A stretch of DNA of 64,000 bases from assembly GCF_002019645.1 (NCBI RefSeq), contig NZ_KV917374.1:4422661-4486660 (forward strand), given 5' to 3'. Below the pieces are notes generated by a model. That model was not told the origin of the DNA and made no database searches. It saw nothing but the letters and a program-made list of their open reading frames with translations. Made by a program: the position numbers and the translations under genes. Source of the DNA: Litchfieldia alkalitelluris. Its GTDB lineage: Bacteria > Bacillota > Bacilli > Bacillales > Bacillaceae_L. Below are positions 1 to 64,000 of this stretch, piece by piece. Numbering within the stretch: the stretch's first letter is position 1; each line of letters begins with the position of its first letter.

Positions 1-257
1 CAATACTTAAAAAAGCTACGAACACACTTGTAAATGCTGTTGATATAAGTTTCTTTTCGACCTTTTTTGGATAACATCATTCCATATTGTTTGATGTGTA
101 ATGATTTAATTTCTTCTAGTTCTGCAATTTCGTATTCACTTTCAAGATACGCTAAAAACCTTCTGTTATTGTCCTTGTAGCTTTTTTGAGTACGTGGACT
201 ATAACTTTTCACTTGAATGTGAAACATAAATTCTTTGTGTAAATCAGTTAAAAGCAT
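1..257 (-). CDS. Tyrosine recombinase/integrase, N-terminal part (cut by window edge)
   Basis: The reverse strand reads open from an ATG at 257 to the window edge, giving about 85 residues. GGGAGGAA lies 8 bases upstream of the ATG. The translation starts MLLTDLHKEFMFHIQ and contains SPRTQKSYKDNNRRFLAYL, the usual pattern of the N-terminal SAM-like core-binding domain of phage-type tyrosine recombinases. The catalytic R-H-R-Y domain would lie beyond the left edge and cannot be seen. Whether it is a mobile-element integrase or a housekeeping XerC/D-like enzyme cannot be decided, although the TxxSYxxNxRRFLxYL pattern is commoner in mobile-element integrases. Confidence 0.75.
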   Translation of the reverse strand, partial: MLLTDLHKEFMFHIQVKSYSPRTQKSYKDNNRRFLAYLESEYEIAELEEIKSLHIKQYGMMLSKKGRKETYINSIYKCVRSFFKY

Positions 258-424
258 AAAAAAATGTTCCTCCCGTTATGAATTTACAATTCAATCCATG
301 AGAGAAACATATATCATAATCAATTACGTTTTAAGTTTGAATGTATATCATAAATAACGCATTTTTTTATGATAGCCACTTAAATATAAGTGTCAAAAAC
401 GTTGATACTGCAAAGTTGCTTGTT

Positions 425-1144
425 TTATTCACTTAAATCCACATTATGGTATACTTGACGAACATCATCTAAGTCTTCTAAAGCATCAATTAACTTTTCA
501 AATTGAGCTTGTGCATCCCCGGGTAGCTCAACATCATTTTGAGCCAGCATCGTTAACTCTGCTACTGTGAAGTCAGTAATTCCTGCATTTTTAAATGCTT
601 CTTGAACCGCATGAAATTGATCAGGCTCAGCATAAACAATAACTGCTTCATCTTCTTCAAGAAGATCACGAGCATCAACATCTGCCTCCATCAAGATTTC
701 AAGTACTTCATCTGCAGATTTTCCTTCTACACCAATAACAGCTGTTGCGTCAAACATATAGGCTACAGATCCACTTACACCCATGTTACCACCATTTTTC
801 CCAAAGGCAGCACGAACGTCAGAAGCCGTTCTGTTTACGTTATTTGTTAATGCATCAACAATGATCATTGATCCATTTGGTCCGAAACCTTCATAACGTA
901 ACTCATCATAACTTTCCTCAGATCCACCTTTTGCTTTTTCAAGTGCGCGATCAATGATTGCCCGAGGAACATTATAAGTTTTAGCACGCTCTAGTACCAC
1001 TTTTAATGCTTGGTTAGCTTCTGGGTTTGGTTCCCCTTGCTTAGCCACAACATAAATTTCACGACCAAACTTTGCATAAATACGACTCGTATTTGCATCC
1101 TTTGACGCTTTCTTTTCTTTAATATTATTCCACTTACGCCCCAT
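425..1144 (-). CDS. yeeI: YebC/PmpR-family protein (YeeI-like)
   Basis: The 239-residue protein begins [19 protein letters not shown] and carries the family hallmarks [20 protein letters not shown] near the N-terminus and [13 protein letters not shown] in the middle. Length and sequence match B. subtilis YeeI closely, better than its paralogue YrbC. Family members are cytosolic DNA- or ribosome-associated regulators; recent work on the family links some of them to translation of proline-rich stretches. I chose the ATG at 1144 because the family starts at MGRKWNN; an upstream in-frame ATG would add 13 residues unlike the family. It is monocistronic on the reverse strand. Confidence 0.9.
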
Positions 1145-1279
1145 ACTGTTCCACTCTCTTTCGATCCTATAAATAATATGCAATTAAAGTGTTTTACACA
1201 CTTCTTCAAAATAACTGTTAATTCACGATTTCTATTATAACAGAACATCCCTATTTTTGAATACTTAACCTAAATATCA

Positions 1280-1312
1280 AAAGACATGCATTCTTCTTAA
1301 GAGTGCATGTCT
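1280..1312 (-). terminator. Rho-independent terminator after the dioxygenase gene
   Basis: The inverted repeat AGACATGCA / TGCATGTCT encloses a short loop. On the reverse strand it is followed by a TTTTGATATTT tract, just beyond the stop of the leftward gene ending at 1321. Confidence 0.75.
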
Positions 1313-1320
1313 CTAAATTG

Positions 1321-2292
1321 TTACAATTCTAAGTCTAAAGGTCTTAGTTTCGCTTCAATTTGTTCTCTCTTTGGTTCTAAAAATGGTGGTAGTGCAAGGC
1401 TTTCACCTAATGTTTCAAGAGGTTCATCTGCTGCAAACCCTGGTGTATCTGTTGATAATTCAAATAAAATATGATTAGGTTCTCTGAAATATAAGGCTTT
1501 AAAATAGTATCTTTCCACCTCACCTGAATTCATTAACCCACTTTCCTTTATACGCGTAACCCATTGCTGGAACTCTTCTTCATTAGGGATTCGGAATGCA
1601 ACATGATGGATGCTTCCTCTTCCTGGTCTTTCTCTTGGAAGATCTGGTCTTACTTCTATATGAACTTCAGCTCCCGAGCCACCCTCACCGGTAGCATAAA
1701 CTTCGATGTCTTTGTAGTCCCCAGCGAGTGATGGATATGTTCCAACATGTCTGAATCCCATTACTTCTGTTAATACACGAACCGTTGGCTCTGCAATTGG
1801 GACAGTTAACATGACAGGACCTAAACCAATAATTGCGTGCTCAGCAGGTACATCTGTTTGATCCCATGGTTCTCCTGCTGCTACACCCATTTCATCATTA
1901 TCTGCCACTAAAATGACATTCGTACCGTCATAATCTTGAAAAGCTAGTGATTCACGGTTGGCTCTTTTTTCAATTCCCCAATGATTGATCCCAAATTGGT
2001 CTAAACGATTTTCCCAATATTGAAGTGCTTCAGAGTTTCTCACTCTAAGAGAAGTAGAAGAAATACTGTTTATCCCTGGGCGTGTTTGACCAAGATGAGG
2101 AATATCGAAAAAGGTAATTTCAGTCCCTGGATTCCCTTTGGCATCACCATAAAACAAATGATATGACTCCGTGTTATCTTGATTAACTGTCTTTTTTACT
2201 AGTCTCATCCCCAGAATTTTCGTATAAAAATGAAAGTTTTTTTCTGCTTTTCCGGTTAAAATTGAAACATGGTGTAAACCAAGTAATTTCAT
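1321..2292 (-). CDS. Ring-cleaving (extradiol-type) dioxygenase, MhqA/MhqO family
   Basis: The 323-residue protein has two vicinal-oxygen-chelate (glyoxalase-fold) modules. The first starts at GLHHVSILTG and the second at GSIHHVAFRI; a probable metal-binding Glu lies in HILFELS near the C-terminus. The B. subtilis relatives MhqA, MhqE and MhqO protect against catechol and quinone electrophiles and are repressed by MhqR. The ATG at 2292 has AGAAAGGATGA upstream at good spacing, whereas the ATG at 2301 overlaps that site. An MhqR-like operator lies 65 bases upstream. I cannot tell which Mhq paralogue is the true orthologue. Confidence 0.88.
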   Translation of the reverse strand: MKLLGLHHVSILTGKAEKNFHFYTKILGMRLVKKTVNQDNTESYHLFYGDAKGNPGTEITFFDIPHLGQTRPGINSISSTSLRVRNSEALQYWENRLDQFGINHWGIEKRANRESLAFQDYDGTNVILVADNDEMGVAAGEPWDQTDVPAEHAIIGLGPVMLTVPIAEPTVRVLTEVMGFRHVGTYPSLAGDYKDIEVYATGEGGSGAEVHIEVRPDLPRERPGRGSIHHVAFRIPNEEEFQQWVTRIKESGLMNSGEVERYYFKALYFREPNHILFELSTDTPGFAADEPLETLGESLALPPFLEPKREQIEAKLRPLDLEL

Positions 2293-2356
2293 AATAATCA
2301 TCCTTTCTTTTTACTTCCACCCTATTTTATATATAATTAATTTTGATTATTAATAA

Positions 2357-2374
2357 TATCTCGAATTCAAGATA
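2357..2374 (-). promoter_or_regulatory. MhqR-like operator
   Basis: TATCTCGAATTCAAGATA is an inverted repeat with one mismatch. From memory it is almost identical to the MhqR box described upstream of the B. subtilis mhq genes (core ATCTcgaattcgAGAT). It sits in the promoter region of the dioxygenase gene, which is exactly the kind of gene MhqR controls. No mhqR gene lies in this window. Confidence 0.75.
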
Positions 2375-2484
2375 ATTTTAAATGATAGTATACACTTTGT
2401 CAATTCCCACCTCTTTCGGGTATAATTTGCAAAGATGTATGAACATACTGCAGAAATACATAACTACTTAGGTGGTGTTTTGTT

Positions 2485-3189
2485 TTGAGGATAAATAAAT
2501 TTATTAGTGAAACTGGAATTTGCTCAAGAAGAGAAGCTGATAAGTGGGTTGAGGCTAAAAGAGTGACAATCAATGGAAAGTTAGCTGAACCAGGAAGTCA
2601 AGTACAGCCAGATGATGATGTTCGGGTTGATAATAAACCGATTAAATCTAAGCCAAAGCTTGTTTATATCGCATTAAATAAGCCAGTGGGAATCACCTCC
2701 ACAACTGAACGGCATATAAAAGGGAATATTGTTGATTTTGTAAACCACCCATTACGAATTTTTCCAATAGGAAGATTGGATAAGGATTCGGATGGACTGA
2801 TTTTGTTAACAAATGATGGAGATATCGTTAACAAGGTATTACGTGCAGAAGGTAAGCATGAAAAAGAATATATTGTGACAGTGGACAAGCCGATCACTCC
2901 TGACTTTTTGAAGAAGATGTCAGAAGGTGTAGAAATTTTAGACACAGTGACTCTTCCCTGTAAAATCTATAAGGAATCTAAATACGTATTTCGGATTATA
3001 TTAACGCAAGGATTAAATCGTCAAATTCGTAGAATGTGTTCACAGTTAGGATATGAAGTTAGAAAACTTCAAAGAATTCGGGTCATGAATATACACTTAA
3101 ATGATTTAAAAATAGGAAAATGGAAAGATTTAACTGAGAGGGAATTAGCTGAATTGTTTAAGAGTCTAAGGTATGAACCCAAGCGATAG
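2485..3189 (+). CDS. rluF: 23S rRNA pseudouridine synthase, RluF type
   Basis: The 234-residue protein has an N-terminal S4 RNA-binding domain ([24 protein letters not shown] begins it) and a RsuA/RluB/E/F catalytic domain. The catalytic motif is [19 protein letters not shown], with the Asp of GRLDKDS as the nucleophile. Other family motifs are [13 protein letters not shown] and LNRQIRRM. RluF modifies U2604 of 23S rRNA in E. coli; the [16 protein letters not shown] signature favours RluF over the other subfamilies. The start is TTG at 2485, with AGGTGGTG eight bases upstream. It is a single gene ending at a convergent terminator. Confidence 0.88.
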
Positions 3190-3213
3190 TAACTATTACT
3201 GAGATACGTTCTA

Positions 3214-3253
3214 AAAAAGGTAAGTGAAATTCACCACTTCACTTTACCTTTTT
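3214..3253. terminator. Bidirectional terminator between rluF and the DinB gene
   Basis: AAAAAGGTAAGTGAA pairs with TTCACTTTACCTTTTT around a short loop. A-rich and T-rich flanks suit termination of both the rightward rluF and the leftward dinB-like gene. Confidence 0.85.
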
Positions 3254-3255
3254 GT

Positions 3256-3741
3256 TTATAAAGATTCCTTTATTTCTTTAATTTGTTCGAGGTGGCGTAA
3301 TTCATGCAAGCCAAGGAATTCAACCCATTGGGTTAAGATTAAATCTCCAAATATCGGATGTGGGTATGATTTTTGCGTTAGTTCTTGTCCTGATGGTTTA
3401 CTTATTATATCTATTAAGTTACTACGAGATGTAGTTAATCTTTGTTCCATTTCATCTATAGTTACATAGTTACCTGATGGAACAAGATTTGCTGGAGCTT
3501 TAACTTTATGGCGTCGGTTTGTTGTAAACTGAATTGGTTTTTCGCTTGTGGGAGTATTATGTGTTGTTTCTGAAAGAGATTCTTGTATTGCTTTGCTTGC
3601 GGTTTCCTCTATCAAATGTAAATGTTCAAGAATCTCCATAATGCTCCACTCATCTGAATTCTCCTTTTGATTAAGTTGTTCATTTGACAATCCTTTAACT
3701 TCATTTAACAACTGCTCTCTTATTTCCTTAATTTGTTCCAA
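3256..3741 (-). CDS. DinB-family (DinB_2) protein
   Basis: The protein of about 161 residues has the DinB/YfiT four-helix bundle pattern. Its putative metal-binding histidines sit in EHLHLIEE (helix 2) and LGLHELRHLEQI (C-terminal helix), fitting the three-His site of the family. Some members are thiol-dependent S-transferases and most are uncharacterised. AAGGAG lies 10 bases before a TTG at 3741. The GTG at 3750 falls inside that ribosome-binding site, so I prefer the TTG, though the call is not certain. Upstream (to the right) lies a long tandem-repeat array. Confidence 0.8.
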   Translation of the reverse strand: MEQIKEIREQLLNEVKGLSNEQLNQKENSDEWSIMEILEHLHLIEETASKAIQESLSETTHNTPTSEKPIQFTTNRRHKVKAPANLVPSGNYVTIDEMEQRLTTSRSNLIDIISKPSGQELTQKSYPHPIFGDLILTQWVEFLGLHELRHLEQIKEIKESL

Positions 3742-3965
3742 CTCTATCACTCTCCTTGATTGGTTATTTAAATTATATTATTTTTCGATCGTTATATATG
3801 TATAGTAGAGAGAAATAATTTGTTCTTGGGGAGAATAAGTTATTTCGATTTTTAGGTTAACCCTTCTTCTAAAGGATTCCATGCTCGTTTTTACTTTTAT
3901 CACATTCCCGGTTCCTCGGAGGGAAATAGACTCTAAGAAAAATAGATGCTAGACTTGGATCATTT

Positions 3966-4745
3966 TTCGGGACAGGTTCGGTCCTTTGTGAGAGGAAAAG
4001 CTGTCCGAACTTGGGTTGACTTTGGACAGGTTCGATCCTTTGTGACTCAAAGCTGTCCGATCCTCCCAGCACGACTTCGGACAAGTTCGATCCTCTTAGA
4101 CTAAAAGCTGTCCGAACCCCGAGCAACTTCGGACAACTTCAATCCTCTGAGACCAAAAGCTGTCCGAACCCCGAGCAACTTCGGACAACTTCAATCCTCT
4201 GAGACCAAAAGCTGTCCGAACCCAGCACGACTTCGGACAACTTCGATTCTCTGTGACCAAAAGCTGTCCGAACCCAGCACGACTTCGGACAACTTCGATC
4301 CTCTGAGACCAAAAGCTGTCCGAACCCAGCACGACTTCGGACAACTTCGATCCTCTTAGACTAAAAGCTGTCCGAACCCTGAACAACTTCGGACAGGTTC
4401 GACCCTCTGTGACCTAAAGTTGTCCGAACCCCGAGCAACTTCGGACAGCTTCAATCTTCTGAGACCAAAAGCTGTCCGAACCCTGAACAACTTCGGACAG
4501 GTTCGACCCTCTGTGACCTAAAGTTGTCCGAACCCCGAGCAACTTCGGACAGCTTCAATCTTCTGAGACCAAAAGCTGTCCGAACCCAGCACGACTTCGG
4601 ACAGGTTCGATCCTCTTAGACCAAAAGCTGTCCGAACCCCGCACGACTTCGGACAGGTTCGATCCGCTGAGACCAAAAGCTGTCCGAACCCCACGCAACT
4701 TCGGACAGGTTCGACCCTCTAAGACCCGAAGCTGTCCAAACCTTG
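3966..4745. repeat. Array 1: tandem 52-bp hairpin repeats, CTGTCCGAA family, about 15 units
   Basis: The core TGTCC starts at 4002, 4054, 4109, 4161, 4213, 4265, 4317, 4369, 4421, 4473, 4525, 4577, 4629, 4681 and 4733. The step is 52 bp except for one of 55. Each unit is an inverted repeat, AAGCTGTCCGAA then about 11 bases then TTCGGACA(A/G)CTT, joined by a linker such as CGATCCTCTGAGACCAAA. The stem is perfect GTCCGAA/TTCGGAC in nearly all units. No promoter or coding bias is evident. Short open frames across it are a by-product of the repeat. Confidence 0.95.
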
Positions 4746-4781
4746 AAGCGACAAAGCAACGGAAGCTAAAGCAACAAAAAG

Positions 4782-4818
4782 AGGTCATCTCTGAGGCAAA
4801 TTCCCCCTGAGATAACCC
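4782..4818 (-). terminator. Terminator after wrbA
   Basis: On the reverse strand GGTTATCTC-AGG pairs with CCT-GAGATGACC (one G-U pair), followed by TCTTTTTG. It lies directly beyond the wrbA stop and before array 1. Confidence 0.7.
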
Positions 4819-4829
4819 TTATAAAAATA

Positions 4830-5438
4830 TTACTGACTTCCTTTTTTTACATACTCAGCAATCGTAATCGTACGCTTCGCTTGATGTTTGACAGCTGCTT
4901 CCACATTCTCAACCATATTACCATCTTGAGTAACTGTCACACTCGTCCCATATGGATTCCCACCAGCTTCGAATGTTACCGGATCTGTATAACCCGGTGT
5001 GGCAACGATTGCTCCCCAATGATACATTGTCGTATATAATGATAATAATGTTGCCTCTTGGCCGCCATGGGGGTTTTGTGCAGAAGTCATCGCACTTACT
5101 ACCTTATTAACAAGTTTTCCATGAAACCAAAGGCCTCCAGCAGTATCTAAAAATTGTTTCATTTGGCTAGGCATGTTACCAAAACGGGTTGGCACACTGA
5201 AGATGATTGCATCAGCTTCATCAAGATCATCTAATGTCACTTCAGGAACATCCTTAGTTGCCTCTATGTGAGCTTTCCAATGTGGGTTGGATTCAATCGC
5301 TTCTTGTGGAGCTGTTTCAGGAACTTTTCTTAGCTTTACCTCAGCACCCGCTTCCTTTCCTGCCTCCTCTGCCCACTGAGCCAACTTATAATTTGTACCT
5401 GTTGAACTGTAATAAATAACTGCTAATTTTACGGTCAT
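4830..5438 (-). CDS. wrbA: NAD(P)H:quinone oxidoreductase, WrbA family (type IV)
   Basis: The 202-residue flavodoxin-like protein has the FMN phosphate-binding loop YYSSTGTNYKLA near the N-terminus and the WrbA signature SVPTRFGNMPSQMKQFLD, followed by GGLWFHGKLVNK. GGQEATLLSLYTTMYHWG is the typical active-site region. WrbA reduces quinones by two electrons in the cytosol and so avoids semiquinone radicals. The start ATG at 5438 has AAAGGAG upstream. The nearby dioxygenase, flavin reductase and NmrA-like reductase suggest an electrophile-defence neighbourhood, though each has its own promoter or terminator. Confidence 0.93.
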   Translation of the reverse strand: MTVKLAVIYYSSTGTNYKLAQWAEEAGKEAGAEVKLRKVPETAPQEAIESNPHWKAHIEATKDVPEVTLDDLDEADAIIFSVPTRFGNMPSQMKQFLDTAGGLWFHGKLVNKVVSAMTSAQNPHGGQEATLLSLYTTMYHWGAIVATPGYTDPVTFEAGGNPYGTSVTVTQDGNMVENVEAAVKHQAKRTITIAEYVKKGSQ

Positions 5439-5522
5439 TATTCAAAACTCCTTTTTCATGAAATAAATACCTATCTAGTGTTTACCTTGTAGAATACCTT
5501 AAACACATCTTTTGAAAATAAG

Positions 5523-5555
5523 AAAATTGGGTACACCATCTAGTTACCCAATTTT
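5523..5555 (-). terminator. Terminator after the flavin reductase gene
   Basis: AAATTGGGTA / TACCCAATTT form a near-perfect stem around an 11-base loop, with a T-rich tail on the reverse strand, just past the stop at 5571. Confidence 0.85.
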
Positions 5556-5570
5556 TCAACTTCCTATTCA

Positions 5571-6185
5571 TTATTTTGGCCTCTCGATGGTAAAAACCTC
5601 TCCAATTTTTGCATAATCGTTTCCAGCTAGGCGACTAACCGCTCCTAATCTTGCTTGATTCACTCGACCATTTTCATAAACTGTATCATCAATATGAAAC
5701 TGAACGACTCTTCCTATGACAAAATCGCAACCAGGCTTTTGCTCTCTTCCTCCTAGCTCAATAGCCTGATCAAGAATACATTCTAACCTGACCTTAGCTT
5801 CCACCACTCCAGGTATCTCTATTTTCGTGCTTGGAATAGGAGTTAGTTTTGCGAGAGTTACTTCACTTTGCTCTGGAGGAAGGCTTGCAGCAGTGATATT
5901 TATTTGATCAACATTATCTTCATCAACAATATGAACGACAAATTCCTTTTTATTTAAAATATTTCTGGCCGTGTCTTTTTGCTTGCCATCTCCACTTCGT
6001 TGAATGGAAAGTGAAATCATGGGAGGATTCGATGAAACAATATTAAAATAGCTAAATGGTGCACCATTTAACGTATTACTCTCTGATAAGGTTGTCACAA
6101 ATGCAATAGGTCTAGGAATAATACTTCCAATCATTAGCTTATAGCTATCTCTTTCTGAGATATCTTCCGAATTAATTGAAACCAA
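5571..6185 (-). CDS. Flavin reductase-like (FMN-binding split barrel) protein, YwrF-like
   Basis: The protein of about 204 residues contains LMIGSIIPRPIAFVTT and GAPFSYFNIVSSNPPMISLSI, which are hallmarks of the FMN-binding flavin-reductase-like domain (DIM6/NTAB group). B. subtilis YwrF is the closest named relative I recall. Such proteins reduce FMN or act as flavoenzymes with unknown substrates. Two TTG starts are possible: 6191 is three bases from AGAGGAG and 6185 is nine bases away, so I chose 6185. It is separated from the neighbouring NmrA gene by about 70 bases and has its own terminator. Confidence 0.85.
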   Translation of the reverse strand: MVSINSEDISERDSYKLMIGSIIPRPIAFVTTLSESNTLNGAPFSYFNIVSSNPPMISLSIQRSGDGKQKDTARNILNKKEFVVHIVDEDNVDQINITAASLPPEQSEVTLAKLTPIPSTKIEIPGVVEAKVRLECILDQAIELGGREQKPGCDFVIGRVVQFHIDDTVYENGRVNQARLGAVSRLAGNDYAKIGEVFTIERPK

Positions 6186-6257
6186 ATACAAGCACTCCTC
6201 TTAAACGTTAATCTTACTTTTCAACCTTAGGCTCATGTTACCACCGGTTCAAAGTTA

Positions 6258-7106
6258 TCACATCCAATGATGTTTAAAATCTTTTGCATACTCTTCAAAC
6301 TTAATGGGTTCTCTATTCAGTAGGTTTTGTGTCTCTTCTGTTACTTTTTCAGCTGTCCCCATCTTAGTAATTGCATATAACATGGTCATTACGTTTGCAA
6401 AATCTTTTCTGGTACCTCTTTTAATGATTGTTCTTCTAAACTCAAAAAAACCTGGATTTCTATAAGTAATTGTTCTTCCTAATACATTTGTAAGGATGTT
6501 AGAGACTTCGTAATAATCCAGAGCTTCACTTCCTGTTAATGTGTACGCTTTATTTAGATGATCTTCTTCGGTTAGACAAATGGAAGCTACAGATGCAATG
6601 TCTCTCGTATCAATAAAGCTCGTCCTTGCTTTACCAACCGGCATATATAATTCATCACGAAGTTTGATATCGTCACGGTGGGTTGTATTTAAGTTTTGCA
6701 TAAAGAAACTTGGTCTTAGAAAAGTATATGGGATTTCAAGTTCTTTTATTAAATCTTCTATTTTCCGATGTGGAACAACACGATTTCGTTCAACACCCAT
6801 TAAAGAAACGAAAACAATGTGACGAATTCCTTTTTCTTTTACTTTTAATAAAAAAGGCTTCATATCCTTTTGTGGCTTTGCTAGCTGAGGTGGACGAATT
6901 AGAAAAACGCGGTCAACCTCTTCAAGTGCTGAATCAAATGTCGTAGGATTAGTAAAATCAAATGAAACCCATTCCACCTTTTCCTCCGATTGCCTTTCCG
7001 TGAAAGCTGCAGCTAAAACCTTTTCATTGCGATTTATTAATTCTTCCACAACATATTTCCCTATATTTCCGGTTGCACCTGTAACAAGAATTTTCGATTT
7101 ACTCAT
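6258..7106 (-). CDS. NmrA-like NAD(P)-binding oxidoreductase
   Basis: The 282-residue atypical short-chain dehydrogenase has the dinucleotide-binding motif VTGATGNIGKYVVEEL at the N-terminus, with FVSLMGVERNRVVPHRKIE and YTFLRPSFFMQNL further on. This pattern is typical of NmrA/QOR2-type NAD(P)H-dependent quinone or aldehyde reductases and sensors. Its ATG at 7106 lies inside the end of the upstream MarR gene (8-base overlap), so the two are translationally coupled and probably share a promoter. The likely role is reduction of the compound sensed by the MarR partner; the substrate is unknown. Confidence 0.85.
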   Translation of the reverse strand: MSKSKILVTGATGNIGKYVVEELINRNEKVLAAAFTERQSEEKVEWVSFDFTNPTTFDSALEEVDRVFLIRPPQLAKPQKDMKPFLLKVKEKGIRHIVFVSLMGVERNRVVPHRKIEDLIKELEIPYTFLRPSFFMQNLNTTHRDDIKLRDELYMPVGKARTSFIDTRDIASVASICLTEEDHLNKAYTLTGSEALDYYEVSNILTNVLGRTITYRNPGFFEFRRTIIKRGTRKDFANVMTMLYAITKMGTAEKVTEETQNLLNREPIKFEEYAKDFKHHWM

Positions 7107-7551
7107 CAATCTCTTCTCCTTTTAGATTATCTCCTATTCTCTCTAAAAAACCTATTAATGCTTCCTTTTCAGCTTCAGTGAACCCCTTAAGCCCATCATT
7201 AACAGTGTCATCACTTACTTTTTCTAATAGAGGAATATACTCAACGGCAGAAGAACTCAATTCAATGAGCTGAGCTCTTTTATCAGTAGGGTGCAACTTC
7301 CTATTGATGAGCCCCTTATCCTCCAAACGTTTAAGGACTCCCGATATTGTTGGTTTATCCATATCTAATCTACTTGCTATCGAAGCCGCTTTGTAATGAT
7401 TAGGTGGAGATTTTAAGTGGTCTTGAATATGCAAATCTTTGATAACTCCCCATTGAGTGGTGGTAATCTGTTTGTCTTCGAGCCTCTTTGTTAACTTAAA
7501 TCTTAATAGCTTTGCATTTAGTTGTAATAAATACCCTATATTGTTATTCAT
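7099..7551 (-). CDS. MarR-family transcriptional regulator
   Basis: The 150-residue protein has a winged-helix DNA-binding domain (SIASRLDMDKPTISGVLKRLEDKGLINRKLHPTDKRAQLIELS) in the canonical MarR pattern, including the D-x-R wing DKRA. It is the first gene of a two-gene operon with the NmrA-like reductase. A perfect palindrome lies immediately upstream and covers the region just before its ribosome-binding site, so autorepression and control of the reductase are likely. The inducer is unknown. Confidence 0.9.
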   Translation of the reverse strand: MNNNIGYLLQLNAKLLRFKLTKRLEDKQITTTQWGVIKDLHIQDHLKSPPNHYKAASIASRLDMDKPTISGVLKRLEDKGLINRKLHPTDKRAQLIELSSSAVEYIPLLEKVSDDTVNDGLKGFTEAEKEALIGFLERIGDNLKGEEIDE

Positions 7552-7562
7552 CAGTTCGCCTC

Positions 7563-7586
7563 ATTTAGTTAGTGTACTAACTAAAT
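7563..7586 (-). promoter_or_regulatory. MarR operator (perfect palindrome)
   Basis: Eleven-base arms ATTTAGTTAGT and ACTAACTAAAT flank a GT centre. The palindrome starts 12 bases upstream of the MarR start codon and abuts its GAGGCG ribosome-binding site. Size and position are typical of an autoregulatory MarR site. Confidence 0.85.
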
Positions 7587-7734
7587 TATAAAGCACCTTC
7601 AATGTCCCCATCAACTGCCATTAAAAAAGATTGATAAAAAACAGGATGTAATTCACGACTTAGACAAAAAATAGCCAAATTCAATCTGGTTGTGGTACAT
7701 TTTGAAGAACAGACTAACGAAATAAGGGGATTTT

Positions 7735-8853
7735 ATGAATAAGATTAAAGCAATCTTAAGCTTTTTGGTAGTTCTCACTTTATTCCATCTACTCATTTTT
7801 TATATAGGCTGGAATGTTTGGCATTATCTACGAGTCGCTATCTCTTTCGATTTCCTTTACCCATTTATCGTTCTAATTTTCCTATTTTCATACGCATATA
7901 TAATCGGTCGTTTTGTTAAGTTTCTGTCCATCTTCCATACAATAGGATCAATTTGGATGGCGATCATACAGTACGCTGTTATCTTATTTCCCATAGCTAA
8001 TATATCCGTATTAATTTCAGTAGCTTTTTCTATTCCAACTGAAACTGCCATCTTATGGACAGGCCATGTGACCCTTATCGTATTCCTTCTCATTTTTGGA
8101 GTAGGCACCTTTAACGCATACAGTCCTGTAGTAAGGAATTATCAAATTAAGATCAATAAAACAACTGAAGCAATTTTTAAACTAAGGATTGCCATGGCTT
8201 CTGATATGCATTTTGGAACACTTTCGGATAAGAAACATGCAAGAAGACTTGTTAAAATAATAAATAATGAAAAGCCAGATATAATTCTTTTACCAGGAGA
8301 TATCATTGATGATGACCCTATTCCATTTATAAAAAAAGGGTTTGGAAAAATCTTAAGTGAATTACATGCACCTCTAGGTATTTATGGTGTTCTTGGCAAC
8401 CATGAATACTACGGTAGAGCTATTCCTACTTTTATGAAGGAAATGGAAAAGATAAATATCGACATCTTAACTGATGATGTAATTCAGATAAAGGAGAGCT
8501 TCTATTTAATTGGAAGAAAAGATAAAACCGATAAACAACGGTTGACGATCAAAGAGCTACTAGCCCACCCAACAATAAATCATTCAAAACCAATTATTAT
8601 GATGGACCACCAACCTTCTCAACTAAATGAAGCCATGCATGAAGGAGTAGATTTAATTTTATCTGGACACACTCATCGTGGCCAGATGGCTCCTAACCAT
8701 TTGATTACACGCAAAATCTTTGAGCTTGATTGGGGTTATTTACAAAAAAATCAACTACATGCCATTGTTTCTTCAGGGTTTGGTTTTTGGGGGCCACCGA
8801 TTCGTCTGGGCAGTAGGTCGGAAATTGTCATCATTGATGTGAATTTTAACTAA
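7735..8853 (+). CDS. Membrane-anchored metallophosphoesterase, YkoQ-like
   Basis: The 372-residue protein has four or five hydrophobic segments in its first 130 residues, followed by a calcineurin-like phosphoesterase domain with all the metal motifs: SDMHFG, PGDIIDDD, GNHEYYG, MDHQPSQ and SGHTHRGQ. This architecture matches B. subtilis YkoQ and related membrane phosphoesterases thought to act on lipid-linked or cell-surface phosphates. The substrate is not known. The ATG at 7735 has AAGGGGATTTT before it. It is monocistronic and ends at a shared terminator. Confidence 0.88.
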   Translation: MNKIKAILSFLVVLTLFHLLIFYIGWNVWHYLRVAISFDFLYPFIVLIFLFSYAYIIGRFVKFLSIFHTIGSIWMAIIQYAVILFPIANISVLISVAFSIPTETAILWTGHVTLIVFLLIFGVGTFNAYSPVVRNYQIKINKTTEAIFKLRIAMASDMHFGTLSDKKHARRLVKIINNEKPDIILLPGDIIDDDPIPFIKKGFGKILSELHAPLGIYGVLGNHEYYGRAIPTFMKEMEKINIDILTDDVIQIKESFYLIGRKDKTDKQRLTIKELLAHPTINHSKPIIMMDHQPSQLNEAMHEGVDLILSGHTHRGQMAPNHLITRKIFELDWGYLQKNQLHAIVSSGFGFWGPPIRLGSRSEIVIIDVNFN

Positions 8854-8871
8854 TAGAAAAGGATTTATAAC

Positions 8872-8905
8872 AAAAAATGCTTGCCACATGGGCCAAGCAT
8901 TTTTT
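8872..8905. terminator. Bidirectional terminator
   Basis: AAAAAATGCTTG pairs with CAAGCATTTTTT, separating two convergent genes (phosphoesterase and SpoIID-like). Confidence 0.9.
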
Positions 8906-8920
8906 CTTTGACAATATGGA

Positions 8921-10198
8921 CTATTTAATTTCACCTATCTCCATTATTTCTGTTTCTGGAAAATAATGCTGTAAAATCGCTTTATAACTTTTCCCTCTTT
9001 CACCCATTACACTTGCTCCCCATTGACTCATTCCAACGCCATGTCCATACCCTCTACCCTTCATAATATAAAAGTCGTCTTTTTCTTCTAAAGAATCCAC
9101 TAAATAACTCCTAAAAATATCTCCACCAATCATTGGGCGAATTTTATTGATATTTACATCCTCTAATTTAAACTGCTCTAACATAATCGTCCCATCAAAT
9201 AGACGGTGGAAAAACTCCACTGTGACTGACCCTTTTTTCGTTCGACCTGATGCGTTTGTGTCTTCATCTATTGCTAAATGGGTTATTCCAACGATTTTGA
9301 TTTCTCCAAGGTATCCATTCTTTTTTAAATAGGATTTCATCGTCCCTGCAATTCGATCATCCATCTCAACTAAATCATCCCAAGCTGTTGGATGATCCCA
9401 ATCAATACCTTCAATTTGAAGTTGATTTCGATGAAGCATAAACTCCCACGGTTGTACCGGATCAAAAGGATCTATTTTTACGGGATAATAGACTTTTGGA
9501 TCTCCTCCCCAGACATTTGCGTTGCTCTCTGTTATTCCGCCATTACTTGCCGAATAAAAGGCTGGAATCGGTTTGTTTTCAAAAGTAATGATTTCACCCT
9601 TTGTTTCTTCTACAGCTTGAGTTGTTTTTTTGTCCCAGCTAAAACCGCCATATACTTGATACTTAATCGTATCATCCATGTCCTGATTCATTTGAATGAA
9701 GGCGTAGGTTCTTGCTGCTAATGCTTGTGCCTTTAAGCTTTCAAGAGACCAAGCTGGAAAAACTTCAAAAGGAACAACTCCTTTTAGGTAGTCCTCTAAA
9801 GGAAGCTGATTCACTGGTCTAATGTAGGAATTTTTTTCTTGTAGAAATTCAACCACACCCAAATACGGTTTATCATTAATAGTAATATAATGCTCCGTAT
9901 CATACACATTTGGAATTAACTGAAACGAACCGTTAATTTGCTGCTCCTCATGTTTACTTTTCAAGTAAAATATTCCTCTTTTCAGAACTAAACGATATTC
10001 CTCTCCTTCTTTAATTGAAATACTTTCATCAAGTGTTAGATACTCACCATGTATCTTGAATGTAATTTCATTTGTTTCACCCAAGTCCTTAACTAATTTT
10101 ACTTTTACCATTTCTTCTGCCTCAATGTGCAGAGGGAGAAACAGTGAACATATTATTATGATTGGAAGTATTAAATATCTCATATTCATACTTTGCAC
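8921..10198 (-). CDS. SpoIID/LytB-domain protein (secreted)
   Basis: The 425-residue protein has an N-terminal signal sequence (MRYLILPIIIICSLFLPLHIEA) and a SpoIID domain: PLEDYLKGVVPFEV, SLESLKAQALAARTYAF, AFYSASNGGITE and, at the C-terminus, GRGYGHGVGMSQWGA. These contain the catalytic-Glu region and the conserved GHGVGMSQ motif of SpoIID, the lytic transglycosylase that degrades denuded glycan strands in engulfment. This gene is not beside spoIIQ or spoIIID, so it is a paralogue (LytB-like amidase enhancer or cortex/germination factor) rather than spoIID itself. The GTG at 10198 is the open-frame start; an internal ATG at 10189 or 10183 is equally possible. Confidence 0.85.
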   Translation of the reverse strand: MQSMNMRYLILPIIIICSLFLPLHIEAEEMVKVKLVKDLGETNEITFKIHGEYLTLDESISIKEGEEYRLVLKRGIFYLKSKHEEQQINGSFQLIPNVYDTEHYITINDKPYLGVVEFLQEKNSYIRPVNQLPLEDYLKGVVPFEVFPAWSLESLKAQALAARTYAFIQMNQDMDDTIKYQVYGGFSWDKKTTQAVEETKGEIITFENKPIPAFYSASNGGITESNANVWGGDPKVYYPVKIDPFDPVQPWEFMLHRNQLQIEGIDWDHPTAWDDLVEMDDRIAGTMKSYLKKNGYLGEIKIVGITHLAIDEDTNASGRTKKGSVTVEFFHRLFDGTIMLEQFKLEDVNINKIRPMIGGDIFRSYLVDSLEEKDDFYIMKGRGYGHGVGMSQWGASVMGERGKSYKAILQHYFPETEIMEIGEIK

Positions 10199-10328
10199 GT
10201 TTATCTCAATTAATATGTTTTGTTTATTTTGAAGCTACTCTTCGATTTGCAAAAATATTAATAGAAGTTTTTCAGTTTTCATGATAAAAATAAACTATCT
10301 CGTTATCACTTTAGAAATGGAGCAACAA

Positions 10329-12413
10329 ATGGACTTTTTGAAAAAAATAAAGAATTTTATTATTCGATTTTGGAAAGAACAACATCTGACTAAAATCTTT
10401 TTGTTGATATTTTTTGTTACTATTTTAGCAACCATGCTATTTTTTGCATATATGGCAAGCACAGCAAATGTACAATCCCTAAAGGATGGATTAAACCAAT
10501 CTACTGTCATTTTTGATAAGGACGGTGATGTGGCAACACATTTATCTACAAATCGGACAAATGGAATTTCAATTGATGAAGTTCCTGATCATATAGCAAA
10601 AGCAGTTATCGCTATTGAAGATCAACGTTTTTACAATCATAATGGATTTGATATAAAGGGGATTTCAAGAGCTTTCTTTAAGAATCTTTTTTCCGGGAGA
10701 ATTACTGGCGGTGGGAGCACAATTACACAACAGCTTACGAAAAATGCATTGCTCTCTCCCGAAAGATCATATAAAAGAAAAATTGAAGAGTTGTTTTTAG
10801 CAGTTGAAATTGAGAAACATTTCTCAAAAGATGAAATTATTGAAATGTATTTAAATCAAGTGTACTTCGGAAGTGGAGCATGGGGAATAAATCATGCGGC
10901 CAAAAAATATTTTAACAGTGACGCTGAGGATCTCTCCATTAGTGAAGGTGCCCTACTTGCTGGATTACTTCAAGCACCATCTGCCCTTAATCCGTATAAT
11001 AACTTCGATAAGGCAATAAACCGTAGGGATGTCGTATTATCAAAAATGAATGAACTTGGATATATTACTGATCAAGATTTGAAAAAGGCACTTAAAGAAA
11101 ACATCATCCTTGAAGATGGTGGCGGAAGCAATATTGAAAGAGACTATCCTTTCTATGTGGATTCAGTACTTGATGAAGCAATTAATGAATTTGGATTAAC
11201 ACAGGATGAAATTTTCACTCGTGGATATCAAATATATACAGAAATGGATCAAAATCTCCAGTTTACTTTGGAAAAAGTATATAAGCAGGATTGGAGATTT
11301 CCAACAGGTAAAGATGGCGTGTTAGTTCAAAGTGGTGCTGTATTGCTAGATCCACAAACAGGTGGTGTCAGAGGTCTGGTAGGTGGCCGTGGAGATTATG
11401 TCTTTCGAGGCTTTAACCGAGCGACACATATGAAACAACAACCAGGCTCAACTCTAAAGCCCATAACTGTATATACCCCCGCCTTGGAATCTGGCTATCA
11501 TTTCGATTCTATGTTACTTGATGAACCGAAAACATTTGAAGAATATACACCTAAAAACTCATCCAACACTTATCAAGGTAAAGTTCCAATGTATATCGCC
11601 CTTCAAGACTCATTGAATTTACCAGCGGTTCGATTATTAGAAGAGATTGGGTTGGATAAAGGGCTACAGTCGCTTAAACGTTTTGGGATTTCATATACAA
11701 CAGAAGATGAGCACTTAGCAATTGCACTAGGAGGTATGCATAAGGGCATATCACCACTTCAACTTGCAGAAAGTTACTCAACCTTTGCTAATGATGGTAA
11801 CAGAAATGAGAGTCATTTAATTACTAAAATTGTTGGGCCGACGGGTAATATCATCGCTGAACGAAAGGTGAAAACGGTCAAGGTCACCACAAAAAAAATA
11901 GCAAATGAAATGACTTCTATGCTACTAAATGTCGTTGAAACGGGCACAGGTAAAGCGACAAAAATAGAGGGTATTCAAATTGCAGGTAAAACTGGTTCCA
12001 CTCAGCTTCCATATAATGATGTAAATGGCACTAAAGATCAATGGTTTGTAGGTTATACCTCAAATCTTGTTGGAGCCGTGTGGTTGGGCTTTGACCAGAC
12101 CGACAGAGAGCATTATTTAAAAGGAAGTAGTTCTGATACGGTGGTTCCTTTATTTAAAGGTATCATCGAACAAGCTGTTAAGTATGTGGAGCCTGGTGAA
12201 TTTGAAGAAGTGTCGATAAATGATCAGCTGGCAGGAGTAGAAGCAAAACCACGATTAAGTCTGAACAAAGAACAAGTACAAGAAAAGGCTGCAGAGCTTG
12301 AGCAAAAGTTAAAAGAGGAAAGCTCGAAGTGGAAGCAAGTATTGGAACAAGCAAAACAAGATGTGAAATTTATTGAAGACAAAATTACTAGTCTAATTAA
12401 TTCTTTTAAATAA
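10329..12413 (+). CDS. pbpG: Class A penicillin-binding protein (PBP2D/PbpG-like)
   Basis: The protein of about 694 residues has a membrane anchor (residues 20-42) and a glycosyltransferase-51 domain with catalytic Glu97 in AIEDQRFYNHNG, then GGGSTITQQLTKN and EMYLNQVYFG. The transpeptidase domain has the nucleophile Ser374 in GSTLKP, SLN at 428 and KTGS at 554. It polymerises and cross-links peptidoglycan outside the membrane. I chose the ATG at 10329 because GGAG lies six bases upstream and the length then fits PbpG (about 690); the upstream ATG at 10281 lacks a ribosome-binding site. PbpG assignment is by size and overall pattern; other class A PBPs are possible. It is divergent from the SpoIID-like gene, which suggests a shared sporulation or cortex context. 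Confidence 0.87.
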   Translation: MDFLKKIKNFIIRFWKEQHLTKIFLLIFFVTILATMLFFAYMASTANVQSLKDGLNQSTVIFDKDGDVATHLSTNRTNGISIDEVPDHIAKAVIAIEDQRFYNHNGFDIKGISRAFFKNLFSGRITGGGSTITQQLTKNALLSPERSYKRKIEELFLAVEIEKHFSKDEIIEMYLNQVYFGSGAWGINHAAKKYFNSDAEDLSISEGALLAGLLQAPSALNPYNNFDKAINRRDVVLSKMNELGYITDQDLKKALKENIILEDGGGSNIERDYPFYVDSVLDEAINEFGLTQDEIFTRGYQIYTEMDQNLQFTLEKVYKQDWRFPTGKDGVLVQSGAVLLDPQTGGVRGLVGGRGDYVFRGFNRATHMKQQPGSTLKPITVYTPALESGYHFDSMLLDEPKTFEEYTPKNSSNTYQGKVPMYIALQDSLNLPAVRLLEEIGLDKGLQSLKRFGISYTTEDEHLAIALGGMHKGISPLQLAESYSTFANDGNRNESHLITKIVGPTGNIIAERKVKTVKVTTKKIANEMTSMLLNVVETGTGKATKIEGIQIAGKTGSTQLPYNDVNGTKDQWFVGYTSNLVGAVWLGFDQTDREHYLKGSSSDTVVPLFKGIIEQAVKYVEPGEFEEVSINDQLAGVEAKPRLSLNKEQVQEKAAELEQKLKEESSKWKQVLEQAKQDVKFIEDKITSLINSFK

Positions 12414-12414
12414 T

Positions 12415-12446
12415 AGAAGGGTGAAAATTATTCCACCCTTCTTTTT
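12415..12446 (+). terminator. Terminator after the PBP gene
   Basis: AGAAGGGTG / CACCCTTCT stem followed by TTTTT, immediately after the stop codon. Confidence 0.88.
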
Positions 12447-12473
12447 GTAATGTTTTTCTTTTATTTTACAGAG

Positions 12474-13280
12474 CTAAATTTTAGACACTGATGCAAGAGC
12501 CGTAATATTATCGGTTGTAAGCTGTGATAATTGATCTAAAAATTCCACTTGGAAACTTCCTGGTCCCTTATCAACAGTTGTCTTCGCTGCTAATTGTGCG
12601 GCAATACCATAACAAGTTACCGCTGACGTTGCAGCTTTAAGTAGATCCTTTTCCACTGCTGAAAATGCACCAATCACAGAAGTAAGTAAGCAGCCAGTGC
12701 CCGTTACCTTTGTTAATATTGGATGGCCGTTTTCGACTATGTATGTTTCCTTCGAATCTGTAATCACATCTCTTTTACCTGTGATAACAACATTGGTATT
12801 TAGATGACTAGCAGCTTGCTGAGCAAGTTTAACGACATCACCTGACTCAGTCCCTGCATCCACCCCTTTAATTGCCCAGTCTTCTCCGATGATATTAGCA
12901 ATTTCAGCAGCATTTCCTCTTAATACAGATACTTTCACTTCTTCAAGAATTCGTTTTGCTGTTTCTGTTCTAAATGGGGTAGCACCCGCTCCTACTGGAT
13001 CAAAAATAACCGGTTTATTCATATCATTAGCAGCTTTCCCAGCAACAATCATCGACTCTATATTTACAGATGTTAATGTCCCAATATTCAGGACAAGCGC
13101 TCCAGCAATTTTGACCATATCAGAAACTTCTTCAATTGCATAAGCCATTACAGGTGAAGCACCAATCGCGAGTAACCCATTTGCAGTAAAATTAGTAACA
13201 ACAACATTGGTAATATTATGTACTAGTGGTGATTGTGATTTTAATTGTTCAAAAGATTGTGTAATAAATTCTATATTCAT
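12474..13280 (-). CDS. thiM: Hydroxyethylthiazole kinase
   Basis: The 268-residue protein has the ThiM hallmarks [35 protein letters not shown] and the phosphate loop [11 protein letters not shown] near residue 190. It phosphorylates the thiazole alcohol in thiamine salvage. AGGAAGG lies before the ATG at 13280. It stands alone here: thiE and thiD, its usual partners, are not in the window, and I could not find a TPP riboswitch in the short leader. Confidence 0.95.
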
Positions 13281-13402
13281 TTTGCAGCCTTCCTTTCATC
13301 AATCAATCGTTTTCTTTTGTACTTTATCAAAATTCCATCGGTTATACAACTTTCGAGTGATATGCCTTAAGTGGTAAGATTTCTTTTTGTGGAGGAGTCA
13401 GT

Positions 13403-13430
13403 TTGACAACTTAAGTCAGGCGACTATAAT
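13403..13430 (+). promoter_or_regulatory. Consensus sigma-A promoter
   Basis: TTGACA (13403) and TATAAT (13425) are both perfect and 16 bases apart, 50 bases upstream of the amidotransferase start. Confidence 0.9.
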
Positions 13431-13479
13431 TAATCCATAGTCTGCAAACTTTTGCTATTTAAGATAAATGGGGGGTACT

Positions 13480-14220
13480 ATGAAAAATAAAAAACCAGTG
13501 ATTGGCATTACAGGAGCCTATGTAAACCATAACCACTACATGGAAGGTGTTTATGTCCATCATGATTACCATAAAAGTATCGCTGCAAATGGAGGAATTC
13601 CTATTGTTCTTCCCTATATTAATGAAAACTTAAGCATAGAAAGTGCTGAATTATGTGATGGCATCATTTTAAGTGGAGGAGAAGATGTTGATCCTCAGTT
13701 TTATGGCCAAGACCCTCATCCCAACTTAGGAGCAACCATTCCTGAAAGAGACATAGCCGAAATGGCTCTGGTACATTATGCCATAAATAACAATATTCCC
13801 CTTCTCGCCATTTGTAGAGGGGTACAAATATTAAATGTAGCGTTAGGCGGAACATTGATCCAAGATATCCCTGCCCAATGGGCTAACCCCATTAAACATA
13901 CTCAAATAGTAGAAAGAAAGAGGGATACACATTTTATAAGAATCGATAAAGACAGTTACCTCTACTCAATCATCGGAGAAGAAACAGTAAGAGTAAATAG
14001 CCTTCATCACCAAGCGATTGACAAGCTTTCGCCTCACTTAAAAACTGTGGCAACAGCCTCAGACGGGATGATTGAAGCTGTAGAATTAATTGAAAGTAAC
14101 ACCTTCACTATCGGTGTCCAATGGCATCCAGAATCAATGAGCAGTCATAACCAGAAAATGAATAAACTTTTCAATCATTTTGTTGAAAATTGTGTAAAAA
14201 AAGTGCAGACACCTGCATAA
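13480..14220 (+). CDS. Class I glutamine amidotransferase-like peptidase (PuuD/YvdE type)
   Basis: The 246-residue protein has a triad nucleophile in LLAICRGVQILNVALGG and the His-Glu pair in GVQWHPES. Both are characteristic of gamma-glutamyl-gamma-aminobutyrate hydrolase-like enzymes; DGIILSGGEDVDPQFYG is also typical. Family members cleave gamma-glutamyl amides of GABA and related amines. Nothing around it points to a polyamine pathway, so the substrate is open. The ATG at 13480 follows GGGGGG by four bases. The near-perfect promoter suggests strong constitutive expression. Confidence 0.88.
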   Translation: MKNKKPVIGITGAYVNHNHYMEGVYVHHDYHKSIAANGGIPIVLPYINENLSIESAELCDGIILSGGEDVDPQFYGQDPHPNLGATIPERDIAEMALVHYAINNNIPLLAICRGVQILNVALGGTLIQDIPAQWANPIKHTQIVERKRDTHFIRIDKDSYLYSIIGEETVRVNSLHHQAIDKLSPHLKTVATASDGMIEAVELIESNTFTIGVQWHPESMSSHNQKMNKLFNHFVENCVKKVQTPA

Positions 14221-14331
14221 AATCTAATATAATACTAAAATCTTATCGGTTGAACATTTAATTTTATCTAGATATAATAATAACTAGCTATCTCAACACT
14301 GTTACAATACTTTAAAAAATAGATTAAGATA

Positions 14332-14360
14332 TTTACAAAGTCAGAATTTTCAGATATAAT
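14332..14360 (+). promoter_or_regulatory. Sigma-A promoter of the 60-aa gene
   Basis: TTTACA (14332) and TATAAT (14355) are 17 bases apart, followed 40 bases later by the small reading frame and its ribosome-binding site. Confidence 0.8.
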
Positions 14361-14399
14361 AAAGTAAATTCTTATCGAAGGGAGAAAAGGGAACAATAT

Positions 14400-14582
14400 A
14401 TGGACCCCAGTGATAAAGAAGCCTCAAAAATTTACCGGAAACTAATTACTTCAGATGATTTTAAAGCTTTCATTTTATATGAAAAGCTTAATACACAAAT
14501 GAGAATGAAGGTAATGACTAAGCTCAATCAAAATGGCTCTAGTCAAGCTAATGTATTATTAAAAAAGTTAGAGAAATTTTAA
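14400..14582 (+). CDS. Small conserved-looking hypothetical protein (60 aa)
   Basis: I do not recognise a family. It is a charged, probably helical 60-residue cytosolic protein (MDPSDKEASKIYRKLIT start; ends LLKKLEKF). It has its own promoter, AAGGG eight bases before the ATG and a strong terminator nine bases after the stop, so it is a complete independent transcription unit and not a chance frame. The function is unknown. Confidence 0.75.
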   Translation: MDPSDKEASKIYRKLITSDDFKAFILYEKLNTQMRMKVMTKLNQNGSSQANVLLKKLEKF

Positions 14583-14590
14583 CAAATAAC

Positions 14591-14624
14591 AAATGTCGTC
14601 TCATAAAAGTGAGACGACATTTTC
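14591..14624 (+). terminator. Terminator after the 60-aa gene
   Basis: AAATGTCGTCTCA pairs with TGAGACGACATTT around a TAAAAG loop, then TTCTT. Confidence 0.92.
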
Positions 14625-14749
14625 TTATTATAAAAAGCTATTATGTTGTAGCTGATATGGCCTAATCCTTTAGTCAACTTTATCTTTTCATCATAGTCAG
14701 AATGGTATAAAATAGATCTTTTTCAAATTCGGATAGTTTAACATGTTAA

Positions 14750-16225
14750 CACACGAAAGCTGTCCGAACACAGGGCTACTTCAGACAACTTGGCCTTGTA
14801 AAGCACGAAAGCTGTCCGAACACAGAGCTACTTCAGACAACTTTGCTTTGCTATCCACAAAAACTGTCCGAACACAGAGCTACTTCAGACAACTTTTCCT
14901 TGTAAAGCACGAAAGCTGTCCGAACACAGAGATACTTCAGACAACTTGGCCTTGTAAAGCACGAAAGCTGTCCGAACACAGAGATACTTCAGACAACTTT
15001 GCTTTGCTATCCACAAAAGCTGTCCGAACACAGAGATACTTCAGACAACTTGGCCTTGTAATTCCCAAAAGTTGTCCGAACACCAGGCTACTTCAGACAA
15101 CTTTTCCTTGTAAAGCACGAAAGCTGTCCGAACACTAGGCTACTTCAGACAGCTTGGCCTTGTAATTCCCAAAAGTTGTCCGAACACCCGGCTACTTCAG
15201 ACAACTTTTCCTTGTAAAGCACAAAAGCTGTCCGAACACCAGGCTACTTCAGACAACTTTTCCTGGTAAAGCACGAAAGCTGTCCGAACACTAGGCTACT
15301 TCAGACAACTTGGCCTTGTAAAGCACGAAAGCTGTCCGAACACAGAGCTACTTCAGACAACTTTGCTTTGCTATCCACAAAAACTGTCAGAACACAGAGC
15401 TACTTCAGACAACTTTTCCTTGTAAAGCACGAAAGCTGTCCGAACACTAGGCTACTTCAGACAGCTTGGCCCTGTAATTCCCAAAAGTTGTCCGAACACT
15501 GGGCTACTTCAGACAGCTTGGCCTTGTAATTCCCGAAAGTTGTCCGAACACTGGGCTACTTCAGACAACTTGGCCTTGTAAAGCACGAAAGCTGTCCGAA
15601 CACAGAGCTACTTCAGACAGCTTTGCTTTGCTATCCACAAAAGCTGTCCGAACACAGAGATACTTCAGACAACTTTTCCTGGTAAAACACAAAAGCTGTC
15701 CGTACACCAGGCTACTTCAGACAACTTGGCCTTGTAATTCCCAAAAGTTGTCGAACACCAGGCTACTTCAGACAACTTTTCCTGGTAAAGCACGAAAGCT
15801 GTCCGAACACTAGGCTACTTCAGACAGCTTGGCCTTGTAATTCCCGAAAGTTGTCCACTGGGCTACTTCAGACAACTTGGCCTTGTAAAGCACGAAAACT
15901 GTCCGAACACAGAGCTACTTCAGACAGCTTTGCTTTGCTATCCACAAAAGCTGTCCGAACACAGAGCTACTTCAGACAACTTTTCCTTGTAGAGCACGAA
16001 AACTGTCCGAACACAGAGCTACTTCAGACAGCTTTGCTTTGCTATCCACAAAAGCTGTCCGAACACAGAGCTACTTCAGACAACTTTTCCTTGTAAAGCA
16101 CGAAAATTGTCCGAACACAGAGATACTTCAGACAGCTTGGCCTTGTAAAGCATGAAAGCTGTCCGAACACCAGGCTACTCCAGACTATTTCAGATAACTT
16201 CTCCTTCAAATACTTAAAGCTGTCC
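14750..16225. repeat. Array 2: tandem 52-bp hairpin repeats, CTGTCCGAA family, about 28 units
   Basis: TGTCC cores at 14761, 14813, 14865 and 14917 show a 52-bp step that continues across 1.4 kb, with a few small indels near 15750 and 15855. Each unit is AAGCTGTCCGAA - CAC(A/C)(G/A)(A/G)G(C/A)TAC - TTCAGACA(A/G)CTT plus a linker of one of a few types: TTTGCTTTGCTATCCAC, TTTCCTTGTAAAGCACG, TTGGCCTTGTAAAGCACG or TTGGCCTTGTAATTCCC. The linker types alternate irregularly, which suggests repeated unequal exchange. In almost every unit the second arm carries TTCAGAC instead of TTCGGAC. Confidence 0.95.
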
Positions 16226-16238
16226 AAACTCTAGGTGC

Positions 16239-17027
16239 TTAATCAAATATATAATTAAAATAGTGTTCTTTTAATTCATCAGATAGCAAATGCGATACTG
16301 GAACTACTTTTATATGCTTCTTATTGAATTCATCCATCGATTGAATGATACCTGTTGAACAAATCTTTCCCGTAAGGCCTACATGACCGATCGCAACTCC
16401 CCTATTATGCTTTTCTGTAATTTTAGCCAATTTACTCATCTGTTTTCTCACATAAGCGACAGATGAAATATCATCAAGAAATACATCTCTTTTAATTAAA
16501 GGGACCCCTAATTCTTCAGCTATTTCCGGAAATTTTGAATTTCCACTTGTCCCACTATCAACAATATACATTTGATGTTCTTTAGCAACTTGGACAATCA
16601 CTCTGACAATTCGTTCATCTTCAACCACAAGGGATCCCATATGATTGTTTAAGCCTTTTGCAAATGGGACACTGTCTATTGCCTTCTCCACTCTTACTTT
16701 GACTTCTTCTGAAGATAGGTTTTTTATTATTGGATTAGGCCCTAACCAAGAGAGTTTTCCCTTTTTAGGCTGCATAGGTAGATGAATCATGACCTCAAAA
16801 CCATTTTCATAAGCCCAACTTGCGTGCTCGGTTGATTTTTCTGTAAATGGCATAACTGCTGCTGTTATTGGAACATTTCCATTTAGAAAATCAGCAACCC
16901 CCTCAATACCACCGCCAAAATCATCAATGATAATTGCTGCTTGAAGTTCTTCCGAGTCAGCATAAACAGGATAAAATGTTCCTAGAGCGATAAAAACTGT
17001 TAAAACGAGTGTGATTAAATATCTCAT
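16239..17027 (-). CDS. Divergent polysaccharide deacetylase (YibQ family), exported
   Basis: The 262-residue protein has a signal peptide (MRYLITLVLTVFIALGTFYPVYA). The domain then starts with AAIIIDDFGGG and continues with PITAAVMPFTEKS, VMIHLPMQP, LNNHMGS and GHVGLTGK, the conserved motifs of the divergent polysaccharide deacetylase family (PF04748). The Asp pair in IIDDFG and the His residues of IHLPM and NNHMGS are the likely metal ligands. Substrates of this family are poorly defined cell-surface glycans. The ATG at 17027 follows GGGGG. No terminator is visible after the stop; array 2 begins within 15 bases and would form its 3' untranslated region. Confidence 0.87.
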   Translation of the reverse strand: MRYLITLVLTVFIALGTFYPVYADSEELQAAIIIDDFGGGIEGVADFLNGNVPITAAVMPFTEKSTEHASWAYENGFEVMIHLPMQPKKGKLSWLGPNPIIKNLSSEEVKVRVEKAIDSVPFAKGLNNHMGSLVVEDERIVRVIVQVAKEHQMYIVDSGTSGNSKFPEIAEELGVPLIKRDVFLDDISSVAYVRKQMSKLAKITEKHNRGVAIGHVGLTGKICSTGIIQSMDEFNKKHIKVVPVSHLLSDELKEHYFNYIFD

Positions 17028-17156
17028 CTTATCCCCCTTAAGTTTTTGTATTAATTTCCCCCCCACTTCTTTTTTTAATACACTTAATAAAATAAGTCCA
17101 AACACCAAATACCTTGATCAGCCTCTAAAAGAATTGGAGAATATATATAACTTTAT

Positions 17157-17232
17157 GAGGCTCTTTCCGTTAGAGGGATCCAAAAATCCCGAGGGGCTAT
17201 GAACTGCCCTGAAGCTAGACACCATAACTTCG
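17157..17232. repeat. Fragment sharing the CTGAARCTAGACACCA tail
   Basis: GCCCTGAAGCTAGACACCA at the right end matches the tail CTGAAACTAGACACCA of the palindromic element at 42595-42735, and the preceding bases form an imperfect palindrome around GGATCCAAAAATCCC. It is probably a decayed copy of that element. Confidence 0.4.
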
Positions 17233-17255
17233 TAAATATTTCTCACTCTCAAAAG

Positions 17256-17292
17256 ATAAAAAACGACCATCTGTGACAACAGATGGTCGTTT
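17256..17292 (-). terminator. Terminator of the fruR-fruA operon
   Basis: ACGACCATCTGT / ACAGATGGTCGT is a 12-bp stem. On the reverse strand it is followed by TTTTTTATC, shortly after the fruA stop. Confidence 0.93.
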
Positions 17293-17299
17293 CGATTTT

Positions 17300-19171
17300 T
17301 TATAATTTTACTTCTTTCTTTAAGACACCAACCATTAGTGCAGTAATTACTGAACCTATAAGGATAGCAACTAAATAAAGAAGTGGATTTCCTTCAACTA
17401 ATGGGATTACGAAGGCACCACCATGTGGAGCAGGTAAGCCAATTCCAAACATCATTGTTAATGCACCTGCAACTGCGGACCCAACCACTAATGATGGAAT
17501 AACACGTCCAGGGTCAGCAGCAGCGAATGGAATTGCTCCTTCAGTGATAAATGAAGCACCCATAATAATATTTGTTTTACCAGCTTCTCTTTCAGCTTTT
17601 GTAAATTTCCTTTTAAACATAAAGGTTGCAATTGCTAACCCAAGTGGTGGAACCATTCCACCAGCCATGATTGCAGCGTGCGGTGCTAAATTACCAGCAT
17701 CAATCATAGCGATACCAAATGTAAATGCAGCTTTATTAATCGGTCCACCCATATCAATTGCCATCATTCCACCTAAAAGTAGACCCATTAATACAAGATT
17801 TCCTGTCCCTAAGCTTTGTAACCAGTTCGTTAATCCAACATTCATTGCACTTACTGGTTCAATAATAATGAACATCATGATTAGGCCAGTAATTAAAATA
17901 CCAAACACTGGATAAAGTAAAACCGGTTTTATCCCTTCAAGCGCTTCTGGTAAGCCTTGGAACAAACGCTTTAATCCAACAACAATATAACCTGCTAAGA
18001 AACCTGCAATTAACCCACCAAGGAACCCTGCACCACCAGTTGCAGCCATAAATCCAGCAACCATACCTGGAGCGAAACCTGGACGATCTGCAATACTCAT
18101 GGCGATAAACCCTGCTAATACCGGAATCATTAAGCCAAATGCATTACCGCCACCAATTGTCATTAATGCTTCAGCAATTGGATGGTATTGTGGAGACTCT
18201 GGGTCAAACGCTTCAATACCAAAAATAAATGATAAGGCAATCAAGATACCACCACCAACTACAAACGGCAACATGTTTGATACACCATTCATTAGGTGTT
18301 TATAAAAACCAGATTTTTGGCCAGGTTCTTTTTCGGTGCTTTCTTGGTTAGATCCACCACCTTGGTATGTTGGTCCTTGCTGGCTAACAGCTTTATCAAT
18401 TAGCTCTTGTGGCTTACGAATAGCTGCCGCAACAGGTACTTCAATAACCACTTTACCTTTAAAACGATCCATTTCCACTTTTGTATCGGCAGCCACGATA
18501 ATCGCTGTTGCTTCTTCGATTTCTTTAGCTGTTAACTTGTTCTTAACTCCACCAGATCCATTTGTTTCAACCTTGATATCAATACCAAGTTCTTTTGCTT
18601 TATTTTTCAACGCATCAGCTGCCATGTAGGTATGTGCAATCCCAGTTGGACAAGCCGTTACTGCTAGAATGCTTCCTTTTGAGGCTGCAGCTGGTTGATC
18701 TGAGTCATTTGACTCTGCTGCTTCTTTGGCATCAATTGCACTAATAACCTCATCAACTGAATTAGCTGAAAGTAATTTCTTTCTGAATTCCATATCCATC
18801 AAGAACGATGATAATCTTGAAAGTGTTTCAAGATGTGTATTGTTTGCCCCTGCACTAGCCGCAATCATAAAAAACAAGTGACTTGGTTGACCATCAAGAG
18901 CATCATAATCTATCCCTTTAGTTGAACGGCCAAATGCGATTGCAGGTGTTCTCACTGCATTCGTTTTTGCATGTGGAATTGCAATACCTTCACCAATTCC
19001 TGTAGTACTTTGTGCCTCTCGAGCAAGAATTGCCTCTTTAAATTCATTTTTATTATTTAATCTTCCTGCACGATCAAGCTGATTTACCAATTCATCAATA
19101 ACGCTTTCTTTTGAATTAGCTTCTAGATTCAAAAGAATAGTATCTCTTTTTAGAAGATCTGTTATTTTCAT
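17300..19171 (-). CDS. fruA: PTS fructose transporter, EIIABC
   Basis: The 623-residue fused phosphotransferase permease has an EIIA domain (1-150) with phospho-His67 in AIPHAKT and an EIIB domain (165-265) with phospho-Cys174 in AVTACPTGIAHTY. The EIIC domain (about 300-620) has the GGGNAFGLMIPVLAGFIA and ITEGAIPFAAADPGRVIP motifs. It imports fructose as fructose-1-phosphate. The ATG at 19171 has AAGGAG nine bases upstream and lies only 43 bases after fruR. The 1-phosphofructokinase gene (fruK) normally found between them is absent here. Confidence 0.95.
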   Translation of the reverse strand: MKITDLLKRDTILLNLEANSKESVIDELVNQLDRAGRLNNKNEFKEAILAREAQSTTGIGEGIAIPHAKTNAVRTPAIAFGRSTKGIDYDALDGQPSHLFFMIAASAGANNTHLETLSRLSSFLMDMEFRKKLLSANSVDEVISAIDAKEAAESNDSDQPAAASKGSILAVTACPTGIAHTYMAADALKNKAKELGIDIKVETNGSGGVKNKLTAKEIEEATAIIVAADTKVEMDRFKGKVVIEVPVAAAIRKPQELIDKAVSQQGPTYQGGGSNQESTEKEPGQKSGFYKHLMNGVSNMLPFVVGGGILIALSFIFGIEAFDPESPQYHPIAEALMTIGGGNAFGLMIPVLAGFIAMSIADRPGFAPGMVAGFMAATGGAGFLGGLIAGFLAGYIVVGLKRLFQGLPEALEGIKPVLLYPVFGILITGLIMMFIIIEPVSAMNVGLTNWLQSLGTGNLVLMGLLLGGMMAIDMGGPINKAAFTFGIAMIDAGNLAPHAAIMAGGMVPPLGLAIATFMFKRKFTKAEREAGKTNIIMGASFITEGAIPFAAADPGRVIPSLVVGSAVAGALTMMFGIGLPAPHGGAFVIPLVEGNPLLYLVAILIGSVITALMVGVLKKEVKL

Positions 19172-19214
19172 TCTATTCACTCCTTGTCTAAACTTAAGCC
19201 TCAGTAATCTGAGT

Positions 19215-19967
19215 TTAAGCATTCACTTTCTTAATATTCGTTTTATCACTAAAATCTATTAGTAATTCATGATCAATGTTATTTGTAATAACTATTGCTT
19301 TATCTACATCTGCAATCTTCGCAAACGTAACTTCATGAAATTTTGACTCATCAGCCAGTACATAACGATTTTGTGAAAGGTTCAATGCAAGGGCCTTAAC
19401 CATCGCTTCTTCTGGATCGGGTGTAGTAAATCCATAATCAGGATGTATCCCGTTTACCCCTAAAAAACACTTATCAAACCTGTAGGTCCGGAGGCCATCT
19501 AAAGCGCCTCTACCTATTAAAGCTCTAGTCTTGTTTTTAATAAAACCACCAACTAGATAGGTCTCGATATTACGCTCTAACAAGTTTTCTAAGAGTGTAA
19601 TTCCATTTGTGACTACAGTTACGTCGCGCGCTTCGATATAATTAATCATCTTATTAGTTGTTGTGCCAGCATCTAAATATATACAATCACCATCTTGAAC
19701 AAGGCTCGCTGCATATCTTGCAATTTGCTCTTTTTCTTCATGGTTTTTAGTTGATTTTTCCGAGTAACTTAGTTCGTCCTTCTTTTGAATAAGTAATGAG
19801 GCTCCCCCGTGAACACGCTTTAATTTACCTTCTTCTTCAAGCTGGCTTAAATCTCTTCTAATGGTTGATTCTGATGAAGAAGTTGCGTCTACAAAGTCTT
19901 GAATTTTTGCTATCTCATGTTGTGCTAACACTTCCAAAATAATCCTATGTCTTTCTAGGGTTAGCAT
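19215..19967 (-). CDS. fruR: DeoR-family fructose operon repressor
   Basis: The 250-residue protein has an N-terminal DeoR helix-turn-helix (TLERHRIILEVLAQHE then SESTIRRDLSQLEEEGKLKRVHGGA) and the sugar-phosphate-sensing domain with YLDAGTTTNKM, VVTNGI and FLGVNGI. In relatives, fructose-1-phosphate releases the repressor. It is first in an operon with fruA. The promoter region on its right carries a 20-bp-spaced direct repeat, the probable binding site, and a cre-like sequence. Confidence 0.92.
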   Translation of the reverse strand: MLTLERHRIILEVLAQHEIAKIQDFVDATSSSESTIRRDLSQLEEEGKLKRVHGGASLLIQKKDELSYSEKSTKNHEEKEQIARYAASLVQDGDCIYLDAGTTTNKMINYIEARDVTVVTNGITLLENLLERNIETYLVGGFIKNKTRALIGRGALDGLRTYRFDKCFLGVNGIHPDYGFTTPDPEEAMVKALALNLSQNRYVLADESKFHEVTFAKIADVDKAIVITNNIDHELLIDFSDKTNIKKVNA

Positions 19968-20009
19968 GTATTTTTCCCACCAACTTTACTATCTATGACT
20001 TATGACTTT

Positions 20010-20067
20010 ATATTAATGGAAAGCCCTTTCAAAAGTCAATCATTTTCTGTTAAAATAAATCATTTTC
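20010..20067 (-). promoter_or_regulatory. fruR promoter with cre-like site and FruR-type direct repeats
   Basis: On the reverse strand TTGACT (20039-20034) and TAATAT (20015-20010) form a promoter with an 18-base spacer. The spacer holds TGAAAGGGCTTTCCA (20031-20017), which resembles a CcpA cre site with two departures from consensus. Immediately upstream are two copies of GAAAATGATT (20047-20038 and 20067-20058), exactly 20 bp apart, a spacing common for DeoR-family operators. Binding is inferred, not shown. Confidence 0.65.
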
Positions 20068-20078
20068 AGTCAAACTTT

Positions 20079-20452
20079 CCTCTTTTGTCTTTCAAAATCT
20101 TTCACTAATAATGAAACTAATGCTAAAACTAATCAAAAGCCACATTTTCACTTAATATTCTGAATATAATATTGATTCAACAAGCTTAAACCATGTATAA
20201 TTATTCGAAATACCTCTAAATATTATGCCCATCATACTCCATTTCATTTGTTCGCCGTTTCCTTTTCAAGATTTCAACCTTTTATTGAACAAACAAAGAA
20301 TTTATTATTAACTCGGTAACAATGGTGCATTTCTCTTTCATCGATTAAAAAACAGGCATCTTGTTTATTTAAAAGTAAATATATCACCACACTTCCCTTA
20401 CTTTTTCTTAGTTTGTTATATAGGGAACATCATTAGTAAAGGAGGAGCCAAT
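20079..20452. other. Intergenic region with no further recognisable gene
   Basis: AT-rich sequence between the divergent fruR and HD-domain genes. I see no open frame with a ribosome-binding site, no riboswitch and no repeat. AAACAGGCATCTTGTTT near 20352 is a weak hairpin only. The promoter of the HD gene must lie in its right part. Confidence 0.5.
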
Positions 20453-21091
20453 TTGGGAATTCATATATATTTTAAAAGCCTATCCAACTTAGAGGGCATC
20501 ATCCGGTGTCCAGGAAAATTTAAATATCAGGAGCATTCTGTTGCCAGCCACTCCTTCAAGGTTACAAAAATAGCACAATTCTTAGCAACGGTAGAAGAAA
20601 TGAATGGAACAAGTATTGATTGGAAGCTTGTATATGAAAAAGCTATAAACCATGACTATTCTGAGTTATTTACCGGGGATATCATGACTCCAGTTAAGTA
20701 CGCACTACCTAAACTAAAAGAACTGTTCACACAAGTTGAAGAATCAATGATTAGAGATTTCTTAGACAAAGAATTTCCAGCAGAATTTCAGGAGATTTAT
20801 GAACAGCGATTTCGGGAAGGAAAGGACGAAACCATTGAAGGAAAGATATTAGCTATCTCTGATAAAATAGATCTTTTGTATGAATCCTTCGGGGAAATTA
20901 TAAAAGGTAATCCAGAGCCACTATTTACTCAAATATATCAAGAAGCTTTGGAGACGATTCTACTTTACAAGGATATGCATTGTGTCCAATATTTCATTAA
21001 TAATATTCTGCAAGAGATTATCCAAGAAGAAACTGCTCTATGTTCAACGGTACAAAAGATTACAAGGGAAGCCTTAAGTAAGGCAGTTTAG
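20453..21091 (+). CDS. HD-domain hydrolase, YfbR-like
   Basis: The 212-residue protein has the YfbR-type HD pattern: HSVASHSFKV near residue 30 gives the first His, and NHDYSELFTGDIMTPVKY near 70 gives the His-Asp pair. ILAISDKIDLLYESF gives the distal Asp. E. coli YfbR is a 5'-deoxynucleotidase, and the same fold is widespread in firmicutes; nucleotide hydrolysis is the most likely activity. The start is TTG at 20453, with AAAGGAGGAG five bases upstream. It is monocistronic, with a strong terminator 160 bases downstream. Confidence 0.83.
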   Translation: MGIHIYFKSLSNLEGIIRCPGKFKYQEHSVASHSFKVTKIAQFLATVEEMNGTSIDWKLVYEKAINHDYSELFTGDIMTPVKYALPKLKELFTQVEESMIRDFLDKEFPAEFQEIYEQRFREGKDETIEGKILAISDKIDLLYESFGEIIKGNPEPLFTQIYQEALETILLYKDMHCVQYFINNILQEIIQEETALCSTVQKITREALSKAV

Positions 21092-21248
21092 AACTATAAA
21101 CTTAGTACTTATAATTAGCTTTGTAGCAATCAAGCGCTCAGCTGCAAACTTAAGTTAACACAGCGTGAATTCTTTGGACAGATTCACGTTTACATACAAT
21201 TTGAATTATGATTGTTCGTAAGGAACCTAGGTAATAAAAAATATCAAT

Positions 21249-21295
21249 AAAAAAGGACTTCTTTATCAACTAACAGTTGAGTGAAGTCCCTTTTT
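21249..21295 (+). terminator. Terminator downstream of the HD-domain gene
   Basis: AAAAAGGACTTC pairs with GAAGTCCCTTTTT, with a nested CAACT/AGTTG hairpin inside the loop. Confidence 0.85.
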
Positions 21296-21316
21296 CGTTA
21301 TTAAAATAACTTGAAA

Positions 21317-21358
21317 ATAAAACCCCTTTCACTTGCTCACTTTTAAGCAGGGTTTTAT
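21317..21358 (-). terminator. Terminator of tnrA
   Basis: ATAAAACCC / GGGTTTTAT stem; on the reverse strand it is followed by TTTTC, 45 bases past the tnrA stop. Confidence 0.75.
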
Positions 21359-21403
21359 GGAATGGTATATCCATTTACGTGTTTTCTTTCTTTAATGAGT
21401 TGG

Positions 21404-21727
21404 TTATTCCCTTCTCTTAAAATAAGCATTTAATTGGCCACGAATCATTTGCTCATTTACATCCGATTTACGATCCTTTTGTTTATTGGATATTTCCTTC
21501 CTAAGATCTGAAGTCTGTAAGCCGTCTTCCATCTTATTAGCAATATCCATTAACGTTTCTACATCTGAAAAGGAGTACTTCCGGTTACCTTTATTTGATC
21601 TTTTAGGGAATATTAGTTCTCTTTCTTCATAATATCTAATTTGTCGTTCACTCAATCCCGTTAACTCACATACTGTCCCAATAGATATAACCTTCTTATA
21701 AATGTAAGAATTATCACTAGAAGACAA
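21404..21727 (-). CDS. tnrA: MerR-family nitrogen regulator TnrA
   Basis: The protein of about 107 residues has the TnrA/GlnR MerR-type DNA-binding domain [32 protein letters not shown], then [17 protein letters not shown]. The short C-terminal tail [14 protein letters not shown] matches the TnrA segment that binds feedback-inhibited glutamine synthetase. The length (B. subtilis TnrA is 110), the tail and the lack of an adjacent glnA favour TnrA over GlnR. The start is TTG at 21727 (GGGGGAG upstream); a GTG one codon earlier is possible. Two perfect TnrA/GlnR boxes lie just upstream, as expected for autoregulation. Confidence 0.9.
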
Positions 21728-21801
21728 CACTACCTCTCCCCCTTGTGTATAAATACCTCTATCCATACTATACACAAAAAAGGTGGATTTGTGGTCAACC
21801 T

Positions 21802-21818
21802 TGTTAGATTTCCTTACA
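21802..21818. promoter_or_regulatory. TnrA/GlnR box 1
   Basis: TGTTAGATTTCCTTACA fits the published consensus TGTNA-N7-TNACA exactly. It is 75 bases upstream of the tnrA start. Confidence 0.9.
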
Positions 21819-21845
21819 TACTTTCGTAAATATTTTACAATTGTA

Positions 21846-21862
21846 TGTTAGTTTTCCTAACA
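21846..21862. promoter_or_regulatory. TnrA/GlnR box 2
   Basis: TGTTAGTTTTCCTAACA fits TGTNA-N7-TNACA exactly and is nearly palindromic. It lies 44 bp (start to start) from box 1, in the gap between tnrA and the divergent ykzB-ykoL-like pair, so the two sites can serve both directions. Confidence 0.9.
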
Positions 21863-21969
21863 AGTTTGTAGATTTATTTTTAATTGGCCATTAAAATAAG
21901 TTTTAATAATAAAAACGAAAAGAAAAGTATTTACAAATACAAACGAACATAAGTGGAGGAGGATTGGAA

Positions 21970-22107
21970 GTGAAGAAAGAAAAAGCCATATCTTTAGCAA
22001 ACGAGATCATTCAGTTAGATATGCTTAGAGACGAACTTTATGAAGAATTAGTAGCTTTACTTGGAAATAAAGCGTCTGAGGTTTTAAGAATCTTACAAAA
22101 TTCGTAA
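21970..22107 (+). CDS. ykzB: Small protein, YkzB-like by position (45 aa)
   Basis: The GTG start is preceded by GTGGAGGAGG. The product is a 45-residue acidic helical protein (KKEKAISLANEIIQLDMLRD..., ending RILQNS). In B. subtilis the gene pair ykzB-ykoL is divergent from tnrA and is activated by TnrA (and PhoP); this gene has the same position, size class and upstream TnrA boxes. The name rests mainly on synteny, as I cannot align the protein from memory. The function is unknown. Confidence 0.6.
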   Translation: MKKEKAISLANEIIQLDMLRDELYEELVALLGNKASEVLRILQNS

Positions 22108-22185
22108 ACTTCATCACTATAATATCATAAATTATAAAAGCAACACCAATTCAACAAAGAAAATACAAATTATGGGGGGATAATT

Positions 22186-22353
22186 ATGACGAAATTTCTC
22201 CGTTCAGCCGTTGAAAAAACAAAGAATCATTATTTAAAAAAATTAGTCGAGTCAGGAGCCTATTCCGATAATGAAGAAAGACAACTAGCAAAACTTACCT
22301 TAAGTGAACTTATTGAAGAATATAAAAAATCACAACTTAAGCCTACTCGCTAG
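22186..22353 (+). CDS. ykoL: FbpA-domain small basic protein, YkoL-like
   Basis: The 55-residue protein begins MTKFLRSAVEKTKNHYLKKL and contains LVESGAY followed by LAKLTLSELIEEYKK. This is the pattern of the Fur-regulated basic protein (FbpA/YkoL) domain. GGGGGG lies six bases before the ATG. It follows the YkzB-like gene by 78 bases and probably shares its TnrA-controlled promoter. The B. subtilis ykoL product is a small protein of unknown role induced under nitrogen (TnrA) and phosphate stress. Confidence 0.7.
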   Translation: MTKFLRSAVEKTKNHYLKKLVESGAYSDNEERQLAKLTLSELIEEYKKSQLKPTR

Positions 22354-22387
22354 ACTCTTCTTTTTAATATCTTCACAAAAAAATTAC

Positions 22388-22522
22388 TCACTTAATACTA
22401 ACTTTTTTTTCGATTGATTTGCGGCTATTCACAAACAGGATTTTGGGGCCACAATCGCAAAGCTTAGAATGTTTTAATTGACGGATTGTTTTTTGACAAG
22501 TCGGACATTGATTATTTTTCAT
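22388..22522 (-). CDS. Zinc-ribbon small protein (44 aa)
   Basis: The reverse strand encodes MKNNQCPTCQKTIRQLKHS with a following LCDCGPKILFVN, giving CPTC and CDC knuckles that could bind one zinc. A purine-rich AAAAGGAG lies 13 bases upstream, rather far. The protein is short but has clear metal-binding organisation, so I consider it real. The family and role are unknown. Confidence 0.55.
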   Translation of the reverse strand: MKNNQCPTCQKTIRQLKHSKLCDCGPKILFVNSRKSIEKKVSIK

Positions 22523-22620
22523 TAGCTTAACTCAGCTCCTTTTGCTATTCTATAAATCTAATTATACGCAGAACTAAATTAAAATCAATAGTAAATTATA
22601 ATAATTATAAATAAGGTAAA

Positions 22621-22658
22621 AAAGAAGAGGATTTTATCTTGCTAAAACCCTCTTCTTT
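22621..22658 (-). terminator. Terminator after the htrA-like gene
   Basis: AAAGAAGAGG / CCTCTTCTTT stem; on the reverse strand it is followed by TTTTTTACC. Confidence 0.88.
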
Positions 22659-22662
22659 CACT

Positions 22663-24020
22663 TTAATTATTGTTACTTTGTAATCTCACTATAACACTAA
22701 TTAGCTCTCCTCCACGGTAAACCTTAAATACTACTTCATCCCCAACTTCAAGATGGTTATATAAATACTCCCTTAACTCGCTCGCATTTGCGACTGCAGT
22801 TTCATTTAACTCAACTATCACATCCTGCACCTTTAAACCTGCAATACCAGCTGCAGAATCTGGATCAACATTAGTGATCATAATCCCCTCATTCACATCT
22901 TCCGGAAGAGATTGTAAATATTGCTGAGGGACTCCTTCAAGATTTGCTAGGCCAACCCCAATATAGGGTCTTTCCACATATCCTTTTTCAATAATTTCAT
23001 TAATAATAGGCAAAAGATCATTACTTGGAATCGCAAACCCTAGTCCTTCTACACCACTTTCGGAAATCTTCAAACTATTAATACCGATCACTTGTCCACT
23101 CGTATTAATAGGAGCTCCACCACTATTCCCAGGATTTATGGCTGCGTCTGTTTGAATAACATCCAAAGCCCATTCTCCAGCAGATGTTGACACTGTTATC
23201 GAACGCTCTATCGCACTTACAATTCCCTGTGTAACTGTCCTTGAAAGATCTAAGCCTAATGGATTGCCAATAGCGAGAACCTGATCACCTGGTCTTAAGG
23301 TCGATGAATCCCCAAATTCGATAGATGAATCCACATGCCCAGCTGGAATCTTAATGACTGCTAAATCTGTTAAAGCATCACCGCCAATTAACTCAGCACT
23401 CACTATTTCACCATTATACAAGGAAACTTCTATCTCATTTGCTCCTTCAATGACATGTTATTTGTAACAATATATGCAACATTATTTTCAGTTTTAAAAA
23501 TGACACCTGAGCCTGTACCCGATTCTACTTTATCGGTACTACTTGTGAAACGGTTTCTCTGTTGTTGGAGATTGACAATTCCTACAATCGCAGGTGATGC
23601 TTTCTCTACGATATCAGCAATTGAGCCAGTAGGATTCGCTATAGTTGGTGTAGCTGTAACATTTGAATCGGTTACTTCTGCTTCTCTAACTTGTGAAACC
23701 GTACCATCGCGTTGATTTTCATTTTGAACAGAAGAATAATATTCGTGATAAAAATCAGCAAATGGTAGTAAAGCAAGTGTTAACATAGACCCTATAATTC
23801 CAGCACTAACTGTTCTTATATACCCTCTACAATTATCTAACTTTACTTTTTGTTTTTCTTGTCGTCTACTATCCGAAGATGATGCTGATATAATAACAGA
23901 ATCCTCCAGTTCTTGAGATTGAATGGTTTCTTCATCAATACTAGTTTGAGTTATGAACTCATTTTGTCCGACTAGATTATTCTCATTATGATCAAATTCT
24001 TCATATTTCTTATCATCCAT
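22663..24020 (-). pseudogene. htrA: HtrA-like membrane serine protease, frameshifted
   Basis: Two reading frames together encode a 452-residue HtrA/DegP-type protease: an acidic cytosolic N-terminus, one membrane span (GIIGSMLTLALLPFADF), a trypsin-like domain (Asp in GGDALTDLAVIK, Ser in INPGNSGGAPI) and a C-terminal PDZ domain. The first frame (23430-24020) reads AYIVTNN then shifts. Restoring one C gives AYIVTNNHVIEGANEIEVSLYNGE in the second frame. The missing base lies at about 23457, in the codon of the catalytic His. As read, the product is a short membrane stub and the protease is inactive. It is either a real null allele or a sequencing error. The start ATG at 24020 follows GGAGG. 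Confidence 0.9.
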
Positions 24021-24180
24021 TTTTTAACCTCCATACTTTTCTGCTCTATGGGTACATCATATCCAGCAAATATGAAGAATTTATTAACAAACATGTAAGA
24101 GTGTAAGAAAAATTTTAAAATAGAGGTCTTCACATTCATTCCATTTTTTCACTGTTTCTTCCAGATTAAGCAATATTTTC

Positions 24181-24197
24181 GTCATAATTTATTCATA
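24181..24197. promoter_or_regulatory. Predicted response-regulator site upstream of the ABC operon
   Basis: GTCATAATTTATTCATA contains TCATA twice, 11 bp apart, as expected for an OmpR-type regulator dimer. The same 17-mer with one change is found upstream of the response-regulator gene at 28722. It lies 65 bases before the permease start. Confidence 0.7.
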
Positions 24198-24261
24198 CTC
24201 TTTGGATAAGCTTTAGGTATTGATTAATTCAATACCCCATAAAAAGCAAAGGAGAACAGAA

Positions 24262-25710
24262 ATGAATTATGTAAAGAGAGCATTATTAAGTGTTACAGCC
24301 CGTAAAGGAAAGAGTTTACTACAAATAATTATTTTCACCGTTATTTGTGTCTTAGTTTTATCAGGTATTACTATACAGTCAGCAGCAACTAAATCTAGTG
24401 AGCTGGCAAGACAAAAGCTCGGCGCTGAGGTCACTTTACAAGTTGATATGGAAAAATTACGAGCACAGCAACAATCTGAAGGCACAAGAACAAGATTTCA
24501 ATCTATACCAATTTCAACAGATTTAGCAAATGAACTACTATCTTATTCTGAGGTAAAAGCATATAACTACTATTCATCTACATATGCTTTAGCGGATAAT
24601 TTCGAACCAATTGAGAATGAAACAACCGAAGAAGAATCAACAACCGAAAACGAGTCCACACAAGAAGGGTCAGGTGGCGGCGGTAGAATGGCGAATATGA
24701 ATGCAGATGTGACCATCCAAGGTTTAGCATTCTCAGATTCTTATACCGATTTTACGGATGGCATTTCTACTTTAATTCAAGGTAGACATATTACAGAAGA
24801 AGATCTTGACGCAAATGTCACAATGATTGAAAATTCCTTAGCAACTGAAAATAACTTAGAAGTTGGGGATACGATTACAATAGCATCAAGTGATGAAACA
24901 CAGTTATTAGATTTAGAGATTGTTGGGATCTATGAAACAACCTCAACTAACACCGACAGTGGCATGGGGATGGATTTGGCATTTATGAATCCTTATAACA
25001 AACTCTTTGTTCCTTATACAGTTGCTTCCAATTTAAAAGGGGAAGATTACAAAGAATTGATTGATAGCGCTATTTATTACATGAGTGATCCAGCAACTAT
25101 TGATCAATTCATTACTAAAGCTGAAACTGAAAGCTCAATTGATTTTGAAACATTTAAATTGGATGCAAATGACACATTATATCAACAAATGGTTGGACCT
25201 ATCCAAAATGTCGCATCCTTCTCAAAAAATATTGTTTATTTAGTAACCATAGCCGGGGCAGTTATTTTAGGATTAATTGTCATGCTATCCATTCGCGAAA
25301 GAAAATATGAAATGGGAGTACTTCTTGCCATTGGAGAAAAGCGTTGGAAGTTGATTGGACAGTTCTTAACTGAAATTATTGTTATAGCTATTTTAGCTTT
25401 AGGAATTTCAGCCGTTAGCGGAAACTTAGTTGCTTCAAAAGTAAGTGATCAATTATTAACTCAAGAAATAGCAGAAACAGAAGAATCCACACAACCGGCA
25501 TCTTTTGGTGGTCGAGGATTTGGTTTTGGTAGGGACATGCAAACTACACAACAAGTAGAAACAATTGATGAACTAGAGATCAGTATTACACCGAAGGATT
25601 TAGGATTTTTGTCAGGAATAGGATTGTTAATTGCCGTGTTGTCTGCTCTTATTCCGTCTCTATCAGTGCTTCGATTACAACCAAAAACAATTTTAACTAA
25701 ACAAGATTAG
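24262..25710 (+). CDS. ABC transporter permease, MacB/FtsX type
   Basis: The 482-residue protein has an N-terminal membrane span (LLQIIIFTVICVLVLSGITI), a long extracytoplasmic domain (about 45-325) and three C-terminal spans. FtsX signatures are VYLVTIAGAVILGLIVMLSIRERKYEMGVLLAIG. The outside domain has an unusual low-complexity Glu/Thr-rich stretch followed by GSGGGGRMANMN. AAAGGAG precedes the ATG at 24262. Its ATPase follows 11 bases later. Such pairs usually export or sense antimicrobial peptides or lipoproteins, and the convergent two-component system supports stress control. Confidence 0.9.
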   Translation: MNYVKRALLSVTARKGKSLLQIIIFTVICVLVLSGITIQSAATKSSELARQKLGAEVTLQVDMEKLRAQQQSEGTRTRFQSIPISTDLANELLSYSEVKAYNYYSSTYALADNFEPIENETTEEESTTENESTQEGSGGGGRMANMNADVTIQGLAFSDSYTDFTDGISTLIQGRHITEEDLDANVTMIENSLATENNLEVGDTITIASSDETQLLDLEIVGIYETTSTNTDSGMGMDLAFMNPYNKLFVPYTVASNLKGEDYKELIDSAIYYMSDPATIDQFITKAETESSIDFETFKLDANDTLYQQMVGPIQNVASFSKNIVYLVTIAGAVILGLIVMLSIRERKYEMGVLLAIGEKRWKLIGQFLTEIIVIAILALGISAVSGNLVASKVSDQLLTQEIAETEESTQPASFGGRGFGFGRDMQTTQQVETIDELEISITPKDLGFLSGIGLLIAVLSALIPSLSVLRLQPKTILTKQD

Positions 25711-25721
25711 GAGTGAAAAAT

Positions 25722-26423
25722 ATGAGTGCTTTATTAGAATTTAATTCTATCAATTATTGGTATAAGCATGAAAATAAGAAACATGATATCTTAAAAAATA
25801 TAAATGTAGGTTTTGAAAAAGGAACATTTTATACAATTGTTGGTCCATCAGGTTCTGGTAAGACAACTTTTTTAGCTTTAGCAAGTGCTCTAGATGTTCC
25901 TAAAGATGGAACCATCTTTTATGATGGAAAGGATATAAGAAAAATAGGTTTATCTAAATTTAGGAACAAATATGTATCCATTGTTTTTCAATCTTATAAT
26001 CTACTTCCATATATGTCAGGCTTACAAAACGTTGTAACAGCTATGGAAATCACAGGGTCACCACAAAAAAATAAAAAGCAATACGCTTTAGACGTTTTAC
26101 AAAAGGTCGGGATTGACGAAAAGCAAGCCAAACAAAAAGTGCTCACCTTAAGTGGTGGACAACAACAGCGTGTCTCAATAGCACGTGCTTTGAGCTGCGA
26201 ATCGGATTTGATTGTCGCGGATGAACCTACTGGAAACCTAGATGAGGATACAGCAAAAGAGATTATACGTCTGTTTCAAGATTTAGCACATAAAGAAAAC
26301 AAATGCATTATTGTGGTAACACATGATCTAAGTATTTCCTCTATTTCAGATATAAATGTAAAGCTTTCTAAAGGAGAAATAAAGATTGTAAAAAATAAAA
26401 ATACTAAATTGGTATCAATCTAA
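25722..26423 (+). CDS. ABC transporter ATP-binding protein (LolD/MacB type)
   Basis: The 233-residue ATPase has Walker [16 protein letters not shown], a Q-loop at [17 protein letters not shown], signature [15 protein letters not shown], Walker [15 protein letters not shown] and the switch His in VVTHD. The DEPTGNLD form is characteristic of the MacB/LolD export subfamily. It energises the permease encoded directly upstream. AGGAG precedes the ATG at 25722. It ends at a terminator shared with the convergent kinase gene. Confidence 0.93.
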
Positions 26424-26460
26424 AAGCCCAATTATTTTCAGTCAAAGTCCAAATTAAGTG

Positions 26461-26494
26461 AAAAATCCTAGTAAATATATTCACTAGGATTTTT
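26461..26494. terminator. Bidirectional terminator
   Basis: AAAAATCCTAGT / ACTAGGATTTTT stem between the convergent ABC operon and kinase gene. Confidence 0.92.
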
Positions 26495-26496
26495 CA

Positions 26497-27918
26497 TCAT
26501 AAAGTTTCACTTTTCTCTGGAAATCGAATCGTAAATTTCGTTCCCTTGTCCTTTTCACTGCTGACACTAATTTCTCCTTGATGGAGTTCCACTAGTTTTT
26601 TTACTATAGAAAGACCAAGACCAGACTCACCATAGGGATTGGTTGTTCTAGATATGTCTGCTTTGTAAAATCGATGCCATATTCGTTCAATTTCTGTTGG
26701 ATCGATCCCCATACCTGTATCTTCAATTTCTATTACCACTTCTTTATATCCGAATTTTCCTCTTAAGTAAATCACACCATTTGACGTAAACTGAATACTA
26801 TTCTTCGTAATATTAATCAAAATTTGCATGAGACGATCATAATCTGCGTAAATTTCTAGTTCATCAGGAACTTCAATGACTAATTTATTATTTTTATCTT
26901 CAGCTTGCTGAACAAGTTGTTCTTGGATAATCTCAAACACTTCATTTAATTGAATCAATTCTTTTGTTAACAAAACCTGATTCGATCGTATTTTTTCATA
27001 GTCAAGATTCTCATTTACCAGACGAATAAGTCTTTTCGTTTCTTGATTAACGAGATAAATCGCTCTTTGCTTCTCATTTTCTGGGATCATGTTATCTCTA
27101 ATTCCTTCAACCATTCCACTAATTGTTGTCAAAGGGGTCCTGAGTTCATGAGAAACATCCGCAAAAAATTGTCTTCTACGATTTTCAAGACTCTCTATTT
27201 CTAGTTGCGATTTTCTTAGTATGCCAGCCATATTATTAAAATCATTTGCGAGCTCCCCTATTTCATCAAAACTTGACGAAGGAACATTCACATCGTAGTT
27301 ACCTGTAGAGATTTTTGAAGTCGCTTCGCGAATCCGTTGAATTCTTTTCACATGAATTCTAGACAAAATCCAGCTTAGTAGTAACGCAATGATTAAAGCA
27401 ACGATCATTGTATAAAATAAATATTGATTTATTTGACTAATCATTTCTCTTGAACCACTTACAGGTGAAATTAACAGAACACCACCCAGAAATTGACCAT
27501 TATTGATATAGGGTACGGCGACAAAAGAAACATCCTGCTCAAATCTCTTTTTAAAATCACGTTTTACTACAACAGCTTCACCATTCCTTAGCTTGAATAG
27601 TTCATCTTCCGTCCACCTGATCATCGTAATCCGGCCTTGCTGAGGGTATAAAGCATTAATTTCTTCATTGAAAACTAAATATTGAATGTTCCTTGACCTT
27701 AAAACAAGACTATACTGATTAGCTGTTTGATTTTGGCGGTCCGGCATTTTTTGTAGGTCTTCTAAAATACTCACACCATAATCGGTCAGTTCATCCGCTT
27801 TATTCTGATAAACCAATGTTTCCACATAATGAGCAAATAAAATACTTAATATGGAGAAAGCAACGATTAAAATGCTAATATGACTAGCAAGTAGTTGATA
27901 CAAATATCTAATTCGCAT
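26497..27918 (-). CDS. Sensor histidine kinase
   Basis: The 473-residue kinase has two membrane spans (about 11-30 and 166-186) around a 135-residue extracytoplasmic sensor domain. A HAMP linker (to about 245), a dimerisation domain with phospho-His257 in FADVSHELRTPL and a C-terminal ATPase with N (NITKNSIQF), G1 (EDTGMGID) and G2 (GESGLGLSIVKKL) boxes follow. It overlaps the response-regulator gene by 11 bases. The kinase and the ABC pair end tail to tail, which with the shared upstream site suggests the transporter is its target. I cannot assign a named subfamily; it is not CssS-like in layout. Confidence 0.93.
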   Translation of the reverse strand: MRIRYLYQLLASHISILIVAFSILSILFAHYVETLVYQNKADELTDYGVSILEDLQKMPDRQNQTANQYSLVLRSRNIQYLVFNEEINALYPQQGRITMIRWTEDELFKLRNGEAVVVKRDFKKRFEQDVSFVAVPYINNGQFLGGVLLISPVSGSREMISQINQYLFYTMIVALIIALLLSWILSRIHVKRIQRIREATSKISTGNYDVNVPSSSFDEIGELANDFNNMAGILRKSQLEIESLENRRRQFFADVSHELRTPLTTISGMVEGIRDNMIPENEKQRAIYLVNQETKRLIRLVNENLDYEKIRSNQVLLTKELIQLNEVFEIIQEQLVQQAEDKNNKLVIEVPDELEIYADYDRLMQILINITKNSIQFTSNGVIYLRGKFGYKEVVIEIEDTGMGIDPTEIERIWHRFYKADISRTTNPYGESGLGLSIVKKLVELHQGEISVSSEKDKGTKFTIRFPEKSETL

Positions 27919-28609
27919 TTACTTCCACCGATTCATCAAACTTGTAACCAACTCCCCAAACAGTATGAAAAAATGGTTGGTTATCAGTTCCTACCTTTTT
28001 TCTCAACCTCTTTATATGAACATCAACCGTTCGTTCATCTCCATAAAATTGATAACCCCAAACTCTTTCTAATAACTGTTCTCTAGAAAACACTTGTCGA
28101 GGGTGCTGGGCAAAATAGTAGAGTAAATCAAATTCCTTTGGGGTTAAGTTGGTAATAGGCGTATTATTTAGAAATACTTCTCTAGTTTCTCTACTGATTT
28201 TAAAACATTGTGTCTCTAAATAAGTCGTATCATGTTCTTCATTCACTTTGTTATACCTTCTTGTCACTGCTCTAATACGAGCCATCAATGCTAGTGGGCT
28301 AAATGGTTTTGTCACATAATCATCAGCACCCATTTCAAGTCCTAACACTTGATCTGACTCACTATCTTTTGCCGTTAGCATAATAATCGGGACAGTGCTT
28401 TTATCTGCTCTAATCTTCCTGCAAATTGTGACCCCATCCATACCAGGTAGCATCCAATCAACAATCACAACATCAAAAGACTCACTGGTAAATTTGTTAT
28501 ACCCTTCTATACCATCATGAACAAAATGTCCTTGAATATCTTCTTTCAGAAAAAACATCTCTAACATTGAACAAACACTTTCGTTATCCTCTATGACTAA
28601 AATTTTCAT
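27908..28609 (-). CDS. OmpR-family response regulator
   Basis: The 233-residue protein has a receiver domain with acidic residues in VIEDNES, phospho-Asp51 in VIVDWMLPGMDG and Lys in DYVTKPFSP, then a winged-helix domain with LTPKEFDLLYYFAQHPRQVFSREQLLERVWGY and DERTVDVHIKRLRKK. AGGAGG precedes the ATG at 28609; a longer in-frame extension upstream has no ribosome-binding site. It is co-transcribed with the kinase. Its likely binding motif, TCATA repeated every 11 bp, occurs 113 bases upstream of itself and upstream of the ABC operon. Confidence 0.93.
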   Translation of the reverse strand: MKILVIEDNESVCSMLEMFFLKEDIQGHFVHDGIEGYNKFTSESFDVVIVDWMLPGMDGVTICRKIRADKSTVPIIMLTAKDSESDQVLGLEMGADDYVTKPFSPLALMARIRAVTRRYNKVNEEHDTTYLETQCFKISRETREVFLNNTPITNLTPKEFDLLYYFAQHPRQVFSREQLLERVWGYQFYGDERTVDVHIKRLRKKVGTDNQPFFHTVWGVGYKFDESVEVNAN

Positions 28610-28721
28610 AACAATCCTCCTACTCACTACCACATCATTCTTCAAACTTAAAACGAAATGAACTGGAAGGCAACTGTTTTCTACTATCTTCCCCAAATGT
28701 TACAGATTGGTTAACTATTTG

Positions 28722-28738
28722 GTCATAATTTGTTCATA
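28722..28738. promoter_or_regulatory. Predicted response-regulator site upstream of the two-component operon
   Basis: GTCATAATTTGTTCATA differs at one base from the site at 24181-24197. It is framed by TTAACTAT (28711) and ATAGTTAA (28735), which form an inverted repeat around it. Autoregulation is inferred. Confidence 0.65.
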
Positions 28739-28741
28739 GTT

Positions 28742-28766
28742 AAAAAGAAAACCCCAACAAATGGGG
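28742..28766 (-). terminator. Terminator-like hairpin left of the acyl-CoA dehydrogenase gene
   Basis: CCCC-ATTTGTT-GGGG on the reverse strand is followed by TTTTCTTTTTA. It lies about 115 bases past the stop at 28883. Confidence 0.6.
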
Positions 28767-28882
28767 CTCTAAGCTAAGGTGCTTTTCTATAAATTTATTG
28801 TAAATCAATCATCTATATAAAAATGCCGATTACCATTGAAAAAAGGTAATTATCTTAAGAACAATAAAGTTTCGAAAATAAC

Positions 28883-30034
28883 CTAAGTTAATGACTTAAA
28901 TGCAGCATTCGCAAGGTTTAAAATTGTCATATCATCCATTGGAGGATTATGTAGGCCAGCTCTTACATCTCGATAATAACGCTGTAACGGATTTGATCGT
29001 TGAAGACTTTTAGCCCCTACTATACGCATTGCTTTATCGACAACCGAAATAGCTGTATTTGTTGCCATATACTTGACTACCCCTAGTTCAGAGGTGAAAT
29101 GATTCTTTGTTGTAGCCTCATCCCATTCTTTCGCAACTGAATACATGAAGTGACGGGCTTGCATTAATTCTGCATCCATTTCTCCAACTAAGCGTTGTAC
29201 ATTTGGTAAATCCTTTATCGTACCTTTAATACTGTTAGGTGAATACTCATTTGCAAACTTAACCGCATAGTCCCTAGCAGCAAGGGCAATACCAAGATAG
29301 CACGCTGGTATGTGCAAAAGCCACCCATTTGGTGTTGTATTTCTTTTTGTCATCATATCAACTAGATTTTCGTTCGACACTTTTACATTCTCTAGAATTA
29401 AATCATGACTTCCAGTACCTCTCATTGAGATGGTGTCCCAGGTTTCATTGATGGATAATCCGGGGGAATCTTTATGAATCGCAAACTCTGCTATTTGATG
29501 TGAATCTTCAATTGAAGAAATCACAAGAAAATAATCTAGCGCTGGCGACATTGTTGTAAAAGTCTTTCTACCATTTACAATCCAACAGTCTCCTTCTTTT
29601 TTGGCCATTGTTTGGGGTTTTCCACCTCTAGTAGGACTTCCTGTTTGGGGCTCTGTTGCAGCGCGGTTAATTAGTGCACCGTTCAAGACCTCGGATGCCA
29701 TTTGTTCGATTCTCTCTTCCTTCCAGTCACGCTTTTCATTTATATCCATCATTACTCCAAGATGCCATCCCATTGATAAGGCTGTTGAACCATCTCCTTG
29801 TGCCAAACGTTCTTGAAATAATAAAAACTCATACAACGAAATGTCTTCCCCACCAAATCTTTTCGGGACAGTTAGCTTCGTATAGCCAATCTCTTTTAAA
29901 TCCTCTATATTTTCAAAAGAAAAACAGCCCTTTTCATCATTTATTGCTGCACGTTCATTAAATCGGTCAGCTAAGCTAGAAATTTTTGAATAAAGCTCAC
30001 GTTGTTTATCAGTTTTAATAAACGAAATCGTCAT
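28883..30034 (-). CDS. Acyl-CoA dehydrogenase-like flavoprotein (YdbM/SfnB-like)
   Basis: The 383-residue protein has the acyl-CoA dehydrogenase fold: AATEPQTGSPTRGG and WIVNGRKTFTTMSPALDYFLV in the middle domain, and LGVVKYMATNTAISVVDKAMRIVGAKSL in the C-terminal helical domain. The TMSPALDYF and RYYRDVRAGLHNPP motifs match the group containing B. subtilis YdbM and the sulfur-related SfnB/DszC flavoproteins rather than beta-oxidation enzymes. A role in organosulfur use is plausible and fits the SAM-riboswitch operon 5 kb away, but this is inference. Array 3 starts 150 bases upstream of its start. Confidence 0.82.
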   Translation of the reverse strand: MTISFIKTDKQRELYSKISSLADRFNERAAINDEKGCFSFENIEDLKEIGYTKLTVPKRFGGEDISLYEFLLFQERLAQGDGSTALSMGWHLGVMMDINEKRDWKEERIEQMASEVLNGALINRAATEPQTGSPTRGGKPQTMAKKEGDCWIVNGRKTFTTMSPALDYFLVISSIEDSHQIAEFAIHKDSPGLSINETWDTISMRGTGSHDLILENVKVSNENLVDMMTKRNTTPNGWLLHIPACYLGIALAARDYAVKFANEYSPNSIKGTIKDLPNVQRLVGEMDAELMQARHFMYSVAKEWDEATTKNHFTSELGVVKYMATNTAISVVDKAMRIVGAKSLQRSNPLQRYYRDVRAGLHNPPMDDMTILNLANAAFKSLT

Positions 30035-30185
30035 TTTCCCCTCTCCTTTTTCACTATTCGATTCTACTAATTTATGTTCATTTTCTCACAAATATCCTTT
30101 TAAAGCCAAGGTTACGCTTGGTGTAATAAGCTGTATTCTGACTACTTTTAGCGTCTGGCTTCTAAAACTGCATACTTGGAGTGTG

Positions 30186-30858
30186 TTCAGACAGCTTTTG
30201 CCTCCTAGGACCTGAACCTGTCCAATCTTGACTCGTGTTCAGACAGCTTTTGCTTCTTCGCTCATGAACCTGTCCGAACTTGACTCGGGTTCAGACAGCT
30301 TTTGCCTCCTAGGACCTGAACCTGTCCAAACTTGACTCGGGTTCAGACAGCTTTTGCCTCCTGGCCCCCGAAGCTGTCCGAACTTAGCTCAGGTTCAGAC
30401 AGCTTTTGCTTTCTGGCCACCGAAGCTGTCCGAACTTAGCTCGGGTTCAGACAGCTTTTGCCTCCTGGCCCCCGAAGCTGTCCGAACTTAGCTCGGGTTC
30501 AGACAGCTTTTGCCTCCTAGCCACCGATCCTGTCCGAACTTGACTCGGGTTCAGACAGCTTTTGCCTCCTGGCCACCGAAGCTGTCCGAACTTAGCTCGA
30601 GTTCAGACAGCTTTTGCCTCCTAGGACCTGAACCTGTCCAAACTTGACTCGGGTTCAGACAGCTTTTGCTTTCTGGCCACCGATCCTGTCCGAACTTGAC
30701 TCGGGTTCAGACAGCTTTTGCCCGCTAGCCACTGAACCTGTCCGAACTTGACTCGGGTTCAGACAGCTTTTGCCTCCTAGCCACCGTACCTGTCCGAACT
30801 TGACTCGGGTTCAGACAGCTTTTGCCTCCTAGCCAGCCGCTAAACCTGTCCAAACTTA
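30186..30858. repeat. Array 3: tandem 52-bp hairpin repeats, CTGTCCGAA family, 13 units
   Basis: CAGACAGC occurs at 30188, 30240, 30292 and onwards to 30812, which is exactly 12 steps of 52 bp. Units read AAGCTGTCCGAAC - TTAGCTCGG - GTTCAGACAGCTT with linkers such as TTGCCTCCTGGCCCCCG or TTGCCTCCTAGGACCTG. The 13-bp arms are longer than in arrays 1 and 2. As in array 2, the second arm has A where G would pair. The right end runs into a palindromic dispersed repeat. Confidence 0.95.
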
Positions 30859-30869
30859 GAGTGGACTTG

Positions 30870-31030
30870 CATTCGAATAAATATTTGCACCATGGTCGAT
30901 GAAAATACTCACTAAGTGTGGAATGTGCGGATAGCAACTAAACTCCTGCAGGAATACCGTTCACCTGTCTTATGCTTGTCGCCGATAAGCGGAGCCTTCC
31001 ATTTTTGTTTTTTCAGGTAGACACCCATGC
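30870..31030 (+). repeat. Dispersed palindromic repeat, rearranged copy
   Basis: It starts with the family's left end (TTTGCACCATGG then ATGAAAATAC, ACTAAGTGTGGAATG). It then continues with a segment related to the second element type (CTTATGCTTGTCGCCGATAAGCGGAGCC) and ends TTTTTCAGGTAGACACCCATG. It looks like a hybrid of the two palindromic families described at 42595 and 42779. Confidence 0.65.
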
Positions 31031-31252
31031 GAATGAGAATTTGCACCATGGCGTATGAACATAGTACATTCACTAAGTGTGGAATGAGCGGAGAGCCACT
31101 TGACTCCTGCGGGATCCAGTGGTCTCGTGAGACCCCACAGGAGCTCAGAAGCGACGAGGAGGCTTACGGGCCACCCCGCGGAAAGCGAGTGGATCGCAGC
31201 TCATGGAACTCCACTATCGGAGGTTATTTTCAGGGTAGTCATGAATAGGAAA
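31014..31252 (+). repeat. Dispersed palindromic repeat, about 240 bp
   Basis: The sequence runs from TCAGGTAGACACCCATG to TTATTTTCAGGGTAGTCATG. Its centre is the perfect palindrome GGTCTCGTGAGACC, nested in CTCCTGCGGG/CCCCACAGGAG and CCACTTG/CGAGTGG arms. Near-identical sequences lie at 42779-43220 (inverted, twice) and 54246-54470, with fragments at 48760-48845 and 49285-49345. There is no transposase inside; the open frames are shadows. Confidence 0.9.
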
Positions 31253-31296
31253 CACAAATGACCTAGTACTAAAAAGTACTAGGCCCGACAATAGTT

Positions 31297-33227
31297 TTAA
31301 CCTTTAAAGTTTTGATCATGATTCTGCTGATGATATTTTTCATTGTTCAAAAATGGCCACCAGTTTGCTTTACCGAATGTTTTGACCATCAAAGGTACAA
31401 ACAACGGAAGCATGACTAAACCATATAAGAACAACCCAGTTAATAAAATCGTTGCAATTTGTAATAATGATAATACACCAGAAGGCATCATTGCAGCAAA
31501 AGTTCCTCCAAGTATGACCGCTGCGGAAATAATAACTGTTCCCATTTTCCTCATTGATACGAGAATCGCTTCTTCTACTGATATATGTCTATATTCATTA
31601 AATCGATCCATCAAGAAGATACTGTAATCTATTCCTAACGCTACTAATATAACAAACGCAAAGAATGGTACCGCCCAGCTAATCCCCGAATAACCTAATA
31701 ACCCGACAAAAATCCATTCAGTAACTGCCATCGATGTATAATAAGTTAAAATCAATGAACCTATTAAATAGATAGGCATGATAAAAGAACGAAGTAAAAT
31801 AAGAAAAATAACACTAATTCCAGCTAGCATTAAAAATACAGTACGTGTATAATCCTGTTCAGAAATCTCATCTAAATCTGAATATACACTAGTTACTCCT
31901 CCAACTGCTACTCTAGCATTTTCTAGCTTTAAACCTTTAACCGCTCTATCTACTGCTGATTTAATTTCATCCATTTGATCCATAGCCTCACTTGAGTATG
32001 GATTTGCAGTAAAGATAACCTCCATTGTCATCACTTTTCGATCTTTGGACATATACGCATCCAGTGATTGCTTAAATTCTCCACTTTCTAAGACATCCTC
32101 TGGAATATAAAACCCGCTCGTTTCTTGGTTTGTAGATAATCCATCAAGGTAATCCTGTGCTGAAAAAAGTCCTTTAGAAACTTCATTCAGTCCATCAGCA
32201 CTTTGAGTTAGACCATCTGTCAATTGATCCATCTGGCCATTTAAATCCTTAAAGCCGTCTAGAAGTTGTTTTTGACCACTATTAATGCTACCTAGTCCTC
32301 CAGTGAAAGAAGTCATATGGTTTATAATCTGATTTTGACCATTTGCTGCATCTTCAAGTCCTGCTTGTTGCTGTGCAACTCCAATGATTAATTGATTCAT
32401 TCCAGTTGCTAATGCAGTTTGACCAGCAATTATTGTCTCAAACGACTTATTAGCTTCGCTGATCACACCAGATAAACCGGCAAGTCCTGCGTTTAATTGT
32501 TCAAGTCCAGTCACTACATTCGTTGTTTCATCTGCTGTAGCAAGTACGGTTCCCTTTAGCTTATGATATGACTCATCTAGAAGTAGCTGTTCGTGATTGG
32601 TTTCTAGATCAGCAAAATAGTCATTTGTTGATGATAGATACTGCGAAATTGTTGCAAGCTCTTCTTTTACGTTCTCATACTCACTAGAAAGAGTCTGTAA
32701 TGAAGCACCAACTTCTTTATAGCCTTCTAACAGCTCCTGTGTTCCAGCTGTTAGCTTTTCAGTATTTCTTTTAATTTCTTCAAGTCCTTTTTTAATTTCT
32801 CCAGAACCAGCAGATCCTTGACGAAATCCTTGTTCAATTTGAGTTAATCCTGTTTGAATCTCAACAACAACAAGCTGATCCTTTAATTCTTCTTCGTTAA
32901 AATGGGTAAGTATTTCGGTAATTCCCAAATTTTCTTTTTCTGCATCAAGGATGTTAATTGCAGCTTGTGCTTCCTCTAGGTCTGTTTTTGTAAGCCCTTC
33001 TTCATTATGAAAAACAAGAGCAACTTGTGACCCTTCTTCTACATTTTCTTCTTTTGGACTTTAGCTAAAATCTCATCTGCCATCGTTGAAGAATAGCCAC
33101 TTGGTACTGAAATTTGCCCTTTTTCCCGAACAAGATCAGCCATGTTTGGTGCCAGAATAAATAGTATCGCCACAACTCCAATCCAAGCTACTAGTACACC
33201 CCATCTTGCTTTTATAATTGTTTTCAC
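31297..33227 (-). pseudogene. ydfJ: MmpL/YdfJ-type RND exporter, frameshifted and probably internally deleted
   Basis: The N-terminal frame (33039-33227) encodes the first membrane span (WGVLVAWIGVVAILFILAPNMADLV) and SVPSGYSSTMADEILAKVQ, then hits a stop. With one added A near 33058 the frame continues KEENVEEGSQVALVFHNEEG and joins the main frame. The C-terminal half has five or six spans with VALGIDYSIFLMDRFNEYR and ends in GKANWWPF. Between lies a long Gly/Gln-rich coiled region. Full-size relatives carry a second membrane bundle after the first periplasmic loop; here the junction EELKDQLVVVEIQTGL suggests an in-frame deletion of it. It overlaps the upstream MarR gene by four bases. Confidence 0.8.
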
Positions 33228-33691
33228 TGTTCATCCTCCAAATGCTCTATATTAATCTCCTCTAAAATAGTCGCTAATTTTTCATATGTGTTAATAAATT
33301 GCTCAATTTCATCTTGGTTAAATTGAGTAATGAAATGTCCTACCAGATGGTTAATTTTCTGCTCGGACTTCTGAAATAACTCTTCACCAAGATTGGTTAA
33401 GGTTAAATACACCACTCTACGATCACTTTCATCTCGTGTCCTTATTATTAACTCTTTATCGGTTAAGCGGTTGATGATCGCAGTTATAGCACTCTTTTTC
33501 ACGTCAAACACGTCGGCTAATTCCGAAGAAGTGCAGTTATTAGTCTTTTTAATGTACCTAAGAGTCGCATGTTGGTCGTTCGTTAAATCCTCACTAATTT
33601 GATTACGAATAAGAGATTCTCCCCTTTTCATAACATAATGAGAGACCTTTATGTAACGGTCAACGAGTTCTTGAATCTTCTCACTATCCAC
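33224..33691 (-). CDS. MarR-family regulator of the MmpL exporter
   Basis: The 155-residue protein has a winged helix with CTSSELADVFDVKKSAITAIINRLTDKELIIRTRDESDRRVVYLTLT, the MarR signature with the D-x-R wing (DRR). The start is GTG at 33691. It overlaps the exporter start by ATGA, so the two are translationally coupled. A large perfect inverted repeat lies 19 bases upstream of the start. Regulators in this position usually respond to the toxic compound that the exporter removes. Confidence 0.9.
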   Translation of the reverse strand: MDSEKIQELVDRYIKVSHYVMKRGESLIRNQISEDLTNDQHATLRYIKKTNNCTSSELADVFDVKKSAITAIINRLTDKELIIRTRDESDRRVVYLTLTNLGEELFQKSEQKINHLVGHFITQFNQDEIEQFINTYEKLATILEEINIEHLEDEQ

Positions 33692-33709
33692 TTATCTTTC
33701 ATCTCCCTA

Positions 33710-33756
33710 ATCATATAGTTAAACAGTTTAATAGTTAATGTGTTTAACTATATGAT
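33710..33756 (-). promoter_or_regulatory. MarR operator, 16-bp inverted repeat
   Basis: ATCATATAGTTAAACA and TGTTTAACTATATGAT are perfect complements, 15 bases apart, with a third half-site-like TTAATAGTTAA between them. It sits in the promoter region of the MarR-exporter operon. Confidence 0.85.
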
Positions 33757-33944
33757 AAATATCCTCTTTTTTCAAGCATAATGACTGGCTTTTTCTAACT
33801 TTTTTTGGGCGCAAAAAAACAAGCTGCTGAACTGATCAACACCTTGTTTTAACTTGATATGGAATTTTACCTTTATTATCTGTCAGGTGAAATTACGACA
33901 TGCATTCGTTCCTTGCTCCACCTACTTTGAATGTTTAGCGTCCC

Positions 33945-34892
33945 TTAAACCAAAAGCCCAGTTTTTCTTAGCTCTTCGCCTAAAAATTTTGCTAATTCCA
34001 ACATTCCAAATTTCCCAGCTTTTGCTTCAGCATCTGAATTGTAATTTGTATTTGTATTAATGTCATAAGTAAATATATCTCCATCCGCATTACGGATAAA
34101 TTCAATTCCTGCAACTTTAATATTATTTGCAGCCAGAACACCTTCATATTTAGTAATAATCTCTTCATTAAAACCTTCAATGATTTGGAACTTAGGTTTT
34201 TCTTCAACCTCTTCACCAACTGGGCAGAATAAATCACCGATGTGACATGCATCTGCAGGGCAAAGCTCAAAGCCTTCTGATGTATCTACTCTAACTGCAT
34301 ATTGGAATTTACCACCAACAAATTCACAACGTGTGATGTAGGATTCTGGGGAATAGATATATTCTTGAATTAATGTAATTCCATCTACTGGTTCCTCAAA
34401 ATCTGGTCCATTTACATATGCTTTTAGGGCATCTACTGTTTGAAAAAGCTGAACTCCAAGTCCTTTCCCAGCTCGGTTATGTTTCGTAATAAAAGGCTGA
34501 CCTTCAAATCCCTTTGCTGCTGCTATAACTTGTTCTTTGCCGACTGCAGCAATTGTCTTTGGTGTTTTCACTCCACCTTTATTTAACTCTAAGTACTGAA
34601 GAACCTTACTCACTTCAAGTTGAAGTGCTTTACTTCCGTTGATTACAGTTCTCCCATGATATTCCAGCCATGAAAGTACTTGCGCTGTGAACTCTGCCGC
34701 AAAACGATGATCACGTGTGTGAGATGAAGCACTCATTCGACTATAGAATATTCCCTCTGGTGGTTCTGTTGATAAATCTAATGTGCCTTGATCTAAGTGC
34801 CATTCTTCGTAAGGTAACCCTAGTTCTTCTAATCGGTTTGTTAAATGAACTGTCCATTCACTATTTTCATGTATCACATATATTTTACTCAT
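33945..34892 (-). CDS. ATP-grasp ligase (RimK-like)
   Basis: The 315-residue protein has the ATP-grasp core: QPFITKHNRAGKGLGVQLF (nucleotide-binding Lys and glycine-rich loop), LIQEYIYSPESYITRCEFVGGKFQYAVRVDT, and the metal site GIEFIRNADGDIFTYDINTNTNYN with Glu, Asp and Asn. RimK-like enzymes join an amino acid or peptide to a carboxylate using ATP; this one's partner substrate is unknown. It follows the flavin monooxygenase gene by 15 bases, under the same SAM riboswitch. The ATG at 34892 has AGGAG eight bases upstream. Confidence 0.85.
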   Translation of the reverse strand: MSKIYVIHENSEWTVHLTNRLEELGLPYEEWHLDQGTLDLSTEPPEGIFYSRMSASSHTRDHRFAAEFTAQVLSWLEYHGRTVINGSKALQLEVSKVLQYLELNKGGVKTPKTIAAVGKEQVIAAAKGFEGQPFITKHNRAGKGLGVQLFQTVDALKAYVNGPDFEEPVDGITLIQEYIYSPESYITRCEFVGGKFQYAVRVDTSEGFELCPADACHIGDLFCPVGEEVEEKPKFQIIEGFNEEIITKYEGVLAANNIKVAGIEFIRNADGDIFTYDINTNTNYNSDAEAKAGKFGMLELAKFLGEELRKTGLLV

Positions 34893-34907
34893 TACATTCA
34901 CTCCTAT

Positions 34908-35963
34908 CTATTTCTCTAGAATTCTACTATTTCTTTTTTCTTCCACAAGAGGCATTACTCGTTTTGAGAAAAATTCCATCTCCTCAAGCTGTGGAGAAAA
35001 TTGAAGTAACAATAAATCAAGACCAGTATCTTCGTATTGTAAGATCTTTTCAGCAATTTGCTCTGGAGTCCCCACTAAGTTAGGACGAAGCCCACGATTT
35101 GACACTGAATAATCTTGAAGCTGAATTTGTTGCTCTAACTGAGATTTACTAGTAAAGTCTTTAAAACCAGCATAACCACTATTTTCTTTCACATCTGTTA
35201 TCCTTGCCAACTCTGCTAAAGCTTCTTCCTCTGTATCCCTACAAATGACATAGGCTGCCATTCCAAAAGAAGATAATGGTGGATTATTCGTTTTTGAACG
35301 ACGTGTCTTCATGTCAGTAATTTTTTGCTCAATTTCTTCAACTGTTCCACCATGCATTACATAAGCATCACATAATTCTGTAATGGTCTGCTTTCCTTTA
35401 GGACTTTCGCCTCCAGCATATAAAATTGGATTAGGTCGTTGTACAGGCTTTGGCGATAGCTTTGCATTTTGGATATTATAAAAACGGCCTTCATAATTAA
35501 ACGTCTCTTGGCTCCATAATCCTTTTAATACATGAATAAACTCTTCGGTACGTTCATATCTTTCATCATGCTCAGTGAAGATTCCACCATATTGTCTTGC
35601 TTCTTCTTCCCACCAAGCTGAAACAACATTTAAAGTAAATCTTCCATTACTAATTTGATCAATATTAGCTGCCATTTTAGCAGTAACAGCCGGGTTATGA
35701 AAACCTGGTCTCACTGCTGTCATAATTTCAATTTTCTCTGTCACTGCAGCAAGGGCAGCAGCTGTTGACCATGCTTCAAGAGAATCCTGTTCAGGACCTT
35801 TAATATCATTTAGATACAACTCTGCGATTAATGTTGTTGAAAACCCCCATTTTTCTCCTGATTGTATGACTTGTTTAGCATATTCATATGTAGGAGGCAT
35901 TTGTTCATTTTCTACATTTCTAAGCCACCCACCAAAAATTGGTAACCAAAACCCATATTTCAT
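34908..35963 (-). CDS. LLM-class flavin-dependent monooxygenase (SsuD/SfnG-like)
   Basis: The 351-residue TIM-barrel protein begins MKYGFWLPIFGGWLRN and has IEIMTAVRPGFHNPAVTAKMAANIDQISNGRFTLNVVSAWWEEEARQYG, the bacterial-luciferase-like pattern of alkanesulfonate and dimethylsulfone monooxygenases. Such FMNH2-dependent enzymes cleave C-S bonds to release sulfite when sulfate or cysteine is short. A SAM (S-box) riboswitch directly upstream links it to methionine/SAM shortage. GGGAG lies eight bases before the ATG at 35963. The exact substrate (sulfone, sulfonate or another compound) cannot be read from the sequence. Confidence 0.88.
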   Translation of the reverse strand: MKYGFWLPIFGGWLRNVENEQMPPTYEYAKQVIQSGEKWGFSTTLIAELYLNDIKGPEQDSLEAWSTAAALAAVTEKIEIMTAVRPGFHNPAVTAKMAANIDQISNGRFTLNVVSAWWEEEARQYGGIFTEHDERYERTEEFIHVLKGLWSQETFNYEGRFYNIQNAKLSPKPVQRPNPILYAGGESPKGKQTITELCDAYVMHGGTVEEIEQKITDMKTRRSKTNNPPLSSFGMAAYVICRDTEEEALAELARITDVKENSGYAGFKDFTSKSQLEQQIQLQDYSVSNRGLRPNLVGTPEQIAEKILQYEDTGLDLLLLQFSPQLEEMEFFSKRVMPLVEEKRNSRILEK

Positions 35964-36009
35964 ATTCTCCACTCCCTTTGACTTTCATTCTAGGAATTCT
36001 ATAATCCTC

Positions 36010-36176
36010 AAACCAACAAAAAACTCCCTTCCTAAGAAGAGAGTTCGTTTTACGTTTTATCTCTTCTTATCTATCAAACAAATTGGTCTTGTTTGTTGGA
36101 ATTGGCACAGTATTCTATAAGAACCCGCTGCCGAGGTTTCAAAGGGCCTAATCCCTCCACCTCTCTTGATAAGAAA
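36010..36176 (-). ncRNA. SAM (S-box) riboswitch with terminator
   Basis: The reverse strand reads CTTATCAAGAGAGGTGGAGG, then GGCCCTTTGAAACC, CGGCAGCGGGTTC, GTGCCAATTCC and AACAAAC. These are the conserved S-box core elements in the right order, closed by a P1 stem (CTTATC.../...GATAAG). The expression platform follows: AACTCTCTTC / GAAGGGAGTT and TTTTTTG (36015-36045). High SAM should end transcription. The regulated genes are the flavin monooxygenase and the ATP-grasp ligase; the leader ends about 45 bases before the first start codon. Confidence 0.96.
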
Positions 36177-36308
36177 TGCACTATATAATTTATCCTATTA
36201 AAGTGATAGTAAGTCACAGCGTCAAAATTGTCAACAGTTATGTATTGTGTAGCCAGCCTTTCGAATATATTCCTTTTCGAAACGACTGGATAGGTAAATA
36301 ATCGGGTT

Positions 36309-36452
36309 TTACCCTTTAATTCCTTGAAGCCATTCTGAATAACAACCACGACATAATGTCTCTTCCTGTTCTTCATTTTTAGTATGAAATGTAACATGAT
36401 GTAGTTCTCCTTCATTAACATCATAGTCACAATAAAAACATGTTGATGACAT
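36309..36452 (-). CDS. Zinc-finger-like small protein (47 aa)
   Basis: The ATG at 36452 has AAAGGAGGG at ideal distance. The product MSSTCFYCDYDVNEGELHH... continues to TLCRGCYSEWLQGIKG, giving CFYC and CRGC knuckles 30 residues apart, a plausible treble-clef or zinc-ribbon site. It lies upstream of the riboswitch promoter region in the same direction. Longer open frames over the same bases lack a ribosome-binding site. The family and role are unknown. Confidence 0.72.
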   Translation of the reverse strand: MSSTCFYCDYDVNEGELHHVTFHTKNEEQEETLCRGCYSEWLQGIKG

Positions 36453-36607
36453 GAACTATCCCTCCTTTGAGAAATAGTTTCCCTAATGAATCATAGAAAA
36501 TCTCAATGTAATTATATCCTTTTAAGAAACAGCTACTAACACTACATATTTTAAAAAATTATGTAAAAACTAAAATCATGTAAAAACAACCAAAAGAGGG
36601 AACTAAA

Positions 36608-37372
36608 ATGATTGATTACTCTTCTGTTAGACGACCTAAAGCCTATATATCCCAATTTTCAACAACACAGCTACATTTAAGAAATCCCTTTGTGGTTGCA
36701 TTTTTTTCTTTTTCATATCCTGGTTTTGGTAATTTAATGTTGCATCGTTATGCGAAAGCATTTGTTCTTATAGGATGGGAAATTTTTATTAATCAAATGG
36801 CCAATCTTAATCTTGCAATAATGTATTCTTTATTAGGTGATTTTAGTCAAGCTAAAGACGTCGTAAATGAGCGTTGGTTAATTTTATATGTAGGAATTTA
36901 TATGTTTTCCATATGGGATACCTATCGATCCACAGTTGACTTGAACAAACTATACATACTAGCAGACAACGAAGATGCACCGATTACACCAATGATTATT
37001 ACACCTTGGGATATTAATTTTTTAGACAAACGAAGTCCAGGTGTAGCTGCTGCGTGGTCAATCTTAATTCCTGGATTAGGGCATTTATATGTACATAAAG
37101 TAATCACTGGTTTTTTCATCTTTGGTTATTCCATTGCTATTATGTATTTTTCACATATACCACTTGCAATCAAATATACGATGGTTGGTGAATTCGCAAA
37201 AGCTACAAGTACACTTGACATGCAATGGACATTATACCTTCCCTCTATCTATATATTTATCATCTATGATGCGTATATATCCGCTGTCGAGTACAATAAA
37301 TTATTTGAAAAAGAGATGACTAAGTATCTTAGAACGAAATTTCAGTCATCCAAATTTAAATTTCCTATATAA
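36608..37372 (+). CDS. Membrane protein with two TM2-like repeats
   Basis: I do not recognise a named family. The 254-residue protein is a duplication: residues about 27-120 and 145-240 each start with a FS(Y/I)PG(F/L)G...L motif (FSYPGFGNLMLHRYAKAFVLIGWEI and LIPGLGHLYVHKVITGFFIFGYS), have two membrane spans, a DFSQAKD or EFAKATS motif, and end with WDTYRSTVDLNKLY or YDAYISAVEYNKLF. The PGxGxxY/H motif recalls TM2-domain proteins. It is followed after 12 bases by another membrane-protein gene and probably forms an operon with it. Confidence 0.75.
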   Translation: MIDYSSVRRPKAYISQFSTTQLHLRNPFVVAFFSFSYPGFGNLMLHRYAKAFVLIGWEIFINQMANLNLAIMYSLLGDFSQAKDVVNERWLILYVGIYMFSIWDTYRSTVDLNKLYILADNEDAPITPMIITPWDINFLDKRSPGVAAAWSILIPGLGHLYVHKVITGFFIFGYSIAIMYFSHIPLAIKYTMVGEFAKATSTLDMQWTLYLPSIYIFIIYDAYISAVEYNKLFEKEMTKYLRTKFQSSKFKFPI

Positions 37373-37384
37373 TGAGGGATTTTT

Positions 37385-37840
37385 GTGTTAATCATTGCTT
37401 CTTTTGAAAAAAGTATTATGGTAGAAATGGCGATTTCAGCCCTCCAGAAACATGAAATTAATAAAGAACACATATTTGCTGCCACCTTAGATCAAAGAGA
37501 TACACCACGACCTCTATTCGACTCTATTCATCAAGCAGATGGATTTAGTATGTTCGATTTAGCAGCCATCCTCGGAACTTGCTTTATGCTTCTTGGGGCC
37601 ATCTATGGATATGTATTAACTTGGGGGCCAATCATTTGGGGAATTATCGGTGCCGTGTCTGGTATCCTTTTAGGTTTTCTGATTAAATACAGTCTTATAA
37701 AATCGAGAAAAACTAAATCACATCGTATCACATCAGAAGTCATTATAATGATTAGAACTGAAAAGGAAAATAAAGATAAAATTGAAAATCTTTTATGGGA
37801 GCATAATGCACTTGGTTTATCTATCTTAAAAGATCACTAA
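37385..37840 (+). CDS. Glycine-rich membrane protein of unknown function
   Basis: The 151-residue protein has a ferredoxin-like N-terminus (LIIASFEKSIMVEMAISALQ), two adjacent hydrophobic spans (LAAILGTCFMLLGAIYGYVL and GPIIWGIIGAVSGILLGFLI) with glycine-zipper spacing, and a soluble C-terminus (TSEVIIMIRTEKENKDKIENLLWEHNALG) similar in shape to the N-terminus. The start is GTG at 37385, 12 bases after the previous gene, with TGAGGGA upstream. The role is unknown. Confidence 0.72.
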   Translation: MLIIASFEKSIMVEMAISALQKHEINKEHIFAATLDQRDTPRPLFDSIHQADGFSMFDLAAILGTCFMLLGAIYGYVLTWGPIIWGIIGAVSGILLGFLIKYSLIKSRKTKSHRITSEVIIMIRTEKENKDKIENLLWEHNALGLSILKDH

Positions 37841-38055
37841 AATAAGTCTCTTGTTCTGAAAGATCGTTACTAATTGACTAAGTAAAAATTAGATAACAAT
37901 ATATTGCTTCGTTTAAAAAGAAACAGCCAAAATCAAATTAAAAAATGCTCGTTTTATTAGGTACTTGTCTTATACAAATTGTTTGATTGATACGTAATTT
38001 ATAGTAAGGAGCTATTAAACTCCATTGAATTACAAGGAGGAAAGGAGGAGAATAA

Positions 38056-38274
38056 ATGTTTCCACCAAATCGTTTTGGACCCCCAAGACCGCCTTTTACA
38101 CCACCAAATCAGGGACCTAATCAACAGCAAAAGCCATTTGTTGATTATTTTAAAACACCTGACGGACATTGGGACTTTGATAAAATTAATGGTTCAATCG
38201 GTCAAATGAATAAACTAGTTGGGCAGGTAAGTCCTATAATTAAACAATTCAATGGGTTTATGAAAAAATTTTAA
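38056..38274 (+). CDS. YppG-like protein
   Basis: The 72-residue protein has a Pro/Gln-rich N-terminus (MFPPNRFGPPRPPFTPP) and the C-terminal pattern YFKTPDGHWDFDKINGSIGQMNKLVGQVSPIIKQF, the YppG-like domain. B. subtilis YppG is linked to spores and is longer, so this is a short paralogue. Two overlapping strong ribosome-binding sites (AAGGAGGAAAGGAGGAG) precede the ATG. Confidence 0.8.
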   Translation: MFPPNRFGPPRPPFTPPNQGPNQQQKPFVDYFKTPDGHWDFDKINGSIGQMNKLVGQVSPIIKQFNGFMKKF

Positions 38275-38499
38275 CTTTAAGAACTGCTCTTCTTTAGCCA
38301 ATAGGCAATTGAGATGCTCGCTTTAATTTATATCACAACTAGTAATCCACTAAAATTACCAGTCTTGTTATTCAGCATTTCAATCTGCCTAACTTTTTAT
38401 AGCCTTGCTTAAAGATTGTTGCTCATAGAATGTTTAAAAGTAAAAGTAGTGTGCAAAAAAAATGATAATAAAACTTATTTTGGACAAGCAACATAGGAA

Positions 38500-38526
38500 A
38501 AAGGGTTGCTCCTATTGCAACCCTTC
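38500..38526 (-). terminator. Terminator after the YjcZ-like pair
   Basis: AAGGGTTGC / GCAACCCTT stem; on the reverse strand it is followed by TTTTTCC. Confidence 0.85.
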
Positions 38527-38544
38527 CCATTTCTCATTTTTCAA

Positions 38545-38700
38545 TTAGCACCAAGCTGCTCCTACAATAATTAGGAGAATGAATAGTACTACGATTAAAG
38601 CAAATCCTCTTCCAGCTCCCCAGCCATAACCAGTAGTTGGAGCAACTGGTGCACCGTAGCCATATCCATAACCTGCACCATATCCGTATCCAAAGCCCAT
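38545..38700 (-). CDS. YjcZ-family sporulation protein (51 aa)
   Basis: The ATG at 38700 has AGGAGGG upstream. The product starts with a Gly/Tyr-rich segment ([15 protein letters not shown]) and ends with [18 protein letters not shown] plus a terminal Cys, the family's membrane helix. Such tiny YjcZ/SscA-like proteins are made in sporulating Bacillus and some take part in coat assembly. It is too short for most gene finders. It is paired with a second member just upstream. Confidence 0.88.
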
Positions 38701-38746
38701 GAATTTCCCTCCTAGCTTATAAAAGTTCTATTCGTGGTTTTAATTT

Positions 38747-38848
38747 TTAGTATCCGTAACCAACGTATGAAGCACCAATAATAATTAGGAGAATAAACAA
38801 TACTACAACTAAAGCAAATCCTCCGCCATAACCTGCAGCTGCACCCAT
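38747..38848 (-). CDS. YjcZ-family sporulation protein (33 aa)
   Basis: The ATG at 38848 follows GGAGGTG. The product is MGAAAGYGGG then [18 protein letters not shown] and a short VGYGY tail. It is the same family as the gene 47 bases downstream, and the two probably form one transcript ending at 38500. Confidence 0.87.
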   Translation of the reverse strand: MGAAAGYGGGFALVVVLFILLIIIGASYVGYGY

Positions 38849-39020
38849 TTCTTAACACCTCCATATGTGTTTACTTCAATGTATGTTGAATGTACCGATT
38901 TCGATATGGGCAAATCCCCATCTTCTTAATTTTGGGCGAATACCTATCTGAAAAAAGGTAATTTGTATAGGCATAAAGTCAAAGGGAATAATATAACCAT
39001 TCAAATCTGGAGGCGAATTT

Positions 39021-39572
39021 ATGATAAATATTCTAGAGAGCTTACTTAACACTTTAAAACTGGAAGTTGATAATGAACCCAAGTCCCCATTACATGTTGG
39101 TGAGGTTACGAGTTGTTGGATGTATGTGGCTTTGATGGATGAAGCAAGTATTTTTATGCAGGCTGGGTTGAATATGACTAATGACGATGTATTAAGAAAA
39201 GTGTTGATCGAAAGTTTGAAGCAATGTGATAAACAATCACAAAAGCTACGTAATTTTATGAAAAATGAAGGTGTTCATTTACCTTCTGTATCTGAACCAA
39301 GACCAGACTCAGATCCAAACGATGTTCCATTAGGGGCAAAACTAACTGATAATGAAATTGCTAACGGCGTATCAATTAAAACTGCAACAGCGATTATTCA
39401 TTGCGCAACAAGCGCTTCTCAATCCATACGAAACGATGTTGGAACAATGTGGATTGAATTTATGAGTGATAAACTTGTTTTTGGTGTATCTTTGAAAACA
39501 CTGATGCGAGAAAGAGGATGGATCAAGGTACCTCCTTACTATTATCCACCCGGTATGCCCACTAACGGGTAA
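39021..39572 (+). CDS. DUF3231 protein, single-domain form
   Basis: The 183-residue protein begins with a helical bundle (ESLLNTLKLEVDNEPKSPLHVGEVTSCWMYVALMDEAS) and contains GVHLPSVSEPRPDSDPNDVPLGAKLTDNEIAN and IMRNDVGTMW-like SIRNDVGTMWIEFM, the DUF3231 pattern. Many DUF3231 proteins carry two such domains (about 330 residues); this is one domain. The fold resembles ferritin-like/DinB-like bundles and the function is unknown. It ends in a Pro/Tyr-rich tail (PPYYYPPGMP). TGGAGG precedes the ATG. Confidence 0.82.
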   Translation: MINILESLLNTLKLEVDNEPKSPLHVGEVTSCWMYVALMDEASIFMQAGLNMTNDDVLRKVLIESLKQCDKQSQKLRNFMKNEGVHLPSVSEPRPDSDPNDVPLGAKLTDNEIANGVSIKTATAIIHCATSASQSIRNDVGTMWIEFMSDKLVFGVSLKTLMRERGWIKVPPYYYPPGMPTNG

Positions 39573-39668
39573 GCAATGAAAAGTTTCGAATAAAAGGTTT
39601 TTCCCCTCTGTTTCTAGAACTTTCTACATATATATAAATATCTTAGTTTTAACAGGGGGGGATCACTT

Positions 39669-41789
39669 TTGAAGAAAATAATACCTTTAGGGTATCTTGG
39701 TGGAATCATATTAATCATAACTAGCATCATTTATTTTTTTGCAGCAAATTGGGAAGTTTTTTCAAGATTTGAACAATTAGGTTTAGCTGTAAGCTCCATG
39801 CTTTTAATTTATTTTTGCGCATTCTTGACATCAAAGCTGCTAGCACACCAAACGTTCTTGTATAGATGGTTTTTAGTTGGCGGCGCAATTACATTCGGAG
39901 TTAGTGTTGCATTAGTAGGTCAAATCTACAATTCACATGCAGATAGCTATATGTTATTTGTGATTTGGTTCCTCCCGACACTTGCATTCGCCATCATAAC
40001 CAAGTATGTTCCGTTTTGGATACTAAGTTATATATTATTTCATCTTAGTTATTGGTTTTATCTTAATCCATCTTCCTACGTTATTGTTCGGTCTGATAAA
40101 GAGCAATGGTCAATCTTCTTCATATTAGCTTTTATCAACTTTAGTATATTTATGTTCATAATTAACAGAAGAATTCAATCAAAAATGATTCGTTATCTTA
40201 GTTTTATTGCTACACACCTTCTTTTGATAGGCATCAGTTTTTTTGAATTGTATAGTCCCTTGAGTGGTTGGACAAATTTAATCTATATCGTTTTCATTTT
40301 ACTAACCTATTATTTTACTAAGTCTTATCATGATCGCGGGATAACAATTATTTTGTTTATTATGGGTAGTATCTATATCTTTGCAAAGTTAATTGAACTC
40401 CCTTTCTTATTAGATCTTGATTTCTTAGCCATTCAATTCATTGGAGTAATCATTTCAATTTCTTTAATAATTGGTGGAGTTTTCTTAGCTCGTAAAATCA
40501 CATCAAATACTGCAACACCCTCCCTTAATATCGCTTTAAGAAGGATTTTGATCGTGATAGTCACTCTTTTCGGTTCAGCCATGTTTGTCGCTAGCTTTGG
40601 TGGACTTTTATTTATTTTTACATCAAGTGAATACTCATTAGTTTTTGTAAGTTTTCTGTTCATCACGATGGGGGTATTATTTAAAAAACTGGATTCCACA
40701 GCACGACATACAATCCTTTTCATTGGGTTTTTTTCAGGCTTAGCAGAAGCTTTTCTACTTTCAACAGCAATTACAATTTTATTTATAATAGTCAGTGTTG
40801 TTGTAACCATCATAATTAAAGATGGTGTTGTTCGTATTATTAGTTATTCAACGGCTTTAGGATCCTGCCTTTCTCTGATTCTTGATACTGTTAATTATTC
40901 GGAAAATATTGATTGGATATTGATCGTTTTTGCCTTCATGAATCTATTCATTGCCTTTATATTCTCTAAAATAGACGCTATCAGTAAGGTTGGATATTTT
41001 TATTTCCTAGCTTTTTTGCTCGTACTTCCAATCATACAACATGAGATTTCATTCGAAATCATCTATAACCTATTATTCTTTTTAGTCACATCCTTCTTAA
41101 TTGTTTTATTTGCAAAGAAGGAACAGCATTTTTATATGAAATTAACCACTATTTTTTGGTTCGTATTTATAATCTTTACGTACTATGATTTTGTTTGGTC
41201 ACTTGTCCATAAATCACTGTCCTTCTTTGTTATTGGAGCAATACTTTTTATAGTGACACTCATCATAGATCACTCCCGTCACACTGATAAAGGGATTACA
41301 CTTGGTCAAAGAAAATGGGTACCTGTTTTGGTCATTATTATAATTCAAGTAAGTGTCCTAGGATACCAAGTAACATCTAATGAACTTTTATTGAAGAATG
41401 GAAAAGAAATCACCTTAAAACTAGCACCTGTTGACCCGCGTTCACTTTTACAAGGAGATTATGTTCAGCTTGGATACGAGGTTGGAGGAATAGATAATAT
41501 AGAAGAGCTCCCTTCTGGAACTCGTGTATACGTGATTCTTAAAGAGGATAATAAAGGGATTTATCAAAGGACGAAATTAATAACAACCAAAATAAATCCT
41601 AAAGATTACCCTCTAGAAGAAAATGAAGTTCTTTTGGCAGGAAACTATAATGGTTATGATACGATTATCTTTGGAATTGAAAGTTATTTTGTAAAAGAAG
41701 GAACAGGGTTAGAGATTGAAAGAACAGTAGAGTTTGCGAAGGTAGCTGTATCCAAAAAAGGAGATGCTATTTTGCAGTCTATCTATTAA
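39669..41789 (+). CDS. DUF2157/GDYXXLXY-domain membrane protein
   Basis: The 706-residue polytopic protein has about 18 membrane spans up to residue 560 (the DUF2157 region begins YLGGIILIITSIIYFFAANWE). A C-terminal extracytoplasmic domain contains VDPRSLLQGDYVQLGYEV, the GDYXXLXY motif. Proteins with this pair are widespread in bacteria and have no known function. The start is TTG at 39669 with GGGGGGGA seven bases upstream. It stands alone with a strong terminator. Confidence 0.87.
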   Translation: MKKIIPLGYLGGIILIITSIIYFFAANWEVFSRFEQLGLAVSSMLLIYFCAFLTSKLLAHQTFLYRWFLVGGAITFGVSVALVGQIYNSHADSYMLFVIWFLPTLAFAIITKYVPFWILSYILFHLSYWFYLNPSSYVIVRSDKEQWSIFFILAFINFSIFMFIINRRIQSKMIRYLSFIATHLLLIGISFFELYSPLSGWTNLIYIVFILLTYYFTKSYHDRGITIILFIMGSIYIFAKLIELPFLLDLDFLAIQFIGVIISISLIIGGVFLARKITSNTATPSLNIALRRILIVIVTLFGSAMFVASFGGLLFIFTSSEYSLVFVSFLFITMGVLFKKLDSTARHTILFIGFFSGLAEAFLLSTAITILFIIVSVVVTIIIKDGVVRIISYSTALGSCLSLILDTVNYSENIDWILIVFAFMNLFIAFIFSKIDAISKVGYFYFLAFLLVLPIIQHEISFEIIYNLLFFLVTSFLIVLFAKKEQHFYMKLTTIFWFVFIIFTYYDFVWSLVHKSLSFFVIGAILFIVTLIIDHSRHTDKGITLGQRKWVPVLVIIIIQVSVLGYQVTSNELLLKNGKEITLKLAPVDPRSLLQGDYVQLGYEVGGIDNIEELPSGTRVYVILKEDNKGIYQRTKLITTKINPKDYPLEENEVLLAGNYNGYDTIIFGIESYFVKEGTGLEIERTVEFAKVAVSKKGDAILQSIY

Positions 41790-41816
41790 TAAATATTAAG
41801 GTTTAAAATAGTAAAA

Positions 41817-41853
41817 AAAGAGGACGACCAAGTGTTCCTTAGTCGTCCTCTTT
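41817..41853. terminator. Bidirectional terminator
   Basis: AAAGAGGACGAC / GTCGTCCTCTTT stem between convergent genes. Confidence 0.93.
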
Positions 41854-41859
41854 CACGTT

Positions 41860-42528
41860 TCATTTCTTTTGTAGCTTTTTATTTACTTCTTCATAGATCC
41901 CGACTGTAATCAGTAACATTATTAGTCCAATAGCAAATCCACCAAAAACATCTGTAGGATAATGGGCATTTAATACGATACGACTAATTCCTATTAAGAA
42001 AATAATAATCCCCATTATCCAGCCAACCAACTTTTTTAAGAACGTGCTTTGTGACTTGATTATCATGTAGTATGTAAGAAATCCAAAGAACATAATCCCG
42101 ACCATCGCGTGTCCGCTTGGAAAACTATAACCTTCGGCAAAAATACCAGGATCAATTATTGGTCGATCTCTTGCAACCATTGCTTTTAACCATTTATTTA
42201 ATTGATCGCCACCACCTGCAGCTATTACCAGAATCCCCATCGCAAGATAATCTCGGTATCTCCACCAAATAATGAAAAGTGAAATAACTAATACAGAGAT
42301 GACTCCCCACTTAGATCCTAAATCTGTAAAAATCGTAAAAAAGCTTATAACAAGGTTTATCTCAATATCAGATAATAAAGCACCTATCGTTTTATCAACA
42401 AAAATCACTTCTCCACTGTTTAATTCATTAAGAAAAAACATGGTATATCCAGCTACAAAAACAGTTAGTCCTATAATTATAAAAAATAGTTTGTTTACTT
42501 CTTTTTTGGGATTAGTTTTAATCTCCAT
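41860..42528 (-). CDS. PAP2-family membrane phosphatase
   Basis: The 222-residue protein has five or six membrane spans and the three phosphatase motifs: KAMVARDRP (KxxxxxxRP), PSGHAM (PSGH) and SRIVLNAHYPTDV (SRxxxxxHxxxD). Relatives dephosphorylate phosphatidylglycerophosphate or undecaprenyl pyrophosphate at the outer membrane face; which applies here is open. The ATG at 42528 has AAAGGAG upstream, and the earlier ATG at 42549 overlaps that site. Confidence 0.92.
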   Translation of the reverse strand: MEIKTNPKKEVNKLFFIIIGLTVFVAGYTMFFLNELNSGEVIFVDKTIGALLSDIEINLVISFFTIFTDLGSKWGVISVLVISLFIIWWRYRDYLAMGILVIAAGGGDQLNKWLKAMVARDRPIIDPGIFAEGYSFPSGHAMVGIMFFGFLTYYMIIKSQSTFLKKLVGWIMGIIIFLIGISRIVLNAHYPTDVFGGFAIGLIMLLITVGIYEEVNKKLQKK

Positions 42529-42594
42529 TACATATCTCCTTTGCTTCATTTAGCTTTTTTAACTACTCTAAAGAAATAACTTCCATTACTAAAA

Positions 42595-42735
42595 TGTCTA
42601 CCCTGAAAAAAGAAATGCTGAAGGCGCTCGTTCATCGGCGACAGGCATAAGACGAGTCGGCTAGAAGGTTGCTTTTTAACCTTCTTGCCGGATTGACTTA
42701 TGACCCCGAGCCGATAGCGCCTGAAACTAGACACC
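42595..42735 (-). repeat. Second type of palindromic repeat
   Basis: AGGCGCT...ATCGGC on the left pairs with GCCGATAGCGCCT on the right, and an inner hairpin AGAAGGTTG / AACCTTCTT sits at the centre. The ends CTACCCTGAAAAAAG and CTGAAACTAGACACC flank it. Related sequence occurs inside 30930-31000 (the CTTATGCTTGTCGCCGATAAG segment) and near 17210-17230. It has no coding content. Confidence 0.75.
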
Positions 42736-42778
42736 AAGCTAAGTATAATTTTTCATCCTCCATGGTGCTAATTTTAAT

Positions 42779-43002
42779 TAGCATAGATGTCTACCCTGAA
42801 AATACATAATGATGTAGAGTTCCATGAGCTGCGATCCACTTGCTTTCCGCGGGGTGGTCCGTGAGCCTCGTCGCCAGGGGCGGGCTCCTGTGGGGTCTCA
42901 CGAGACCACTCGATCCCGCAGGAGTCAAGTGGCTCTCCGCTCATTCCACACTGAGGAGGTAACATTTTCATTCACCATGGTGCGAAATACTTATTTAGCA
43001 TG
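42779..43002 (-). repeat. Dispersed palindromic repeat, tandem copy 1
   Basis: It begins GATGTCTACCCTGAAAAT at 42786 and is repeated from 43003, a 217-bp step. The core GGTCTCACGAGACC lies between CTCCTG and CAGGAG arms. It is inverted relative to the copies at 31014 and 54246. Confidence 0.9.
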
Positions 43003-43238
43003 GATGTCTACCCTGAAAATACATAATGATGTAGAGTTCCATGAACTGCGATCCACTTGCTTTCCGCGGGGTGGTCCGTGACTCCTCGTCGCCAGGGGCG
43101 GGCTCCTGCGGGGTCTCACGAGACCACTGGATCCCGCAGGAGTCAAGTGGCTCTCCGCTCATTCCACATTAGGTGAATGCACTATTTTCATACTCCATGG
43201 TGCTAATTTTAATTAGCATGGATGTCTACCCTGAAAAT
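43003..43238 (-). repeat. Dispersed palindromic repeat, tandem copy 2 with the third terminal motif
   Basis: Nearly the same as copy 1 (the clearest difference is a short indel near GGTCCGTGA). It ends with TGCTAATTTTAATTAGCA and a third GATGTCTACCCTGAAAAT at 43221. The direct repetition of the end motif shows the tandem unit is the element plus one terminal motif. Confidence 0.9.
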
Positions 43239-43438
43239 TTCTTGAACTCTTCAACTGAAAAGACGAACAAAGTATAAATACTCTACTATATTATCAAATT
43301 ATTTACGACTAATACATCTACTAAATTTAAAATTATACGTTTTTTAGATTGTAATATAACATTATGGTTATTAATTGTTAAAATCGTGCTATAATTAAAA
43401 ATTATAAAAATTATAAGATAATAAGGGGGATCTCTCAC

Positions 43439-44638
43439 TTGCTAATCGATTTATATGAATCTCTTGAAAATTATTATGAAGAAATGGTGTCAATTAGACG
43501 GTATTTACATCAGCATCCCGAGCTTTCCTTTCAAGAATATGAAACAGCCGCCTTTATCGCAAACTTTTATAAAGAGTTAGGCATTGAAGTTCGTACAAAC
43601 GTAGGAGGAAATGGGGTAGTTGCTAAGGTAGTTGGCAGCAAACCAGGACCAACAGTTGCATTGCGAGCTGACTTTGATGCACTTCCTATTACAGATGAAA
43701 AAGAGGTTGAATATAAGTCAAAAGTTCCTGGGGTGATGCACGCTTGTGGCCATGATGGTCATACAGCTTCATTACTTGTTCTTGGAAAGGTTCTTAACGA
43801 AATGAAGAATGAGCTAGAAGGTACTGTAGTGCTAATACATCAACATGCCGAAGAATATGGTCCGGGTGGAGCCATTTCAATGATTGAAGATGGATGTTTA
43901 GATGGTGTTGATGTCATTTTTGGTACACATTTATGGGCAAGTGCTCCTACAGGAGTTATTCAATACCGTGTTGGACCAATAATGGCAGCAGCAGACCGTT
44001 TTGATATCTCAATACAAGGCTCAGGTGGCCACGGTGCTCAGCCCCACAAAACGAAGGATGCAGTCGTTACGGCATCACAATTAGTGATGAATCTACAACA
44101 AATCGTTAGCCGAAAGGTAGATCCGACAAAATCGGCGGTTCTTTCAGTTGGCTCATTTATTGCTGATAATGCATTTAATGTAATTGCTGATTCAGCAAGA
44201 CTAGGTGGAACTGTCCGTAGCTTTGATGAAGATGTTCGTACACAGATTGAGGTCGAAATGGAGAGAGTTGTAAAAGGAACATGTATTACTTCTGATTCAG
44301 AATATACATTTACATTTACTCGCGGGTATCCTGCCGTAGTAAACCATAAGGATGAAACTTTATTTTTAACTGAGGTAGCTGAAAAAGTACCTGGTGTTAC
44401 TTTAATAGAGGAATCTGATCCACAAATGGGGGGAGAAGATTTTGCTTATTACTTACAACATGTAAAAGGCACATTTTTCTTTACTGGTGCAAAGCCTGAA
44501 GGTGTTGATAATCCATACCCACACCACCATCCAAAATTTGATTTTAATGAAAAAGCAATGCTAGTGGCATCTAAAACATTAGGCTCTGCAGTACTCCATT
44601 ACATCAAAAGTGAAAAAGAATCATCTTTAGCAAAATAA
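43439..44638 (+). CDS. yhaA: M20 amidohydrolase, YhaA-like N-acyl amino acid deacylase
   Basis: The 399-residue protein has the M20D pattern: RRYLHQHPELSFQEYET, ALRADFDALPITDE, VMHACGHDGHTASLL (metal His/Asp), HQHAEEYGPGGA (catalytic Glu and metal Glu) and GGEDFAYYLQ. It hydrolyses N-acyl or indole amide bonds using two metals in the cytosol. In B. subtilis yhaA lies beside ecsC; here about 4.7 kb of other genes and repeats separate them. The start is TTG at 43439 with GGGGGA eight bases upstream. Confidence 0.88.
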   Translation: MLIDLYESLENYYEEMVSIRRYLHQHPELSFQEYETAAFIANFYKELGIEVRTNVGGNGVVAKVVGSKPGPTVALRADFDALPITDEKEVEYKSKVPGVMHACGHDGHTASLLVLGKVLNEMKNELEGTVVLIHQHAEEYGPGGAISMIEDGCLDGVDVIFGTHLWASAPTGVIQYRVGPIMAAADRFDISIQGSGGHGAQPHKTKDAVVTASQLVMNLQQIVSRKVDPTKSAVLSVGSFIADNAFNVIADSARLGGTVRSFDEDVRTQIEVEMERVVKGTCITSDSEYTFTFTRGYPAVVNHKDETLFLTEVAEKVPGVTLIEESDPQMGGEDFAYYLQHVKGTFFFTGAKPEGVDNPYPHHHPKFDFNEKAMLVASKTLGSAVLHYIKSEKESSLAK

Positions 44639-44660
44639 AAACATACTAATTCATCTCTTT

Positions 44661-44693
44661 GTCCTTCATGGTTAATTGAAGGGCATTTTTTTT
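44661..44693 (+). terminator. Terminator after yhaA
   Basis: CCTTCA / TGAAGG stem followed by GCATTTTTTTT. Confidence 0.75.
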
Positions 44694-44873
44694 ACAGAAT
44701 TAAGCCTAATTAGTAAAAGCGTCCCTCTCTGTACTATTTAGGCATCATAAAATCAGTTAGTTAACTCCACAAAATTCACTTAAATCAGTATTCGCCTAGA
44801 CACATGAAGAGAAAGATAGTTAAAGAAGCCATATACCAACATATTTGAGCGGAGCGCTAGCTTAGATTTCTTC

Positions 44874-45284
44874 TTAATATATTTGTGATTTTATCGATTG
44901 TAACCTCAATGGTAATTTAAACTCCTGAAGACTTTCTACATGTATAAAAAATTCATCGATATTATCATAATCCATTGACCATTCTGATACCTCTAATTTT
45001 TTTAACTCATCTATTGCTTTAAATAAGAATTCACAGTGAAGTTGTTCCATGTGAGAGTAATCATTATCTTCATATGCTGTAAACTGACGTACAAAATCAA
45101 AATAAAATAATTCCTCTCCAGTAAAGTCATAAACACCACATTGAAATAGAATTTCCTTGTCTTCTTCCCCTTCAACTTTCTCTTTTGAAAAAGCCTTAAA
45201 AGTGTTCCATACATATTTTAAATCCTCAGCATTTTCACCAATTTTACTCTTAAGATAACTTTCAGCATTTTTAACTGTAATCAT
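44874..45284 (-). CDS. Hypothetical acidic protein (136 aa)
   Basis: I do not recognise a family. The product is acidic and rich in aromatic residues (starts MITVKNAESYLKSKIGENAEDLKYVWNTFKAFSKE; contains LFYFDFVRQF and SWSMDYDN-like EWSMDYDNIDEFF), with no membrane span or signal. GGAGAGGTGAGG lies before the ATG at 45284. It may be an immunity-like or SMI1-type small protein, but there is no toxin gene beside it, so this is only a guess. Confidence 0.65.
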   Translation of the reverse strand: MITVKNAESYLKSKIGENAEDLKYVWNTFKAFSKEKVEGEEDKEILFQCGVYDFTGEELFYFDFVRQFTAYEDNDYSHMEQLHCEFLFKAIDELKKLEVSEWSMDYDNIDEFFIHVESLQEFKLPLRLQSIKSQIY

Positions 45285-45626
45285 TTCCTCACCTCTCCAA
45301 AAAAATCATCAACAAACATACAGGAAATATCGTCCATCTACACAATACCCGTTCGTTTAATAATTCGTATATAATATGTCCTTAATGTAAAGTTTAATAA
45401 GTAAAATACCTAATGAGAAATTATTGTAAATAAAAATTCATTAACCCTCTAACACCATAAGACTTATTAGTGATATTCTTTATTAGTGTTAATATTATTA
45501 CATACATAGCGCCAAATTCTTGCCCACTACATATTTTGGGGAGATTCAAGAAAGGCCACATTTGTAGATGCCTGTTTTTTGTGTAAGGATGTTTTTTTAT
45601 GATCGTTGAAAGGGGTTTTATGAAAA
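45285..45626. other. Intergenic region, nothing recognised
   Basis: AT-rich sequence between two divergent hypothetical genes. No repeat, RNA motif or supported small gene is seen; promoters for both genes must lie here. Confidence 0.5.
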
Positions 45627-46271
45627 ATGGAAATTAATTGGTTAGAATGGTTAGGATATTTAGCTTCCCTTATTGTCCTCATCTCTTTATTAATGAGTTC
45701 AATTATTAAATTAAGATGGATAAATTTAATAGGTTCCAGCTTATTTTCCCTATATGGATTTTTAATAGGTGCTTTACCCGTTGGGCTAATGAACTTAGGT
45801 ATAGCCCTTATAAACATCTACTATCTTGTGAAAATATATAGCGCAAGTGCTAAGAAAGAATATTTTAACATTCTCTCGATTGAAAGCGATTCCGAATATC
45901 TAAACCATTTCCTAAACTTTTATAAAGAAGGACTAAAAAAGTTTGCAGATCTTTCTAAAATAAAAGCAAACACATATGATGTCAGTTTTTATATTTTGCG
46001 TAATATGGTTCCGGCGGGAGTGTTTTTAGGTTCTAAGCACGATGAAAACACCTTAAAGGTAGAACTTGATTTTGTTATTCCAGAGTATAGAGATTTTAAG
46101 ATTGGCGAATTTGTATACGAAGACAGTAAAGATTACTTCTTAGATAAAGGCTATAACAGATTAATCAGCTATTCATCAGTTGATGAACATATCGTTTATT
46201 TGAGAAAAATGGGCTTTAAAGAAAAAGAGGAAAATGGAAGCAAATACTTTGAAAAATTAATTACGAAGTAG
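45627..46271 (+). CDS. YgjV-like membrane protein with GNAT-type C-terminal domain
   Basis: The 214-residue protein has three membrane spans in the first 75 residues (WLEWLGYLASLIVLISLLMSS, LRWINLIGSSLFSLYGFLIG, GLMNLGIALINIYYLVKIYS), the YgjV/lipid-A-synthesis-like pattern. A soluble C-terminus containing VPAGVFLGSKHDENTLKVELDFVIPEYRDFKIGEFVYE and YLRKMGFKEKEENGSKYFEKLI follows, shaped like an N-acetyltransferase core. The function is unknown. The ATG is 11 bases after AAAGGGG, a wide spacing. Confidence 0.72.
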   Translation: MEINWLEWLGYLASLIVLISLLMSSIIKLRWINLIGSSLFSLYGFLIGALPVGLMNLGIALINIYYLVKIYSASAKKEYFNILSIESDSEYLNHFLNFYKEGLKKFADLSKIKANTYDVSFYILRNMVPAGVFLGSKHDENTLKVELDFVIPEYRDFKIGEFVYEDSKDYFLDKGYNRLISYSSVDEHIVYLRKMGFKEKEENGSKYFEKLITK

Positions 46272-46310
46272 TCAAAAATGGCCCGTTAATTTGTAGTAAA
46301 ATTAGCATGA

Positions 46311-46338
46311 AAAGCGCTTGGAGTTTCAAGCGCTTTTA
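46311..46338 (+). terminator. Terminator after the YgjV-like gene
   Basis: AAAAGCGCTTG / CAAGCGCTTTT stem. Confidence 0.9.
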
Positions 46339-46481
46339 TTTTATTATTGCATTGTGGCCAAATAGGACCTCTTATACTGAACATGGGTTGTAAAGTCTAC
46401 AATGCTTCTATTGCCAACTTATAGTCACCTAATTACTTTTATAAAACTAGCAAAACGTGCAAATCTAGGAGTAACTAAACA

Positions 46482-46748
46482 TTAATCAGAAGCTTTGTTA
46501 TCCTCCATACTTACATTATTTAATGTTTTAGCTAAATAAGAAAACGTAAAATCCTCATTACAGATCCGTTTTACCCTTTCTTTCCATGAGTATAGTTGAT
46601 TAGGTACAATATACTTTTCAAGTAATTCACTAAAAGCTTTTGGATTGTTATATAGACTTTTTATGTTTAATTTTCCTCGAATCATATCTCTAATTGCTAG
46701 CGCAAAGTTGTAATCCTGAAAAAAAGCTGGATATTCTATATAAAACAC
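46482..46748 (-). CDS. Hypothetical protein (88 aa), possibly truncated
   Basis: The GTG start at 46748 has only a weak ribosome-binding site. The product (FYIEYPAFFQDYNFALAIRDMIRGKLNIKSL..., ending NNVSMEDNKASD) is partly helical and shows no recognisable domain. It may be the remnant of a longer gene. No partner gene is evident. Confidence 0.4.
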   Translation of the reverse strand: MFYIEYPAFFQDYNFALAIRDMIRGKLNIKSLYNNPKAFSELLEKYIVPNQLYSWKERVKRICNEDFTFSYLAKTLNNVSMEDNKASD

Positions 46749-46811
46749 CTCACTGCATATTACCCTAATTCTATAAGTATCTTACTATGTAAGATTTACA
46801 TTATATATATA

Positions 46812-46845
46812 AACAAGAGTTGATTCCTCAACTCCTGTTTTTTGG
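46812..46845. terminator. Hairpin left of the acetyltransferase gene
   Basis: ACAAGAGTTGA / TCAACTCCTGT stem with GTTTTTT on the right and ATATATAA on the left. It probably ends the leftward GNAT gene, although its better T-tract faces right. Confidence 0.6.
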
Positions 46846-46851
46846 TTCGCT

Positions 46852-47403
46852 TTAATTTTTAACAACCGGTTTTAAAGCTTCCCATTCTTCCCTCAATATT
46901 CCCATACGTATGGAATCATAATAGTTGTCTTCATAAAACCGTACCTTTCTAATACGAGCTTCCATTTGCATACCTAACTTTTCCGCAACTTTAATCATTC
47001 TTTCATTACCAGACCATGTGGTTAATCCTGCTCTTACAAGTGGCAACGAATTAAAGATATGATTAAGCCAAAGCCTTAGAGCACGAGTTCCTATTCCTTT
47101 ATTCCAATTATTAGCTTGGTGAATCACGATTCCTAATTCTAACCATTTACATTGTTCATCTTCATAATAATAAGAGACCATACCACATACTACTTCATTA
47201 GAGATAATGACCCAACGATTCCCTTTATCTACCCATGTTGGTGCAGTTTCCATGAACGTTTTAAAGGGCATTGATTTATGAGGAAAATAAGGGGCATCCC
47301 ATTTTTTCCATTCAGGGGCGTCTTCCTTATAAATTAATTCCCAAAGTTTTGGTAAATCTCGTTCCTCAACGGGACGTATAACTAATTCTTTATCTTGGTA
47401 CAT
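46852..47403 (-). CDS. GNAT-family acetyltransferase (RimJ/YdaF-like)
   Basis: The 183-residue protein has LVIRPVEERDLPKLWEL at the N-terminus, ELGIVIHQANNWNKGIGTRALRLWLNHIF as the acetyl-CoA pyrophosphate-binding region, and GNERMIKVAEKLGMQMEARIRKVRFYEDNYYDSIRMGILREEW at the C-terminus, which is typical of the ribosomal-protein-type GNATs. The substrate (protein N-terminus or small molecule) is unknown. AGAGGA precedes the ATG at 47403. Confidence 0.88.
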   Translation of the reverse strand: MYQDKELVIRPVEERDLPKLWELIYKEDAPEWKKWDAPYFPHKSMPFKTFMETAPTWVDKGNRWVIISNEVVCGMVSYYYEDEQCKWLELGIVIHQANNWNKGIGTRALRLWLNHIFNSLPLVRAGLTTWSGNERMIKVAEKLGMQMEARIRKVRFYEDNYYDSIRMGILREEWEALKPVVKN

Positions 47404-47657
47404 ATAAGTCCTCTTTCCAAAGTTTTTTAGTTTTCTAAATTGAAAAGAAGATTTAGAATCTACTTTTCAATCACCTTGTTGAATTGTATGTTTTTCATCT
47501 TTATCACACCTTTCTCTTTATGGTTTTATTGTATCATTTTTCCAGTTGCTTGTTTAAGTAGTTTTTATTAACCCGACCTAACAGTCTAAACTAAGCTACC
47601 AGTTTAGCTAGTCTATTCACAACCAAAGACAAAGGATATTCGGCGATTCTTTGACTT

Positions 47658-48359
47658 TTATTTAACTCCACCAAAAACAGCAAGTTCCATCCACTTGAAA
47701 TAACAGTCCGAATGCTTAAAACCGATTTCTCTAAGCCAATTAACCTGGATATCTACCCTTTCTAGAATATTATCATTCATGTCAGGGCGACTAAAATAGT
47801 CATTAGCTACCTCCTGTCGATCCCTATTATTATGAATTGAAAGATGTTCAATAAAAAGTTCATCATACAATTTTTCAATTTCAGGGGAAGCAGAAGCTGT
47901 ATGTTCCACGTTTATGAAAATTCCACCAGGTGCTAAGAGATTATATATATCTTTATAAAGCTCCTGTTTCCTATCGTGAGTCAGATGGTGTATAGCAAAT
48001 CCTGATACAATGCAATCAATGGAATTCGGCTCAGCAAAGTCTTTAATAGAGCGGCTAAAATCACCGTAGATAATCTCACACCGATTGCTATACTCACTCA
48101 TGTATTTAACAGCTGCTTGAATCATTGGTTCAGAATGGTCTAGCAAAATTGCAGAAGCATTTGAATATGTTTTAAGCAAAATTTCAGCTAAAAAACCATT
48201 TCCACAACCTAAATCCATGATTTTTTTAGGATTAGGCATAAAATGATTTACAACTTGAAGCATGATCTTTGCTTGTTCAGCCCCGAAAGGAATTCCTCCC
48301 CTTACCTTTTCTAAATAATGTTGTGTAACATCCTGTCTTTGCCAATTTGTTTCCACCAC
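47658..48359 (-). CDS. Class I SAM-dependent methyltransferase under a T-box-like leader
   Basis: The 233-residue protein has motif I MDLGCGNGFLAEIL, motif II AILLDHSEP, the acidic loop IIYGDFSRSI and motif post-I VSGFAIHHLTHDRKQELYKDIYNLLAPGGIFINVEH, the UbiE/Coq5-like pattern. It ends in WLREIGFKHSDCYFKWMELAVFGG. The target is unknown. GGGGGG precedes the GTG start at 48359. The leader contains a T-box and a terminator, so expression should respond to an uncharged tRNA; this suggests an amino-acid-linked substrate. Confidence 0.87.
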   Translation of the reverse strand: MVETNWQRQDVTQHYLEKVRGGIPFGAEQAKIMLQVVNHFMPNPKKIMDLGCGNGFLAEILLKTYSNASAILLDHSEPMIQAAVKYMSEYSNRCEIIYGDFSRSIKDFAEPNSIDCIVSGFAIHHLTHDRKQELYKDIYNLLAPGGIFINVEHTASASPEIEKLYDELFIEHLSIHNNRDRQEVANDYFSRPDMNDNILERVDIQVNWLREIGFKHSDCYFKWMELAVFGGVK

Positions 48360-48384
48360 TTTCCCCCCTTAAATATATAAGTAT

Positions 48385-48610
48385 AAATAAAAAAGCCTAT
48401 CGTCCTTTTAGAGACTAGGCTAATATACGTGGTACCACTTTTTTTGATTTGTTCCATTTAAGACAAAAAGACTCATTTACATAACTACTTTCGGATCAAC
48501 CGTTAAGGCTTACAGTTCAGCCCTTAACAACTATGGGCAAATCGGGTACTATTGACAATATTTCACCGACGATAACTAAATAATTAATCAATACCTATAC
48601 TTAACAGCAA
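48385..48610 (-). ncRNA. T-box-like leader (tRNA-sensing riboswitch)
   Basis: On the reverse strand AAGTGGTACCACG (48441-48428) matches the T-box core GGGTGGTACCGCG with a few changes. It is followed by a terminator, AGCCTA-GTC...GGAC-GATAGGCT then TTTTTT (48422-48385). Upstream are a long stem (GTTAAGGGCT / AGCCTTAAC) and a GGTGAAA segment like the distal stem I of T-boxes. The UGGU bulge would pair with a tRNA whose discriminator base is A. I could not place the specifier codon with confidence. Confidence 0.75.
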
Positions 48611-48759
48611 CGCACTTTAATATTTTAAATTTTCTTAATTTTATTACGAATATATCTAGGTAGTCAACCGTATTTTTCGTCATTCTAGGCAATTAACTCC
48701 TGTGGAATTGCGTAAAACTATTGCTCGCAGCGAATGAAACTCCATTACTAAGTTATTTT

Positions 48760-48845
48760 TTGGGTAGACCATCCATGCAAATTTAAATATTCGCACCATG
48801 GAGGATGAAAATGTTTTGTTCCCTCAGTGTGGAGGGAGAGCAACT
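48760..48845 (+). repeat. Left fragment of the dispersed palindromic repeat
   Basis: GGGTAGACCATCCATGC, then ATTCGCACCATGGAGGATGAAAATG and TCAGTGTGGAGGGAGAGC, match the left end of the element at 54246. The homology stops where array 4 begins. The matching right-end motif (ATAGACATCCATGCTAA and TTTTTCAGGGTAGACAT) lies beyond the array at 49305-49345. Confidence 0.8.
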
Positions 48846-48870
48846 AGGCAACTACTGATCTTTCGGTCTC

Positions 48871-49275
48871 GAATGCTTTTCATTCCTTTTGTTGGATTTG
48901 GGCATGTGAAAGGGAATGAAACAATGCTTTTCATTCCCTTTGTTGGGCTTTGGGCATGTGAAAGGGAATCAAACAATGCTTTTCATTCCCCTTTGTTGGG
49001 CTTTGGGCATGTGAAAGGGAATGAAACAATGCTTTTCATTCCTTTTGTTGGGCTTTGGGCATGTGAAAGGGAATCAAACAATGCTTTTCATTCCCTTTGT
49101 TAGGCTTTGGGCATGTGAAAGGGAATGAAACAATGCTTTTCATTCCTTTTGTTGGGCTTTGGGCATGAGTAAGGGAATCAAACAATGCTTTTCATTCCTT
49201 TTGTTGGATTTGGGCATGTGAAAGGGAATCAAACAATGCTTTTCATTCCTTTTGTTGGGTTTTGGGCATTAATAT
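48871..49275. repeat. Array 4: tandem 52-bp hairpin repeats, CATTCCC family, 8 units
   Basis: CATTCC starts at 48881, 48932, 48984, 49037, 49089, 49141, 49193 and 49244 (steps 51-53, mostly 52). Each unit has AAAGGGAAT(G/C)AAA - CAATGCT - TTTCATTCC(C/T)TTT and the linker GTTGGGCTTTGGGCATGTG. The sequence is unrelated to arrays 1-3, yet the period and the one-hairpin-per-unit layout are the same. It sits inside a split copy of the dispersed palindromic repeat. Confidence 0.95.
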
Positions 49276-49349
49276 GGGAATTGGAACTCTCCGACCTAGG
49301 TATTTGCAGGATAGACATCCATGCTAAATTCTTTTTCAGGGTAGACATT

Positions 49350-50054
49350 TTAACTTAAAAGCCTTAACCGATAACAATTCATTGCTGTTTGTCCCAAGTG
49401 CTCCACTAAATTATAATTAGCATAAGCCCCAACAATGGCTCCAAAACCAGGAATGAGCTGAAGCATTTTCACTAAATCAATATAATCACGATACTCTTGT
49501 TGAAAAACTTGCCAATCAACTTCACGAAGCCTTTCTTTTTCAACTTCCCAATTCTCAATCTGTTCTAACAGATGTGGTCTTTGTCCTTCACTTGAGAAAG
49601 CTAACTGAAATACATATAGGATAAAAATTCGTTCCTCATACTTTTTAGTATCAAATCCATAAGTAGCCGCAGTTTCAAATAAAAATTTCATTTTGATTGA
49701 TAATAGTAGAGGAAAATCAGCCATTCCAAGAAATATTCCACCAGCCCCTGTTCCTGCTCCTTCGACAGCAGCTGTTTTTTTATATTGGTTCATTAATTGA
49801 ATTATTTTTTCATCCTTCTCCTTAAGCGACAATGAATGAGTATCCTTCACTTTTGTCGTATATTCCGATCCCACCAAAGTGGCTTCAACCATCTTCTTTA
49901 TACTTTCAGTGATGACCTTATGTACTTTTGTAGGTATCTTTTCATTCACTTTATTTTGAAGTTTCTTAGACAACCTATTAACAAAAGAGGTCTTCCCAGT
50001 TATTTTTCTTTTCCATTGATTTAAATCCTCATAAATTCGTTCTTCATAACTCAT
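49350..50054 (-). CDS. ecsC: EcsC-family protein
   Basis: The 234-residue protein has the EcsC pattern AAVEGAGTGAGGIFLGMADFPLLLSIKMKFLFETAATYGFDTKKYEERIFILYVFQLAF and a C-terminal LQLIPGFGAIVGAYANYNLVEHLGQTAMNCYRLRLL. It is the third gene of the ecs operon, as in B. subtilis, and its biochemical role is unknown. GGGGGA lies before the ATG at 50054; the longer in-frame extension lacks support. Array 4 and repeat fragments start directly past its stop, and no simple terminator is seen. Confidence 0.9.
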   Translation of the reverse strand: MSYEERIYEDLNQWKRKITGKTSFVNRLSKKLQNKVNEKIPTKVHKVITESIKKMVEATLVGSEYTTKVKDTHSLSLKEKDEKIIQLMNQYKKTAAVEGAGTGAGGIFLGMADFPLLLSIKMKFLFETAATYGFDTKKYEERIFILYVFQLAFSSEGQRPHLLEQIENWEVEKERLREVDWQVFQQEYRDYIDLVKMLQLIPGFGAIVGAYANYNLVEHLGQTAMNCYRLRLLS

Positions 50055-50117
50055 CCTGCTTCCCCCAGGCTTCTGATCGTATAAGAAAAGGAACCCCAAT
50101 GGAATTCCCTAAAAAAT

Positions 50118-51338
50118 TTATAGCATTTTTAACAACCTTGTTTTGATATAGTGATTCACAAAGAAATAAATGAAGACCACTCCCACTACAATCAAGAGCA
50201 GTGCAAAAAGCCATTGTCCAGATACTAGAATAAAGATGCTAAAAATGAAAGTTTGAATCATCAGAATCGATGTCATTAACTTTAAAAATGAAGCTGTACG
50301 AATAGATAATGGTAGTGGATATAGATCTAACCATATCTTCAAATGGTGATGTCTCCACAATGTCATTAATTGATAGCCTGTTAAATATAGAAATAGTAAT
50401 CCAATTGCCAAATTGCCATATTCCATTTGTAGAAAATACAATGCAAGGCCACCAATAATCGTTAATCTTATATAAATACCAAGATAATCGCTTGTGCGCA
50501 GAAATGTTCTTAAATATAAATAACCAAACGTATTTTTCTGTGAATACTTACTAAATGTAGTGATCCAATTTAACCATCTTCTTCTTTTTATGCGTTCCTG
50601 TAACTTAGGTACATCTGTAAATAAATTCGCTAATCGGTAAAAAGTCATCATACGTTTTGATTCTAAATCAATAAGTAAATCCCACTTCAGCCCTCTTTTG
50701 CTTCTTGCTTTATAAAAATAAGCTAATAAGCCAATCTTAATGGCGATAACTGCAAATAAAAGGTATACAGATACACTTTCAAATAAAAAGTAACAGAGTA
50801 CGAAATTTAGAAATAGTCGAATGAGAATATCACTATATTTAGAGATTGATCCATATAGGAAGTGGATATTCCATGTCATTAATAAATTCCACATTTTGCT
50901 TAATAATACAATGACAAAAATAACCCCTAGGTGTGTTAATGTATGTTCTTCTGAAAGTTTTAAATAAAGAGGGGCGATTATTGCAAACAAAATTAATAGC
51001 ACGTAACTTTGAAACACTGAACTTAACGTGTATGCCTTTTGAAAATATGTATCAAGCTTCTTCTCAATTGGTAATAAAAAAACCAAATCGGGTTCTTTCA
51101 GAAGTGTTTGTACTGTTCCGTTGGTAAGAAACATAGCTAATACAACTGATATGATGAATACATAAGGAATGTGATCTGGGAGGTCTTCTAACCACCGATT
51201 ATAATAAAAGGCAGCCCCTCCAGTGAAAAAAATTAAAGCAATTAGCAGATGATCATTAAACATATATTTTAAATAACGGCGAATTTCCGTTGTGAATTGA
51301 TTATATCTTTTCTTCCACAGTTCATTGATATCAACCAT
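50118..51338 (-). CDS. ecsB: ABC transporter permease EcsB
   Basis: The 406-residue membrane protein has about ten spans and the EcsB signatures PDHIPYVFIISVVLAMFLTNGTVQTLLKEPDLVFLLPIEKKLDTYFQKAYTLS and LRTSDYLGIYIRLTIIGGLAL. With EcsA it forms an ABC exporter that in B. subtilis affects secretion, competence and intramembrane protease function. Its start overlaps the ecsA stop by eight bases. Confidence 0.94.
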   Translation of the reverse strand: MVDINELWKKRYNQFTTEIRRYLKYMFNDHLLIALIFFTGGAAFYYNRWLEDLPDHIPYVFIISVVLAMFLTNGTVQTLLKEPDLVFLLPIEKKLDTYFQKAYTLSSVFQSYVLLILFAIIAPLYLKLSEEHTLTHLGVIFVIVLLSKMWNLLMTWNIHFLYGSISKYSDILIRLFLNFVLCYFLFESVSVYLLFAVIAIKIGLLAYFYKARSKRGLKWDLLIDLESKRMMTFYRLANLFTDVPKLQERIKRRRWLNWITTFSKYSQKNTFGYLYLRTFLRTSDYLGIYIRLTIIGGLALYFLQMEYGNLAIGLLFLYLTGYQLMTLWRHHHLKIWLDLYPLPLSIRTASFLKLMTSILMIQTFIFSIFILVSGQWLFALLLIVVGVVFIYFFVNHYIKTRLLKML

Positions 51339-52068
51339 GGCTATCCCTCGTTAACTCTAGGTAAATATCATCTAAGGTTGCATTCGACATCTTAAATTGC
51401 TCTCTTAAGTCGTTTAAATTACCTTTAGCTTTCACCTTACCATCATGTAAAATCACGAACGAATCACAATACCTCTCAGCGGTAGCTAAAATATGAGTAG
51501 ACATCAATATTCCTGCTCCACTTTGTTTCATTCGATTCATTATATCTAGCAAAGATTGAATCCCAAGCGGATCTAAACCCACAAATGGTTCATCAATTAT
51601 ATATAATGATGGTTCAACAAGAAACGCACACATAATCATTACTTTTTGCTTCATTCCTTTTGAGAAGTGTGCAGGGAAAAATGTTAGTTTCTTTTCCATC
51701 CGGAATTCCTTTAGCAATGGTGTTAACCTAATTTCGAATTCTTCTTTTCTGATTCCATAAGCCATAGCGGTAAGCTCTAAATGTTCACGAAGCGTAAGTT
51801 CATCATATAAAATTGGGGTTTCTGGGATAAAGCTGAACTGTGAACGATATTGTTCCAAATCTTCTTGTATTGTTTTGCCGTTGATCTTAATTTGTCCACT
51901 TCTAGGCTCCATTAGACCAATAATGTGTTTGATTGTTGTACTTTTTCCAGCTCCATTCAAGCCGATTAAACCAACAATTTCATTTTTATTTACGGTGAAT
52001 GATACGTCGTTTAAAACAGGATTTCGGGTATAGCCCCCTGTTATTTGTTCGATTTCTAATAGTCTCAT
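51331..52068 (-). CDS. ecsA: ABC transporter ATP-binding protein EcsA
   Basis: The 245-residue ATPase has Walker A GLNGAGKSTTIKHIIG, a Q-loop at FIPETPILYDELTLREHLE, the signature FSKGMKQKVMIMCAF, Walker B LYIIDEPFVGLDPLG and the switch His in STHIL. The signature SKGMKQK instead of SGGQ is typical of EcsA. It is first in the ecsABC operon and is transcribed away from hit, as in B. subtilis. Confidence 0.95.
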   Translation of the reverse strand: MRLLEIEQITGGYTRNPVLNDVSFTVNKNEIVGLIGLNGAGKSTTIKHIIGLMEPRSGQIKINGKTIQEDLEQYRSQFSFIPETPILYDELTLREHLELTAMAYGIRKEEFEIRLTPLLKEFRMEKKLTFFPAHFSKGMKQKVMIMCAFLVEPSLYIIDEPFVGLDPLGIQSLLDIMNRMKQSGAGILMSTHILATAERYCDSFVILHDGKVKAKGNLNDLREQFKMSNATLDDIYLELTRDSHG

Positions 52069-52199
52069 GATATTAATTCCTTTCTCATCATTTAACTTTT
52101 TATACTACATTCATGATATCAAAGATTGGTAAATATACCTAGTTAAAGTATTTTAAAATCTGTATATATAATGTTTATAGTGGGTATTCTAATTTTTGA

Positions 52200-52625
52200 A
52201 GAGGGAAAGGCTTTTTCATACCTTCTTTGTAAAATTAGAAATGAGGTGTCTGTTAAAGACAATTTCCTTGTTTTTTAATGATTAAAGAATGGTAAAAAGG
52301 GGATGTTACGATTGAATAATTTAGTGAGTGACTTCAACCATTGATTAAGTTCTATACAATTCACATCAATACGGAATGAGGTGTCTACGGGCCATAATTT
52401 ATGGAATCCGCGTAGAAGAAGTAATTCATTTTGTAAATGAGGTGTTTGTCAAAGACGATTTCAATGAATATAAGTTGTGATAACTTATAGTTCCTTTTAA
52501 AAGGAGATGGTCATCTTGGACAATTTGTTCAACTCACACGCTATAAACATTCATTTTTACTAAATTAAAAATGAGGTGTTTGCAAAAGATTATTCATGAT
52601 TTACCTCAAAGAGACCTTTACCCAT
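52200..52625 (+). other. Duplicated 195-bp unit of an orphan transcript
   Basis: ATGAGGTGT followed by CTG/TTG occurs at 52241, 52376, 52436 and 52571; copies 1 and 3 and copies 2 and 4 are each 195 bp apart, so the region is an old tandem duplication. Each unit also has a purine-rich ribosome-binding-like site followed by TTG-(A/G)A(T/C)-AAT-TT(A/G) (52312 and 52516), which would start peptides MNNLVSDFNH and MDNLFNSHAINIHFY. A terminator closes the region before hit. It may be a small RNA or a peptide gene pair; neither is proven. Confidence 0.55.
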
Positions 52626-52635
52626 CTTCAGGTTG

Positions 52636-52672
52636 AACAGGGTGCAGCCAACGCATGCACCCTGTTCTTTTT
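52636..52672 (+). terminator. Terminator of the orphan unit upstream of hit
   Basis: AACAGGGTGCA / TGCACCCTGTT stem followed by CTTTTTC. There is no annotated rightward gene before it, which implies a transcript from 52200-52630. Confidence 0.92.
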
Positions 52673-52794
52673 CTATATTCCCAATCAATGAGAATCGATG
52701 CTTAGTAAAACATTATTACCACATACTAAATTTAACCTATTTTAAATATATGTGATAAAATCATTTTAATACTTGTACAATGAAGGGATGAAAG

Positions 52795-53220
52795 ATGATG
52801 AGTGATTGTATTTTTTGTAAAATCATTAATGGTGAAATACCCGGTGCAAAGGTTTATGAAAATGATGATGTTCTAGCTTTTCTAGATATAAGCCAAGTAA
52901 CTAAAGGTCATACGTTAGTTATTCCGAAAGTACATAAAAAAGACTTGTATGAACTGACTCCAGAAATAGCTAGTAAAGTATTTGAAGTGGTTCCCAAAAT
53001 AGCAAATGCAATTAAACAACAATTTAACCCAGTTGGTTTAAACCTGCTAAATAACAACGGAGAAGAAGCTGGACAATCGGTTTTCCATTATCATGTTCAC
53101 ATCATACCAAGATATGGAAAAGGCGATGGGTTTGGAGCAGTTTGGAAGTCACATGCTGACCAATATAGTAGCGAAGAATTGAAAAGCATCTCAGCTAAAA
53201 TCTCTCAAGCAATTTCTTAA
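52795..53220 (+). CDS. hit: HIT-family nucleotide-binding protein
   Basis: The 141-residue protein has the Hint-type zinc and histidine-triad layout: CIFCKIINGEIPGAKVYENDDVLAFLDI at the N-terminus and HYHVHIIPRY as the triad. It hydrolyses AMP or GMP conjugates (for example phosphoramidates) in the cytosol. It is divergent from ecsA as in B. subtilis. Two tandem ATGs are possible (52795, 52798). Confidence 0.96.
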   Translation: MMSDCIFCKIINGEIPGAKVYENDDVLAFLDISQVTKGHTLVIPKVHKKDLYELTPEIASKVFEVVPKIANAIKQQFNPVGLNLLNNNGEEAGQSVFHYHVHIIPRYGKGDGFGAVWKSHADQYSSEELKSISAKISQAIS

Positions 53221-53264
53221 GTTTCACTAAGGTTTTTGTGAAAGTGTACTGGGTATTTAATATA

Positions 53265-53293
53265 GAGGCACTGCTAACATAGCAGTGCCTTTA
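53265..53293 (+). terminator. Terminator after hit
   Basis: AGGCACTGCTA / TAGCAGTGCCT stem with TTTAT tail. Confidence 0.88.
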
Positions 53294-53444
53294 TGTAACT
53301 ATGTTCTCCATTTTAAGTCTTATAAGTTTTAAAGACAATTCTCTCCAAGGTATTAGCTCTGATCATCTTAATCAACTGCCTTCTCACTTTAACTTAAAAA
53401 GTTTTTTTAATTAGTATTATTAGGTTTTTTCGCTAACTTCAAAA

Positions 53445-53474
53445 AAAAAGCTTGGATTAGATCCAAAGCTTCTT
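53445..53474 (-). terminator. Terminator after the small multidrug-export gene
   Basis: AAGCTTTGGAT / ATCCAAGCTT stem; on the reverse strand it is followed by TTTTTTTT. Confidence 0.9.
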
Positions 53475-53508
53475 GTTAGGTATTTATCTAAAAGTTCTCA
53501 ACATAAAA

Positions 53509-54003
53509 TTAAAACTTAGAAATCAGATCTTTAAAAATGCCTTTGTCTTCGTAACCTAAGATATCTACACCAAAATGTGTTAATCCAGCAAATACTAGGC
53601 CCCAAACAACGATGCTCGTAATCATCCAAATCGAAGTACTTTTCTTTGTTCCACCAAAGGTAATACACATAAAAGCTGTTAGGTGACTACCAACAAATAA
53701 TGGTCCAATAAAAGCTAAACCAAGTAATCCATATTTTTTCCATATATTTTGGGCACGGATTGCTTTTTTACTCGGTTCCTTCTTTTCTTCATCTCTTCTT
53801 CTTTTCCACTCTTTAATTTTGTGCATAAATAGAATTAATAATATAACAGTTAAGATGTTACCAAATAATGCTATTAAAATAACTGGTATTGCTGGTAAAC
53901 CAGCAATAATCGCTAATGCTATGACTCCATACCCTTCAAAAAGAGGGATTGCAGCTAATACAAAAACGACACCATATACCCAAACCAATTCCAACATATC
54001 CAT
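53509..54003 (-). CDS. Small multidrug-export-like membrane protein
   Basis: The 164-residue protein has four membrane spans and the pattern VLAAIPLFEGYGVIALAIIAGLPAIPVILIALFGNILTVILLILFMHKI ... GLLGLAFIGPLFVGSHLTAFMCITFG, matching the putative small multidrug export family (PF06695). The two Pro-rich re-entrant-like segments suggest a DedA-like transporter. The transport substrate is untested. The ATG at 54003 has GGGGGA eight bases upstream. It is an insertion relative to the B. subtilis hit-serC neighbourhood. Confidence 0.82.
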   Translation of the reverse strand: MDMLELVWVYGVVFVLAAIPLFEGYGVIALAIIAGLPAIPVILIALFGNILTVILLILFMHKIKEWKRRRDEEKKEPSKKAIRAQNIWKKYGLLGLAFIGPLFVGSHLTAFMCITFGGTKKSTSIWMITSIVVWGLVFAGLTHFGVDILGYEDKGIFKDLISKF

Positions 54004-54245
54004 TATACATATCCCCCAATACAGTTGTTGATTATATAAGGCCAACTAAAACGGCGACTCGTATATAACTGTTCCATTACCTACTTTGCTCATTCTTCTC
54101 TGTTATTGAATAAGCTAAGAACTAATTTTACCATAATAATCATCACAATAGATTTCTAGTCGGCAAGTTTACTTCCTCCCTTGATTCTAACAAGAAAAAT
54201 AGAGGCAAATTATTGTATGTTTTATTATTTTCTCCATCTCAATCG

Positions 54246-54470
54246 AACGGGATAGACACTCATGCTAATGAAAAATTTGCACCATGGAGGATGAAAATGT
54301 TGTTCACTTAGTGTGGAATGAGCAGAGAGCCACTTGACTCCTCGGGGATCTAGCGGTCTCGTGAGACCCAGCAGGAGCTCAGGAAGCGACGAGGGGGCTC
54401 ACGGAGTCCGCGGTGTACCGCAGGTGGATCGCAGCAATTGGAACTCCGCAACCTAAGTTATTTTCATAGA
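54246..54470 (+). repeat. Dispersed palindromic repeat, full copy
   Basis: It begins CGGGATAGACACTCATGCTAA and ends CAACCTAAGTTATTTTCATAG. Inside are TTTGCACCATGGAGGATG, AGTGTGGAATGAGCAG, CACTTGACTCCTCGGGGATC, the palindrome GGTCTCGTGAGACC and GGTGGATCGCAGC. It is the same family as the copies at 31014 and 42779. Confidence 0.9.
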
Positions 54471-54591
54471 AAACGTTAATACTCACTGTTATTTTTTTGA
54501 ATTTTTGTAATATATTGCAGTTTTTTGCTCGGGTTCCATGTAAAATTAGGTAAAGTACATATAAGATAACCACAAAGGAGAGACGGCTATC

Positions 54592-56658
54592 GTGGACGTA
54601 GTTGCAACAAATCCAACTTTAGGAAATGCAGAAGACATGGAAACAATTCTAGATTGGTTTGATCAAAAGAAAGAGCGCTTATATAAACTCGGTCAAACAT
54701 ATTTACGTGATTCTCAAAACCTTGAGGAAGCTTTTTTCAGAGCAGTTATTAGAGTACATGACGAAAAACAAGAGTTGAAAAATCATAGATTTGAATTGTT
54801 TGTCCTTTCTATTTTTATAAGTGAATGCAGAGAAATTTCAAGAGATGAACAAGTGAATTCTTTAAATGAGATAAATAAAGAAGCCTCCTTATTAGACAAA
54901 CTATATTACCTAGAAGAAATCTATAAAGAACCACTAGTTTTAACCTACCTAATGGAAATTCCACAGAATGAAGTGGCCAAGCTCCTTCAGATTCCTATAC
55001 AGGTCGTAAAGTCACGGTTGCTTACAGGTATCAGGCAACTTAAAACCACGGAAGAGAACAAAGACCCTAAAGGCTGTCAAAAGTACCAAGATTATTACCT
55101 TGATTATTTAGGCTTATTATTAACTAGAAGAGAAAATATAGAATTAGAGATTCACTTACACACATGTAAAAGCTGTCAAAACGAGTTAGCATTTATTCAG
55201 GATACGATTATATCTCTTAGTAGTGATGTAGTTTTTTTTGAAATACCATCCACTTTTATGAGTCATGTTAAAACAAAAGTGAACGAAATAGTGACTATGA
55301 GAAAGCTAGCCAGAAAAAAGCGAACGAGGATTGGTACGATTATAGCAAGCATTTTAGTACTTAGTATTCTGATCGGCTTCGTTACTAATGGGTTTTCATA
55401 TATGTATTATTCTTGGATGGATTGGCGTCAACTTGAGGATGAACAATTGCTGTCTTATTTAAAAAATGGTGTGGGTGAACCTCTGTATTTAGAACAAGAA
55501 AGTAATGGGTTAAAAGTTACAATTAAAAGTGTTATTGCAGATGATTACAGGACGCTAATTTATTATAGTGTTGAAGATTTAAATAACGAAAATCAGTATT
55601 TTATTAATGGGTATGACGGCTTTCGGATTGAAAATGAGAATGAGATTCTAAATCATCAGGCTTATCATATGGATTCTCTACCTTTTGAGTATACAGAGCA
55701 TAAAGAAAAAGCGGGGAATGTGTTTAATGGGAAAATTAGCTTGCTACCAATTTCTCCTGAAAGTGGAACAATTGAGCTAAATATTTCAAGTCTATTAAAG
55801 GTTGTAACTGGCCAATCGAGTTTAGAAGAAACGTTCATTCAAACATATAACAAGTTGGAAACTGTTAGTGGTGAGTGGAGTTTTGAAATTCCTGTAACAA
55901 AGATTCCTTCCATCGAACACGAACTGGACAAGGAAAGTGAATTTGCGGGGATTCCTGTTAAATTTAAAAAACTGACTCTTGCTCCAACAACAACAATCCT
56001 ACATTTTAGCTATAAGGATTTACAAAACGGGAAATATATTAACGACTTTAATTTTAACAAAATAGAAACTGAGAAAAACTCCGTAGAGTCTAATTGGTAC
56101 GGAGCATTCCATGGTAATGTCATTGGAAGTGGCGAATGGATTTCCTTGCAAAAAAGCTTTGACTCATTGTATTTTGATGACCCACAAGATCTAACTATTC
56201 ACTTAAATTCAATTGATTTGCATGTCCAAGATGATAAGACCTTTGATATAGATCCTGAAGGTGCATTTCCTCAAACATTTGAGTATTTAGGAAACGAGAT
56301 ATCGGTTGATAATCTCGAAGTTGGCAAAACAACATCAATCGATTTTTTAAACACACTTCCTGAAAATAGAGGTTTTGATATGTTACATTTTCAAATTTTC
56401 ACTGATGATCCTGGTGATCCTATCTCCATGAATTTTATGGATTCCGAAGGAGTGTATATTGATAAAAATGGAAAAGTCTACAAACAGGAAGAGTACAACT
56501 TTAGTCCATGGGATAGACCTCGCTTTTATACAACTAAAATGGAAATACAGTTATTTAATGATTATTCGGATGAGGATGTTGTCCCAACTAAGTTACAGAT
56601 ATACGGCTACAATACTCTCAAATATTTAGATAAAAAAGTAAAATTAACAATTAACTAA
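54592..56658 (+). CDS. Single-chain ECF sigma-like / anti-sigma zinc-finger / DUF4179 membrane protein
   Basis: The 688-residue protein has three parts. Residues 15-155 look like an ECF sigma factor: a region-2-like helix (WFDQKKERLYKLGQTYLRDSQNLEEAFFRA) and a region-4 helix-turn-helix (LTYLMEIPQNEVAKLLQIPIQVVKSRLLTGIRQLK). Residues 160-200 carry a zinc anti-sigma motif, H188-x3-C192-x2-C195. One membrane span (247-267) is followed by a long extracytoplasmic DUF4179 region (275-688). Usually sigma and anti-sigma are separate proteins. The GTG start follows AAAGGAG by 11 bases. No adjacent sigma or target gene is seen. Confidence 0.85.
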   Translation: MDVVATNPTLGNAEDMETILDWFDQKKERLYKLGQTYLRDSQNLEEAFFRAVIRVHDEKQELKNHRFELFVLSIFISECREISRDEQVNSLNEINKEASLLDKLYYLEEIYKEPLVLTYLMEIPQNEVAKLLQIPIQVVKSRLLTGIRQLKTTEENKDPKGCQKYQDYYLDYLGLLLTRRENIELEIHLHTCKSCQNELAFIQDTIISLSSDVVFFEIPSTFMSHVKTKVNEIVTMRKLARKKRTRIGTIIASILVLSILIGFVTNGFSYMYYSWMDWRQLEDEQLLSYLKNGVGEPLYLEQESNGLKVTIKSVIADDYRTLIYYSVEDLNNENQYFINGYDGFRIENENEILNHQAYHMDSLPFEYTEHKEKAGNVFNGKISLLPISPESGTIELNISSLLKVVTGQSSLEETFIQTYNKLETVSGEWSFEIPVTKIPSIEHELDKESEFAGIPVKFKKLTLAPTTTILHFSYKDLQNGKYINDFNFNKIETEKNSVESNWYGAFHGNVIGSGEWISLQKSFDSLYFDDPQDLTIHLNSIDLHVQDDKTFDIDPEGAFPQTFEYLGNEISVDNLEVGKTTSIDFLNTLPENRGFDMLHFQIFTDDPGDPISMNFMDSEGVYIDKNGKVYKQEEYNFSPWDRPRFYTTKMEIQLFNDYSDEDVVPTKLQIYGYNTLKYLDKKVKLTIN

Positions 56659-56680
56659 AGTTATTTTCAAATATCTTGTT

Positions 56681-56708
56681 AAAAAGGAGTACAGTTGTGC
56701 TCCTTTTA
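56681..56708 (+). terminator. Terminator after the DUF4179 gene
   Basis: AAAAAGGAG / CTCCTTTT stem followed by AATCTTG; moderate. Confidence 0.7.
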
Positions 56709-56879
56709 ATCTTGTTCCAACAATTTTCACATTTTTTGCGAAGTATAGCTAAATAAATTCAAAACTGTCAAATTTTTTTATAAATTCACTCTTTCATCTT
56801 CAATTATTCATGATAAAATAAATCAATCTTCACACTTTTTAACTTTGCCCATTTAAAGCGATATAAGGAGGTCACAAAT

Positions 56880-57962
56880 TTGAAACGAGCATATAATTTT
56901 AACGCTGGTCCCTCTGCCCTGCCACTGGATGTGCTAAATAGGGCCCAAGAGGAATTTATTAATTTTAAGAATTCTGGCATGGCATTGATGGAATTAAGTC
57001 ATCGAAGCAAGGAGTATGATCAAGTACATGAAAAAGCAATCTCTGATCTAAAGGAAATCTATGGAATACCTGAAGGATATGAGGTCCTGTTTTTACAGGG
57101 TGGAGCTAGCTTACAATTTTCAATGATTCCCTTTAATTTTCTTAAACCTAACAAGGTAGGAAATTATGTTTTAACAGGAACATGGTCTGAGAAGGCATTA
57201 AAAGAAGCTCAAAAACTTGGTCAAACTGCTGTCATATCCTCAAGTGAGGAATCAAGCTACCGTTATATCCCATCCACAGATGCATTAGTACCAACTGAAG
57301 ATGCAGCATATGTACACATTACGTCAAATAACACAATTTATGGGACACAATGGCAGGAGTATCCTGAATTTGGTAATATTCCATTAATTGCTGATATGTC
57401 TAGTGACATATTAAGTAAAAAGGTGGATATCAGTCAATTCTCGTTAATTTATGCGGGTGCTCAGAAAAACTTAGGACCTTCTGGAGTGACTGTCGTCATT
57501 GTTAAAAAGGATTTACTACATGATATTCCAGGGAACATCCCAACCATTTTAAATTATCAAACTCATGCCAAAAATAATTCTTTGTATAATACACCACCTA
57601 CCTTTTCTATATATGTTTTATCTTTAGTTTTAGATTGGGTAAAGGCACAGGGTGGGTTGGAAGGAATTGAAAACTTAAATAATCGAAAAGCTGACCTCAT
57701 TTACCAGTGTATTGATCAATCAAACGGTTTTTATAAAGGTCATGCTGATGATAACAGCCGTTCTAAAATGAACATTACATTTACCTTACCGACAGAAGAG
57801 TTAACAAAGAAATTTATCAGCCAATCTAAGGAAAAAGGTTTCGTAGGTTTAGCCGGTCACCGCTCTGTAGGTGGATGTAGAGCTTCCATTTATAATGCGG
57901 TACCAATTGAATCCTGTGAGGCTTTAGTAAAATTCATGAATGATTTTAAAGCAAATAATTAA
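56880..57962 (+). CDS. serC: Phosphoserine aminotransferase
   Basis: The 360-residue PLP enzyme has the SerC signatures YNFNAGPSALPLDVL at the N-terminus, MELSHRSKEYDQVHEKA, FLQGGASLQFSMIPFNF, TSNNTIYGTQW, DMSSDILSKKVD and the PLP lysine in YAGAQKNLGPSG. It makes phosphoserine for serine (and vitamin B6) synthesis. The start is TTG at 56880 with AAGGAGGTC six to eight bases upstream. It sits between hit and trpP as in B. subtilis, but with extra genes in between. Confidence 0.96.
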   Translation: MKRAYNFNAGPSALPLDVLNRAQEEFINFKNSGMALMELSHRSKEYDQVHEKAISDLKEIYGIPEGYEVLFLQGGASLQFSMIPFNFLKPNKVGNYVLTGTWSEKALKEAQKLGQTAVISSSEESSYRYIPSTDALVPTEDAAYVHITSNNTIYGTQWQEYPEFGNIPLIADMSSDILSKKVDISQFSLIYAGAQKNLGPSGVTVVIVKKDLLHDIPGNIPTILNYQTHAKNNSLYNTPPTFSIYVLSLVLDWVKAQGGLEGIENLNNRKADLIYQCIDQSNGFYKGHADDNSRSKMNITFTLPTEELTKKFISQSKEKGFVGLAGHRSVGGCRASIYNAVPIESCEALVKFMNDFKANN

Positions 57963-58041
57963 CAGAAATTTTTATCTATAATTTTTTTGGGTGATTTGTT
58001 ATACTTAACTTGTATTCTCGCTATAGGCTATAAGAGCACTA

Positions 58042-58083
58042 TAGGAGAAAACTAGATTAGCTAGAGATGAGGAGAGATGAGAA
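58042..58083 (+). promoter_or_regulatory. TRAP (MtrB) binding site overlapping the trpP ribosome-binding site
   Basis: TAG/GAG triplets start at 58053, 58058, 58064 (or 58062), 58069, 58074 and 58079, that is every five bases, with TAG-GAG just upstream at 58042. This NAGNN repetition is the known TRAP target. It covers the Shine-Dalgarno GAGGAGA, so tryptophan-bound TRAP would block translation of trpP, as known for B. subtilis. Confidence 0.88.
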
Positions 58084-58608
58084 ATGAATACAAAAGTTTT
58101 AGTTTTACTATCTTTATTAGTTGGGATGGGTGCTGTCTTACATGCAGTGATCCCTGGAGTTTTAGGTGGGATGAAGCCTGACTTAATGTTAACCATGATG
58201 TTCTTAGGAATCATTCTTTTTCCAGCTAAGAAAAATGTTTTATTGCTAGGAATTGTTGGTGGGATTATTTCAGCGCTAACAACTATTTTCCCTGGTGGTC
58301 AAATCCCTAATATGATTGATAAGTTAGTAACAGCTTTTGCGTTTTATGGCTTATTCTTAGTTACACGTAAATTTGCAAGGTCAACAGCTGGTGCAGTGGC
58401 TCTTGCAGCCGTTGGAACAATGATTTCAGGTTTTGTTTTCTTAAACTCAGCTTTATTAATCGCTGGATTACCTGGAGGCGCTACGTTCACAGCATTGTTC
58501 GTGGGCATTGTCTTACCAACTACAGCACTTAGTGCATTGGGCATGCTTGTTATATACCCAATTGCACAGCAAATTCTAAAGCGTACAAACATACCGCTTG
58601 AAGCATGA
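58084..58608 (+). CDS. trpP: Tryptophan transporter TrpP
   Basis: The 174-residue protein has five or six membrane spans (LVLLSLLVGMGAVLHAV, GGMKPDLMLTMMFLGIILFPAKKNVLLLGIVGGIISALTTIFPGGQIPNMIDK) and matches the TrpP/YhaG family of tryptophan-specific, ECF-S-like transporters. A TRAP-binding leader overlaps its ribosome-binding site. It follows serC as in B. subtilis. Confidence 0.95.
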   Translation: MNTKVLVLLSLLVGMGAVLHAVIPGVLGGMKPDLMLTMMFLGIILFPAKKNVLLLGIVGGIISALTTIFPGGQIPNMIDKLVTAFAFYGLFLVTRKFARSTAGAVALAAVGTMISGFVFLNSALLIAGLPGGATFTALFVGIVLPTTALSALGMLVIYPIAQQILKRTNIPLEA

Positions 58609-58622
58609 AATTGATGAATTTT

Positions 58623-58652
58623 AAAACCCCGATCCTCTTAGGTCGGGGTTTT
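58623..58652. terminator. Bidirectional terminator after trpP
   Basis: AAAACCCCGA / TCGGGGTTTT stem followed by TTCATTG; the convergent small gene ends at once on the other side. Confidence 0.93.
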
Positions 58653-58847
58653 TCATTGACTAAATAAAAATAAAATGAACGTAAGCAGCAACACACCCCC
58701 ACCTATGGCAACAAATCCCATGGCTTTGCGACGTAATGTTTGTTTCGGTGGATAGACTCCAGCTTTTTGGGATAATAAAAAGTAATTAAATGCCCCTAAA
58801 AATAATAATAAACTAATAACAAATAAACCAAAAATCACACCAATCAA
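58653..58847 (-). CDS. Small membrane protein (64 aa)
   Basis: The start is TTG at 58847, with AAAGGGG eight bases upstream. The product has two membrane helices (GVIFGLFVISLLLFLGAFNYFLL and AMGFVAIGGGVLLLTFILFLF) linked by QKAGVYPPKQTLRRK. A longer in-frame start at 58880 would span the ribosome-binding site. No family is recognised. It lies opposite to the surrounding trpP-yhaH direction. Confidence 0.72.
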   Translation of the reverse strand: MIGVIFGLFVISLLLFLGAFNYFLLSQKAGVYPPKQTLRRKAMGFVAIGGGVLLLTFILFLFSQ

Positions 58848-58964
58848 ATCGTTCACCCCTTTAATTATGTTTATGCGCAAAAACGTATCACTATGAGAAT
58901 ACGAACAAAGATGTTGATAAATAGTAAGAAAAGTGGAATATTGAAGTATAAAGGAGGATTAGAC

Positions 58965-59324
58965 ATGGCAGATCGCAGTTCTATACTTTTTGGTTTGATC
59001 GTAGGCGGAACAGTTGGAGGTTTATTAACACTTTTCAACACTCCGGTATCTGGAAAGAAACTTATACAAAAATTAGAATCAAATAAAAATCTGATACAAA
59101 GTCAGTTTTCAGATGTAAAGGAAAGCGGAATAGATTTAAAAGAACAAATTGTTACAAGTTCAACACACTCTTCTGAGACGATAAAAAATATTACTAAAGA
59201 TCTAAGAGAATCTTTCGAAAATTGGGATAAAATAACTAGTGAATCTCGGAAAAGTATTCAAAAAGAACTTTCTGAAATTGAAAATTCAATAAAAATTATG
59301 GAAAAACCGCTCAATAAACAATAG
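58965..59324 (+). CDS. yhaH: YhaH, YtxH-domain protein
   Basis: The 119-residue protein begins MADRSSILFGLIVGGTVGGLLTLFNTPVSGKKL, a membrane helix and the YtxH-type motif (GxxxGxxxxLLxxPxSGxxL), followed by a long coiled-coil-like tail. The ATG at 58965 has AAAGGAGGA upstream. Its position between trpP and hpr fits yhaH. YtxH-like proteins are general-stress membrane proteins of unknown role. Confidence 0.88.
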   Translation: MADRSSILFGLIVGGTVGGLLTLFNTPVSGKKLIQKLESNKNLIQSQFSDVKESGIDLKEQIVTSSTHSSETIKNITKDLRESFENWDKITSESRKSIQKELSEIENSIKIMEKPLNKQ

Positions 59325-59437
59325 GTTTATTGGGCTTTTCTGATTTTATTTAAAAATTTTGTAAATTTACATCTTTATTAATTTTTACTTTATTGGCATA
59401 ATAGTAGTAATAGAATTTTATAAAGTAGGTGTATTTT

Positions 59438-60016
59438 ATGAAACATGATGAAAAGTATCACTCAGTAAAGGAAGCAATGTTATTTAGCCAACGGGTAGCC
59501 CAACTCAGTAAAGCGCTTTGGAAATCAATTGAAAAGGATTGGCAAAACTGGATTAAACCATATGATCTAAATATTAATGAACATCATATTATTTGGATAG
59601 CCTATCATTTGAAGGGAGCTTCAATTTCAGAGATTGCTAAGTTCGGGGTCATGCATGTTTCAACTGCATTTAACTTCTCTAAGAAATTGGAAGAGAGAGG
59701 ATTATTACAATTTTCAAAGAAAGAAAACGATAAACGAAATACTTATATTGAATTAACAAGTAAGGGTGAAGAAATTTTATTACAATTAATGGAAACCTAT
59801 GACCCTACTAATAGCAGTGTCTTTAATGGCGCACTCCCTCTTCACAATTTATATGGGAAATTTCCAGATATCATTGAAATGATGTGTATCATTAGAAATA
59901 TTTATGGCGAAGATTTTATGGATATTTTCGAAAGATCCTTTAACAATATTGAGGAAGAATTTATTGAAATTGATGGGAAGCTTTATAAAAGAGTAGATGA
60001 AAAGATCAATAGTTAA
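59438..60016 (+). CDS. hpr: Transition-state regulator Hpr (ScoC), MarR family
   Basis: The protein of about 192 residues matches ScoC closely: [71 protein letters not shown]. ScoC represses protease, oligopeptide permease and sporulation genes in the transition phase. The ATG at 59438 is six bases from AGGTG; a GTG three codons earlier is less well placed. The charged C-terminal tail is shorter than in B. subtilis. Confidence 0.95.
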
Positions 60017-60023
60017 TCTCTTC

Positions 60024-60368
60024 TTAATATTCCCCTTTTTTTAAGAGCTCTTTGAAAACTGTTAATAAAGGTACAAATAGTCCTTGATTAAGTAAAACAT
60101 CAATTGTTTCACTAACCTCTAATTTTGGATGAAGTGACCCAGCAAATTGTGTAAGAAGCGGAGAAAATATCACTAAACCTTCCGCTTTTTGCTTTTTCAA
60201 TTCTTTGCTCAATGACTCACAAAGTCTAAGTAATTCTTCTACTTCTCCTTCGGTTAAATTAGCCGTGGTAATTAGCCTATAAAATCGATATCTTTCTTCG
60301 TCTAATAGCTGGATTAGTAATCTTTGATAATACTCTAAACGACTAATTCTTGTTTCTAATGACTCCAC
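60024..60368 (-). CDS. yhaI: YhaI (DUF1878)
   Basis: The 114-residue helical protein (ESLETRISRLEYYQRLLIQLLDEERYRFYRLI at the N-terminus) matches the DUF1878/YhaI family and has the usual position between hpr and prsA. It is convergent with hpr. The GTG start at 60368 has AAGGGG nine bases upstream. The function is unknown. Confidence 0.88.
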   Translation of the reverse strand: MESLETRISRLEYYQRLLIQLLDEERYRFYRLITTANLTEGEVEELLRLCESLSKELKKQKAEGLVIFSPLLTQFAGSLHPKLEVSETIDVLLNQGLFVPLLTVFKELLKKGEY

Positions 60369-60611
60369 CTTAAACTTCCCCTTCTAATTCGTAATATTAC
60401 AGCATATAAAATATTTTAACTTACCTTTTTTGTTGTATCAATAAACAACCTTAGGCGTTTCAAACACCTCTATAATTTTTTTTTAGATTTTTAGACATAT
60501 CATGCAAAAAATTTGTCACTTAATTTCCTATTGATTTTTATCTTAATTAATCGTAAAGTAGGTAAATGAGTTTGAAAGTATCTACTTTAATTTATTTCGG
60601 AAGGTGATTTT

Positions 60612-61151
60612 ATGACTTGCTGGAAAACCATTAATCTTTATAAAGATTATGGATTCCATCGTATTGCAATTGTATCATTTTTTACGATGCTAATTGCTTT
60701 TATTTTACTTTACTTGCCTTTAAACTTAGTATATTCAACCATTCATTTAAATGAAGATGGTCTTTTACTATTTATGATGACGTTATTACTAATCTTTCCA
60801 ATTCACAAGTTATTACATTCTTTACCATTACTTTTTATTGGGAAAAAGGTTAAATTCTCGATTGAACGATTGTTTTTAGGCTTTCCTATTTTATCTGCTC
60901 GACATGAGTGCATGTTGACTAAACGAATGATTATTATCGTGTTATTAACACCTTTTCTGTTTATTACTGGTTTAATGCTTTACGCTTGTAGTTTATTTCC
61001 ACAAAACATTCATTACTTCACTATTATTGCAGCTGTACATTTAGGATTGTGTGTTTCTGACTTTATCTGTTTGAAACAAGTCATCAAAGCACCACGGTCA
61101 TGTATTGTTGAGGAAATTGAAGATGGATATGATATATTAATTAACAACTGA
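60612..61151 (+). CDS. yhaJ: DUF3267 membrane protein, YhaJ-like
   Basis: The 179-residue protein begins MTCWKTINLYKDYGFHRI and has four membrane spans. DUF3267 is regarded as a putative zincin-type intramembrane peptidase family with an HExxH motif; here the corresponding stretch is HKLLHSLPLLFIGKK, with Lys in place of the catalytic Glu, so a protease function is unlikely. Position and length fit B. subtilis yhaJ. AAGGTGA precedes the ATG. Confidence 0.78.
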   Translation: MTCWKTINLYKDYGFHRIAIVSFFTMLIAFILLYLPLNLVYSTIHLNEDGLLLFMMTLLLIFPIHKLLHSLPLLFIGKKVKFSIERLFLGFPILSARHECMLTKRMIIIVLLTPFLFITGLMLYACSLFPQNIHYFTIIAAVHLGLCVSDFICLKQVIKAPRSCIVEEIEDGYDILINN

Positions 61152-61342
61152 GTCGATTCCATAATGTATAGTAGCTAGATGAAATCGTATAAATTCATAT
61201 GTAAACTCCTGAAAAAAAATCGCCGTTTTTAGGTTTTAGAATGCTTACTATGAAAATTAACTCAACTAATTTAACAATAAAATTTTCATAATTTCATTGT
61301 TAATGTTAATATAATAAATATAGCTTAGGAGGGGATCTTTAG

Positions 61343-61522
61343 GTGATGCTTTTGTACATTCCATTTGCTGTTTTTATATTATTTAAAATTAACGATATGA
61401 CAAATAAACTCTGCGTTCAAAAAGAGATTCCCGAAGAACGTCAACATAAAGTCTTCCGAACTATTAACATCTTAATTACAATACTACTTATTTCTTCTTA
61501 TGTAGAGATCTTATTTGCATAA
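61343..61522 (+). CDS. Small membrane protein (59 aa)
   Basis: The GTG at 61343 (ATG next codon) follows TAGGAGGGG. The product has two hydrophobic helices (MLLYIPFAVFILFKI and TINILITILLISSYVEILFA) with a charged middle (QKEIPEERQHKVFR). The immediate strong terminator supports a real short gene. The family is unknown. Confidence 0.72.
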   Translation: MMLLYIPFAVFILFKINDMTNKLCVQKEIPEERQHKVFRTINILITILLISSYVEILFA

Positions 61523-61552
61523 TAAAAAGGGACGCCGTAGCGTCCCTTTTTA
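61523..61552. terminator. Bidirectional terminator
   Basis: AAAAAGGGACGC / GCGTCCCTTTTT stem around a CGTA loop, between the 59-aa gene and the convergent YjcZ-like genes. Confidence 0.94.
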
Positions 61553-61564
61553 TTATGCGTTTTC

Positions 61565-61651
61565 TTAGTACCCCCAAGAAGCTCCAATAATAATTAATAA
61601 AATAAACAGAACAACTACCAATGCAAACCCGCTTCCGTGTGTAAATGACAT
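61565..61651 (-). CDS. YjcZ-family sporulation protein (28 aa)
   Basis: The product MSFTHGSG is followed by [18 protein letters not shown] and GY. GGGAAA lies upstream of the ATG at 61651. It is the same family as the genes at 38545 and 38747, and pairs with the next gene upstream. Confidence 0.85.
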   Translation of the reverse strand: MSFTHGSGFALVVVLFILLIIIGASWGY

Positions 61652-61717
61652 AATCTAATTTCCCCTTTCTAATTATATATAAAAATTTACTATTTAAATT
61701 TCAACAATAATGGTTTC

Positions 61718-61804
61718 TTAAACCCATGCAGCACCAACAATAATTAATAATATGAACAATACGACAATTAACGCGAATCCATCTGTCAATCCGGTGTTGC
61801 CCAT
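61718..61804 (-). CDS. YjcZ-family sporulation protein (28 aa)
   Basis: The ATG at 61804 follows AAGGAGGTG. The product is MGNTGLTDG then [19 protein letters not shown]. An in-frame upstream extension is open but is not preceded by a ribosome-binding site and is unlike the family. Confidence 0.87.
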   Translation of the reverse strand: MGNTGLTDGFALIVVLFILLIIVGAAWV

Positions 61805-62159
61805 TGTAACACCTCCTTGTTGCGCTGTTAGTTGTATCATATGCAATACCATCAAATGCGGATAGGCATTTGTCCTTAGTGTTATTAATTTAGGCTCCAA
61901 CAATTTCTTGAATAAAGTTAAAGATTGTTATATTGGTGTTGAACGATCTATAAGGAACACCACATGTACCTACTGTTGAACAATATGTTGTAATCTCCAC
62001 TTTTCGACTCGTTAGTGAATAAATCAACACAGTCTTACACAAAAATAACCTAAATAGATGATTCCCCTAATAGGATAAGCTTTCTTTCTCAAGGGTTAAT
62101 ATGGTATAGTATTTCATGTGGCTTTTTCCAATAAACTTACATAGTAGGAGATGTATTTA
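61805..62159. promoter_or_regulatory. Intergenic region with prsA promoter
   Basis: TGGTATAGT (ending 62110) is an extended -10 box 50 bases before the prsA start; the -35 is weak. The rest of the 355 bases holds no supported gene or RNA motif. Confidence 0.5.
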
Positions 62160-62960
62160 ATGAAAAAATTAGTTATCGCACTAACAACTACAGCAACTCT
62201 TCTTGCCCTTAGTGCATGTAATAATGCTGCTGATAATTCTGATGTGATTGCAGAGACAAGTGCTGGCAACATCACAAAAGACGAGTTCTACACTTCAATG
62301 AAGACGCAAGTTGGTAGTGAAATTTTAAAAGATATGATTTATGTAAAGGCTTTAAGTGAAAAATACGAAATTTCGAAAGAAGAGTTAGACAAGCAGTACG
62401 AATCAATTAAAACTGCCTACGGTGAACAGTTCGATGCAATCGTTGCACAGCGTGGAGAAGATACGATTCGTGAATTGCTTCGTTCAGATTTACTTAAACA
62501 AAAAGCTGCAATGGAATCAATTGAGGAAATTGTTAAAGCAAGCCACATCCTAGTTGCAGACGAAGAAACAGCTAAGGAAGTAAAAGAAAAGCTTGAAGCT
62601 GGTGAATCTTTCGAGGAACTAGCAAAAGAATACTCAACTGATGGATCTGCTGCAAATGGTGGCGATTTAGGATGGTTTACAAAAGGCCAAATGGTACCTG
62701 AATTCGAGGAAACAGCATTTACTTTAGGTAAAGATGAAGTTAGTGAACCTGTTCAATCACAATTTGGTTATCACATTATTAAAGTAACTGGTACTAAAGA
62801 AGATTTTGCAGCGTTAAGTGAAGAAGAAAAAACAGCGATCATTAGTCCATTATTACAACAAAACCCTACATTATTGCAAACGTCTTTAGATAAGGCAATT
62901 GAGGATGTAGAAATTGACATTAAAGACGAAGACCTAAAAGGTATTTTTGATACTAAGTAA
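62160..62960 (+). CDS. prsA: Foldase lipoprotein PrsA
   Basis: The 266-residue protein has a lipoprotein signal (KKLVIALTTTATLLALSAC, Cys as the lipidated residue) and a parvulin-type PPIC domain (IVKASHILVADEETAKEVKEKLEAGESFEELAKEYSTDGSAANGGDLGWFTKGQMVPEFEETAF ... SQFGYHIIKV). It folds exported proteins at the membrane-wall interface. AGGAG precedes the ATG at 62160. The 5' neighbours (hpr, yhaI) match B. subtilis. Confidence 0.97.
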   Translation: MKKLVIALTTTATLLALSACNNAADNSDVIAETSAGNITKDEFYTSMKTQVGSEILKDMIYVKALSEKYEISKEELDKQYESIKTAYGEQFDAIVAQRGEDTIRELLRSDLLKQKAAMESIEEIVKASHILVADEETAKEVKEKLEAGESFEELAKEYSTDGSAANGGDLGWFTKGQMVPEFEETAFTLGKDEVSEPVQSQFGYHIIKVTGTKEDFAALSEEEKTAIISPLLQQNPTLLQTSLDKAIEDVEIDIKDEDLKGIFDTK

Positions 62961-63004
62961 TAAGTCTTATTGAAATCAGCTCTTTTGTTTGAGCTTCGAA
63001 ATAT

Positions 63005-63080
63005 AAAAAAGGGATTGACCAAAACTCTTTTACCATAGACGATCATATGGTATTGCAGTGAATTGGTCATCCCTTTTTTA
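63005..63080 (+). terminator. Long-stem terminator after prsA
   Basis: AAAAAAGGGATTGACCAA pairs with TTGGTCATCCCTTTTTT (one bulge) around a 40-base loop that contains its own short hairpin. It overlaps the end of the convergent yhaL. Confidence 0.85.
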
Positions 63081-63278
63081 CATTGGTTCACTTTTGCTCA
63101 TTTTTGATTTCTTTCTTTCTTTTTCATCATTCAGTCTATCTATATATACCTGTCCTTCGCTCTCTATATATGAGTCTTCTATTTTCTTTTCCTCTAACGT
63201 TGTTCGAACAATCATATAGGCACTAAAGATAACTCCTACAAGAATTAAATAAATCCACCATGGTGTTGATAACAACAT
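63078..63278 (-). CDS. yhaL: Sporulation protein YhaL
   Basis: The 66-residue protein has an N-terminal membrane helix (PWWIYLILVGVIFSAYMIVRT) and a highly charged tail (EEKKIEDSYIESEG ... ERKKSKMSKSEPM), matching YhaL in length and position beside prsA. The ATG at 63278 follows AAGGGGGGAG; the longer frame upstream has no support. Confidence 0.87.
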   Translation of the reverse strand: MLLSTPWWIYLILVGVIFSAYMIVRTTLEEKKIEDSYIESEGQVYIDRLNDEKERKKSKMSKSEPM

Positions 63279-63367
63279 GATTGACTCCCCCCTTGTCCAC
63301 TTCTTTTTAACACTATATGATGTACAAGCATACTTTATCACTAATTTTTAAAAAATTTGATACAATC

Positions 63368-64000
63368 TTAGAGATTAATGCATTCAGTATCATTGAACAA
63401 CTTAATTATATGTTCATGACAAGTAAAAAATAATATTTGGTGTTCCTTAGAAATTTCACGTAAGGTTTTTACCACGTGCCTAAGCCTTACTTCATCAAAG
63501 TTAACAAAACTGTCATCAATTATAAATGGGAAATGGTCGTTACGATGTGTTGCTTCCGCTAATGCAAAACGAATAGCGACATATAATGCCTCCGAGGTTG
63601 CCTGGCTTAATTCCCGAGGGCTAAACCTTACACCATCATTTCTTTCAACGATAAAGCCCTCATCGTCCTTTGGTGTTAATATCCTCACATATCTATCCTC
63701 TGATAAAATTCTCAAAAAGTGTTCTGCTGATTTAATTAAATTAGGCAATCTAACATCCCGGTATTGTTCAATTGTCTGGTTTAAAAGATCCTTAGCAACA
63801 GCTAAAACTGCCCAATCCTTGGCTTGCTCATTAAAGTTAGATTTTTTTAATTGGAATTCGTGAAAAATTTCAGAATACACTCCACCCTCTTCAAGCTCTT
63901 CCTTTCGAATATTAACTTCCGACAATTGATCAAATAAATGTGTCTGCTCTGTTTTATTCTTTACGATCTTTTGGTCTAGCTCGAAAATCATTGCTTCAAA
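63368..64000 (-). CDS. yhaN: YhaN, SMC/SbcC-like ATPase, C-terminal part (cut by window edge)
   Basis: The 211 residues read through the right edge. They contain coiled coil, then the C-terminal ATPase half: RFSPRELSQATSEALYVAIRFALAEA is the ABC signature region and FPFIIDDSFVNFDEVR is the Walker B/D-loop. HQILFFTCHEHIIKLF ends the domain. In B. subtilis YhaN works with the nuclease YhaO (SbcD-like). The next gene downstream is yhaL, 90 bases away; yhaM, expected in this gap, is missing. Confidence 0.9.
   Translation of the reverse strand, partial: FEAMIFELDQKIVKNKTEQTHLFDQLSEVNIRKEELEEGGVYSEIFHEFQLKKSNFNEQAKDWAVLAVAKDLLNQTIEQYRDVRLPNLIKSAEHFLRILSEDRYVRILTPKDDEGFIVERNDGVRFSPRELSQATSEALYVAIRFALAEATHRNDHFPFIIDDSFVNFDEVRLRHVVKTLREISKEHQILFFTCHEHIIKLFNDTECINL

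Follow-up and report, generated by a model that had tools for sequence, protein, structure and literature searches.

What holds three arrays of one hairpin repeat in a near-constant 52-bp step between the genes of this DNA? Within the window, that is, the whole stretch of 64,000 nucleotides analysed here, the repeat family F1 has the form TGTCYGAA-N11-TTCRGACA, and a fuzzy arm search located 14 hairpin units at 3998-4711, 28 at 14757-16190 and 12 at 30215-30821, with a step of 52 everywhere but in three places (55, 51 and 48). Together with TRF, which returned 13.9, 27.7 and 12.9 copies of period 52, this search confirmed the three arrays described in an earlier note on this DNA, whose unit counts of 15, 28 and 13 were correct to within one. 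The three-arm F1 pattern with up to 3 mismatches matched the window 99 times and was absent from 100 dinucleotide-preserving shuffles. Mapping of the flanking genes (Table 1) bore out that the arrays, which carry degenerate half units at their edges, are intergenic, and a coding repeat was ruled out, 52 being no multiple of 3.

Table 1. Repeat arrays of the window and the genes that flank them
Array	Position	Strand	Content	Flanking genes
F1 array A1	3966..4745	.	14 full hairpin units, degenerate ends	DinB-like, 3256-3750 (-); FMN-reductase-like, 4830-5438 (-), its 3' end toward A1
F1 array A2	14752..16228	.	28 units, convergent flanking genes	peptidase C26-like, 13468-14220 (+); polysaccharide-deacetylase-like, 16239-17108 (-)
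F1 array A3	30185..30857	.	12 full units, half unit leading	acyl-CoA dehydrogenase-like, 28883-30034 (-); MMPL-like, 31297-32928 (-)
F2 array	48872..49269	.	CATTCCCTTT...AAAGGGAATCA, 7.7 copies, 52-bp step	

Is the step a property of this hairpin? The F2 array, overlooked in the earlier note, is unrelated to F1 in sequence and identical to it in step, and its core is shared by the array that follows the genome's second clade-A NERD (nuclease-related) gene, G000:C1:2152171-2153067. Indeed, the 52-bp rhythm is common to unrelated repeat families; this sharing, like the pairing with NERD genes, had been missed. Family periods were either 51-53 bp (five helical turns) or built from steps of ~20.8 bp (two turns), the latter with composite periods such as 41, 62, 83, 104, 125, 166 and 187; family F4, for instance, showed lags of 21, 42, 62/63, 83, 104, 125 and 146. 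The array periods thus fit whole helical turns and give, from genome sequence, a helical repeat near 10.4 bp. Of 32 NERD-linked units, no more than 19 had inverted arms at p≤0.05. In the 1.264 Mb sampled, no dispersed cluster of family F5 was seen.

The key result lies outside the window: the array families typically pair with NERD genes. An array with a 52-type period was found within 400 bp 3' of the gene at 34 of 36 clade-A loci and on the 5' side at none of the 36; at L296 the array lies 876 bp from the gene, beyond the 400-bp limit, and at L300 the contig stops 125 bp past the gene. When the four discovery loci were left aside, the count was 30 of 32. With the same settings, control genes had such an array in 39 of 869 cases, a background that is overstated as the control set includes stretches picked for arrays, and NERD clade C in 1 of 29 (clade A versus clade C, Fisher p about 4e-16, computed with 35/36). 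In clade B the partner is an array with a ~21-bp step, present within 200 bp at 22 of 30 loci (21 of 29 minus the own gene) as against 0 of 29 in clade C and 30 of 869 control genes; a weaker repeat-lag score was positive in 26 of 30 versus 1 of 29, and three clade-B loci (L344, L352, L361) had neither array nor lag signal. The clade-B arrays are direct repeats, and 18 of the 22 lie upstream of the NERD gene. NERD gene and array are therefore neighbours in both clades, with the array 3' of the gene in clade A and for the most part 5' of it in clade B. The array at L320 has 2.1 copies only, and no array was seen 3' of the gene in the distant homologue of G267. In the own genome an array adjoins 6 of 7 NERD genes, the clade-C case perhaps by chance. 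A clade-C NERD gene stands beside one of the F3 arrays, which have no clear partner; clade-C NERD was rejected for this role, since the other 28 clade-C loci lack a 52-type array.

Protein and array sequences co-diverge. Across 31 loci, NERD identity correlated with array similarity (Pearson 0.69, reached in 0 of 5000 permutations), with a Spearman coefficient of only 0.35; the correlation is carried by pairs above about 55% identity, and array scores are flat below 50% (6.8, 7.0). An F1-clade NERD protein, defined by at least 60% identity, was present in 6 of 6 genomes that had 5 or more strict F1 matches and in 6 of 94 others (p=8e-7, both cut-offs having been chosen after the data were seen). 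Orphan F1 matches without such a protein occurred in G002 (4) and G007 (1).

To our knowledge, NERD is a widespread domain of no known function. The partner proteins comprise a NERD domain, a zinc ribbon and a C-terminus of helix-turn-helix-like appearance, and seven members of clades A and B that were scanned scored 52-74 bits against PF08378 (Pfam cut-off 22.1). Acidic residues, (D/E)XK and Q are the conserved positions of the PD-(D/E)XK nuclease motif. E42, D74, K89, Q117 and the four zinc-ribbon cysteines are invariant among the paralogues (29 of 29), and the (D/E) preceding K89 is kept in 28 of 29, L312 having N there; by this residue pattern the NERD partners are putative nucleases. Fold models were poor, with a mean pLDDT of 35 (single-sequence) or 47 (3-sequence, in which residues 211-302 had block means of 61-89), and Foldseek searches with them returned nothing at E≤0.001. 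A PDB sequence search with a single NERD protein gave no match, and one with a NERD profile gave weak matches, zinc ribbons among them, the best at E 0.1.

How do the arrays behave beyond the window? When up to 3 mismatches were allowed, the hairpin pattern had 540 forward and 533 reverse matches in the whole genome, largely the same sites because the motif is near-palindromic, and its backwards control gave 0; the expectation of many loci was thus borne out, and F1 arrays were also present in many other Bacillaceae. The spacing was 19 in 454 of 464 steps and 33 in 450 of 468. Between arrays, identity was 93% in the 8-bp arms, a value partly built in because the arms served to recognise arrays, and 82% in the flanking 5 bp, for which this holds only in part, versus 39% in the loops and 31% in the mid-linkers. 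Arms and spacing are kept while loops drift, so that the likeness within and difference between arrays noticed earlier holds. We rejected a neutral minisatellite, since arms, adjacent 5 bp and period are constrained across loci and the mid-linker is not. Core mismatches reached 8.9% in edge units versus 2.2% in inner units (24 arrays); loop differences were also higher at the edges (21% versus 13%), and hence decay at the edges is not confined to the arms. The active spreading that the earlier note suggested was not borne out: the arrays of the own genome differ in loops and linkers, except for blocks of a single array split by an insertion, and therefore no recent copying between loci is visible; moreover, some arrays occupy one and the same locus in different genomes.

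Evenly spaced repeat families of soil bacilli thus point to an undescribed protein and DNA-array pairing, and we consider it probable that the arrays are DNA recognition arrays of NERD proteins. Each family would have a partner gene adjoining one array, with same-core arrays possible elsewhere in the genome. The F1 NERD protein may bind the TGTCYGAA arms through its C-terminal domain, and the molecules would align along one helix face, which would set the five-turn (or two-turn) register. We speculate that nicking or cutting at bound arms leads to gain and loss of whole units via slippage or recombination and rarely seeds a new array; such turnover would amplify intact middle units and leave edge units to rot. 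With less assurance, and somewhat short of an even chance in our view, the NERD/zinc-ribbon/HTH-like proteins may constitute a large undescribed nuclease-plus-array class in Bacillales, in which each paralogue evolves with its own core. Recurrent nicking at specific sites, with amplification of units, would then maintain helically phased arrays beside the gene and chromosome-wide, several such systems running in parallel per genome, each with its own sequence.

Could the arrays be a binding platform only, where NERD binds without cutting and locus-by-locus selection preserves arms and step? They would then serve the cell between its genes as sites that organise the nucleoid, insulate or act on topology. 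The drift of loops between like arms, as in individually selected sites, and the persistence of some arrays at one locus across genomes fit this view. In the own genome convergent gaps are enriched, holding 10 of 26 F1 blocks as against 99 of the 648 gaps free of F1 arrays; loci from other genomes lack this enrichment (9 of 52). The F1 pattern and the A2 sequence had no match in plasmid, phage and viral collections, and neither had the clade-A NERD protein, which agrees with such a platform and by which we rejected a phage or plasmid origin. We nonetheless regard the platform as unlikely, given the four putative nuclease residues invariant throughout the paralogues, the dozens of single-family arrays, seemingly beyond a regulator's needs, and the patchiness of F1 inside the genus: hundreds of matches in the own genome, 4 in G002 and 0 in G001, a congener without such an array at the site corresponding to A2.

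In type III toxin-antitoxin systems, RNA from an array restrains the toxin. A NERD nuclease restrained or guided by its array, as DNA decoy or RNA source, would share the familiar layout of a gene and an adjoining array, and three of four NERD proteins scanned weakly resemble the NERD parts of the defence proteins PglW, MkoA or MAD6; several diverging NERD paralogues per genome would also suit a toxin-antitoxin or defence module. The similarity is limited to the NERD region with scores far under the curated cut-offs, the plasmid and phage searches speak against it, and an RNA antitoxin explains neither helical-turn periods nor dispersed arrays, which makes this module improbable. Least credible, and very improbable, is an action on transcripts by RNA hairpin arrays within 3' untranslated regions. 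Genes within 450 bp do face F1 arrays more often with the 3' end (89) than the 5' end (55), and loop orientation follows transcription in 22 cases versus 7 (own genome 10 versus 1, others 12 versus 6). Yet G-U-type arm mismatches show no preference for the transcribed strand (21 versus 15, p=0.4), a common 52-bp step of unrelated hairpins would have no reason, the direct repeats upstream of clade-B genes do not fit, and in a covariance-model scan of the window at gathering score no Rfam family matched the arrays.

The recognition arrays that we favour resemble several known systems. According to PMC2817692, REPs are dispersed extragenic palindromes with a partner gene beside repeats and co-evolution of protein and repeat, and REP abundance tracks the presence of the RAYT partner. 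NERD arrays are likewise dispersed, adjoin a partner gene and co-vary with it, and F1 abundance follows the F1-clade NERD protein. In contrast, RAYT (TnpA_REP) is a Y1 transposase and its gene lies between two inverted REPs, whereas the partner here is a NERD/zinc-ribbon/HTH-like protein, with an array only 3' of the gene in clade A, and the NERD arrays are long tandems with helical-turn periods. We rejected membership in REP/RAYT, as G099 (a draft of 100% completeness) carries 51 forward and 59 reverse F1 matches and 0 Y1_Tnp (PF01797), a family otherwise found in 85 of 100 genomes; no Y1 transposase is thus needed for F1. By analogy, the NERD-array pairing would work like RAYT/REP without belonging to it. 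Like CRISPR, it combines a nuclease-like gene with an adjacent tandem array of regular spacing; unlike CRISPR, there are dozens of arrays per genome, and loops and linkers recur within each array, which excludes membership and upholds the earlier observation that unique spacers are lacking.

In plasmid iterons and phased repressor sites, sites are spaced by whole helical turns. The NERD arrays share this spacing; they differ in being chromosomally dispersed and in having a partner with a nuclease-type domain. Copies of the MITE bcr1 are single units some 155 bp long. F1 resembles such MITEs as a small non-coding intergenic repeat with inverted arms in Bacillales, and differs from bcr1 in that its 52-bp units form arrays and a partner gene is encoded in the genome that carries them. 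The bcr1 element of the Bacillus cereus group is named in PMC3733652. In the text examined of PMC12802215, PMC12567373 and PMC3733652 no link is made between NERD and tandem arrays, nor did searches of open-access papers in PubMed Central yield a report of one.

If true, the pairing would give the widespread NERD domain a role, explain many intergenic repeat families of Bacillaceae together and supply dozens of natural protein-DNA site pairs of differing specificity. What maintains extragenic palindromes is an old question, which becomes testable in a second system unrelated to RAYT/REP. Elsewhere in the window, the fuzzy arm search gave a lone, chance-like F1 arm match at 14428, and the sole Rfam match is a SAM riboswitch at 36064-36175.

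The three intergenic arrays that the earlier note had described in the window are real and regular. Their step is 52 bp, and each unit of the family (F1) is built of 12-bp arms, AAGCTGTCCGAA / TTCRGACARCTT with variants, a loop of 11 and a linker of 17. A three-arm pattern matched 99 times in the window and never in 100 shuffles. The expectation of many genome copies also held: in the 5.43-Mb genome, of which the window is C1:4422661-4486660, the hairpin pattern (at most three mismatches) gave 540 forward and 533 reverse matches, with 0 in the control. In a 1.264-Mb sample of this genome (the window plus 60 20-kb stretches, of which 13 had been picked for a known array), we found 968 cores in 28 F1 blocks, some being halves of a single array parted by an insertion, and arms spaced by 19 in 454/464 steps and by 33 in 450/468 steps. 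The two near-identical insertions listed in the table share a translated identity of about 99%. Mutator-type transposases make up 2 of the 89 proteins flanking F1 arrays.

What does the family conserve? Between arrays of this genome, identity was 92.8% in the 8-bp arms, a figure raised because the arms were used to recognise the arrays, 81.8% in the 5 bp of linker on either side of them, 30.7% in mid-linkers and 38.7% in loops, the last lowered because loops have direction and the comparison was same-strand. Within arrays, the values were 97% (arms), 92% (arm-flanking 5 bp), 82% (loops) and 81% (mid-linkers). In the last unit of an array, 8.9% of core positions were mismatched, compared with 2.2% in interior units (24 arrays); loop differences were 21% and 13%, respectively. 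On inspection by eye, the sequence-blind TRF results for the genome sample include no 52-bp array whose F1 arms are half decayed. Convergent gene gaps hold 10 of 26 F1 blocks of this genome versus 99 of 648 other gaps, and divergent ones 3 of 26 versus 125 of 648; the convergent enrichment was absent at F1 loci of other genomes (9/52). Many F1 loops are directional, with G...G or C...C ends, and follow the transcription of co-directional neighbours by 22 to 7 (p=0.008), split into 10 to 1 in this genome and 12 to 6 in the others (L031-L110).

F1 also occurs beyond this genome, with matches (at most two mismatches) in 8 of 100 genomes, this one included. A scan of GTDB species genomes gave at least 80 loci among 115 stretches; nearly all of those listed we take to belong to Bacillaceae and kin, with Mesobacillus, Neobacillus, Cytobacillus, Texcoconibacillus, Evansella, Halalkalibacter, Robertmurraya and others among the genera. 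Two F1-bearing contigs bear the name Chryseobacterium sp. ISL-80, a label we take to be wrong. An F1 array occupies the same locus in ISL-37, ISL-45 and M. subterraneus (hemL-/spoVID-like gap), and likewise in C. oceanisediminis and an ISL-80 contig (gap flanked by a CoA-binding and a cdaR-like gene), several of these flanking-gene names being our assumption from the sequences. In the congener G001, the gap between homologues of the genes flanking array A2 holds no such array; an element similar to a dispersed repeat of the window lies there.

Coordinates of arrays, genes and neighbouring features
Feature	Sequence	Position	Remark
F1 array A1	window	3966-4745	
F1 array A2	window	14752-16228	
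F1 array A3	window	30185-30857	
F2 array	window	48872-49269	fourth 52-bp array; sequence unrelated to F1
Dispersed repeat	window	30870-31200; 42750-43238	~215 bp, hairpin-rich, tandem in places; CTCCTGCGGGATC...GAGACCCC...GCGACGAGGAGGCTCA...
Similar element	G001, L284	783-1499	at the site corresponding to A2
SAM riboswitch	window, minus strand	36064-36175	89.7 bits
Insertion (L203)	own genome, C1	1959389-1960895	interrupts an F1 array
Insertion (L179/L180)	own genome, C1	4705527-4707033	interrupts an F1 array
Clade-B NERD genes	own genome	569958; 1156750; 2064298	about 325-341 aa
82-bp repeat	G267, L322	2549-2787	5' side of NERD gene; looks ~20-bp-stepped, as in clade B

Is the 52-bp step a property of F1 only? 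The GTDB scan had its spacing fixed beforehand; the evidence for the period is the TRF results. TRF rows of the genome sample, which may overlap, have period 52 (47 rows), 53 (two), 51 (one) or 104 (six). Further 52-bp arrays of different sequence occur in other genomes, and among 97 non-redundant non-F1 arrays of period 24-230, 20 have period 52, two 51, one 53 and none 54-59. Both F2 (AAAGGGAATC) and F3 (CTATGATTCA) contain GATTC; these two families form one cluster and are possibly related, with no likeness to F1 or F4. F2-like cores in genomes G044 and G095 are spaced by 104, 156 or 260, and once by 207. F4 (ATACGGCG) consists of direct repeats at ~21-bp steps with an overall period of 104, and its commonest same-strand lags (21, 42, 62/63, 83, 104, 125, 146) fit multiples of 20.8 bp, i.e. 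two turns of 10.4 bp. IS-like stretches apparently split F4 arrays at L219 and L223.

Genes for proteins with a nuclease-related domain (NERD) are associated with these arrays. NERD was the commonest Pfam domain among 89 genes with their 3' end toward an F1 array within 450 bp (4/89, from four genomes). The best 12 homologue loci had a 3'-side array of 52, 104 or 105 bp in 11 cases, the contig ending on that side in the twelfth. Twenty paralogues (43-56% identical, seven genomes) were fetched blind to flanking sequence; 19 had a TRF array of 51-53 bp, the remaining one being cut by a contig end. Four more NERD loci came from a scan of 398 genomes within the phylum. Three have an array, counting one of only 2.1 copies in G062; the distant homologue in G267 had no 3'-side array. 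Omitting G267, the cut locus L288 and one duplicate, this clade (A) had a 3'-side array in 35/36 loci. At control settings, an array lay within 400 bp 3' in 34/36 (30/32 without the four discovery loci) and on the 5' side in 0/36, with 39/869 for control genes and 1/29 for NERD genes of clade C. The second clade-A gene of this genome is followed by an array of F2, the family of the fourth window array, and in G099 the NERD-linked array L303 resembles, by eye, the dispersed array L236 elsewhere in that genome.

Clade B is linked to the shorter step. Each of its three genes in this genome has a ~20-21-bp-step array directly upstream, that of the first listed being F4. Among 30 clade-B loci (best match per genome, from 72 genomes with a match), 22 had a ~21-bp-step array no farther than 200 bp away, 18 of them on the upstream side, with 30/869 for control genes; composite periods include 40-42, 62-63, 83, 104, 124-125, 166 and 186-187. 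A weaker repeat-lag score was positive in 26/30 versus 1/29 in clade C. Neither test was positive at L344, L352 or L361. Clade C as a whole is without arrays and is an internal control; a domain scan of its member in this genome found a terminal topoisomerase-type zinc ribbon, the clade-A C-terminus being absent. The clade-C gene at L388 (G071) is followed, 276 bp past its 3' end, by a 21-bp-step repeat, TTCGGTCAACTTTGAAAAAC; this is the only clade-C locus besides that of this genome with any 21-bp-step-type signal.

Protein and array also diverge together. Over 31 loci, NERD identity correlated with array similarity (Pearson 0.69, Spearman 0.35, 0/5000 permutations), the rise stemming from NERD pairs above about 55% identity. 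An F1-clade NERD gene was present in 6/6 genomes with at least five strict F1 matches versus 6/94 others (G066, G012, G013, G015, G010 and G086; cores readable in the first five). In the first four, the cores beside this gene were diverged; G010 has the F1 8-bp core and was missed by the strict pattern because its outer bases differ. Inverted arms reached p<=0.05 in 19/32 NERD-linked units, and the period is therefore more general than the palindrome.

Among 29 aligned clade-A proteins, E42, D74, K89, Q117 and four zinc-ribbon cysteines are invariant; from the alignment, we read the first four as a putative PD-(D/E)XK site. The conserved C-terminus (TT..I.EWC....K.T..RIL.K....G....YY) appears helix-turn-helix-like, and a second structure model gave it three helices and short strands (block pLDDT 61-89). 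We infer that this domain would recognise the arms, that proteins lined up along a single face of the helix would account for the register, and that gain and loss of array units may be driven by a nuclease step. The earlier note had also suggested active spreading; recent copies between loci are absent, which speaks against brisk spread. This absence is compatible with a NERD protein that binds the arrays without cutting them, an alternative that we consider rather unlikely. Recognition and turnover of the arrays by NERD proteins seem the likeliest explanation. The facts that fit it least are the orphan F1 matches in G002 and G007, F3 without an assigned partner, the lack of dispersed F5 clusters in the genome sample, the G267 locus and the three clade-B loci negative by both tests.

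The pairing of NERD gene and array works similarly to REP/RAYT (PMC2817692); on testing, it was rejected as a member of that system. We found no description of NERD-linked arrays in the open-access literature searched. In G051, a 20-kb stretch (L273) carries four small arrays of 37-bp repeats with GCGTGTCAGACACC.
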